In this document: piece after piece, positions 1-34,683 of the stretch
Layout: the number at the start of each line of letters is the position of its first letter
How positions within the stretch are numbered: position 1 is the stretch's first letter
DNA from: Bacteroidales bacterium
GTDB lineage: Bacteria; Bacteroidota; Bacteroidia; Bacteroidales; UBA932
Direction: 5' to 3'
Length of the DNA: 34,683 nt
Assembly: GCA_017429765.1 (NCBI GenBank)
Contig: JAFROJ010000075.1
Span: 1 to 34,683, forward strand
Made by a program: the position numbers and the translations under genes
Notes under the pieces: generated by a model
Seen by the model: the letters and a program-made list of their open reading frames with translations, nothing else
Told to the model about the DNA's origin: nothing
Database searches by the model: none

Positions 1-28
1 AAGGAGTGTGACTTCTTATAAGCGCTAG

Positions 29-76
29 TATCGCAAAACTGCTTTTATTATCGCAATTATATTGCAAATATTGCTA
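29..76. repeat. Short direct repeats TATYGCAA upstream of defence pair
   Basis: The octamer TATCGCAA occurs exactly at 29-36 and 49-56. Close variants follow: TATTGCAA at 60-67 and TATTGCTA at 69-76. All lie in the same orientation in the AT-rich leader before the first gene, and the last one overlaps the proposed -33 element. Such a series could be an operator read by a regulator not seen in this window. It could also be chance in AT-rich DNA. No function is known. Confidence 0.4.
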
Positions 77-101
77 ATATTATATGCTTTTGCTATATTT
101 G
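71..101 (+). promoter_or_regulatory. Bacteroidetes-type promoter for the AAA/RloB pair
   Basis: TTG at 71-73, 20 nt, then TATATTTG at 94-101, an exact match to the Bacteroidetes -7 consensus TAnnTTTG. The expected start of transcription is about 107, giving a leader of roughly 20 nt to the ATG at 128. The TATYGCAA repeats sit over and just upstream of it. Confidence 0.6.
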
Positions 102-127
102 CCGTGAACTTTTAACGGAATCGACAA

Positions 128-1456
128 ATGTTACTTCGTTTTATTGCAGAGAACATATTCTCTTTTAAGGATTCGACAGAGTTCAATACTTTCCCATCCA
201 GCAAGAGCCATAGTCACGATAATCACAAGATCGCTTGCTCTCATGCGACGGCTTTACGTCTTGCTGCAATCTATGGAGCAAATGGCGCCGGAAAGAGCAA
301 CTTGCTTGCCGCAATCGATTTTCTCCGTAATGCGGTATTGTCGGGAAACTTGGATTCAGTGCGACAGAATGATGTCTTGGCATTCCGCTTCGATCCTGAT
401 TGCTTGGATAAACCCTGTGGTCTCGCGATAGAGTTCTTCGTTAATGGAAAAGTATTCTATTATCACTTGGAGTTCAAAGGTCGCGGGGTGGTGCTCGAGG
501 AACTTCTGCTCAGTAAAAAGACTAAGGATGTCGAGGTCTTCCATCGTGAGGGAGACGATATCAGATTGCGTGGTGAAATGCTGAGCAAAGGATTGAACGA
601 GAAGTTTATTGATGCTCTCGACCGCCTGGTCCGTCCCGACATGCTGCTACTCTCGTTTTTAGGTCAGTACTATCCTTCTGAGTTAGAGTTGGTTACGGAG
701 GCATATTCCTGGTTTGTGAACCAGCTACGTGTCGTGCTGCCGGATACGATCTCAGGCCACGTGCCTCATTTTCTTGATTCATTCGCCGAATTCAAGGAAC
801 TCGTCAATGAAACGATTCCCGAACTTAAAACCGGGATATCTTTCCTTGATGTGGATAAGACTGTTGTTTCGGAGGAGTCTGCCAAGGGCAATCCTGCTTT
901 ACTTGCCGCAATACGGGAGGCTCGCAAGAATCCTGGTGAACCCCAGATTGTGGAAGGTGAAACGACCACCGAGGTTTCTAATGTGGTGTTCGAGAATGGG
1001 CAGATGTGGCAGAAGACATTGGTATCCGTCCATAAGGACATAAACGGAAACTCTTATTCTGCACCCATTTCCATAGAATCGGATGGGACTAAACGCCTGA
1101 TAGAGTATATGCCGCTTTTCTTTGCCATTACGCATAACAATGGCGTGTATGTGGTTGATGAGATTGAGCGAAGCGTACATCCCATCATGATAAAGCGCAT
1201 CGTCCAGAAGATCTCGGAAATGGAGAGGCCTGGCGGGCAGCTTATCTTTACCACACACGAGTCTGGGCTCCTTGACCAGGACATCTTCCGTCCTGATGAA
1301 ATATGGTTTGCCCAGAAGGATAGCGAGCAGGCCACTAAACTCTATCCACTTAGCGACTTTAACATACACAAGACCGCCAATATCGAAAATGGATACTTGG
1401 CCGGCCGTTATGGTGGTATTCCGTTCCTCTCCAATCTAAAAGACCTTCACTGGTAA
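128..1456 (+). CDS. AAA15-family ATPase (RloA/AbiLi-like), candidate phage defence
   Basis: This 442-residue protein is an ABC/SMC-like ATPase of the AAA15/AAA21 group. Residues 1-16 resemble the usual N-terminal strand of the family. Walker A (GANGAGKS) is at 50-57, a signature-like ESDGTKRL at 317-324, Walker B with its D-loop (YVVDEIERSVHP) at 341-352, and the switch histidine (FTTHES) at 374-379. The middle, about 120-300, is the variable lid and coiled region typical of these proteins. The next gene starts 1 nt after the stop and encodes an RloB-like protein; this pairing is that of RloA/RloB and of the abortive-infection pair AbiLi/AbiLii. The ATPase probably senses infection and controls its partner; that role is inferred from families. 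The GC content is clearly lower than in genes after 4060, which suggests acquisition by transfer. Confidence 0.82.
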   Translation: MLLRFIAENIFSFKDSTEFNTFPSSKSHSHDNHKIACSHATALRLAAIYGANGAGKSNLLAAIDFLRNAVLSGNLDSVRQNDVLAFRFDPDCLDKPCGLAIEFFVNGKVFYYHLEFKGRGVVLEELLLSKKTKDVEVFHREGDDIRLRGEMLSKGLNEKFIDALDRLVRPDMLLLSFLGQYYPSELELVTEAYSWFVNQLRVVLPDTISGHVPHFLDSFAEFKELVNETIPELKTGISFLDVDKTVVSEESAKGNPALLAAIREARKNPGEPQIVEGETTTEVSNVVFENGQMWQKTLVSVHKDINGNSYSAPISIESDGTKRLIEYMPLFFAITHNNGVYVVDEIERSVHPIMIKRIVQKISEMERPGGQLIFTTHESGLLDQDIFRPDEIWFAQKDSEQATKLYPLSDFNIHKTANIENGYLAGRYGGIPFLSNLKDLHW

Positions 1457-1457
1457 T

Positions 1458-2147
1458 ATGATAACTCGAGTCAGACAATACGGGAAGAAAGAACCGAGTC
1501 GCGATGCCCATAAGATTTATGTGGTGTGTGAAGGTTCGAGCGATGAGCCTGCATATTTCGGCTTCTTTGAGGGACTCTCTTCAAACCTCAATGTCATTCC
1601 CATACCGTCTGAAAAAGGGAATACGGATCCGGTTAAATTGGCGGAAATGGCAACGTCGTGTTTTGATAAGAATACAGGTCGCTACAGGTTGGATTATTCC
1701 CAGGGGGACCGAGTCTGGTTTGTCATTGATACGGATACATGGGAAGATGAGGGTAAGATTGCGGTGTTGAGGGAGTATTGCAAGAGCAAGAATACGGAAG
1801 TCCGGAGGGTAGTTACAAAGTCCTATCAAGCCTGGAATGTGGCGCAGAGCAAACCGAGTTTTGAGATTTGGTTGTACTACCATTTCTACAGCGAGGCTCC
1901 GGTTGCAGAGGAGGCGGAGAATGCGGTATCCTTCAAGAAGTTTGTGAACGACAAGATTACTGGCGGGTTCAACTATGAGAAGGACCCGGTTAATTTGAAG
2001 GTTGCCATTGCAAATGCAAAAGCGAACTATGCCGTTGATGAAACTGGAGCGTTGTCTCCATATGTTACAGAGGTTTTCTTGCTTGGTCGCGAAATCTATG
2101 GCTTCGTGGCAGGAGAGCTGGCAAAGTTGTATAACAAACTGAGGTGA
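1458..2147 (+). CDS. RloB-like TOPRIM-type nuclease candidate (AbiLii-like)
   Basis: A 229-residue protein with the RloB family layout. It has CEGSSDE at 24-30 (the conserved CEGxxxE that opens a TOPRIM-like fold), a hydrophobic strand ending in acidic residues (VWFVIDTDTW, 86-95), and SKPSFEIWLYYHF at 131-143, matching the family's NPxFExWLxxHF. The acidic E25, D91 and D93 are plausible metal ligands. It follows the ATPase with a single-base gap, so the two are certainly co-transcribed and probably made in fixed ratio. By analogy with AbiL and PARIS-type ATPase/TOPRIM pairs it should be the effector that cuts nucleic acid. The exact target cannot be read from sequence. Composition is low GC like its partner. 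Confidence 0.78.
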   Translation: MITRVRQYGKKEPSRDAHKIYVVCEGSSDEPAYFGFFEGLSSNLNVIPIPSEKGNTDPVKLAEMATSCFDKNTGRYRLDYSQGDRVWFVIDTDTWEDEGKIAVLREYCKSKNTEVRRVVTKSYQAWNVAQSKPSFEIWLYYHFYSEAPVAEEAENAVSFKKFVNDKITGGFNYEKDPVNLKVAIANAKANYAVDETGALSPYVTEVFLLGREIYGFVAGELAKLYNKLR

Positions 2148-2629
2148 TTCCGTTCCCCTCCCAAGTCCCAGTGTCTTTCTCCGAGTTCTCCATATATTTC
2201 CGGGCATTCTTTCCGGACCTGCCGCCGCTCCACTGGCTCATAATGTCAGTTGTCTCGGCGGCGGTTATTGTCTTCATGCTGATCCGGCGGAAAGGCTCCT
2301 CGAGGGGTGGCAGCAATACGTACAACGCGGTCGCATTGGGCGTCACGGTGTTCATCTGCCTGGTATTGTTGGATATCCTGTTGATACACAGGTTCAACGC
2401 CGACAGGCCGCAGCAGCAGTGCTTCAATCTGCTGGAAGAGTATAGACACATCATTTCGGGGGACGAGGAATATGCCTACACGATGTTGTTCAACGTCCTC
2501 CTCTTCATCCCGCTCGGCCTCACTCTCTCCGAATACCTCTCCTCTCGTCGGCGTGGCGGTTTCGCTGCTGGCGAGGGGACTGTTGAGAAAGTTATTATCA
2601 GCAAAAACCCTGATAATTTAAAAATATAG
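2144..2629 (+). pseudogene. Truncated VanZ-like membrane protein fragment
   Basis: The reading frame overlaps the RloB stop by 4 nt (GTGA); a GTG at 2171 is another possible start. Three hydrophobic segments (about 30-47, 60-82, 113-128) and the block LFNVLLFIPLG at 115-125 identify a VanZ-family protein. In intact members this block is followed by another membrane segment with a conserved glutamate and by an R-x-x-D-x-x-D region. Here the frame instead runs into an Arg/Gly-rich tail and stops. A shift to the +1 frame near 2544 reads LVGVAVSLLARGLL, which looks more like VanZ continuing, so a frameshift plus truncation is possible. It is GC-rich between two AT-rich cassettes, so it is probably a remnant of an older gene cut by island insertion. 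It may still be translated as a short membrane protein. Confidence 0.6.
2594..2617. repeat. Perfect 8-bp inverted repeat at composition boundary
   Basis: ATTATCAG (2594-2601) and CTGATAAT (2610-2617) form a perfect 8-bp stem around an 8-nt loop. It lies in the last codons of the VanZ fragment, exactly where the DNA changes from GC-rich to AT-rich. It is followed by TTTAAAAATA, a poor U-tract, so it is at best a weak terminator. It could also be a scar of an insertion junction. Confidence 0.45.
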
Positions 2630-2648
2630 AGAAAAATATTGATATTTA

Positions 2649-2679
2649 TTGTTTATCAAGAATTTTATTGATATTTTTG
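2649..2679 (+). promoter_or_regulatory. Bacteroidetes-type promoter for the SatD/DUF3307 pair
   Basis: TTG at 2649-2651, 20 nt, then TATTTTTG at 2672-2679, an exact TAnnTTTG match. The start of transcription would be near 2685, about 20 nt before the ATG at 2707. A direct repeat ATTGATATTT occurs at 2638-2647 and 2667-2676, flanking and overlapping the promoter. It may be an operator, for example for the helix-turn-helix of the first gene. Confidence 0.58.
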
Positions 2680-2706
2680 CGGTGGTAATAAAGAGCATGA
2701 AGACAA

Positions 2707-3372
2707 ATGGTAGCGATTATCTCTGCAGACATTGTTCGTTCCACCTCGTTGGGGACTCGTGAGCAATTAGATCTTCGTGACAAGTTGCGTGGCTTGTTCG
2801 AAGTGTTCGAGACAGATTTCCCTGGATTCTGGGCAAGAATCGTCCGGGGGGATAGCATCGAGTGCTATGTGCCAGAGTATCGGTATGCGCTAAGAATAGC
2901 CATACTTATCAAATTGTTCGTTAAGATTCAGGCAAGGAAATATGATTGTGCGGAACAGTTGCTGAGGCATGGGATCAGGTTCTCGATAGGAGTAGCAGAT
3001 ATTGATTATGCCAGTAAAATGGATGATATGATTAATGGTCCGGCAATCTATATTGCCGGACGTAATCTTGATGCCATTGACGGAAGAAGCACTGTTTTTA
3101 CGTCCTTTGAGTTGGATAATGCTTCAAAGTCCGTTAGTTTGATGCTCGACTCGTATGTCGCGTTGGTAGGCAATCTTGTAGACTCGTATTCCGCTAAACA
3201 GTCCGAGGTAATATTCTATAAATTAAGAGGTTATAAAGAAGTGGAGATTGCCGCGAAGTTGGGGCTATCCCAGTCAGCTGTCAATATGAGATCCTCTTTC
3301 GCCCAATGGAACCTTTTGAATGAAGCAATACTTGATTTTGAGAATTTAAACTTTGATAAACTATGTGGATAG
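2707..3372 (+). CDS. SatD-like protein: class III cyclase-like domain plus C-terminal HTH
   Basis: A 221-residue protein matching the SatD family layout. IISADIVRST (4-13) and RGDSIECY (47-54) place aspartates D8 and D49 about 41 residues apart, where class III nucleotidyl cyclases keep their two metal-binding aspartates. IRFSIGVADID (90-100) and GPAIYIAGR (111-119) match the later strands and the transition-state motif, but the usual Asn is Tyr115 while Arg119 is kept. Residues 177-195 form a sigma-region-4-like helix-turn-helix. So it may bind a nucleotide and DNA, or be a degenerate cyclase used as a sensor. The next gene, a DUF3307 membrane protein, overlaps it by 10 nt; this partnership is known for SatD families. 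The family's biochemical role is not established. The cyclase-like reading is my inference from motif order. Confidence 0.68.
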   Translation: MVAIISADIVRSTSLGTREQLDLRDKLRGLFEVFETDFPGFWARIVRGDSIECYVPEYRYALRIAILIKLFVKIQARKYDCAEQLLRHGIRFSIGVADIDYASKMDDMINGPAIYIAGRNLDAIDGRSTVFTSFELDNASKSVSLMLDSYVALVGNLVDSYSAKQSEVIFYKLRGYKEVEIAAKLGLSQSAVNMRSSFAQWNLLNEAILDFENLNFDKLCG

Positions 3373-4052
3373 AATTGTTTTTGTGCCTCTTGTTGGCGCA
3401 CTTAATTGCTGATTTCGCTCTGCAAACCAGGCAGTCCTGTTCAGACAAGGCAAACAGGAAATGGAAGAGTCCTTATCAATATGGACATGCTGCTATTGTG
3501 TTCGCCATCTCTTGGCTGTTTTCGTTTGACCTTCACTTCTGGTGTTGCGCTCTGTTAATAGGTCTGAGCCACCTTCTTATTGATATATGGAAATCTTTCC
3601 GTGCTGAGAAGGTCGAGTGGTTTGTATTGGACCAGATGTCTCATCTACTTGTTCTCGCGTGCATTTCTTTCCTTTGGTGCAGGGCTCATAATTGGAGTAT
3701 TCCGTTCGACCTTGATTCCAAGATTATTGCCTTGGCAGTAGCGGCATTTGTCTGTTGGAAACCTGCAAATATCTTCATCAAGTTGATGCTCAGGCATTAC
3801 AGTGTGAATGTTCCGGAAGAGGATTCTCAATCTGTTTTCAACGCAGGGGCGCTGATAGGCAATTTGGAGCGTTGGCTTATTCTTGTATTTGTGCTTCTGC
3901 ATCATTATGAGGCATTGGGACTTCTAATAGCTGCGAAGTCAATTATCCGTTTCGGTGATTCACAGAAACGAGAGTCTGAATATGTGCTTGCAGGCACGCT
4001 GCTTAGTATTTCCATAGCGGTATTTTCCGGCTTGTTAGTTACTCTGCTATAG
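3363..4052 (+). CDS. DUF3307 polytopic membrane protein
   Basis: A 229-residue integral membrane protein with about seven hydrophobic segments. AHLIADFALQ at 12-21 is the DUF3307 hallmark. A second block (GLSHLLIDIWK, about 66-76), a DQxxH around 90-94, and IGNLERWLILV followed by AKSIIRFGD near the C-terminus are also family-like. The start codon lies 10 nt inside the SatD-like gene in another frame, so translation is probably coupled. No enzymatic function is known for the family. The pairing suggests the membrane protein is the effector or transporter governed by the soluble partner. It is low GC and ends just before the composition jump near 4060. Confidence 0.72.
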   Translation: MWIELFLCLLLAHLIADFALQTRQSCSDKANRKWKSPYQYGHAAIVFAISWLFSFDLHFWCCALLIGLSHLLIDIWKSFRAEKVEWFVLDQMSHLLVLACISFLWCRAHNWSIPFDLDSKIIALAVAAFVCWKPANIFIKLMLRHYSVNVPEEDSQSVFNAGALIGNLERWLILVFVLLHHYEALGLLIAAKSIIRFGDSQKRESEYVLAGTLLSISIAVFSGLLVTLL

Positions 4053-4075
4053 TAATCCCCATAAATAAAACGAAC

Positions 4076-5233
4076 ATGAACAATCACTTCAAGAAGCTTC
4101 TGGCGGCTGTCGCGGCGCTGATGGCGCTGATCGGGCTTGGCCTCACGGCGCTCGAAGCGGAGCCTCTCAAGACGACGAACGAGCCACTAAAGGCAGCCAA
4201 CGAGCCCCTTCCGACCTCGATCGAGCCCTTCAAGATCGCGGTGGCGGGCGTCACCCACGGTCATCTGGGCGGGGTGTTATCGCAACTGTCGAAAGGCGAC
4301 ATCCAAGTCGTCGGCGTGTGGGAGGCGGACCCCCGCTACATCCACAAGAACTCCCTTGTCGGCAAAGTGCCCGAGAGCGCGTTCTACTCGGACCTCGGCA
4401 AGATGCTGGACGAGACAAAACCCGAGGCCGTGGTGGCCTACGGGTCCATCAAGGAACACCTGACCGTGGTTGAGGCCTGCGCCCCCAGAGGCATCCACGT
4501 GATGGTAGAGAAACCCCTGGCGACCACATTCAAGGACGCCCAAAAGATGGCGGCACTCGCCAGGAAGCACGGCATATTCCTGATGACGAACTACGAGACG
4601 ACCTGGTATTCCTCGAACCACTATGTCAAAAAGGTGGTGGACGAGGGAGGAATCGGCCCGATATTCAGGATCGAGGTTTATGACGGCCATAGGGGGCCGG
4701 TGGAGATCGGCTGCAGCGAGGAATTCCTTGAATGGCTGACAGATCCAGTGCAGAACGGGGGAGGAGCCGTGATGGATTTCGGGTGTTACGGGGCCAACCT
4801 GGCGACATGGCTGCTCGGCGGGAAGAGGCCCACGAGCGTTTACGCCGTGCTCCAGCGGAACAAGCCGGAGATCTACCCAAAGGTCGATGACGACGCCACT
4901 ATTGTTCTTGAGTATCCGGGGGCTACCGTCGAGATCAACGCCTCCTGGTGCTGGCCGATCGACCGGAAGGACATGTATGTCTATGGGATGAAAGGGCTTC
5001 TGTACCAGGCGGATCCGAGGAACGTCTCGATGAGCCGGAACGCCCCGGGGGAGGTGACTCCCGAACTCGCGGCGCCGTACGACAATCCGTACCATTACCT
5101 CGAGGCGGTGGTCCACGGTAAGATCAAGGTGGTCCCTGCGGACCTGTCGGCGCTGGAGAATAACGTGACCGTGGTGGAGATTCTTTCCGCCGCCGTCAAG
5201 AGCGCCAAGACGGGTAAGCCTGTCAAGCTATAG
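4076..5233 (+). CDS. Exported Gfo/Idh/MocA-family oxidoreductase
   Basis: A 385-residue NAD(P)-dependent sugar oxidoreductase-like protein. Residues 1-28 are a Sec-type signal (basic start, long Ala/Leu core, no lipobox cysteine), so it is likely periplasmic. Residues 29-52 are a linker made of four copies of a heptad beginning EPL or EPF. The Rossmann domain begins at FKIAVAGVTHGH, and EKP at 145-147 is the family's catalytic and cofactor motif. The C-terminal half is the alpha/beta domain that binds the sugar. The glycine pattern VAGVTHGHLGG is not a typical GxGxxG, so cofactor binding may be of the tightly held kind seen in GH109-like exported relatives. Its substrate is unknown. It is the first GC-rich gene after the island and stands alone, with the next gene's promoter downstream. 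Confidence 0.8.
   Translation: MNNHFKKLLAAVAALMALIGLGLTALEAEPLKTTNEPLKAANEPLPTSIEPFKIAVAGVTHGHLGGVLSQLSKGDIQVVGVWEADPRYIHKNSLVGKVPESAFYSDLGKMLDETKPEAVVAYGSIKEHLTVVEACAPRGIHVMVEKPLATTFKDAQKMAALARKHGIFLMTNYETTWYSSNHYVKKVVDEGGIGPIFRIEVYDGHRGPVEIGCSEEFLEWLTDPVQNGGGAVMDFGCYGANLATWLLGGKRPTSVYAVLQRNKPEIYPKVDDDATIVLEYPGATVEINASWCWPIDRKDMYVYGMKGLLYQADPRNVSMSRNAPGEVTPELAAPYDNPYHYLEAVVHGKIKVVPADLSALENNVTVVEILSAAVKSAKTGKPVKL
4160..4234 (+). repeat. 21-bp in-frame tandem repeat (EPLKxxN heptads)
   Basis: Three 21-bp units start at 4160, 4181 and 4202, with a partial fourth at 4223. They encode EPLKTTN, EPLKAAN, EPLPTSI and EPFK. The repeat lies between the signal peptide and the Rossmann domain of the exported oxidoreductase, so copy number can change without shifting the frame and would only lengthen the linker. 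Confidence 0.8.
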
Positions 5234-5235
5234 AA

Positions 5236-5265
5236 TTGAATATTAATAAATTATAATTATCTTTA
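5236..5265 (+). promoter_or_regulatory. Probable promoter for sugar aminotransferase block
   Basis: TTG at 5236-5238, 19 nt, then TATCTTTA at 5258-5265, one base off the TAnnTTTG consensus. It fills most of the 39-nt gap before the ATG at 5273, so the leader would be very short. Confidence 0.5.
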
Positions 5266-5272
5266 AATCACT

Positions 5273-6514
5273 ATGCGGAAACGGATCTACTTGTGTCTGG
5301 CTCATATGAGCGGGAATGAGATGAAGTTCATTCAGGAGGCGTTCGACTCGAATTGGGTGGCGCCTCTCGGGCCGAATGTCAATGGGTTTGAGGAGGAGCT
5401 CAGGGCCTTTGTAGGGGCATCTGAGGTCGTGGCGCTGGCGTCGGGGACGTCGGCTGTGCATCTGGCGCTGCTCGACTGCGGGGTCGGCCCCGGCGACGAG
5501 GTCCTCGTCCAGAGCTTCACCTTCTGCGCCTCGTCCCACCCGGTCACCTATCTCGGAGCGGCCCCCGTCTTCGTGGACTCGGAAAAAGACACATGGAATA
5601 TGGATCCCGCCCTTCTTGAAGAGGCCATCAAGGATCGCATCGTCAAGACCGGCAGGAAGCCCAAGGCCATCATCCCGGTGGCCCTCTACGGCATGCCCTA
5701 CAGGATCGACAAGATCATGGAAGTCGCTGATAAATACGGCATTCCGATCATCGAGGACGCCGCTGAGGGTTTCGGGTCCCGTTTCGACGGCAAAGTCCTC
5801 GGCACCTTCGGCCGCTTCGGGGTTCTTTCCTTCAACGGCAACAAGATGATTACCACCTCCGGCGGAGGAGCGCTCATCTGTCCGGGCAAGGCGACCAGGG
5901 ACAGGATCATGTGGCTCGCCACCCAGGCGCGCGAGGCGTACCCGTATTACCAGCATGAGGCGATCGGCTACAACTACCGTCTCTCCAACGTCTGCGCGGG
6001 GATCGGCCGCGGGCAGATGACCGTCATCGAGGATCATCTTGCCCATCACCGCCATGTCCAGAAATTGTACGAGGAATTACTCGCCGATGTCGAGGGAATA
6101 TCCGTCCACAAGGCTCCCGACGCCCGTTTTGACTCGAATTTTTGGCTCTGCGTCATGACTCTCGACGAGGGGCTGAAGATTGCCGGGCAGGAGAACGCCT
6201 ACGCCGAGAAGATCACCACCGCTGTCGGCGGGGCTGCCGGTGTCGTGCATGTGAGCGGGGGAGTCCACACCGACTGCGAGCCGAACCAGAATGTCGAGGC
6301 GATGAGGGTCTTCCTCGACGCCGCCGGCATCGAGGCCCGTCCGCTCTGGAAGCCTATGCACAAGCAGCCTGTCTATAAGGATTCCCCGGCCTATCTCAAC
6401 GGAGTTTCCGAGGGATTGTTCAAGGTCGGGATGTGCCTTCCCGCCGGTCCGCTCGTCACCGACGACGACGTCCGGTACATAGTTGAGAAGATTAAGGAGG
6501 CGATAGTGAGGTAG
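5273..6514 (+). CDS. DegT/DnrJ/EryC1/StrS-family PLP sugar aminotransferase
   Basis: A 413-residue fold-type I aminotransferase of the nucleotide-sugar group. The N-terminal SGTSAVHLAL binds the PLP phosphate, VDSEKDTWNMDP and IIEDAAEGFGS are the family blocks that hold the pyridine ring, and Lys191 in FNGNKMITTSGGG is the Schiff-base lysine. Length is normal. The reaction is transfer of an amino group, usually from glutamate, to the keto-sugar made by a 4,6-dehydratase; such a dehydratase is encoded two genes downstream (7702-9645). The two together would make a UDP-4-amino-4,6-dideoxy sugar, as PglF and PglE do, for LPS, capsule or protein glycosylation. The exact sugar is not readable. The stop shares one base with the GTG start of the next gene. 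Confidence 0.9.
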   Translation: MRKRIYLCLAHMSGNEMKFIQEAFDSNWVAPLGPNVNGFEEELRAFVGASEVVALASGTSAVHLALLDCGVGPGDEVLVQSFTFCASSHPVTYLGAAPVFVDSEKDTWNMDPALLEEAIKDRIVKTGRKPKAIIPVALYGMPYRIDKIMEVADKYGIPIIEDAAEGFGSRFDGKVLGTFGRFGVLSFNGNKMITTSGGGALICPGKATRDRIMWLATQAREAYPYYQHEAIGYNYRLSNVCAGIGRGQMTVIEDHLAHHRHVQKLYEELLADVEGISVHKAPDARFDSNFWLCVMTLDEGLKIAGQENAYAEKITTAVGGAAGVVHVSGGVHTDCEPNQNVEAMRVFLDAAGIEARPLWKPMHKQPVYKDSPAYLNGVSEGLFKVGMCLPAGPLVTDDDVRYIVEKIKEAIVR

Positions 6515-7671
6515 TGGAAGCGGCTGAGAGGACATATCTTATACTTCTGAAGGAAGGCTTGTGGGCCGGCCTTTCGACCGTTCGACAGGCTCACGGCGGC
6601 GCTGGCTCAGGGACCGGGTCCCCGGTTGGTGAGCTTGTCGAACCACCGGGCCCTGTCGAAGGGCCGGCATTGAACCTTGCTTGGCGTCTGGCGAGGATGC
6701 AGGCGACGAGGGGAGTAGTGGGGCAGGCGCTGCTTGATTCGGGCGTCCTTTCTCCGGAAGGGGAAGACGCTGTAAGTAAGCGGGTTCTGGAGATAGTCGC
6801 CAATAATCTTAAGCTGGAGAAGGCCCTGGCCAAAAGCGTCGGCGCCTTGAGGGAAGCGGGCATCGAGCCAGTCCTCCTGAAAGGGCAGGGAGTGGCCTCT
6901 TGCTATCCGCAGCCCCTCATCCGGGAATGCGGCGACATCGACCTTTATGTCGGGAAAGAGAACTACCGGAAGGCCTTCGAGGTCCTGTCCGCTTTGTCGG
7001 GGGGCCTGAACGAGGAAGAGTTCAAGCCCAAGAGCAAACACAGCCATGTGGAGATCGAGGGCATTCCTGTCGAGGCGCACCAGTTCAGCGACGCCCTGCC
7101 GCCAAGGTACGACCGGACCTATCAGGAGATTTCCGACCGCTGTCTTTCCGACGGCTTCGTGACCCTTGAGTTCTCGGGAGTGCCTGTCAGGACCCCGGAA
7201 CCAACTTTCCATGCTTTCTTCCTGTTCAACCATCTTTGGCGCCATTTCTTCACGGAGGGAGTAGGCTTCCGCCAGGTCTGCGACTGGACGATGTACCTTC
7301 ATGTCCACAAAGACAGTATCGACCTTAATAGACTTCAGGATATCCTTGAGTCCCTAGACATCACGACCCCTTGGAAGGTGTTCGGGAATATCGCCGTGGA
7401 GGTCCTTGGGCTTCCAGCGGAGGAGATGCCTTTCCATGAGCCGAAGATGTCCCGGAGGATTGGCAAAGTCGTCCGTATGATGTTGAAAGAAGGGAACTTC
7501 GGCCACGAGCGCAAGGATTGGTACGAGCTTGACAGGACGTCTGTCTGGGGCCTTGTCAAGGTCTTCCTCTCGATCTCCCGTCGCTATCTCGGCCTCTTCC
7601 CGGTCTTCGGCCCGGTTGTCTTACGGGAATATTCAGCGAGGATTCGGAGACGTATCGCTCGGAAAGATTGA
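6514..7671 (+). CDS. Nucleotidyltransferase-fold protein (PF14907-like) with in-frame palindromic insert
   Basis: A 385-residue protein. ILLKGQG (about 120-126) and the catalytic-type GDIDLYV (140-146) mark the NTP_transf_5 branch of the polymerase-beta nucleotidyltransferase fold, with D141 and D143 as metal ligands. The substrate is unknown; relatives sit in polysaccharide loci, as here. The GTG start overlaps the previous stop (TAGTG), indicating coupled translation, and the residues before the insert (ERTYLILLKEGLW) are typical for the family start. Residues 18-52 are an odd Gly/Pro/Val-rich stretch encoded by a nested palindrome at 6565-6668. It interrupts the N-terminal helix region and continues as WRLARMQATRG. 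The insert has no stop and keeps the frame, so the protein may still fold. Confidence 0.78.
   Translation: MEAAERTYLILLKEGLWAGLSTVRQAHGGAGSGTGSPVGELVEPPGPVEGPALNLAWRLARMQATRGVVGQALLDSGVLSPEGEDAVSKRVLEIVANNLKLEKALAKSVGALREAGIEPVLLKGQGVASCYPQPLIRECGDIDLYVGKENYRKAFEVLSALSGGLNEEEFKPKSKHSHVEIEGIPVEAHQFSDALPPRYDRTYQEISDRCLSDGFVTLEFSGVPVRTPEPTFHAFFLFNHLWRHFFTEGVGFRQVCDWTMYLHVHKDSIDLNRLQDILESLDITTPWKVFGNIAVEVLGLPAEEMPFHEPKMSRRIGKVVRMMLKEGNFGHERKDWYELDRTSVWGLVKVFLSISRRYLGLFPVFGPVVLREYSARIRRRIARKD
6565..6668. repeat. In-frame nested palindromic element 1 (REP/RPE-like)
   Basis: Outer arms GCCGGCCTTTCGAC (6565-6578) and GTCGAAGGGCCGGC (6655-6668) pair with one mismatch over 14 bp. Inner arms GTTCGACAGGCTCAC (6580-6594) and GTGAGCTTGTCGAAC (6629-6643) also pair with one mismatch over 15 bp. 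A small palindrome GGGACC-G-GGTCCC (6610-6622) lies in the centre. The inner arms resemble the dispersed bacterial motif TTCGACAGGCTCA/TGAGCTTGTCGAA. The element starts exactly at codon 18 of the host gene and is read through without a stop. Confidence 0.75.
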
Positions 7672-7680
7672 AGTTTTTGT

Positions 7681-7688
7681 TATCTTTG
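7681..7688 (+). promoter_or_regulatory. -7 element TATCTTTG before the 4,6-dehydratase gene
   Basis: TATCTTTG is an exact TAnnTTTG match, 13 nt before the ATG at 7702. No good TTG is found 19-21 nt upstream, so the -33 part is weak. It would let the dehydratase be transcribed apart from the two genes before it. Confidence 0.55.
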
Positions 7689-7701
7689 CGGACTTGCGGA
7701 T

Positions 7702-9645
7702 ATGAAGAGACTAAAAGATCTGTTTAACTGGTATTTCTCCAAGAAGACACTACCGTACTGGTGTGTCTTGGTGATTGATTGCTTGATCCTCCTTGGCACC
7801 AGTGTCGTCATCTTTTGGGCTTTCTATCGAACCCTCGCCCTGCTGAAATATTTCTGGACCCTGATGCGGGTGATGTTGATCTACATCGCCGAGACGGTGG
7901 TCTTTTTCCGGATATTCCGGACCTATGCGGGGATCTTGAGATATTCATCATTCGTGGATCTGATGAGGATCGGCTCCGCCATGGCATGCGCCCTATTCGT
8001 CGCCTTCATAATCCACTATCCTTTAAGTCGGACCCCGATCTCTCTTTTCGCCCACCTTACCGCCAGGGCGTTGTTCATGATCTATGTCATCGCCACCGCG
8101 ATCATGTGGCTGGAGAGGATGTTGATCAAGGCGGTCTATGACACCTATTTCCGCACCGATTCCGCTAAATCTGTTGTCATCTACGGCATCCGGGCGGGCG
8201 GCATCGGGCTCGCCAAATCAATCCGGGGCGAGAAGCCTATGAGGTTCAAGCTCAAGGGGTTCATCTCTCATGACCCCTCCCTTCAAGCGAAGGGAACTAT
8301 CCTCATGGGCGAGCCTGTCTTCGATGTTGACGAGAAACTCACCGATGAGCTGAAAGAGAGGAATGTGGAGGCCGTCCTGGTCGCGCCCGGAAGGATTGAG
8401 CGCTTCCGCGAGGACCAGGCTCTCCAGGACTATATTCTCAAGAGCGGGGCTAAGATTTATTTCGCCCAGGCGGCTGTCGAGTGGGACAAGGATAATCTCG
8501 TCGGGTCTCCCTCTTTGAAGGAGGTCAAGATCGAGGACCTTCTGCCTCGCGACGAGATCAAGTTGGACCTCGATTCTGTGGCGAGGGAGTTGAGCGGCAA
8601 GAAGGTGTTCATTTCCGGCGCCGCCGGCAGTATAGGAAGCGAGATCGTGCGTCAGGTGGCCTCTTTCGGTCCCTCTGAGATGATGCTGGTTGACTCCGCT
8701 GAGACGCCGCAGCATGACATCCGCCTGATGATGAGGCGAGATTTCCCTTCTGTCAAGGCATCCACTATTGTGGCGAGCGTCTCTAACGCCGGCAGGATGG
8801 AGGCGCTGTTCAAGGAGTTCCAGCCCGATTATGTCTTCCACGCCGCGGCCTACAAGCATGTGCCGATGATGGAGGACAACCCTTCCGAGAGTGTGCAGAA
8901 CAATGTCTATGGCACCAAGGTCCTGGCCGACCTGGCGGTCAAATACGGGGTCAAGAAGTTCGTGATGGTCTCCACCGACAAGGCGGTCAACCCGACCAAT
9001 GTCATGGGTTGCTCGAAACGGTTGTGCGAGATTTACGTCCAGAGCCTGAATAAGGCCGAGGAGGAGGGTATGGTCGAGGGGCACACCCAGTTTGTGACCA
9101 CGAGGTTTGGTAATGTGCTGGGTTCCAATGGTTCTGTCATCCCGATTTTCGAGAGGCAGATCAAGGAAGGCGGCCCGGTGACGGTGACTCATCCGGACAT
9201 TATCCGCTATTTCATGCTCATCCCTGAGGCTTGCAAGCTGGTGCTTGAGGCGGCCGTGAAGGGGGAGGGCGGTGAGATATTCGTCTTCGACATGGGCAAA
9301 CCGGTCAAGATCGCGGATCTCGCCAGGAGGATGATCGAGTTGAGCGGTGTGCCCGACATGGAGATCAAGTTCACGGGTCTCCGCGAGGGCGAGAAGCTTT
9401 ACGAGGAGGTGCTCGACTCGAAGGAGTCGACGAAGCCTTCATTCAATGACAAGATCCGTATCGCGACTGTCCGTGAATATGACTATTCGGTCGTGAGCGG
9501 GCAGATCGACGAGTTAATAACCATCTCGCGTGAATATGACGACCTCAAGACTGTGGCGGCGATGAAGCGGCTTGTGCCGGAGTTCGTCAGTAATCAGTCG
9601 CGTTTCTCGGTTCTGGACCAGGAGGTTGTCAGAGGTGGAGATTAA
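7702..9645 (+). CDS. Membrane-bound PglF/CapD-type nucleotide-sugar 4,6-dehydratase
   Basis: A 647-residue protein. Four membrane segments fill about residues 18-145, followed by a CoA-binding-like nucleotide domain (VVIYGIRAGGIG near 160) and then the extended SDR catalytic domain. The NAD motif GAAGSIGSE is at about 305-313. The active site is S424-T-D-K-A-V then TNVMGCSKR, giving M435 in place of the usual Tyr and K439, the MxxxK form of inverting 4,6-dehydratases such as PglF and FlaA1. Expected reaction: UDP-GlcNAc (or relative) to the 4-keto-6-deoxy sugar at the inner face of the membrane. The aminotransferase at 5273-6514 is its natural next step. Its last 11 nt overlap the start of trmO. 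Confidence 0.9.
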   Translation: MKRLKDLFNWYFSKKTLPYWCVLVIDCLILLGTSVVIFWAFYRTLALLKYFWTLMRVMLIYIAETVVFFRIFRTYAGILRYSSFVDLMRIGSAMACALFVAFIIHYPLSRTPISLFAHLTARALFMIYVIATAIMWLERMLIKAVYDTYFRTDSAKSVVIYGIRAGGIGLAKSIRGEKPMRFKLKGFISHDPSLQAKGTILMGEPVFDVDEKLTDELKERNVEAVLVAPGRIERFREDQALQDYILKSGAKIYFAQAAVEWDKDNLVGSPSLKEVKIEDLLPRDEIKLDLDSVARELSGKKVFISGAAGSIGSEIVRQVASFGPSEMMLVDSAETPQHDIRLMMRRDFPSVKASTIVASVSNAGRMEALFKEFQPDYVFHAAAYKHVPMMEDNPSESVQNNVYGTKVLADLAVKYGVKKFVMVSTDKAVNPTNVMGCSKRLCEIYVQSLNKAEEEGMVEGHTQFVTTRFGNVLGSNGSVIPIFERQIKEGGPVTVTHPDIIRYFMLIPEACKLVLEAAVKGEGGEIFVFDMGKPVKIADLARRMIELSGVPDMEIKFTGLREGEKLYEEVLDSKESTKPSFNDKIRIATVREYDYSVVSGQIDELITISREYDDLKTVAAMKRLVPEFVSNQSRFSVLDQEVVRGGD

Positions 9646-10489
9646 TCCCATAGCGTATTTCAGGTCTCCTTTCGGGGAGAAGTTCGGGATCCCCCGCCAG
9701 GCCGGTCTGGCGCCTGGGCTCCGCGGCCGCGTCGTGTTCGAGCCTCTCTATCGCTCCGCCGACGCCCTCCGCGGCCTCTCCGGCTTCGACTACCTCTGGC
9801 TCCTCTGGGGATTTTCGGGGAATGCCGGTCGGCAGGTGGAAGGTCTGGCAAGTCCGGACTTTCCACACCAATCGCCATGCCATGAGGAAGAAGCTCCCAC
9901 GGGTGACGTGGAGCGGAGCGACCGGGGGAGTCTGAGGGGAACGCCCCTCAGTCCCCCTCGGGGGCGCAGGGGGGTTGAAGGCGAAAGCGCTGTGGCTTGG
10001 AAAGCCACAGTGCGGCCGCCGAGACTCGGCGGCAACGAGCGGGTGGGGGTGTTCGCGAGCCGGTCGCCGTTCAGGCCGAACCCGCTGGGGCTGTCATCGG
10101 TCCGGCTGGAGTCGATAGACTATGACGCCAAAGGCCCTGACGGGAAGCCCCTCGGGCCGGTGATCAACGTCCTCGGCGCCGACCTCATGGACGGCACCCC
10201 GATCTACGACATCAAGCCCTACATCGAGTACGCCGACTCCCATCCCGGCGTCCGCTCCGGCTTCGTCGACACCACCGTCTGGGAGCCCCTGGAAGTCGTG
10301 TTTCCCGCCGGCGCCGAGTCCAAAGTCGAGGACCTGGACACTCTCCGGGACATCCTATCCCTCGACCCCAGGCCACCCTATCACGACGACCCTACCAAGG
10401 AGTACACAATGTCTTACGGCCGCCGCGAGATCCGCTTCCGAGTCGAGGGCCAAGTGTTGATTGTTAACGATATTCTTGTTATTATTTAA
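9635..10489 (+). CDS. trmO: tRNA m6t6A37 methyltransferase TrmO with in-frame insert
   Basis: TrmO (TsaA/YaeB) adds a methyl group to the N6-threonylcarbamoyladenosine at position 37 of tRNA-Thr, using S-adenosylmethionine. The hallmark block VRPPRLGGNERVGVFASRSPFRPNP is clear at about 126-150, and the N-terminal EINPIAYFRSPFGEKFGIPRQ matches family starts. I place the start at the GTG at 9635, inside the end of the dehydratase gene; an upstream extension to 9572 has no family similarity. E. coli TrmO has about 13 residues between its WLLF and VRPP; this protein has about 67. The extra 54 residues (about 64-118), rich in Gly, Arg, Pro and Glu, are encoded by a palindrome-rich segment. Activity may be kept if the loop tolerates it. 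The C-terminal domain is complete. Confidence 0.88.
   Translation: MEINPIAYFRSPFGEKFGIPRQAGLAPGLRGRVVFEPLYRSADALRGLSGFDYLWLLWGFSGNAGRQVEGLASPDFPHQSPCHEEEAPTGDVERSDRGSLRGTPLSPPRGRRGVEGESAVAWKATVRPPRLGGNERVGVFASRSPFRPNPLGLSSVRLESIDYDAKGPDGKPLGPVINVLGADLMDGTPIYDIKPYIEYADSHPGVRSGFVDTTVWEPLEVVFPAGAESKVEDLDTLRDILSLDPRPPYHDDPTKEYTMSYGRREIRFRVEGQVLIVNDILVII
9850..10013. repeat. In-frame palindromic element 2, inside trmO
   Basis: Three palindromes lie in the extra loop of TrmO. AAGTCCGGACTT is at 9850-9861. CTGAGGGG-AACG-CCCCTCAG is at 9932-9951, extended by GGGGGA (9924-9929) pairing with TCCCCC (9952-9957) past a 2-nt bulge. CTGTGGCTT-GGA-AAGCCACAG is at 9990-10010, extendable to 9987-10013 with one wobble. 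No stop codon is present in the host frame. The last palindrome overlaps the codons for WKAT just before the conserved VRPP. Confidence 0.72.
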
Positions 10490-10506
10490 TTTTTTTAATA
10501 TATTTA
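10476..10506 (+). promoter_or_regulatory. Probable promoter for the buk/BCAA-fermentation operon
   Basis: TTG at 10476-10478, 20 nt, then TATATTTA at 10499-10506, one base off TAnnTTTG, in an AT-rich stretch at the end of trmO. The start of transcription would be near 10512, 14 nt before the ATG at 10526. Confidence 0.52.
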
Positions 10507-10525
10507 AGGGCGATTAATTGAAGAA

Positions 10526-11659
10526 ATGAAGGGTAACATACTTATAATCAACACCGGTTCCACGACCACCAAACTCGGTTATTTCTCCGACGGGGTCAGG
10601 GTTTTTGACGAGAAACTCGAGCACAGCGCCGACGAGGTCGCCAAGTACAAGTCCGTCATGGACCAGAGCGACATGCGCCGCGAGGCCATCACCGATTTCC
10701 TGAGATCGAGGGGTATCCCGCTCGAGGACATAGACATCGTCATGGCCCGCGGAGGCCTGTTCACCCCGGTCATCACCGGAGTCTACAATGTCAACCAGGA
10801 CATGCGTGATGTCCTCATCAGCTGCCGAGACGGCCTCCACGCCTGCAACCTCAGCGCCGTGCTGGCTGACGACATAGCCAAGGAGATCAACGCCATCAGG
10901 GATGAGAAAGGACTTGAGCCCCGCTTCGGAAAGACGGTGGCCTATGTCGCCGACCCGCCCATGGCCGACGAGATGCTTCCGGAGTGCAGGATGGGAGGCA
11001 TTCCCGAGTTCACCCGCAAGACCCTCTTCCACGCCCTCAACTCCAGGGCCATTGTCCGGAGGTACCTCCGTGAGCACGGCCTGACAGTCAACAACGTCAC
11101 CCTCATCGTGGCCCACATGGGAGGCGGCGCGACCATCTCCCTCCACAAGAACGGGAAGGTGATCGATGTCAACCACGGCCTCGGAGGCGACGGCCCCATC
11201 ACCCCCGAGAGGGCGGGCTGCTGCCCTCCTTTCGAGCTGATAGACATGTGTTTCAGCGGGAAATACACCAAGGAGGAGATCAAGCTTAAGCTTGTCGGGA
11301 AAGGCGGCGCCGTGGCTTATTTCGGCACCAACAGCCTTCTTGACGTCGAGAATATGGCCGCTGCCGGCGACGAGCGCGCCATCCTCTTCCTTAAGGCCTA
11401 TGTCCTGAATATTTGTAAATACATAGCCGCGATGGCCGCTGTGGCCGACGGCAAGGTGGACGCCATCCTCCTGACCGGAGGCATCGCCCACAGCAAGAAG
11501 CTGATGGGCGACATCAAGAACAAGATCGGCTTCATCGCCCCCGTCGAGGTCTTCCCCGGCGAGGACGAGATCAACAGCCTGGCCGAGAACGGCTACATGA
11601 TCCTCTCCGGCCAGACCAAGATCCACACCTACAACAAGGACAGGATCATCGAGGACTGA
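10526..11659 (+). CDS. buk: Butyrate kinase (branched-chain fatty acid kinase)
   Basis: A 377-residue member of the acetate/butyrate kinase (ASKHA) family. The first phosphate-binding strand IINTGSTTTKLGYF, the AHMGGGATIS block, the DVNHGLGGDGPITPERAG block and the late ILLTGGIAHS match butyrate kinases. It converts butyryl- or branched acyl-phosphate plus ADP to the acid plus ATP in the cytoplasm. The neighbours, a branched-chain aminotransferase and a 2-oxoacid:ferredoxin oxidoreductase, point to isobutyryl-, isovaleryl- and 2-methylbutyryl-phosphate as physiological substrates. The partner phosphate acyltransferase (Ptb) that usually sits beside Buk is not in this window. It is the first gene of a run in one direction reaching at least 15700. 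Confidence 0.93.
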   Translation: MKGNILIINTGSTTTKLGYFSDGVRVFDEKLEHSADEVAKYKSVMDQSDMRREAITDFLRSRGIPLEDIDIVMARGGLFTPVITGVYNVNQDMRDVLISCRDGLHACNLSAVLADDIAKEINAIRDEKGLEPRFGKTVAYVADPPMADEMLPECRMGGIPEFTRKTLFHALNSRAIVRRYLREHGLTVNNVTLIVAHMGGGATISLHKNGKVIDVNHGLGGDGPITPERAGCCPPFELIDMCFSGKYTKEEIKLKLVGKGGAVAYFGTNSLLDVENMAAAGDERAILFLKAYVLNICKYIAAMAAVADGKVDAILLTGGIAHSKKLMGDIKNKIGFIAPVEVFPGEDEINSLAENGYMILSGQTKIHTYNKDRIIED

Positions 11660-11698
11660 CAACCATTGACAGAAACCACATAACTAAAACCACACGAT

Positions 11699-12742
11699 AT
11701 GCCAAATATAGATTGGAACAATCTCTCTTTCAGTTACACAAGGACGAGGACGATTGTCTACAGCCGCTGCGTGGACGGGAAATGGGAGACTCCGGTGGCG
11801 ACCGAGGACTTCAACCTGCTCCTCAACCCTTTCGCCGGTGTCTTTCATTACGCCCCCTCATGCTTCGAGGGCTTGAAGGCCTTCCGGGGGGTGGACGGCA
11901 GGATAAGGCTGTTCCGTCCCGACATGAACTGGAAAAGGCTCGTCAGCGGAGCCAAGTATCTTGATATGCTGTTCCCCTCAGAGGAGATGTTCATCGACAT
12001 GTGTGTCCAGTGCGTCAAGGGCAACATGGAGTTCATCCCTCCCTATGAGGCCTCGAGCGCTTCCCTCTATCTCCGTCCCGTCCTCTTCGGTTTGAACCCC
12101 CAGTTGGGAATACGTTCCGCCAAGGACGTGATGTGCGTGGTGATGTGCTCACCCGTGGGGACATATTCAGGAGACAAGAGCCTCCTTCCGGCCACGGCGG
12201 TCATCTCCCGTGACTACGACCGTTCCGCGCCGTTCGGCTCCGGAGGCTATAAGCTAGGCGCCAACTACGCCCAGTCCCTCCACGCCTACAACCTCGCCCA
12301 CAACCAGGGCTACAGGGAGCTCCTCTTCCTGGACTCGGCCACTAAGACCACCATCGAGGAGTTCGGCTCCTCCAACTTCTTCGCCATCAAGGGCGACACC
12401 TACATCACACCTCTCTCCAGCACCATCCTTCCCTCGATCACCAACGCCAGCCTCAGGACCGTGGCCGAAGACTTTGGGATGAAGATCGAGATGAGACCCG
12501 TCAAGGTCGAGGAACTCGCTGAGTTTGACGAGGTTTGCTCTTGCGGCACAGCCGTGGTGATCACCCCGGTCTGCTCGATAGACGACAAGCCCGCCCTCGA
12601 GTCGCCCGTCGTGACCCGTCGTTACTCCATCGGCTCGCCGGACCATTGCGGCCCGAAGAGCGAGTCCCTCTATTGGAAGATAATCGGCATCCAGAAAGGT
12701 CTGGAGCCTGACCCGAGGGGCTGGTGCCTCTTCGTGGAGTAG
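11699..12742 (+). CDS. ilvE: Branched-chain amino acid aminotransferase
   Basis: A 347-residue fold-type IV PLP enzyme. Family blocks seen are FHYAPSCFEGLKAFRG, LYLRPVLFG, the Schiff-base lysine in GGYKLGANYAQS, EEFGSSNFFAI and EVCSCGTAVVITPV, all in order and of normal length for the larger BCAT group. It swaps the amino group of Val, Leu or Ile with 2-oxoglutarate. In this operon the degradative direction makes sense: the 2-oxoacids feed the ferredoxin oxidoreductase encoded at 13046-15700. It is 39 nt after buk and 6 nt before the small TPR gene. It may also serve biosynthesis if it is the only copy in the genome, which the window cannot show. Confidence 0.92.
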   Translation: MPNIDWNNLSFSYTRTRTIVYSRCVDGKWETPVATEDFNLLLNPFAGVFHYAPSCFEGLKAFRGVDGRIRLFRPDMNWKRLVSGAKYLDMLFPSEEMFIDMCVQCVKGNMEFIPPYEASSASLYLRPVLFGLNPQLGIRSAKDVMCVVMCSPVGTYSGDKSLLPATAVISRDYDRSAPFGSGGYKLGANYAQSLHAYNLAHNQGYRELLFLDSATKTTIEEFGSSNFFAIKGDTYITPLSSTILPSITNASLRTVAEDFGMKIEMRPVKVEELAEFDEVCSCGTAVVITPVCSIDDKPALESPVVTRRYSIGSPDHCGPKSESLYWKIIGIQKGLEPDPRGWCLFVE

Positions 12743-12748
12743 GGGTCC

Positions 12749-13024
12749 ATGGAAGATCTGGGAGCCATCGAGGCGATCCTCCAGGCCGGGAAAGTCGAAG
12801 AGGCGGTCACTCTGCTCAAGGAATATATCTCCGCTTCCCCGACCCCTTCCGACAGGGCTTATTACCTTCTCGGGAACGCTTTCCGGAAGAGAGGTGACTG
12901 GCAGGGGGCTATCAACAACTACCTCGAGGCCATGGCGATCAACCCGGACAGCCCGGCGAGGAACGCCTACGCTATCGCCAACGAGATCCTGGACTTCTAC
13001 AACAAGGATATGTACAATCAATAA
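12749..13024 (+). CDS. Small TPR protein of the oxidoreductase operon
   Basis: A 91-residue acidic protein. Residues 36-70 contain a clear tetratricopeptide unit (AYYLLGNAFRKRGDWQGAINNYLEAMAINP), with a weaker helical pair before it (EAILQAGKVEEAVTLLKEY). It has no signal peptide or metal motif. It lies 6 nt after the aminotransferase and 21 nt before the ferredoxin subunit, so it belongs to the operon. A TPR this short is most likely a scaffold or assembly factor for the oxidoreductase complex. That is inference from position; I do not know a characterised homologue. Confidence 0.8.
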   Translation: MEDLGAIEAILQAGKVEEAVTLLKEYISASPTPSDRAYYLLGNAFRKRGDWQGAINNYLEAMAINPDSPARNAYAIANEILDFYNKDMYNQ

Positions 13025-13045
13025 CAATTAATCACTCAAGGTATT

Positions 13046-13276
13046 ATGGCTAGAATGAAAGGAGCGGCGGTCGTCGACACGGAGAGATGCAAGGGTTGCG
13101 AGCTCTGCGTCATCGCCTGCCCGCTTGACGTCCTCGCCCTCACGAGCAAGGAAGTTAACCGAAAGGGCTACAACTTCGCCCATGAGGTTCTCGCTGACAC
13201 CTGCACGGGCTGCGCCTCCTGCGCCACAGTCTGCCCGGACGGGTGCATAACCGTTTACCGACTTAAAACCGAGTAA
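13046..13276 (+). CDS. 2x[4Fe-4S] ferredoxin subunit of 2-oxoacid oxidoreductase (delta)
   Basis: A 76-residue ferredoxin-like subunit. Two cluster motifs are complete: CKGCELCVIACP and CTGCASCATVCP, each CxxCxxCxxxCP. It passes electrons from the thiamine-diphosphate site of the beta subunit to free ferredoxin. Its stop is 3 nt before the alpha subunit, so the four subunits (delta, alpha, beta, gamma) are encoded in that order. As a separate small subunit this is the VorD/KorD type, as opposed to the fused form of many pyruvate:ferredoxin oxidoreductases. Confidence 0.92.
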   Translation: MARMKGAAVVDTERCKGCELCVIACPLDVLALTSKEVNRKGYNFAHEVLADTCTGCASCATVCPDGCITVYRLKTE

Positions 13277-13279
13277 GAC

Positions 13280-14359
13280 ATGGCAGATCAGGAAATCACA
13301 TTGATGAAGGGCAACGAGGCGATCGCCCACGCCGCTATCCGCTGTGGTTGCGACGGTTATTTCGGCTATCCCATCACTCCGCAGTCCGAGGTTCTCGAGA
13401 CCCTCGCCGAGCAGAAGCCTTGGGAGACCACCGGCATGGTGGTTCTCCAGGCCGAGAGCGAGGTCTCCTCGATCAACATGGTCTACGGCGGCGCCGCCAC
13501 CGGCAAGAAGGTCATGACATCTTCCTCCAGCCCCGGTGTCAGCCTGATGCAGGAGGGAATATCCTACATGGCCGGGGCCGAGCTCCCGGCTCTCATAGTC
13601 AACGTCATGCGCGGCGGCCCCGGCCTCGGGACCATCCAGCCGAGCCAGTCCGACTATTTCCAGGCCTGCAAGGGCGGAGGTCACGGCGACTACCATCTGA
13701 TTGTCCTGGCGCCCGCCTCTGTCCAGGAGATGGCCGATTTCGTCGACCTCGCTTTCACGCTCGCTTTCCGCTACCGCAATCCCGCCATGATCCTCGCCGA
13801 CGGCGCCATCGGGCAGATGATGGAGAAGCTTGTCCTTCCTCCTTTCAAGCCCCGCCGCACCGAGGAGGAGATCATCAAGGAGTGCCCCTGGGCCACCACA
13901 GGCCGCATCGGGGGCCGCAAGCCCAACATCATCACCTCGCTTGAGCTCCGCTCCGAGGAGATGGAGATAATCAACAACCGCATCCAGGCAAAGTACCGCG
14001 AGATCGAGGCCAAGGAGGTCCGTTTCGAGGAGTTCATGCTCGATGACGCCGACTACGCCATAGTCGCCTTCGGCTCGGCCGCCCGCATCGCAAAGAAGAG
14101 CATCGAGATCGCCCGTTCCCAGGGGATCAAGGTCGGCCTTCTACGCCCCATCACCCTGTGGCCTTTCCCGACCGCCGAGGTCAAGGCGCTCGCCGGCAAG
14201 GTCAAAGGAATCCTCTCTCTTGAGATCAATGCGGGCCAGATGGTCGAGGACATCCGCCTTGCCGTCGAGGGGAGTGTCCCTGTCCGTCATTTCGGCCGCC
14301 TGGGTGGTATCATCCCCGATCCCGACGAGGTTGTCGACGTCCTCAAAAGCTCATTCTAA
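13280..14359 (+). CDS. vorB: 2-oxoacid:ferredoxin oxidoreductase alpha subunit (VorB-like)
   Basis: A 359-residue alpha subunit. The N-terminus (MKGNEAIAHAAIRCGCDGYFGYPITPQSE) holds the YPITPxSE block of domain I that faces thiamine diphosphate. SSSPGVSLMQEGISYMAGAELP and VMRGGPGLGTIQPSQSDYFQ follow as in VorB, and domain II ends with AGQMVEDIRLAV near the C-terminus. Sequences of this type are usually annotated as 3-methyl-2-oxobutanoate (2-oxoisovalerate) ferredoxin oxidoreductase, and the aminotransferase and Buk next door support a branched substrate. A 2-oxoglutarate specificity cannot be excluded from sequence alone. It is 12 nt before the beta gene. Confidence 0.9.
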   Translation: MADQEITLMKGNEAIAHAAIRCGCDGYFGYPITPQSEVLETLAEQKPWETTGMVVLQAESEVSSINMVYGGAATGKKVMTSSSSPGVSLMQEGISYMAGAELPALIVNVMRGGPGLGTIQPSQSDYFQACKGGGHGDYHLIVLAPASVQEMADFVDLAFTLAFRYRNPAMILADGAIGQMMEKLVLPPFKPRRTEEEIIKECPWATTGRIGGRKPNIITSLELRSEEMEIINNRIQAKYREIEAKEVRFEEFMLDDADYAIVAFGSAARIAKKSIEIARSQGIKVGLLRPITLWPFPTAEVKALAGKVKGILSLEINAGQMVEDIRLAVEGSVPVRHFGRLGGIIPDPDEVVDVLKSSF

Positions 14360-14371
14360 AATCAGGAAGCC

Positions 14372-15145
14372 ATGACAAGAGAAGAAATAATTGAGAAAGG
14401 CCAGGTGGTCTACAAGAAACCCACCCTCCTGAATGACACTCCGATGCACTATTGCCCCGGTTGCAGCCACGGTGTGGTGCACAAACTCGTCGCCGAGGTG
14501 ATCGAGGAGATGGGGATGACCGAGAAGACCATCGCCATATCCCCGGTCGGCTGCGCCGTTTTCGCTTACAAATACATCGACGTGGACTGGCAGGAGGCCG
14601 CCCACGGAAGGGCCCCCGCTCTCGCCAGCGCTTGCAAGCGTCTCTGGCCGGACAGGCTCGTCTTCACCTACCAGGGCGACGGCGATCTCGCCTGCATCGG
14701 CACCGCCGAGACCATCCACGCCTTGAACAGGGCCGAGAACATCACCATCATATTCATCAACAACGCCATCTACGGGATGACCGGAGGCCAGATGGCCCCC
14801 ACGACCCTCCTCGGGATGAAGACCGCGACCTGCCCCTACGGCAGGGAGGTGAGCCTCCACGGCTATCCCCTGAAAGTCACGGAGATAGCCGCGACCCTCG
14901 ACGGCACCTGCTATGTCACCCGCCAGTCCGTCCACACCGTGGCGGCCATCAACCGGGCGAAGAGGGCCATCAGGAAGGCCTTTGAATATTCGATGCAGGG
15001 CAAGGGCTCCAATCTCGTCGAGATTGTCTCCACCTGCAACTCGGGTTGGAAGATGAGCCCCGCCAAGGCCAACAAGTGGATGGAGGAGCACATGTTCGAG
15101 TTCTACCATCTCGGAGACCTCAAGGACACCGGTTCGGAAAAATAA
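14372..15145 (+). CDS. 2-oxoacid:ferredoxin oxidoreductase beta subunit (TPP-binding)
   Basis: A 257-residue beta subunit. MHYCPGCSHGVVHK carries the CxxC that helps ligate the proximal cluster, SPVGCAVF the third cysteine, and YQGDGDLACIG followed by NNAIYGMTGGQMAPTT the GDGx(n)N thiamine diphosphate and Mg2+ site. A further cysteine in TCNSGWKMSP near the C-terminus can complete the cluster. Decarboxylation of the 2-oxoacid takes place here, with acyl transfer to CoA in complex with alpha and gamma. The gap to the gamma gene is 12 nt. Length is normal for separate-subunit enzymes. Confidence 0.93.
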   Translation: MTREEIIEKGQVVYKKPTLLNDTPMHYCPGCSHGVVHKLVAEVIEEMGMTEKTIAISPVGCAVFAYKYIDVDWQEAAHGRAPALASACKRLWPDRLVFTYQGDGDLACIGTAETIHALNRAENITIIFINNAIYGMTGGQMAPTTLLGMKTATCPYGREVSLHGYPLKVTEIAATLDGTCYVTRQSVHTVAAINRAKRAIRKAFEYSMQGKGSNLVEIVSTCNSGWKMSPAKANKWMEEHMFEFYHLGDLKDTGSEK

Positions 15146-15157
15146 AAAATCGAAGAT

Positions 15158-15700
15158 ATGACAGAAGAGATCATAATCGCCGGATTCGGAGGACAGGGAG
15201 TCCTCTCGATGGGAAAGATCCTGGCCTACGCCGGTCTCATGGAGGGCAAGGAGGTCACCTGGATGCCCGCCTACGGCCCCGAGCAGAGGGGTGGCACGGC
15301 CAATGTGACCGTGATTGTCAGCGACAAGCCCGTCTCCTCGCCGATCCTTTCGAGCTACGACACGGCAATAGTCTTGAACCAGCCCTCGCTTGAGAAGTTC
15401 GAGCCTAAGGTAAAGCCCGGAGGAACAATCATTTACGATGGCTACGGCATCGCCGAGCCACCGACCAGGAAGGACATCAATGTCTACAGGATCGACGCCA
15501 TGGACGCCGCCGCGGAGATGAACCTCATCAAGACTTTCAACATGATAGTCCTGGGAGGTTTGCTGAAGATCCACCCCGTCGTGGAGATCGACAGCGTGCT
15601 CTCCGCCCTGCGCAAGACCCTTCCCGAGCGTCACCACCACCTCATTCCCAAGAACGAGGAGGCGATCCGCAAAGGCATGGAGATAATCCAAAAACTATAG
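15158..15700 (+). CDS. 2-oxoacid:ferredoxin oxidoreductase gamma subunit
   Basis: A 180-residue gamma subunit. IIIAGFGGQGVLSMGKILAYAG is the glycine-rich N-terminal block, and MPAYGPEQRGGTANVTVIVSD contains the conserved PEQRGG. FNMIVLGGLLK in the C-terminal third is also typical. This subunit binds CoA and completes the heterotetramer with the products of 13046-15145. The operon's metabolic part ends here; the next gene starts 9 nt later but belongs to the cell envelope. Confidence 0.92.
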   Translation: MTEEIIIAGFGGQGVLSMGKILAYAGLMEGKEVTWMPAYGPEQRGGTANVTVIVSDKPVSSPILSSYDTAIVLNQPSLEKFEPKVKPGGTIIYDGYGIAEPPTRKDINVYRIDAMDAAAEMNLIKTFNMIVLGGLLKIHPVVEIDSVLSALRKTLPERHHHLIPKNEEAIRKGMEIIQKL

Positions 15701-15709
15701 CGCGGCTTA

Positions 15710-16936
15710 TTGGTTAGGAAGTTATCCATCATTCTTTTTGTTTCAGGCGCCCTGGCTCTCGGGGCGCTCGTTTCTGGTTGTGGGAAAAAGCCTGCCGTCG
15801 AGCCTGTCGTTGAGGAGGTTCCAGAACCTCTCCCGGCTGAGGGATTCAGGATGGAATCCTTGGAAGTGGTTGAGGATAAGGTTCATACAGGCGAGGCCTT
15901 CACCTCCCTGATGAACCGTCTCGGCATGGGGCAGGATGCCGCGTATTCGCTTGCCGTGGCCTGCGACACCGTTTTCGATGTCCGGAAGATGCGGGCCGGC
16001 AACACGGTCCGAGCGTACTACAACAACGATAAAGCTCTTGAATATGTCGTCTACCTGAGCGGCAAGACCCGAGGGACTGTCTTCAAGACTTCAGACTCTC
16101 TCGCCGTCTGGAATTTCGAGAGAGAGGTGGAGACCAGCCTCAAGTACGCCGACGTGACCATCAACTCCTCGCTTTGGAACGACATGTCGGCCGCCGGGGC
16201 TCCTGTGGGGCTGATCGTGGAGCTCGCCGACATCTTCGCCTGGTCCGTGGATTTCTTCTCACTTCAAGGAGGTGACCGTTTCAAGATCCTCTACGAGGAG
16301 GGGGTCTGCGACGGGGAGGTAGTCTCCGTCGAGCCTATTCTTTACTCCGAGTTCATCCGTGGCGAGAAAGTCCTGCCGGCCATTTTGTTCGACCAGGGTG
16401 ACAAAGGCAACAGGTACTGGAAAGAGGACGGGGCCAGCCTTCGCAAGGCCTTCCTGAAGGCTCCCCTCAAGTTCACTAGGATCAGTTCCGGCTTCTCCTA
16501 TCACCGCAAACATCCCGTGACCGGCCAGGTGCGGGCCCACACGGCGGTGGATTACGCCGCCCCGACCGGGACTCCCGTGATGTCGATCGGGGAGGGGGTC
16601 GTGCTGAGCGCCGGTTGGACCAACGGCGGCGGCAACACGGTCAAGATCCGCCACAACTCGGAGTACACGACCTCCTACATGCATCTGTCGAGGTACGCCA
16701 AGGGTATAAAGCAAGGCGTCCATGTCAGCCAGGGCGAGGTGATCGGCTATGTCGGGGCCACCGGAGTCGCCACCGGCCCTCATCTCGATTTCAGGGTCTG
16801 GAAGAACGGCACGCCTGTCAATCCCTTGACCTTGGACTCTCCCTCCGAGGAGCCGATCCGGCCGGAAAACCTCGCCGCCCTCGACTCGACCTACAAGGTT
16901 TACAACCAGATAATCGATTCATTGATAGTAAGATAA
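15710..16936 (+). CDS. M23-family peptidase lipoprotein (LytM-like)
   Basis: A 408-residue envelope protein read from a TTG start at 15710; no ATG or GTG lies near, and the sequence from this codon is a full lipoprotein signal with lipobox LVSGC (Cys24). Residues 45-250 are a long beta-rich region of the OapA/LysM-adjacent type found in Bacteroidetes M23 proteins. The peptidase domain has H277xxxD281 and MHLS with H325. The final motif is H358-L-D360 rather than the canonical HxH, so one zinc ligand is Asp. Asp can bind zinc, so activity is possible; regulation of other hydrolases is the alternative. It would cut peptidoglycan peptides at the periplasmic side of the outer membrane. The MscS channel gene starts 4 nt after it. 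Confidence 0.85.
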   Translation: MVRKLSIILFVSGALALGALVSGCGKKPAVEPVVEEVPEPLPAEGFRMESLEVVEDKVHTGEAFTSLMNRLGMGQDAAYSLAVACDTVFDVRKMRAGNTVRAYYNNDKALEYVVYLSGKTRGTVFKTSDSLAVWNFEREVETSLKYADVTINSSLWNDMSAAGAPVGLIVELADIFAWSVDFFSLQGGDRFKILYEEGVCDGEVVSVEPILYSEFIRGEKVLPAILFDQGDKGNRYWKEDGASLRKAFLKAPLKFTRISSGFSYHRKHPVTGQVRAHTAVDYAAPTGTPVMSIGEGVVLSAGWTNGGGNTVKIRHNSEYTTSYMHLSRYAKGIKQGVHVSQGEVIGYVGATGVATGPHLDFRVWKNGTPVNPLTLDSPSEEPIRPENLAALDSTYKVYNQIIDSLIVR

Positions 16937-16940
16937 GATC

Positions 16941-19544
16941 ATGCGCCCCAAAAAGAATATAATCACCGTCCTGTTGGCCGTCCTGCTTTTGTTCCTGCCG
17001 GCCAACCGCTCAGGGGCGGTGTTCAACGAGAAGGACATAGCGAGGACGCTCCAGGTTCTCCGTTACGAGCTCGGCAAGGCCTATGTCGAGATGGAGAAGA
17101 GCCAGGCCGGTTTCGAGGATCAGAAGAAAAGACAGCATGAGAGCCTGATCAAACTTGTCAAGGACTGTGACGAGCTCTCGCTCATGCTTTATTCGCAGAA
17201 GCAGGATTTCACCTTCGACCTCACCTACGCTCTCCAGCAGGTGACCGACCAGTACCGGGGCTTCTCCGAGAGTAAGATCCCCTTCGACAATATCCTCTCC
17301 TACTTCAATGTCGAGATAGACCGCTACGACCGTCTGCTCAAGACCTTGAAGATAATCCCTCCCGAGCTGATGGAGGTGCCGGACAGCCTCGGGCCCTCTT
17401 TGCTCGGAGCCCTGGCGATGACCCTGCACCTGGGTTTGCCGGCGGATTTCTCTGTCTCGGACCTTAAGAAAGGAGAGGGGGAGCCGGTCTTTGACTTCCA
17501 GCTCGACAGTGTCGCGATGGTCGACAGGGACAGCTGCATCAACTACGCCACCAAGCTCCTTGACATGTTCACCGGCCTCCGGGATGACATGATCATGGAC
17601 AAGGAATATTACGACAGGACCGATACCCGCCTCCGAGAGGCCTACAACTACGCCCAGGACCGTTACCGTCAGGTTCAGAAAAGGATATTCGTCGAGGGGC
17701 AGAGACCCTTCTGGACCATGCTTCCGCGGCTGCGCCAGTACTCTCAAAAGGCCTCCGTCGATTTCAAGGACAAGTACTCGAGGGACTTCGGGGAGCGGAC
17801 GGTGCGTAGCGAGTGGAGGGGACCGATCGTGATAGGTTTCTCTTTCGTGATCCTGATTTATCTTGCCCTGGCGGCCCTGGTCACTTGGTTTGTCACAAAG
17901 GGTCTTAAACGCAAGGTCAGGATATTCAAGACCGAGGGTTTCGAGAGCCGCGAGCGTGTCTTCGTCCTGCTCGCCTCGGTGCTCCTTTTCGTCTTGCTGA
18001 TCTACGTCGCCAGGTTCTCCCCGAGGATAGGCACTCACTTCTTCCTGATGGCCTCCTCTCTCCTCATCGAGTTCTCCCTTCTCCTCGCCGCCCTGCTGAC
18101 ATCCCTTCTGATCCGGTTGCCGGGAGAGGACATCGACAACGGGATGAGGCTGTATGTCCCTGTCATGGCTCTGGGCCTGGTGGTCATCGCGTTCAGGATC
18201 ATATTCATTCCCAACAGCCTGATCACCTTGATCTTCCCTCCGATCCTTCTGCTCTTCGGCGTCTGGCAGTGGAGGGTGTTCGCGCGGTACTCCCCGAACG
18301 TGCCTAAGGTGGACAATGTGATGGCCGGGGTGTCTCTTTTCGTCACCGCTGTCACCTTCATCCTTTCCCTCGTCGGCTATTCCCTAATGGGTCTCCAGCT
18401 CTACATCTGGTGGATCTTCCAGCTGGACGTCCTTCTGCTGGTGTTCGCCTTGAAGGATCTTTTGGAAAAGTACCGCGGCAAGTTTGTCGCAAAGAGAGTC
18501 AGGGCCTACAGGATCCTCCATCCCTCCGAGTCAACCCCTGAGAGGGGAGGCTCCTTCCTCGTCACCTGGCTCTACGACCTGTTCGACATGGTGGTCATCC
18601 CTCTTCTCATCCTTCTCTCCATCCCGGGCTGCCTGCTCATGGCCTCAAGGGTCTTTGACTTGACAGAGATTTTCCGTCAAGGCCTGTTCTATCCTTTCCT
18701 CGACATCAAGGCTGTGACCCTCTCCATCTACAAGATCCTGGTGGTGATCGGGCTCTATTTCGTGTTCAGGTACATCGAGTACGCCGCCAGATCGCTCTAC
18801 AGGGTGTTCAAGATCAGGGACGCGGTCTCAAAGTCCGGTGTCAGGCTCCTCAGGGACAACGAGGTCAACCTCACCCTCGCCAACAACGTCATCTGGCTGC
18901 TCAGCTGGGGACTGTTCGTCATCTTCGCCATCGGGATCCTGGAGATCCCCACGAAGTCTCTCGAGGTCATCTCGGCCGGCCTCGCGGCGGGTCTCGGATT
19001 CGCCATGAAGGATGTGCTGAACAACTTCTTCTACGGGGTCCAGCTGATGTCCGGACGTCTCCGGATCGGTGACACCCTCGAGTGCGACGGCATCCGCGGC
19101 ACTGTCGACAACATCAGCTACCAGACCACGACGATAAAGGCGCTCGACGGCAGCCTGATCGCGTTCCCCAACGCCACCCTCTTCTCCAAGACTTTCAAGA
19201 ACCTGACGAGGGGCGACTCCTACGAGTATCTCGCGATCCCCGTGGGGATAGCCTACGGGACCGATGTCGACAAGGCCAGGAAGGTGCTGCTCAAGGCGTT
19301 GCGTCCTCTAGGAAGGCCCGACAAGTTCGGGCGCGACACGGTGCGGAAGGACTATGGCGTGCAGGTGACTTTGGGATCTTTCGGCGACAGTTCAGTCAAT
19401 CTGGTCGTGAAGCAATTCGTCCTCGTCGAGCAGCGCTTCGCCTACATCGCCAAAGCCAATGAGACCATCTACAAGGCCCTGGCTGACAATGGGATAGAGA
19501 TTCCTTTCCCTCAGAGGGACGTTCACATCAAAACCGATTCCTGA
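16941..19544 (+). CDS. Large MscS-family mechanosensitive channel (MscK-like)
   Basis: An 867-residue protein. A signal peptide (about 1-26) leads into a helical, coiled-coil-prone periplasmic domain to about 290. Eight or more membrane segments follow between about 290 and 700. The MscS core is near the end: the pore helix LAAGLGFAMKDVLNNFFYG around 683-702, then the beta domain RIGDTLECDGIRGTVDNISYQTTTIKALDGS and the C-terminal alpha/beta part. This is the layout of the large MscK/YbdG-type channels, much longer than the 286-residue E. coli MscS. It would release solutes from the inner membrane on hypo-osmotic shock. It lies 4 nt after the peptidase gene and 22 nt before purN. Confidence 0.88.
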   Translation: MRPKKNIITVLLAVLLLFLPANRSGAVFNEKDIARTLQVLRYELGKAYVEMEKSQAGFEDQKKRQHESLIKLVKDCDELSLMLYSQKQDFTFDLTYALQQVTDQYRGFSESKIPFDNILSYFNVEIDRYDRLLKTLKIIPPELMEVPDSLGPSLLGALAMTLHLGLPADFSVSDLKKGEGEPVFDFQLDSVAMVDRDSCINYATKLLDMFTGLRDDMIMDKEYYDRTDTRLREAYNYAQDRYRQVQKRIFVEGQRPFWTMLPRLRQYSQKASVDFKDKYSRDFGERTVRSEWRGPIVIGFSFVILIYLALAALVTWFVTKGLKRKVRIFKTEGFESRERVFVLLASVLLFVLLIYVARFSPRIGTHFFLMASSLLIEFSLLLAALLTSLLIRLPGEDIDNGMRLYVPVMALGLVVIAFRIIFIPNSLITLIFPPILLLFGVWQWRVFARYSPNVPKVDNVMAGVSLFVTAVTFILSLVGYSLMGLQLYIWWIFQLDVLLLVFALKDLLEKYRGKFVAKRVRAYRILHPSESTPERGGSFLVTWLYDLFDMVVIPLLILLSIPGCLLMASRVFDLTEIFRQGLFYPFLDIKAVTLSIYKILVVIGLYFVFRYIEYAARSLYRVFKIRDAVSKSGVRLLRDNEVNLTLANNVIWLLSWGLFVIFAIGILEIPTKSLEVISAGLAAGLGFAMKDVLNNFFYGVQLMSGRLRIGDTLECDGIRGTVDNISYQTTTIKALDGSLIAFPNATLFSKTFKNLTRGDSYEYLAIPVGIAYGTDVDKARKVLLKALRPLGRPDKFGRDTVRKDYGVQVTLGSFGDSSVNLVVKQFVLVEQRFAYIAKANETIYKALADNGIEIPFPQRDVHIKTDS

Positions 19545-19566
19545 AACCTATGAATATTAATCTGTC

Positions 19567-20160
19567 ATGGTGAATATGGCAATCTTCGTCTCCGGAGGAG
19601 GCACGAACTGTGAGAATATAATCAAGTATTTCGAGGGGTCGGATGTGGCCCGTCCGGTCCTTGTGGTCAGCAACAAGGCCGGGGTCGGTGCCATCGCTAA
19701 GGCCGAGAGGCTCGGGGTCCCGGTTGAGGTTGTCCCCAAGTCCGGCCTGAACAATCCCGATGTGATCCTTCCTTTGCTCAAGGATTATTCGGTTGACTTC
19801 ATCGTCCTGGCGGGTTTCCTGCTGGTCATCCCCGGCTTCCTCATCGACGAGTACGACCACCGCATGATCAACCTCCATCCGGCCCTCCTGCCCAAGTACG
19901 GCGGCATCGGAATGTACGGCCATCATGTCCACGAGGCTGTCAAGGCGGCGGGGGAGACCGAGACCGGGATGACTGTCCACTGGGTCTCCCGGGAGGTGGA
20001 CGGCGGAGCGATCATCGCCCAGTTCAAGACAAAGCTCGATCCCGGGGACACCCCTGACGACATAGCCGCCAAGGAGCATGTCCTCGAGATGGAACACTTC
20101 CCGGAAGTGATTGAGAATCTGATTATCTCGGGAGCAGTGAAGACCCCGACAGGGCGTTGA
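19567..20160 (+). CDS. purN: Phosphoribosylglycinamide formyltransferase
   Basis: A 197-residue GAR transformylase. SGGGTN at 9-14 binds the phosphate of GAR. The catalytic trio is present: N102 and H104 in MINLHPALLPKYGG, and D145 in HWVSREVDGGAII. It moves the formyl group of 10-formyltetrahydrofolate to GAR, step three of purine synthesis. A second in-frame ATG at 19576 is an alternative start. It is convergent with the minus-strand response regulator, and the two coding regions overlap by 38 nt at their 3' ends with no terminator between them. Confidence 0.93.
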   Translation: MVNMAIFVSGGGTNCENIIKYFEGSDVARPVLVVSNKAGVGAIAKAERLGVPVEVVPKSGLNNPDVILPLLKDYSVDFIVLAGFLLVIPGFLIDEYDHRMINLHPALLPKYGGIGMYGHHVHEAVKAAGETETGMTVHWVSREVDGGAIIAQFKTKLDPGDTPDDIAAKEHVLEMEHFPEVIENLIISGAVKTPTGR

Positions 20161-20866
20161 ACAGAGCCTCCTGGTAGCTTTCCCCTATAGGGATGCGGTC
20201 CTTCCCGATGATGATGTGGGACCGCTCTATCGCCTCTATGCCAGCGAGCCGGACGATGTAGGATTTCTGCACCCTCACGAACTTCTCCGCGGGCAGCCTC
20301 TCCTCGAGGGTCTTCATGCGAGTGAGCGAGAGGACAGGGTCGGAGCCGTCGGCGAGATGGATCCGGACATAGTCCTTGAAGCCTTCGATGAAGGTGATGT
20401 TGTCCAGCTCGATCTGCTGGAGCCTGTATTCCGTTTTAACGAATATGCTGCGGAGGCCAGAGTCTTCGGGCCGGCCGGGCTGGTCGCGACGCTCGGGCAG
20501 TGGTGGGGCCGGCTCCAGTACCTTGAGCGCGTGCTTCGCGGCGGTCAGGAAATCGTCGTAGGAGATGGGTTTAAGGAGGTAGTCCAGGGCGTGGACCTTG
20601 AAGCCCTCCACGGCGTACTGGCTGAAAGCTGTCGTGAATATGATCCTCGACTCCTCCGGGATCATCCTCGAGAGTTCCATCCCGCTGAGCCCAGGCATCT
20701 GGATGTCGCAGAAGATCAGCTCCACCGGATTCTCATGGAGGAAGGTGAAAGCGGCCTTCCCGTCCGGGAACGCCCCCTTGAGCTCCAGGAACGGGGTCTT
20801 CTCGACGTAAGACACCATCAACTGGAGCGCGAGGGGCTCGTCATCTATCACTATACAGCTTATCAT
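20123..20866 (-). CDS. LytTR-family response regulator
   Basis: A 247-residue regulator when started at the ATG at 20866. The receiver then begins properly with MISCIVIDDEP, and the start is 8 nt after the kinase stop; an upstream extension to 20908 lies inside the kinase gene and has no family match. D8-D9 and the phospho-acceptor D54 (IFCDIQMPG) are present, with the conserved Thr-Ala and the Lys in YLLKP. The C-terminal LytTR DNA-binding domain begins at SIFVKTEYR and includes FIEGFKDYVRIHLADG and FVRVQKSYIV. It is the last gene of the efflux operon and likely controls it. Its 3' end overlaps purN. Confidence 0.93.
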   Translation of the reverse strand: MISCIVIDDEPLALQLMVSYVEKTPFLELKGAFPDGKAAFTFLHENPVELIFCDIQMPGLSGMELSRMIPEESRIIFTTAFSQYAVEGFKVHALDYLLKPISYDDFLTAAKHALKVLEPAPPLPERRDQPGRPEDSGLRSIFVKTEYRLQQIELDNITFIEGFKDYVRIHLADGSDPVLSLTRMKTLEERLPAEKFVRVQKSYIVRLAGIEAIERSHIIIGKDRIPIGESYQEALFNALSGSSLLPR

Positions 20867-20874
20867 ATTATCAC

Positions 20875-21990
20875 TCAAGAGTTTGCGGTGTTGATCCTGA
20901 GGAGGCACCGGTAGATGTTCTGTACTTTGCCGTACTCGAAGGAATACTTCCCGGGGTAGAGCATGTCCAACCTTCTTGTGAGGTTCTTTATTCCTATTCC
21001 GGAGCCGCTTCTGTCGCTCTCGTCTTTCGGGAAGAAGGTGTTCTCCACGAGGCAGGAGACATAGTCCCCATCCTCCTTGAGATCGATCCTGACGCTGGAG
21101 GGCTCGGTCGCCGAGACTCCGTGCTTGAAAGCGTTCTCCACCAGAGGGATGAAGAGCAGCGGGGCCACAGGACGGTCGGAGTACTTCCCGTCGAGGGAGA
21201 CATCCAGCGTGACATCCTTGGGGCAGCGCATGCCCATCAGCTTGACGTAGTCGTTCAGGAACGCCGTCTCGCTCGCGAGGGTCACGGTCGGCTTCTCGCT
21301 GTCGTAGAGGACATAGCGGAGCATCCCGCTCAGGTCATGCACTGCCTCCTGAGCCTTGACCTGGTCGATCTGGATCAGGGAATAGATGTTGTTCAAGGTG
21401 TTGAAGAGGAAGTGAGGGTTGACCTGGCTCTTGAGGGCTGTGAGCTCTGCCTCGGTGGCGGCCTTCTCCATCTCTTTGCGCTTGTTCTCCTCCTTGTACC
21501 AGATCGAGGTCATCTTGACAGCGATCGCCACACAGATTATCGCCATGTAGATCAGGGCGTTGCGTGTGATGAAACTGAGGATGTCAAGGGTCTCCCTGGG
21601 GTGGAAGGGAGGTCTTCCCGGCATGCCAGGCCTGCCTCCCCGGAAAGGCCCGGGAGCCGGCGGAGTCGCCATTTTCGGGGTGGGCGGTGTGACTGGATAG
21701 ACGTACCTGTAGGTGAGGTGGACGAGGACGCAGGCGGCGGCCACGAGCAGGACATTCCAAAGGATGAATAACCCGAACCTCTTGTTGTACAGGTACTTCT
21801 TGATCAGGACGAAGTAGTTGACGTAGAACACTATGATGAACGACACGAGGGTCGGGACGAAGCGGGCGTAGTTGACTCCACCGTGGAGGGGCTGGCCCGG
21901 TCTGGGGGAGAAGAACGGCATCCCGAACAGCACCACCCAAATGGCGATGTGCAGCAGCCAGGTGAAGTCCATTGATTTTTCTTTGCTCAT
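20875..21990 (-). CDS. LytS/YehU-type sensor histidine kinase
   Basis: A 371-residue kinase of the His_kinase (PF06580) group. Four membrane segments lie at about 11-27, 43-62, 72-92 and 137-161. Between the third and fourth is a Pro/Gly-rich loop (about 99-131) that may face the periplasm. H193 in NPHFLFNTLNN is the phospho-acceptor. The ATPase part has PLLFIPLVENAFKHG (N box) and the glycine-rich SGSGIGIKNLTRRL. It would phosphorylate the LytTR regulator encoded 8 nt downstream. The signal is not known; since it is encoded with an efflux pump, an envelope stress or an antimicrobial is likely. Confidence 0.92.
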   Translation of the reverse strand: MSKEKSMDFTWLLHIAIWVVLFGMPFFSPRPGQPLHGGVNYARFVPTLVSFIIVFYVNYFVLIKKYLYNKRFGLFILWNVLLVAAACVLVHLTYRYVYPVTPPTPKMATPPAPGPFRGGRPGMPGRPPFHPRETLDILSFITRNALIYMAIICVAIAVKMTSIWYKEENKRKEMEKAATEAELTALKSQVNPHFLFNTLNNIYSLIQIDQVKAQEAVHDLSGMLRYVLYDSEKPTVTLASETAFLNDYVKLMGMRCPKDVTLDVSLDGKYSDRPVAPLLFIPLVENAFKHGVSATEPSSVRIDLKEDGDYVSCLVENTFFPKDESDRSGSGIGIKNLTRRLDMLYPGKYSFEYGKVQNIYRCLLRINTANS

Positions 21991-22007
21991 ATCGCGAATA
22001 TAACTTT

Positions 22008-23228
22008 TTATTCGTAACGTAGGGCCTCGATGGGGTCGAGATTGGAGGCTTTACGGGCGGGATACCACCCGAAGAATATGCCGATGAGGGTACAGACCGC
22101 GAAGGAGAGGAATATGCTCCAGCTGGAGATAGCGACGGGGTAGCTCAGCAGCGCTTTGACGACATAAGCCGCCACTATCCCGAGCAGCACCCCTATCACT
22201 CCTCCGGCCACGCTCAGCAGGGTGGCCTCGATGAGGAACTGCGACAGGATGTCACGGCCTTTGGCGCCGATACTCATCCTCAGACCGATCTCCCTGGTCC
22301 TCTCGGTGACGCTGACGTACATTATATTCATGATTCCTATTCCTCCGACAATCAGGGAGATGGCCGCCACGGCGGCGAGCAGGGAACTCATCATGTCGCT
22401 GGTGCTTGTCATCATCGACGAGAGCTCCTGCTGGGAGCGGATGTTGAAGTCGTCGTCGGCGTCCTCCTTGAGTTTGTGGTTGGCGCGGAGAACCTCGCTG
22501 ATCTCCTCGATGGCCTTGTCGGTGAACTCCTCGCTCAGGGCCGAGCAGGTGATTCCCTGGAGGTAGGTCACCGCCTGGATCCTTTTCATCACTGTCGTGT
22601 AGGGCACGAGCATGAGGTCGTCCTGATCCATTCCCATCGTGTTGCTTCCCTTGCTCTCGAGGATCCCCACGATCCTGAAAGGAATGGTGCCGAAGCGGAT
22701 GACCTTCCCCACAGGCTCCTCCCCGTTCGTGAACAGCGCGTCGACGACAGTCTTGCCCACGAGGCAGACTTTCGCGGCGGAGTGGATGTCCTGGTCCGAG
22801 AAGACGTCCCCTTCCTCGACCTTGTAGTTGCGTATCTCAAGATAGTCCTGGTTGACCCCGTAGACTGAGGTGGGGGTGTTGTTGGCCCCGTAGACCGCCT
22901 GTCCTGAGGCGTTGACGGTGGGGGAGACGAGGCTGACATACTTGCAGCTTGAGCGGATGTCCTCGTAGTCCTTGACCTTGAGGGTCTGCATGTCGTCACT
23001 GCTCATCCTGACTCCGCCCATCCTCTCGGCTCCGGGGGAGATCATGATCATGTTCGACCCCATCTCGCTGATCTCGGCCTTGATGCTGTTCTTGGAACCT
23101 TGGCCGATGGCGAGCATGGTGATCACTGACCCCACGCCGATGATGATGCCCAGCATCGTCAGGAAACCGCGGAATTTATTGTCACTGAGCGCTTTCAGGG
23201 CTAATCTCAACAAATTGGTGATGTTCAT
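22008..23228 (-). CDS. MacB-type ABC transporter permease (FtsX fold)
   Basis: A 406-residue permease with the MacB layout: one membrane segment near the start (FRGFLTMLGIIIGVGSVITMLAIGQG), a large periplasmic domain of about 220 residues, then three segments in the FtsX domain (MMSSLLAAVAAISLIVGGIGIMN onward). TERTREIGLRMSIGAKGRDI is the conserved cytoplasmic loop that couples to the ATPase. Unlike E. coli MacB, the ATPase is a separate gene, encoded 6 nt upstream. With the adaptor and the TolC-like channel it would form a tripartite mechanotransmission pump exporting peptides, macrolides or lipid-like molecules. Confidence 0.92.
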   Translation of the reverse strand: MNITNLLRLALKALSDNKFRGFLTMLGIIIGVGSVITMLAIGQGSKNSIKAEISEMGSNMIMISPGAERMGGVRMSSDDMQTLKVKDYEDIRSSCKYVSLVSPTVNASGQAVYGANNTPTSVYGVNQDYLEIRNYKVEEGDVFSDQDIHSAAKVCLVGKTVVDALFTNGEEPVGKVIRFGTIPFRIVGILESKGSNTMGMDQDDLMLVPYTTVMKRIQAVTYLQGITCSALSEEFTDKAIEEISEVLRANHKLKEDADDDFNIRSQQELSSMMTSTSDMMSSLLAAVAAISLIVGGIGIMNIMYVSVTERTREIGLRMSIGAKGRDILSQFLIEATLLSVAGGVIGVLLGIVAAYVVKALLSYPVAISSWSIFLSFAVCTLIGIFFGWYPARKASNLDPIEALRYE

Positions 23229-23234
23229 GGCTCG

Positions 23235-23978
23235 TTAATCTTTCTCTATCGGGAGAGCCGAGAGAGCCTCGGCCGCGTCCAGTATGTTGTCGTTTCTTTT
23301 GTCGCTGGTGACCTTGCCGTCCTTGAGGGTGATCGTCCTCGTGCTGTACAAGGCGATCTCGGGATTGTGGGTCACGAATATGATTGTCCTTCCCTCGGAG
23401 TGGAGTTTCTGGAACAGGACGAGCACCTCGAAGCTGGTCCTGGTGTCCAGGTTTCCGGTGGCCTCGTCGGCGAGAATGACCGCGGGGTTGTTCACGAGAG
23501 CCCTGGCTATCGCCACCCTTTGCATCTGGCCTCCGGACATCTGGTTGCTCTTGTGCTCCAGACGGTCCCCGAGCCCGACGGCCTTGAGAGCCTCGACGGA
23601 CATCTCCCTGCGCTCCTTCCTGGAATATTCCGGGTTGTACATCAGGGGCAGCTCGACATTCTCGATGGCCGTGGTCCTGGGAAGAAGGTTGTAGTTCTGG
23701 AACACGAAGCCGATCTTCCTGTTCCTCAGGGTCGCCCTCTGGTCCTTGTTCATGGTCCTGACCGCGACCCCGTCCAGGTAGTATTCTCCAGATGTCGGGG
23801 TGTCAAGGCAGCCGAGGGTGTTCAGGAGGGTGGATTTCCCGGATCCCGAGGAGCCCATGATGGTCACGAACTCGCCCTCCATGATGCTGAAGGTGACTCC
23901 TCTGAGGGCACGGACCACCTCTGAGCCGACCTTGAAGTCCCGCTTGATGTTCTCAAGCCTGATCACTTCCTTTTCCAT
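23235..23978 (-). CDS. MacB/LolD-type ABC transporter ATP-binding protein
   Basis: A 247-residue nucleotide-binding subunit. Walker A is GSSGSGKST at about 42-50, the Q-loop is in VFQNYNLLPRTTAIENVELPL, the signature is MSGGQMQRVAIARAL, Walker B is PAVILADEATGNLD, and the switch His is in FVTHNPEIA. This is the MacB/LolD/FtsE branch. The gene is 5 nt from the adaptor and 6 nt from the permease, so the three are translated as a unit. It powers the pump from the cytoplasm. Confidence 0.94.
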   Translation of the reverse strand: MEKEVIRLENIKRDFKVGSEVVRALRGVTFSIMEGEFVTIMGSSGSGKSTLLNTLGCLDTPTSGEYYLDGVAVRTMNKDQRATLRNRKIGFVFQNYNLLPRTTAIENVELPLMYNPEYSRKERREMSVEALKAVGLGDRLEHKSNQMSGGQMQRVAIARALVNNPAVILADEATGNLDTRTSFEVLVLFQKLHSEGRTIIFVTHNPEIALYSTRTITLKDGKVTSDKRNDNILDAAEALSALPIEKD

Positions 23979-23983
23979 CGAAC

Positions 23984-25183
23984 TTACCTTTTAGGTTGCC
24001 CGCCGTTCCTGTTGCCGCCGCCGCGAGGCCCGGGGGCGAAGGGGCTTCTCTCAACGCTCTCGACTTTCTTGGGGGCCTCGGCGGTGAAGCCTGTCACCAC
24101 CTCGTCGCCTTCCTGGAGTCCGCCGGATATTCCTGTCCTGTCGCCGCTCGTGTTGCCGGTGACCACCTGCACAGGGGTGATGGTCTCGCCTCTCTTGACC
24201 CAGACAGTCTTGGTCGAGTCGGTCATCTTGGGCATACCTTCCAATTTAACTCCAAGATCGTCAAGCATTTCCTTGTCGGGATTGAACCTCAGGGCCTTGG
24301 TCGGGACGGAGAGGATATCTTCCTCCTCAAGGGTGTAGATCGTGATCGTGGCCGTCAGCCCGGGCTTCACCTTCAGGTCGGGGTTGGGGGCGTTGATCAC
24401 CACCTCGTAGGTCACGACGTTGGAGGTCGTGGTGGCCTCAAGCCTGACCTGGCTGACTCTTCCCTCGAAGACATCGTCCGGATAGGCGGCGACGGTGTAG
24501 GTGACCCTCTGACCTTCCTTGACCTGTCCGATGTCAGCCTCGTCCACATTGGCGATAACCTGCATGTCCGACAGGTCCTTGGCGATGGTGAACAGGGTCG
24601 GGGTGGAGAATCCGGCCGCCACCGTCTGCCCCTCCTCGACCGCCTTGCTGATCACGACGCCGTCAATAGGGGAGGTGATGGTCGCGTAGGAGAGGTTCCT
24701 CTTGACCTTCGTGTAGGAGGCCTGGGTCTGGGAATAGGCGTTCTTGGCGCTCTGGTACTGGTATTGAGCCTGGTCGAACTCGGAGTCGCTCACGAGCTCC
24801 TTGTCGTGCAGGGTTTTCATGCGGTTATATTCCTTCTCCTGGTACTCGTACTCGGTCTTGGCGGTGGCGAGCTGGGCGTTGGCCGCCGAGAGCTCTGCAA
24901 CGAGGTTGACCTTGTCCATCTCCGCGATCACCTGACCGGCCTTGACCACGTCGTTGTAGTCCACATAGAGCTTGCTGATGATTCCGGAAACCTGTGTTCC
25001 GATCTCGACTTTCGTCACCGGCTCGACTGTGCCGGTCGCCGTGACAGAGTTAGAGATGTCGATCCTTTGAACCATCGCTGTCTCGAGCGCCACTTGGTCT
25101 TTCCCCGTGGGCCTGAACACAAGCCATAGGACGGCGGCCGCCGCGATGACACCTATGACCATCCACAATGTCTTCTTTTTCAT
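23984..25183 (-). CDS. MacA-like periplasmic adaptor (membrane fusion protein)
   Basis: A 399-residue adaptor. An N-terminal membrane anchor (about 5-24) is followed by the lipoyl half-motifs (TVEPVTKVEIGTQVSGIISKLYVDYNDVVKAGQVIAEMD and ATITSPIDGVVISKAVEEGQTV). Between them lies a helical hairpin of about 85 residues, and beta-barrel and membrane-proximal domains come after. The C-terminal 30 residues are Gly/Arg/Pro-rich, as in many Bacteroidetes adaptors. It links the inner-membrane ABC pump to the outer-membrane channel encoded 4 nt upstream. Hairpin length and partners suit the MacA type better than an RND adaptor. Confidence 0.92.
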   Translation of the reverse strand: MKKKTLWMVIGVIAAAAVLWLVFRPTGKDQVALETAMVQRIDISNSVTATGTVEPVTKVEIGTQVSGIISKLYVDYNDVVKAGQVIAEMDKVNLVAELSAANAQLATAKTEYEYQEKEYNRMKTLHDKELVSDSEFDQAQYQYQSAKNAYSQTQASYTKVKRNLSYATITSPIDGVVISKAVEEGQTVAAGFSTPTLFTIAKDLSDMQVIANVDEADIGQVKEGQRVTYTVAAYPDDVFEGRVSQVRLEATTTSNVVTYEVVINAPNPDLKVKPGLTATITIYTLEEEDILSVPTKALRFNPDKEMLDDLGVKLEGMPKMTDSTKTVWVKRGETITPVQVVTGNTSGDRTGISGGLQEGDEVVTGFTAEAPKKVESVERSPFAPGPRGGGNRNGGQPKR

Positions 25184-25187
25184 ATTC

Positions 25188-26543
25188 TTATCCGTTTATA
25201 TTGTAATTACCTTGATAGATGTCGAGAAGGATGTTCCCAAGGATGGCGTTGTATTTCGCCTGAAGCAGGGATACCTGAGCGCTCAGAAGGCTGTTCTGGG
25301 CGTTGATCAACTCGACGGTGTTTTTCTTTCCGACCTTGAAAGCCTCGGAGGTGTACTCGTAGCTCTGGGCGGCGTATTTCTCCTGCTCCTTGGCCGAGAT
25401 GTACTGGGACTGGGAGGAGACAGCGCTCAGATAGGCGTCCTCGACCTCCTTGAGAAGGGTCTTCTCGGCGCTGAGCCGCTGGAGCCTGCTGTTGTCGGCG
25501 GCGATCTTGGCCTTGTTGACGCTTGTCTTGTTGCGCCTTCCCTGAAGGATCGGGACGCTGAGACTGAGCCCTATGCTCTCGTTGAAATTCTTCTCCAGCT
25601 GGCTAGCGAATGAGTTGCCCGTCCCGGAGACGCTTGCGGTGCTGATCCCGGCGTTGGCGGAGAGGGAGGGGAGAGCGCCGCTCTTGGCCTGCTTGACGGA
25701 GAGTTCCGCGGCCTCGACGCTGAGTCCCGCCTTCTTGATCTCCGGCATGGCGTCAAGAGCCTCGCGGTAGACATCCTCTTTGGCCGGAAGGAGCTTGAGG
25801 ACATAGCTCTCGTCGTCCTCTGGGGCCACCAGCTCGATGTCCTCGCTTATTCCCAGCTCAAGGAGCTGCTTGAGCTGGAGGAGGCTGTTGGCCAGGTTGA
25901 CTTCCGACGAGGTGATCTGGTAGACGTCGCTGGCGTGCTGGCTCTCGAGCTGCGCGACATCAACCTTGCTCATCTCACCGGCGTTCTTCATCTCGACCGC
26001 CCTGTCGAGGGCCATCCCGGAGGCCTCGGCGTTGCTCTCGCTGACCGAGAGGGCCTCCTTGGCGTAGAGGCAGTTGAGGTAGGCCTGCACGATAGAGATG
26101 ACAACGTCGTTTGTCGTCTCCTCGACGGAGAGCGAGTCGATCGAGTTCTGGACCATCTGCTGTTTCAGCGCTGTGCGGAGACTTCCGCCGTTCCACAGGG
26201 TGATCCCGGCGTTGACCCCGTAGTTGCCTGAATAACTGGTCGACTTTGAGGTGCTGAAAACATTGGACCCGACCACGGAGCTTGTCCCCGTGTCGGAGAA
26301 AGGCCTGTTGGACACGCCCTGACTGCTGGAGGCGCTGACGGTGGGCAGCATGGCCGCCTTGGCCTGGTAGGTGTCCTCAAGCCCTGACAAAAAACTGTTC
26401 CTGCTCTGTCGGAGGGAAATGTTGTTGTCGATGGCGTAGTCGATGCAGTCCTGCAGCGTCCACGTCCTGGTCTGGCCTGTCGCGGCCGCTCCGATGAACA
26501 GGGCAGGAACAGTGGCCGTCAATAGTCTCAAGATTCTTTTCAT
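25188..26543 (-). CDS. TolC-family outer-membrane efflux channel
   Basis: A 451-residue TolC-like protein from the ATG at 26543. That start gives a clean signal peptide (MKRILRLLTATVPALFIGAAATGQ); an upstream extension to 26582 would add non-signal residues and overlap the promoter. Two internally similar halves follow, each with long helices (the first from WTLQDCIDYAIDNNISLRQ, the second from EDVYREALDAMPEIKKAG) and barrel strands (SGNYGVNAGITLWNGG; IGLSLSVPILQG). It forms the outer-membrane exit duct of the pump. It is the promoter-proximal gene of the six-gene minus-strand operon ending with the regulator. Confidence 0.92.
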   Translation of the reverse strand: MKRILRLLTATVPALFIGAAATGQTRTWTLQDCIDYAIDNNISLRQSRNSFLSGLEDTYQAKAAMLPTVSASSSQGVSNRPFSDTGTSSVVGSNVFSTSKSTSYSGNYGVNAGITLWNGGSLRTALKQQMVQNSIDSLSVEETTNDVVISIVQAYLNCLYAKEALSVSESNAEASGMALDRAVEMKNAGEMSKVDVAQLESQHASDVYQITSSEVNLANSLLQLKQLLELGISEDIELVAPEDDESYVLKLLPAKEDVYREALDAMPEIKKAGLSVEAAELSVKQAKSGALPSLSANAGISTASVSGTGNSFASQLEKNFNESIGLSLSVPILQGRRNKTSVNKAKIAADNSRLQRLSAEKTLLKEVEDAYLSAVSSQSQYISAKEQEKYAAQSYEYTSEAFKVGKKNTVELINAQNSLLSAQVSLLQAKYNAILGNILLDIYQGNYNING

Positions 26544-26575
26544 ATCATATCGTGTTTTATTTCCGATTCCGGCGA

Positions 26576-26583
26576 CAAACATA
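26576..26583 (-). promoter_or_regulatory. -7 element for the efflux operon
   Basis: On the minus strand this reads TATGTTTG, an exact TAnnTTTG, 32 nt before the tolC-like ATG. No TTG lies at the expected -33 distance. A second element for the opposite gene lies about 70 nt away, so the 116-nt gap is a divergent control region. Confidence 0.5.
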
Positions 26584-26648
26584 GAAGATTCCGCCTTTAT
26601 TCAGAAACTCATTCGACGAACATGGGAGAATCATCGACGAAAATGCTT

Positions 26649-26656
26649 ATCTTGGT
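26649..26656 (+). promoter_or_regulatory. Possible -7 element for the YhhN-ALDH gene
   Basis: TATCTTGG is one base off TAnnTTTG. It ends 3 nt before the ATG at 26660, so the transcript would be leaderless or nearly so, or the true start is further downstream. Treat as weak. Confidence 0.3.
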
Positions 26657-26659
26657 TGT

Positions 26660-28834
26660 ATGAAATCTCTGAGATATCTTTTCCTCGTTCCGGTTGCCAT
26701 GAACCTGGCCGGACAATTGGCCGGGCTAAGAGCCTTGACTCTTATCTCGAAACCCCTCCTGATGCCCCTTATCGCCCTCTCGGTCCTGATCCTGCTCAAG
26801 GAACATGATGTCCGGGACAGGCGTGTGGGGCTGATAGTCGCCGCGCTTCTTCTCGGCGCCGTCGGGGATGTCCTCCTCATGCTGGAGGGGACAGGCTGTT
26901 TCCTCGCCGGGATGGGGGCTTTCTTCCTCGGGCATATATTCTATTTCAGTGTCATCCCGGCCCCTTGGAAGGTCAAGGGGCTGTCGGGCAAATTCCTCTC
27001 CGCCTTATTCCTGGCGGCCTTGCTAGCCTTTGTCATCACACTCGCCGGCAGATTCCCGCTGCAGGGACCCATGCGCGTGGCCGTGACTGTCTACGCGTGC
27101 GCGTTCGCCTTCCTGATCCACGCCGGCGTTGTCGCCGCCGTCGACAGGAGGAGGCCGTTTTATCTCTTGACAGTCCTCGGTTTCGCCGTTTTCGCCGTCT
27201 CTGACACTTTCGTCGCCATCGGCGCCTTCACGGACCTGGCTGTCCCTCAGCGGGGTTTCATCGTGATGTCAACCTACATCGCGGCTCAGTTGACCGTGGC
27301 CTTCTCACTGGCCCTCGAGGAGATCGATTCTCTGGAGAAGACTGAATATGGGGTCAGGGCGAAGAGGCTATATGCCCTTGAGGATGCGCTGAAAGCCCGC
27401 GAGGACGATCTCGTCAAGGCCTTCGACGAGGACTTCGGCAAGGGAGCCTTCGAGGTCTACACGACAGAGGTGGGCTTCCTTTATAATAATATCAGGAATA
27501 TTCTCACCCATCTGCGGGACTGGATGCGGCCCAAGGCGGTTCCGACCCCTTTCGTGCTGTGGCCGGGCCGTAGCAGGATCATGTTCGAGCCCTACGGCAA
27601 AGTGCTTGTCATCGGGCCTTTCAACTATCCTCTCCACCTTGTCGTCGCTCCGCTGGCCGCCGCCCTCGCGGCTGGTAACACGGTTGTCGTGAAACCTTCG
27701 AGGCAGACCCCGAACGTGTCCCGGGTCCTTTCCGAGGCGCTTAGGGAAGCGTTTGATCCTGAGGTGGTTGAGATTGTGGATCCGGCGATGTCGAATGAGG
27801 AGATGCTCGCCAGGCGGTACGACTACATATTCTTCACGGGAAGCCCGAAGGTCGGGAAGGTCGTGATGGAGGCGGCCTCAAAGCACTTGACTCCAGTCAC
27901 CCTTGAGCTTGGCGGGAAGAGTCCGGCTATTGTCTGCGAGGGGGCTCCGGCTAGGCTGGCTTGCGAGCGGATCGCCAAGGGCAAGTTCCTTAACGCTGGC
28001 CAGACTTGCGTGGCTCCGGATTATGTCCTTGTCCATGAGTCTGTCCACGACGAGTTCATCTCCACGATGAGGGATGTCGTCAAAGAGTTTTTCGGCGACA
28101 TCTCTGTCCGTCCGGCCGAGATGACCCTCATGGCCACCGGGCGTCACTTCGACCGTGTCGCGGCGTTGATTCCGGGCGTTCAGGCTTCCGGCGCCGCCCC
28201 GGCCGGAACGGACACTGCCTCCCTCGGCACGTTAAGAGGGGGGACCGGAGCCGAGCATGGCGAGGCGAGCGGTGGGGCCGAGCGAAGCGAGGCGTCCTGC
28301 CGGTCGGGGTCGGCGCCGGAAGCTACCGCGCCGGACTCTCTTTGTGAGGCTGAAGCCAGAGGCGAGGTGGTGATCGGTGGCTACACGGACGCTGAGAAGC
28401 GCTATATAGCACCTACTGTGATAGACAACTGCACCTGGGACGCCCCGGCGATGCGGGAGGAAATCTTCGGCCCCGTGTTGCCTGTCATAACCTACAAGGA
28501 CCTTCAGACCGAAGTCATCGACAAAGTAAAGGACGGAGAGAAACCCCTGTCGCTTTACATATTCTCGAGGAACCGCCGCGAGACCCGCTCAATTCTCTCA
28601 CAGGTTTCCTTCGGAGGCGGTTGCGTCAACGAGACCATGATGCATCTCGGCAATGAGAACCTCCCCTTCGGAGGTGTGGGCGAGTCCGGCATGGGAGCCT
28701 ATCACGGAAAGACTGGCTTCGAGACCTTCTCGCACCAGAAGTCATTGCTGCTCAAGTCGTCATGGCTCAACATAGACCTCCTCAAGCCCCCTTACGGAAG
28801 GAAGCTTGATTTGATCAGGAAGTTCTATAAATAA
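26660..28834 (+). CDS. YhhN (lysoplasmalogenase-type) / aldehyde dehydrogenase fusion
   Basis: A 724-residue two-domain protein. Residues 1-220 are a full YhhN/TMEM86 membrane domain: about seven or eight segments, with GAVGDVLLM (D70), FFLGHIFYF (H92) and SDTFVAI (D182). The family includes enzymes that cleave the vinyl ether of lysoplasmalogen to a fatty aldehyde. Residues 225-724 are a class 3-like aldehyde dehydrogenase: VLVIGPFNYPLH, FTGSPKVGK, E416 in LELGGK, nucleophile C450 in NAGQTC, and EEIFGPVLPV. Only about the first dozen usual residues of the dehydrogenase are missing. The two reactions are consecutive, so the fusion suggests aldehyde channelling from lipid cleavage to fatty acid. 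Residues about 506-566 are an in-frame palindromic insert not expected in the family. No stop or frameshift was seen between the domains. Confidence 0.82.
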   Translation: MKSLRYLFLVPVAMNLAGQLAGLRALTLISKPLLMPLIALSVLILLKEHDVRDRRVGLIVAALLLGAVGDVLLMLEGTGCFLAGMGAFFLGHIFYFSVIPAPWKVKGLSGKFLSALFLAALLAFVITLAGRFPLQGPMRVAVTVYACAFAFLIHAGVVAAVDRRRPFYLLTVLGFAVFAVSDTFVAIGAFTDLAVPQRGFIVMSTYIAAQLTVAFSLALEEIDSLEKTEYGVRAKRLYALEDALKAREDDLVKAFDEDFGKGAFEVYTTEVGFLYNNIRNILTHLRDWMRPKAVPTPFVLWPGRSRIMFEPYGKVLVIGPFNYPLHLVVAPLAAALAAGNTVVVKPSRQTPNVSRVLSEALREAFDPEVVEIVDPAMSNEEMLARRYDYIFFTGSPKVGKVVMEAASKHLTPVTLELGGKSPAIVCEGAPARLACERIAKGKFLNAGQTCVAPDYVLVHESVHDEFISTMRDVVKEFFGDISVRPAEMTLMATGRHFDRVAALIPGVQASGAAPAGTDTASLGTLRGGTGAEHGEASGGAERSEASCRSGSAPEATAPDSLCEAEARGEVVIGGYTDAEKRYIAPTVIDNCTWDAPAMREEIFGPVLPVITYKDLQTEVIDKVKDGEKPLSLYIFSRNRRETRSILSQVSFGGGCVNETMMHLGNENLPFGGVGESGMGAYHGKTGFETFSHQKSLLLKSSWLNIDLLKPPYGRKLDLIRKFYK
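28184..28323. repeat. In-frame palindromic element 3, inside the ALDH domain
   Basis: Arms GCTTCCGGCGCCG (28184-28196) and CGGCGCCGGAAGC (28311-28323) pair perfectly over 13 bp. Pairing continues with CCCCG (28197-28201) to CGGGG (28305-28309) past one bulged T, then GCCGG (28202-28206) to CCGGT (28300-28304) with one wobble. The stem is about 23 bp around a GC-rich core. The core encodes Gly/Ala/Glu/Ser-rich sequence without a stop. It replaces the short loop between RHFDRVAALI and GEVVIGGYTD. Confidence 0.8.
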
Positions 28835-28838
28835 AGGA

Positions 28839-29288
28839 TCAGCCCAGCAGTCTCTTCACTATCGTGGAGATAGTCCTGCCGTCGGACAGGCCGGCGAGCG
28901 CCTTGTTGGCGGCTCCCATCACCTTGCCCATGTCCTTGATCGACGTGGCCCCGACCTCCGCGATGATGGCTTTCACCTTCTCCTCGACCTCGGCCTCGGA
29001 AAGTTGCTTGGGAAGATATCTCTCCATGACCGCCGCCTCGGCGAGCTCGTTGTCGGCCAGGTCCTGACGGCCGGCCGCCACGAACTGCTCCGCGGCCTCT
29101 TTCCTCTGCTTGACCAACTTCTGGATCATCTTAAGGATGTCCCCGTCTGTGACCTCCTTCGATCCGTTCTCCGCTGTCTTGTAGAGGAGTATCTCGCCTT
29201 TGATGGCTCTCGTGGCCGCTGTGGCGACGGCGTCCTTCGCCTTCATCGCGACCTTGATGTCTTCTTGGATCTGTTGTTCTAAAGCCAT
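28839..29288 (-). CDS. GatB/YqeY domain protein
   Basis: A 149-residue soluble helical protein. MALEQQIQEDIKVAMKAKD, the TAATRAIKGEI block, RYLPKQLSEAEVEEKVKAII and MGKVMGAANKALAGLSDGRTISTIVKRLL are the successive blocks of the YqeY family. It is related to the tRNA-binding tail domain of GatB, but no amidotransferase domain is present. A role in tRNA or translation quality is presumed; the function of free-standing YqeY is not settled. Its 3' end is 4 nt from the end of the convergent YhhN-ALDH gene, and 21 nt separate it from the EEP gene upstream. Confidence 0.92.
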   Translation of the reverse strand: MALEQQIQEDIKVAMKAKDAVATAATRAIKGEILLYKTAENGSKEVTDGDILKMIQKLVKQRKEAAEQFVAAGRQDLADNELAEAAVMERYLPKQLSEAEVEEKVKAIIAEVGATSIKDMGKVMGAANKALAGLSDGRTISTIVKRLLG

Positions 29289-29309
29289 GATATTCAGTTA
29301 TTTGTAAAT

Positions 29310-30170
29310 CTATTTCAAAGTGACTTCCACAAGGACGGGGCAGTGGTCCGAGGAGTACTGGCGGTCGATGATGTCGTCATCGACGCAGGCGTACGAGTGG
29401 ACCGTTGCGTCCTTGGGGACGAAGATGTAGTCACCCCTGTCGCTGTCGGCCCTGTCGAAATCGAAGCCGTAGTAGGGGCTCTTCCGCCCGGTGGGCGCGG
29501 TCTCCGTCGAGGTGTAGCTGTCCTTGATAAGCTCGTTGTCGGAGAGGATGGCGATCGCCTCGGTCGTGGAACCGGTGTTGAGGTCGCCGGTGACGAAGAC
29601 CGGAAGACCGTCGCTCAACTCCCTTGCCTTGTCCAAGGTGATCTTGGCCGCCATGGTCCTGGATTCCGGCCCCTTGTGGTCGAAATGAGTGTTGATGTAG
29701 AAGAACTCGCGTCCGGTGGCCTTGTCGAGGAACTTGGTCCATGTGGCTATTCTCTCGAGGGAAGCGTCCCAGCTCTTGCTTCCAGGGACGTCCGGGGTCT
29801 CGGACAGCCAGAAACTGCCCCAGTCCAGAAGCTCGAACCTTGAGGTCTTGTAGAAGATGGGGGTACCCTCGCCCTTTCTGTCGGCGCGGCGTCCCTCTCC
29901 GACAACCTCATAGGTGTCCTTGAGATCCTCCATCAGCGACTCCTTCATCGCGTCATTCACCTCCTGGGCTCCGATGATGTCGAAGTCGTGGTCCGCTATT
30001 CTTTTGAGAATAAACGGCTTCCGCTGGTAGAAGTCCCGATCGAGAGAGTCCTGAGACGTGATGACCCTCATGTTGTAGTTGGCGAAGCGGATGGGAACAT
30101 TCCTCTTTCCGCATGATACCATGGCTGCCAGCGCCGCCACGGCGATGATGGTGTAACCGAATGCTTTCAT
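29310..30170 (-). CDS. Endonuclease/exonuclease/phosphatase-family lipoprotein
   Basis: A 286-residue EEP-fold hydrolase with a lipoprotein signal (lipobox AMVSC, Cys20). The active site is complete: N31 and N33 in FANYN, E70 in GAQEV, H162 in NTHFDH, D196 and N198 in TGDLN, D247 in RGDYIF, and D275-H276 in SSDHCP. Members cut phosphodiesters in nucleic acids, inositol phosphates or sphingomyelin-type lipids. Export as a lipoprotein and co-operonic acyltransferase and outer-membrane genes favour an envelope or extracellular substrate. Its ATG overlaps the stop of the barrel gene by one base (TAATG). It is the last gene of a four-gene coupled operon. Confidence 0.9.
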   Translation of the reverse strand: MKAFGYTIIAVAALAAMVSCGKRNVPIRFANYNMRVITSQDSLDRDFYQRKPFILKRIADHDFDIIGAQEVNDAMKESLMEDLKDTYEVVGEGRRADRKGEGTPIFYKTSRFELLDWGSFWLSETPDVPGSKSWDASLERIATWTKFLDKATGREFFYINTHFDHKGPESRTMAAKITLDKARELSDGLPVFVTGDLNTGSTTEAIAILSDNELIKDSYTSTETAPTGRKSPYYGFDFDRADSDRGDYIFVPKDATVHSYACVDDDIIDRQYSSDHCPVLVEVTLK

Positions 30171-31489
30171 TAGAAAATGTAATTAAGTCCGATGTTGATT
30201 CCGATGTTACCGTCGTTGGCGTCGAGGCACTTGCCGAGCTCGAAGTTGATGTTGAAGTTCTGGTTCATGATGATGTGCAGTCCGGCGCCGGCGCTCATGT
30301 GGAGTTTCTCGGCGTTGCCGGTGTAGAAGTCAGCCGCGGTGTACTCCTTGCCGTCTACTTTGGAGATGACGGTCTTGTCCCCGGCCAGGCTCTTCATCTG
30401 TTCCTCCCTGTAGGGGCTGACCACCTTGCCCATGTCGAAGAAGGGGTTGGTGGCGAGAACCCAGTTCTGGTTGATCCAGCGGAACCTTGCGAAACTCCAG
30501 CGAAGCTCGATGTTGGACCAGGCGTAACTGTTGCCTTGGAGGCGGTTATAGACCGTTCCGCGGACAGTGCAGGTGGATCCCAGACCCTCGGGCCTGATCT
30601 GTTTGAGGTTGATTGTCTGGATGGTCTGAAGCATGTAGAATGGAGTGTCGCCGGCTAGTTGTCCCTGGTAGGCGAGGTGATAGCCTAAGGTCAGGCGGTC
30701 CTGGACCAGAGGGAAGAACTGTTTCCAGTGGGCCGCCAGCTTAAGGTAGCTGTTGTCATGCTTGGAGATTATGTCCGGCGAGCCGTAGGCGTAAAGTTCA
30801 AGGTTGGCCCCGCGGGTCGGGTTATTCTCATGATCCCTGGTGTCGTAGACCACTCCGGCCTTGATTTCCAGGTGTTTCCCGCCTTCCATCTCCTCCTTGC
30901 GGATCACGTCGTGCTTGACGTAGAGGTCGTACAGCGACACGTCAGAGGCTGTGTCCAGGGATTTGTTCTCGGCGTGACCGGTCCTGATCCCGTAGAAAGA
31001 CAGGCCTCCGGCCCATCCCCAATGACTATCCCCGAACTTACCCTGTAGGACAAGGGCTGTGCGGAATATGTCCCTGCGCATCAGGTAGACCCCGCGCCCG
31101 TCACTGATCATGTCGAGCTCGGGGACATACAGGGACGAGGCGCCGTTGAACCCGTAGAAATTGTCAGTCTTATTCCCGAAATAAGAGAGGTCGAGGGAGA
31201 GCCTGACACCGGGGATCACATATTTGCTGTCGAAGAAGGCGTGGTAGACGGAATTGCCCTTTGAATACCAGGAGGCCTCGACATTGGCCTTCCACATGTA
31301 CTCAGGGTAGGTCGAGCCGTCGCCGTACCAATAGATGTCGGTCAGGGCGCCGTAGTGCCATCCGAGGTCTGAGGAATAGCCGACGGCGGGCAGGGGGCCG
31401 AAATTCAGGCCGGTCTTGGTGACCTCTTGCGCGCGGGAGGTGAGGACGCAGCCGGCGAGAAGCGCGGCCGCGAGAATCATTTTTCTCAT
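30170..31489 (-). CDS. Omp85/D15-like outer-membrane beta-barrel protein
   Basis: A 439-residue outer-membrane protein. The signal peptide is about residues 1-20 with likely cleavage before QEV. The rest alternates short aromatic strands (DIYWYGDGS, LSLDLSYFG, LEIKAGVVYDTRDHENNPTRGANLELYAYGS) and ends in a C-terminal Phe (GLNYIF), the usual barrel signature. VVYDTRDHENNPTRG matches the D15/Omp85 barrel start seen in BamA and FhaC-type proteins, but no POTRA domains precede it. It is therefore a POTRA-less member. It could be a pore or a lipid or enzyme export partner. It overlaps the acyltransferase gene by 4 nt (ATGA) and the EEP gene by 1 nt. Confidence 0.8.
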   Translation of the reverse strand: MRKMILAAALLAGCVLTSRAQEVTKTGLNFGPLPAVGYSSDLGWHYGALTDIYWYGDGSTYPEYMWKANVEASWYSKGNSVYHAFFDSKYVIPGVRLSLDLSYFGNKTDNFYGFNGASSLYVPELDMISDGRGVYLMRRDIFRTALVLQGKFGDSHWGWAGGLSFYGIRTGHAENKSLDTASDVSLYDLYVKHDVIRKEEMEGGKHLEIKAGVVYDTRDHENNPTRGANLELYAYGSPDIISKHDNSYLKLAAHWKQFFPLVQDRLTLGYHLAYQGQLAGDTPFYMLQTIQTINLKQIRPEGLGSTCTVRGTVYNRLQGNSYAWSNIELRWSFARFRWINQNWVLATNPFFDMGKVVSPYREEQMKSLAGDKTVISKVDGKEYTAADFYTGNAEKLHMSAGAGLHIIMNQNFNINFELGKCLDANDGNIGINIGLNYIF

Positions 31490-32700
31490 ATTCTTTTGGT
31501 TTTTAATAACTCATAGGATTTCTTGAGGGCGTCGTGGCCGGAGAGCAGGCGGATGTCCGAGACGAGGACACGGCCCCTCTCGAGAGTCTCGTAGAAGACA
31601 GTGAAGGATCCGAGTGACAGGGGCAGGGCGACGCACGCCCAAGCCGGAGGGAACAGCTGTGAGAACGCGAAGGCCCAGATGACGAGCATCAAGGGCATCA
31701 TGACGAACTTGACTCCGAAACGCGCCGTCCTCACGAAGGCCTTGTCCTTGATCCTGCCGGTCAGCCATTCGGCCAGGAGCCACATCGGGGCCGAGACCAC
31801 GGTGGCGAAAAGAATAAGGGGCAGCAGGAGCAGGGCCACGACGCATCTCAGCGCGACAGCCCGGACGGGCTTCTCCTTCCCGAAGGACCAGCTCGACAGC
31901 CTTTCGGACCTGCGCTTCCTCTCGAAGTCCTCCGCTTTCCGGATGTCTTCCTCGGCGGCTGTCGTGGCGGCCTCCGCACCGGCTACCTTCGCCATGGCCC
32001 AGCGTCCCTCATAGGTCCCGTCGTCCGGGAGGCAGGTGATAAGGGAGGAGAGACTTTCCCGGATCTGGTCCAGCAGCGCCCGGTAGATCCGGCTCTCAGG
32101 GAGTTCCGGATTGGAGGCTACGAACCCGGTCACGTTGATGGCCTCGCCATAGCGGATCCTGACAGGGGTGCGGATGCGGTAAAAGTCCTGATATTCAAGA
32201 CCGACAGGCACTATGTAGACCGGCTTGCGGCTCCCGATCCGCTCATTCGCGAGCAGGGCGGTCCGCACCAGGCCTTTCTTCAGGGGGAGGAGGGAATGCA
32301 TCGGGCGGTGGGTGCCTTCGCAGAACATGCAGTACCTCATCCCGTGGTCAAGGCACTCGATTACCTCGTCCATCGTGCTCCTGTTGGCGAGCACGGCCTT
32401 GGCCCCGTCCCGGGATCTCGGGAGCGGGAGGATGCGAAGGAACCGCAATATCTTATTCACCAAAGGTTTACGGAATATGTCAGCCCTCGCTCCGAAAAGA
32501 GTCGCCTCTTTCCAGTCCTGCAGGATGAGGAGGGCGTCCATCACGGTGTTGCAGTGGTTGGGTGCCAGCAGGACGGCCCCGTCCTCCGGGACGTTTTCCT
32601 TCCCCTCCGAGGTGATGGCGCTGAACATGCTCCTGGTGACATCGTCGACGCCGATTCTCCCCCAGGAGTACTTCCAGTCTTTCTCGTAGAGTTTCCTCAT
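31486..32700 (-). CDS. PlsC-like 1-acylglycerol-3-phosphate acyltransferase
   Basis: A 404-residue acyltransferase. The catalytic motif is NHCNTVMD (H49, D55), an Hx5D form found in the glycerol-3-phosphate acyltransferase branch typified by yeast Gpt2, rather than the commoner Hx4D. FCEGTHRPM supplies the substrate-binding EGT, and VPVGLEYQD the later block. A charged helical part (about 225-265) leads to C-terminal membrane segments (about 280-305 and 325-365). It would place a fatty acyl chain on a glycerophosphate-type acceptor at the inner membrane. Its start is 1 nt after the symporter stop, and its stop overlaps the barrel gene. Confidence 0.85.
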   Translation of the reverse strand: MRKLYEKDWKYSWGRIGVDDVTRSMFSAITSEGKENVPEDGAVLLAPNHCNTVMDALLILQDWKEATLFGARADIFRKPLVNKILRFLRILPLPRSRDGAKAVLANRSTMDEVIECLDHGMRYCMFCEGTHRPMHSLLPLKKGLVRTALLANERIGSRKPVYIVPVGLEYQDFYRIRTPVRIRYGEAINVTGFVASNPELPESRIYRALLDQIRESLSSLITCLPDDGTYEGRWAMAKVAGAEAATTAAEEDIRKAEDFERKRRSERLSSWSFGKEKPVRAVALRCVVALLLLPLILFATVVSAPMWLLAEWLTGRIKDKAFVRTARFGVKFVMMPLMLVIWAFAFSQLFPPAWACVALPLSLGSFTVFYETLERGRVLVSDIRLLSGHDALKKSYELLKTKRI

Positions 32701-32701
32701 G

Positions 32702-33655
32702 CTAGCGGGCGGCGCGTTTGTCCAGGATGTTGAATACCGTAGAGACAGTCAGCCCGGAGATGATGTGCCAGATGCCCCACCAGGCTGTGATCACGAGCAT
32801 GCCCCCGTGGGGCGGGAAGCCCGCGAAGATGGAGGTGCCAAGCAGCAGGACCAGTCCGAGCCCGGAGTTCTGGATGCCGGTCTCGATCGTGAGCGTCCTC
32901 CGGTCGCGGAAGGGGACCTTGAAGGCGGAACCCATCCCGAACCCGATGCAAAGGGCCAGGAGGTTGTGGATGAGAACGACGATGAATATGTACTTGACGC
33001 ACTTGAGGAAGGCGTCGATGTTCCCTGTGAAGGAAAGGACCACCATGGCGATGAAGAACACGATCGACACCCACTGGAAGGGCTTCTTCAGCTTCTCGGC
33101 CACCTTGGGCAGGAAATGTGAGAAGAGGATGCCGAGGGTGAGGGGAATGCCGAGGAGTATGAATATGGTCTTGAAAACGTCCCATAGCGGGATGACAAGC
33201 GTGGGGACGTCAGCGGCGACATTCGCGGTGTGGAGATAAAGGTTGCCCCAGATGAAGAAATTCGCCGGGGTCATCAGGACGGCCAGGGCGGTGCTGATCG
33301 CGGTCAGGGACACCGACAGCTCGATGTTCGCCTTGGAGAGCGAGGACATGAAATTCGAGATGTTCCCGCCCGGGCAGGAGGCGACCAGTATCATCCCGAG
33401 GCCCATCATCGGGGAGATCCAGCTTCCCATCAGGACCGCCAGCAGGAAGGTGAGAGCGGGCAGCAGGACAAGCTGGCAGAGCATGCCGAGAATGACTGAC
33501 TTTGGTTTGCGGAACACTTCGATGAATATTCTCGGCTTGATGCCGAGGGCGACGCCGAACATCACAAAGGCGAGCACAATGTTGATAGTGTTCATTCCTC
33601 CGGCGTTCAGGGTCACATTGATCTTGTCAATGCTTGCGGCGACTTCAGGGCTCAT
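32702..33655 (-). CDS. Bile acid:sodium symporter family (SBF) transporter
   Basis: A 317-residue membrane protein with nine or ten segments. ASCPGGNISNFMSSLSKANIELS is the first unwound-helix motif that binds Na+, and TIETGIQNSGLGLVLLLG the second (ETGxQN), both hallmark SBF/ASBT motifs. The substrate could be a bile acid, another steroid or a 2-oxoacid; some bacterial members move pantoate. In a gut Bacteroidales bile acids are plausible but not shown. It is the first gene of the operon with the acyltransferase, barrel and EEP lipoprotein, and has a clear promoter upstream. Confidence 0.9.
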   Translation of the reverse strand: MSPEVAASIDKINVTLNAGGMNTINIVLAFVMFGVALGIKPRIFIEVFRKPKSVILGMLCQLVLLPALTFLLAVLMGSWISPMMGLGMILVASCPGGNISNFMSSLSKANIELSVSLTAISTALAVLMTPANFFIWGNLYLHTANVAADVPTLVIPLWDVFKTIFILLGIPLTLGILFSHFLPKVAEKLKKPFQWVSIVFFIAMVVLSFTGNIDAFLKCVKYIFIVVLIHNLLALCIGFGMGSAFKVPFRDRRTLTIETGIQNSGLGLVLLLGTSIFAGFPPHGGMLVITAWWGIWHIISGLTVSTVFNILDKRAAR

Positions 33656-33672
33656 ATTATGTGGTTAAAAAA

Positions 33673-33703
33673 CAAAGATATAATGTTTTGTCGAACCTTG
33701 AAA
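33673..33703 (-). promoter_or_regulatory. Bacteroidetes-type promoter for the SBF/acyltransferase operon
   Basis: On the minus strand TTTC (33703-33700), 19 nt, then TATCTTTG (33680-33673), an exact -7 match with a one-base-off -33 element. The ATG at 33655 is 17 nt after the -7 element. A sequence TTGTCGAACC (33688-33697, plus strand) between the boxes repeats 10 bases of the inner arm of palindromic element 1. Confidence 0.58.
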
Positions 33704-33726
33704 CTTTTTTCGCCCCTCAGCGGCCA

Positions 33727-33766
33727 TAAAAGACGACGCCGTCCCTCGAGGGGGCGGCGCCGCGTC
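33727..33766 (-). terminator. Rho-independent terminator of pckA
   Basis: Just past the pckA stop on the minus strand, a GC-rich stem centred on CCCTCGAGGG, with flanking arms that pair with two small bulges, is followed by TTTT (plus AAAA at 33728-33731). It separates pckA from the promoter of the SBF operon, which starts 24 nt further on. The rest of the 129-nt gap holds only that promoter. Confidence 0.68.
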
Positions 33767-33784
33767 AGTCAAAACGTCTGGATC

Positions 33785-34683
<899 letters not shown>

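Follow-up and report, generated by a model that had tools for sequence, protein, structure and literature searches.

A palindromic element of a Bacteroidales genus resides in frame in unrelated genes and occurs in both orientations at the same site

We describe a palindromic unit of about 120-155 nt, here called element 3, which in genomes of one Bacteroidales genus lies outside identified genes as well as, in frame, inside unrelated ones, and which occurs in opposite orientations at the same site in close relatives, each orientation encoding its own in-frame peptide. We put at about 75% the probability that this large genus harbours in element 3 a mobile palindromic element that is non-autonomous and similar in behaviour to the Rickettsia palindromic elements (RPE), inserted by an enzyme acting in trans and inverting via template switching. 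Gut bacteria related to Bacteroides carry, in other words, families of short self-pairing pieces of DNA inside the genes of essential enzymes, with the protein left unbroken. The reports of in-frame selfish palindromes in conserved genes concern mainly Rickettsia, and the way in which these palindromes move is given as not known in the excerpted text of PMC2229807. Here close relatives within one genus show element sites that are empty, filled or inverted, 200 species have been searched and three element families occur at once. This makes it possible to test by what means these elements move, in what way a stem can keep its shape but not its sequence, and to what extent enzymes tolerate or use in-frame inserts.

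Three palindrome-rich segments in three host genes

The window, i.e. the whole stretch of 34,683 nucleotides that was analysed, contains three segments rich in palindromes:

6514..7671, plus strand: host gene for a nucleotidyltransferase (NTase; Pfam NTP_transf_5), GTG start
6565..6668, plus strand: element 1, in the N-terminal part of the NTase; REPIN-like double palindrome with arms GTTCGACAGGCTCAC / GTGAGCTTGTCGAAC
9635..10489, plus strand: host gene for the tRNA N6-methyltransferase TrmO
9824..10000, plus strand: TrmO insert, delimited against orthologues; hairpin 9836-9866, element 2 (about 9902-9982) and the first arm of hairpin 9980-9998/10002-10020
26660..28834, plus strand: host gene for a YhhN-aldehyde dehydrogenase (ALDH) fusion, 724 aa
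28184..28323, plus strand: entire unit of element 3, within the ALDH domain of the fusion; in-frame reading ASGAAPAGTDTASLGTLRGGTGAEHGEASGGAERSEASCRSGSAPEA
28184..28213, plus strand: 5' arm of element 3, from inverted-repeat search; locus-private stem sequence, matching only itself and its own 3' arm
28214..28293, plus strand: core of element 3, conserved among copies, with three hairpins, the first CCCTC-GGCACGTTAA-GAGGG and the third GCCGAGCGAAGCGAGGC
28294..28323, plus strand: 3' arm of element 3, from inverted-repeat search

The coordinates given for these segments in the preliminary description held except at the edges in TrmO, and the two ALDH arms form the longest inverted repeat of the window (arms at most 150 bp apart). 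The TrmO insert is real, but protein alignment shifts its edges from about 9850-10013 to about 9824-10000, and the repeated part is confined to about 9902-9982. When folded as single-stranded DNA, all three segments beat 200 of 200 dinucleotide shuffles, in agreement with their description as palindrome-rich, with z scores of -3.5 (ALDH), -3.8 (NTase) and -5.0 (TrmO, taken as 9867-10013), while a control stretch of the window gave -1.4, with 12 shuffles equally good.

The host frame is indeed open throughout all three segments, and the extra residues, described earlier as missing from the families, are lacking in orthologues of every host. Six genomes of the same genus (G013, G016, G017, G020, G023 and G033) have a TrmO loop shorter by about 48-56 residues, and the ALDH insert is absent from the orthologues in G020 and G495. 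The NTase insert is absent in G033, G013 and G016, where only distant homologues (28-43%) are at hand, which leaves its edges less certain. Orthologues bearing the same residues without palindromes had been named as the finding that would speak against insertion; what we found instead were orthologues without the residues.

Element 3 is dispersed over the genome and the genus

BLAST of element 3 against its own genome returned 43 matches at E ≤ 10 and 36 at E ≤ 1e-3, own copy included. The genome holds 38 distinct copies, with cores 75-97% identical to that of the window, so that the further copies looked for on the strength of the preliminary description do exist. Half of them (19/38) lie in ORFs with recognised Pfam domains, where the reading is open, and the other half outside identified genes. 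Among the hosts are PurD, PurH, RsmA, RsmF, MiaA, IspE and IspH; in four of the 19 genic copies (QueH, PurH and two DsbD pieces) a contig end cuts the gene and the frame is seen only up to the element. The element runs in either direction, 11 plus and 8 minus.

All genomes compared are assemblies, the named ones being MAGs. A 23-mer of the core was present, at up to three mismatches, in 97 of 200 sampled species of the genus, with as many as 32 core matches in one genome, against a single match in total for the control. Named genome records held at least 107 exact stretches, of which the 80 listed all come from Bacteroidales or Bacteroidia MAGs, and an exact search of viral contigs with the 23-mer gave no match. 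A search of 295 genomes from the order (E ≤ 1e-4) gave a match in the own genome alone, a weak negative given that the same search scored 2 of 46 candidates and reported two own-genome copies, with one other same-genus genome among those listed.

A conserved core stands on a stem private to each copy

In element 3 a cloverleaf core, conserved between copies, is carried by a stem. The length of this stem is fixed at about 27-30 bp and its arms pair, yet every copy has a stem sequence of its own. Of the 30 positions of a 5' arm, a median of 25 pair with its own 3' arm as against 18 with that of another copy. An earlier measure of stem length used 123 copies picked for pairing in a 30-nt window and may be biased by that choice; with the register resting on the inner 16 positions only, the drop in pairing after 26 nt persists, the paired fraction being 0.71-0.83 at 16-26 nt from the core, 0.56 at 27 and on average 0.40 from 31 on (138 of 152 copies). 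Two-sided changes were seen at 27 of 46 consensus pairs in 24 copies, and bulges occur at set positions. Between orthologous arms, inspected by eye, differences are compensated at the intergenic site ig224 and uncompensated at ALDH and IspH.

Copying of the arms from another part of the genome was rejected. Of 28 arms listed one was empty; for the other 27, a search with the outer 26 nt yielded 44 matches, all to the arm itself or its own partner except one 19-nt match at chance level. Copying from the insertion target is unsupported at ig238, the one clean empty site, at which we also saw no target duplication. The empty sites in ArgD carry a quasi-palindrome which may be a scar or a target.

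Such strong covariation, together with the conserved cloverleaf and with some non-genic copies which by eye lie just upstream of apparent start codons, could indicate a structure acting as RNA (a leader, terminator, riboregulator or self-removing segment) whose coding location is incidental. We consider this very unlikely. The genic copies compared are all frame-compatible in both orientations, which removal or splicing would not need, and the reverse complement is used as well. Moreover, when ten loci (one surrounding element 1, the others surrounding hits to element 2 or element 3) were searched against Rfam at E ≤ 1, the one hit returned was a snoRNA at chance level, outside the element.

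Genic copies keep the host frame

At eight genic sites compared in nine genomes, orthologues were variously filled or empty for element 3. Length differences were multiples of three in 50 of 50 genic comparisons against 8 of 21 intergenic ones, which bears out the frame-keeping proposed at the outset, and all 58 host-frame readings were open.

Element 3 occurs inverted at the same site

At the RsmF site, G494 carries the core and an arm bulge the other way round from G017 and G498; the outer arms are the same but for one base, and the flanks are 90-96% identical. At ig224 the core is inverted between G017/G494 and G499, again with common arms, the flanks being 81-82% identical. Since the arms are common to both orientations, we infer that the element inverted in place at these two sites, the only ones with shared arms. 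By peptide, both orientation states occur at 7 of the 8 genic sites; we counted by peptide because the orientation labels stem from a loose pattern, and at IspE that of G498 conflicts with its peptide. Other sites with opposite orientations could reflect independent insertions, as is clearly the case at site 292. The inverted state at the same site, the private stems and the genus-wide spread are all beyond what the preliminary description could see, and literature searches on Cryptobacteroides with inverted repeat and on intragenic inversion retrieved nothing.

The inversions have a bearing on two further explanations. That the inserts serve the protein as functional linkers or domains, with palindromes as a by-product of biased composition, would fit the recurrence of the same peptides in the same frames. 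This explanation is hardly credible, as inversion changes the peptide completely, close relatives lack it at the same site, half of the copies lie outside identified genes and stem pairing is far above control. A programmed inverton, in which a site-specific recombinase flips the element and so switches housekeeping enzymes from one peptide state to the other by phase variation, would agree with the shared-arm inversions and with the two peptide states at most genic sites, and gut Bacteroidia have invertons linked to invertase groups (excerpted text of PMC11892184). We nevertheless hold it to be quite unlikely: the stem varies from site to site, which leaves a sequence-specific recombinase little target past the inner few bases, at RsmF the swapped bulge means that the break points lie beyond the inner conserved bases, and the inserts sit in loops of unrelated enzymes.

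A Y1 transposase is a candidate for the mover

A RAYT-type transposase had been suggested as something to look for. Y1_Tnp ORFs do exist in the source genome, two above the family cut-off and one just below, but their flanks, inspected by eye over 300-400 nt on each side, are free of elements 1-3. Of 200 genomes of the genus, 143 have Y1_Tnp hits. These accompany element 3, being present in 85 of 97 genomes with the element and 58 of 103 without it (Fisher p = 8e-7, uncorrected for completeness or kinship). Three genomes with 6-8 element copies gave no Y1_Tnp hit and 33 element-free genomes hold at least three. The correlation is positive but confounded, and the Y1 (HUH) transposase is a candidate for moving element 3.

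Element 3 could also be a REP/REPIN or MITE of an ordinary, already known family that depends on a RAYT for its movement, the private stems being old copies diverged under hairpin constraint. This would fit a palindromic, multi-copy and partly intragenic repeat in a genus rich in Y1_Tnp, and intragenic GTAG/CGTC REPs are on record (excerpted text of PMC3733652). This alternative is, in our view, unlikely, because the unit measures 120-155 nt and not 20-40 nt, age alone does not fit stems that are nearly unrelated while the cores are alike, and element 3 is absent within 300-400 nt of all three Y1 ORFs.

Proposed mechanism

For the mobile element that we favour, the following course may be proposed. 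As a single strand, element 3 would fold into the cloverleaf core on its stem, and an enzyme acting in trans, most likely one that acts on folded single strands (a Y1/HUH transposase), would insert it between and into genes. Surviving genic copies would be those which landed in loops or linkers with the host frame kept, and the mRNA is presumably translated straight through the insert, as the open frames suggest. The nearly perfect stem would allow a replicating strand to switch templates between the arms and so invert the core at the same site. Template switching would also re-match both arms, which would help to account for stems that are paired yet unconserved. As both orientations must read from the same outer frame, the core has to be free of stops in the register that inversion dictates, and one site may therefore give either peptide, ATLGTLRGGTGAERSEASGGAERSEA or ASLRSAPPLASLRSAPVPPLNVPRVAV. 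Template switching is suggested by the anatomy of the element; it leaves near-random stems beside alike cores, and the set-position bulges, unaccounted for.

A more far-reaching version, which we advance tentatively and regard as possible rather than probable, is that element 3 is a dispersed, coding-compatible inverton, whose private stem of set length and bulge plan is made at or after insertion, whose core is readable both ways, and which can thereby spread through essential genes and go on flipping in them, to give combinatorial peptide variants of housekeeping enzymes.

Comparison with known systems

Intragenic DNA inversions have reportedly been described by Chanin et al. in 2024. In integron attC sites the structure with its set bulges is conserved while the sequence varies, the ends being conserved and the middle variable. 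Element 3 shares this conservation of shape over sequence, but its conserved middle and variable ends are the reverse. The small hairpin-loop inversions of chloroplasts are mostly at non-coding single loci in plastids, and their usual explanation needs no recombinase; here, in contrast, we deal with a mobile coding family. In those inversions a loop between short inverted repeats inverts, as in element 3 (PMC6824564 among others). The excerpted text of PMC11892184 describes invertons as segments between inverted repeats which occur either way round and can alter coding sequence, again as in element 3, and a segment flanked by inverted repeats was found in both orientations between genomes at RsmF and ig224. 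Unlike in invertons, the invertible segment here is a dispersed element present in many copies, its inverted repeats vary from one site to another and the hosts are housekeeping enzymes.

The likeness to RPE claimed in the preliminary description stands as one of behaviour, both the palindromic unit of about 100-150 bp and in-frame insertion in unrelated genes having been found. RPE and in-frame MITE-like repeats, as far as the excerpts of PMC2229807 and PMC10969869 describe them, are likewise 100-150 bp palindromes, intergenic and inside unrelated genes, with a recurring in-frame peptide and several families per genome. Element 3 belongs to another phylum and was compared with RPE by behaviour and description alone; unlike RPE as described in these excerpts, it has a copy-private stem, same-site inversion with both orientations in frame and a spread over a genus of many species. 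MITEs have terminal inverted repeats of constant sequence, whereas the arms of element 3 are inverted but private to the copy. The GTAG- and CGTC-tagged REPs with RAYT (excerpted text of PMC3733652) are palindromic and in part genic, and Y1 proteins are present in our genus too; element 3 is several-fold longer than REPs, has a cloverleaf core and was not observed beside the three Y1 genes of its genome. Annotators should be aware that GAERSEASGGAERSEA, SLRSAPPLASLRSAPVPPL and similar peptides in proteins of Bacteroidales represent repeat DNA.

Elements 1 and 2

The three elements are unrelated multi-copy sequence families, as the earlier suggestion of several element types had it, and elements 1 and 2 are thus families apart from element 3 which share its in-frame habit. 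A literature search with 13-mers of the element 1 arms found nothing. Element 1 resembles a REPIN in its two palindromes set head to head, and its arms gave 83 matches in the genome at up to two mismatches against 10 for the reversed control. Element 2 has four genome copies at E ≤ 1e-6, own copy included.

Palindromic segments in open host frames

The window is the entire contig C63 of a 2.36 Mb genome in 75 contigs, and the three segments that the preliminary description took to be palindromic inserts, perhaps of several types, lie in it as follows.

6565-6668: element 1, in the nucleotidyltransferase gene (NTP_transf_5)
About 9902-9982: element 2, the repeat in the insert of trmO (TrmO)
26660-28834: host ORF of element 3, a YhhN (lysoplasmalogenase-like) membrane domain and an aldehyde dehydrogenase (ALDH) fused in one ORF
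28184-28323: element 3, in the ALDH domain; core 28214-28293 between arms 28184-28213 and 28294-28323

All three host genes are open frames, the ALDH arms form the longest close inverted repeat of the window, and in single-stranded DNA folding each segment beat 200 of 200 shuffles while a control stretch did not, which confirmed that the segments are real. Genome searches returned further copies of each, and the three proved to be separate families. The YhhN-ALDH fusion, with both parts matched at about 70% identity, was found only in the same-genus genomes G033, G017 and G020 among 60 other genomes searched.

Element 3 has a conserved core and a private stem

Element 3 is a repeat family with 38 distinct copies in its own genome, whose cores are 75-97% identical to the window copy and form three hairpins in aligned copies.

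Core hairpins of element 3
Hairpin 1: CCCTC-GGCACGTTAA-GAGGG
Hairpin 2: length varies
Hairpin 3: GCCGAGCGAAGCGAGGC or GCCGCGAAGCGGC

Judged by eye in the own genome, GCCGAGCGAAGCGAGGC goes mostly with genic copies and GCCGCGAAGCGGC mostly with the others, copies 4 and 17 being the exceptions. The arms flanking the core paired with their own partner at a median of 25 of 30 positions, against 18 of 30 with the arm of another copy (145 of 152 copies, those with arms). In the 123 copies whose arms form 22 or more pairs, they carry only 0.01-0.57 bits per position past the inner four bases, yet are paired in 56-97% of copies; in a 24-copy alignment two-sided changes occurred at 27 of 46 consensus pairs. 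With the register fixed on the inner 16 positions only (138 of 152 copies), pairing averaged 0.76 at 16 to 26 nt out, was 0.56 at 27 nt and averaged 0.40 from 31 nt on, and a separate measurement on the 123 copies named above gave the identical end point. Since arms of such low information pair, and pairing drops past 26 nt, the stem is set in length and not in sequence. Among 95 distinct stems an extra base occurred 33 times in the 5' arm, 4-10 nt from the core, and 35 times in the 3' arm, 13-17 nt out. No source copies of the arms were found elsewhere in the genome (27 arms searched). Private stems around such similar cores would mean either de novo formation of the arms upon insertion or very fast concerted change.

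Hosts and distribution

Half of the copies in the own genome (19/38) lie in ORFs with Pfam domains, namely ALDH, PurD, RsmF, a periplasmic binding protein, two aminotransferases, QueH, PurH, IspE, a GH3 enzyme (two copies), IspH, PDH-E2, RsmA, MiaA, an ABC transporter, a GH9 enzyme and DsbD on two contig pieces, which are perhaps one gene; one further copy, located at a contig end and running into the end of XseA, was left out of the 19. Plus-strand genic copies encode an ATLG- or ASLG-type peptide in 10 of 11 cases, the ABC copy differing, and minus-strand copies a PRVA-type peptide in 7 of 8, the GH9 copy differing in part. QueH, PurH and both DsbD pieces are truncated at contig ends. For nine of the 38 copies a contig end is no more than 200 bp away, where simple arithmetic gives about 0.5 such copies at random; therefore the repeats, or their mixed orientations, may break assemblies.

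A core 23-mer of element 3, at up to 3 mismatches, was present in 97 of 200 genomes of the genus, a sample of a larger group (0-32 matches per genome), against 1 match over all 200 for the reversed 23-mer; the genus may be Cryptobacteroides. The loop 3' of CTCGGC varies between species. Named records contain the exact 23-mer in at least 107 stretches, of which the 80 listed all come from MAGs of Bacteroidales or Bacteroidia, with rumen, omasum, faeces or a ruminant host as the source where the record title gives one.

Site states among related genomes

The sites of fourteen G017 copies were followed through eight further genomes, site 261 being placeable in none. At eight genic sites all 50 of 50 length differences were multiples of three, against 8 of 21 at four intergenic sites (4/4 at the unclassed site 253), which bore out the proposed frame-keeping; the host frame ran without a stop in 58 of 58 genic readings, which covered sites with and without the element and included the eight of G017. 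Scored by peptide, both orientations occur among the nine genomes at 7 of 8 genic sites, and the BtuF site shows one orientation among the nine and the opposite one in the own genome. In RsmF, the flanks of G017 and G494 are 90-96% identical and the outer arms differ at a single base. Reversed between the two are the core, the inner arm bases and one bulged base, which turns the peptide QKGLRGSTASLRSAPP...PRVAVVSS into QKGLGDETTATLGTLRGG...EAVEPLRP. The intergenic site ig224 shows an RsmF-like reversal with shared arms between G017/G494 and G499 (flanks 81-82% identical). From these alignments we read both as in-place inversions. Site 292 holds a different element with other arms, and thus independent insertion occurs as well. 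In the G498 (RGIG2644) copy in RsmF, an extra insert lies within the loop of the first hairpin, with the frame still kept.

Empty sites were also seen. The element is absent from ig238 in two relatives, with no target duplication at their element-free site; at ig238 in G495 and G496 (L370, L375) about 1.66 kb of other DNA stands where G017 has the element. Element-free ArgD of G494 and G498 (L335, L340) has a 25-nt quasi-palindrome at the site, either the remnant of a lost element or a hairpin that served as target.

Possible mechanism and candidate mover

Template switching at the hairpin could both invert the element and match its arms again, and the frame used in each orientation would be dictated by the need to stay open after inversion; the insert would be translated. 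Movement would require an enzyme that works on single strands in folded form, and Y1_Tnp (HUH transposase) genes are candidates. They are present in 85 of 97 element-bearing and 58 of 103 element-free genomes, a comparison that ignores completeness and kinship; Y1_Tnp matches are lacking in three genomes with 6-8 copies, and 33 element-free genomes have three or more. The suggested search for a RAYT-type transposase did yield three Y1 ORFs in the own genome, one scoring just below the family cut-off, but elements 1-3 were absent from the 300-400 nt on each side of them. Both flanks of one, a 296-aa Y1_Tnp ORF on contig C17 (L117), bear another repeat, GGCGCAGGCGCGACATGCC...GGTTCCACCTGGACCGGTTTC, unlike elements 1-3, and this arrangement resembles a RAYT accompanied by REPs of its own.

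In behaviour, the likeness to Rickettsia palindromic elements put forward earlier stood: as far as the available parts of the sources describe them, these (PMC2229807, PMC10969869) and intragenic REPs (PMC3733652) come closest to element 3, and its inverted state ties it to invertons (PMC11892184). Within the accessible portions of the open-access literature we found no account of private stems or in-place inversion for either RPEs or REPs.

Elements 1 and 2

A genome search with the arms of element 1 returned 83 matches, where the reversed control returned 10. Its range extends beyond the genus: 27 of 291 genomes in the order, counting its own, contain the exact arm. Among the top 45 of the 83 sites it reads in several frames across many long ORFs, and therefore many proteins seem to contain it as well; its peptides include VPEPVEG, LRQAQGP and GPSTGSGT. 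Element 2 has 4 copies in the own genome (E <= 1e-6). Among the loci examined it occupies 13 distinct places, directly adjoining element 3 sequence in 6 of them (by eye), and the peptide SERSDxGSLRGTPLSPPRGRRGV or close kin recurs in several hosts.
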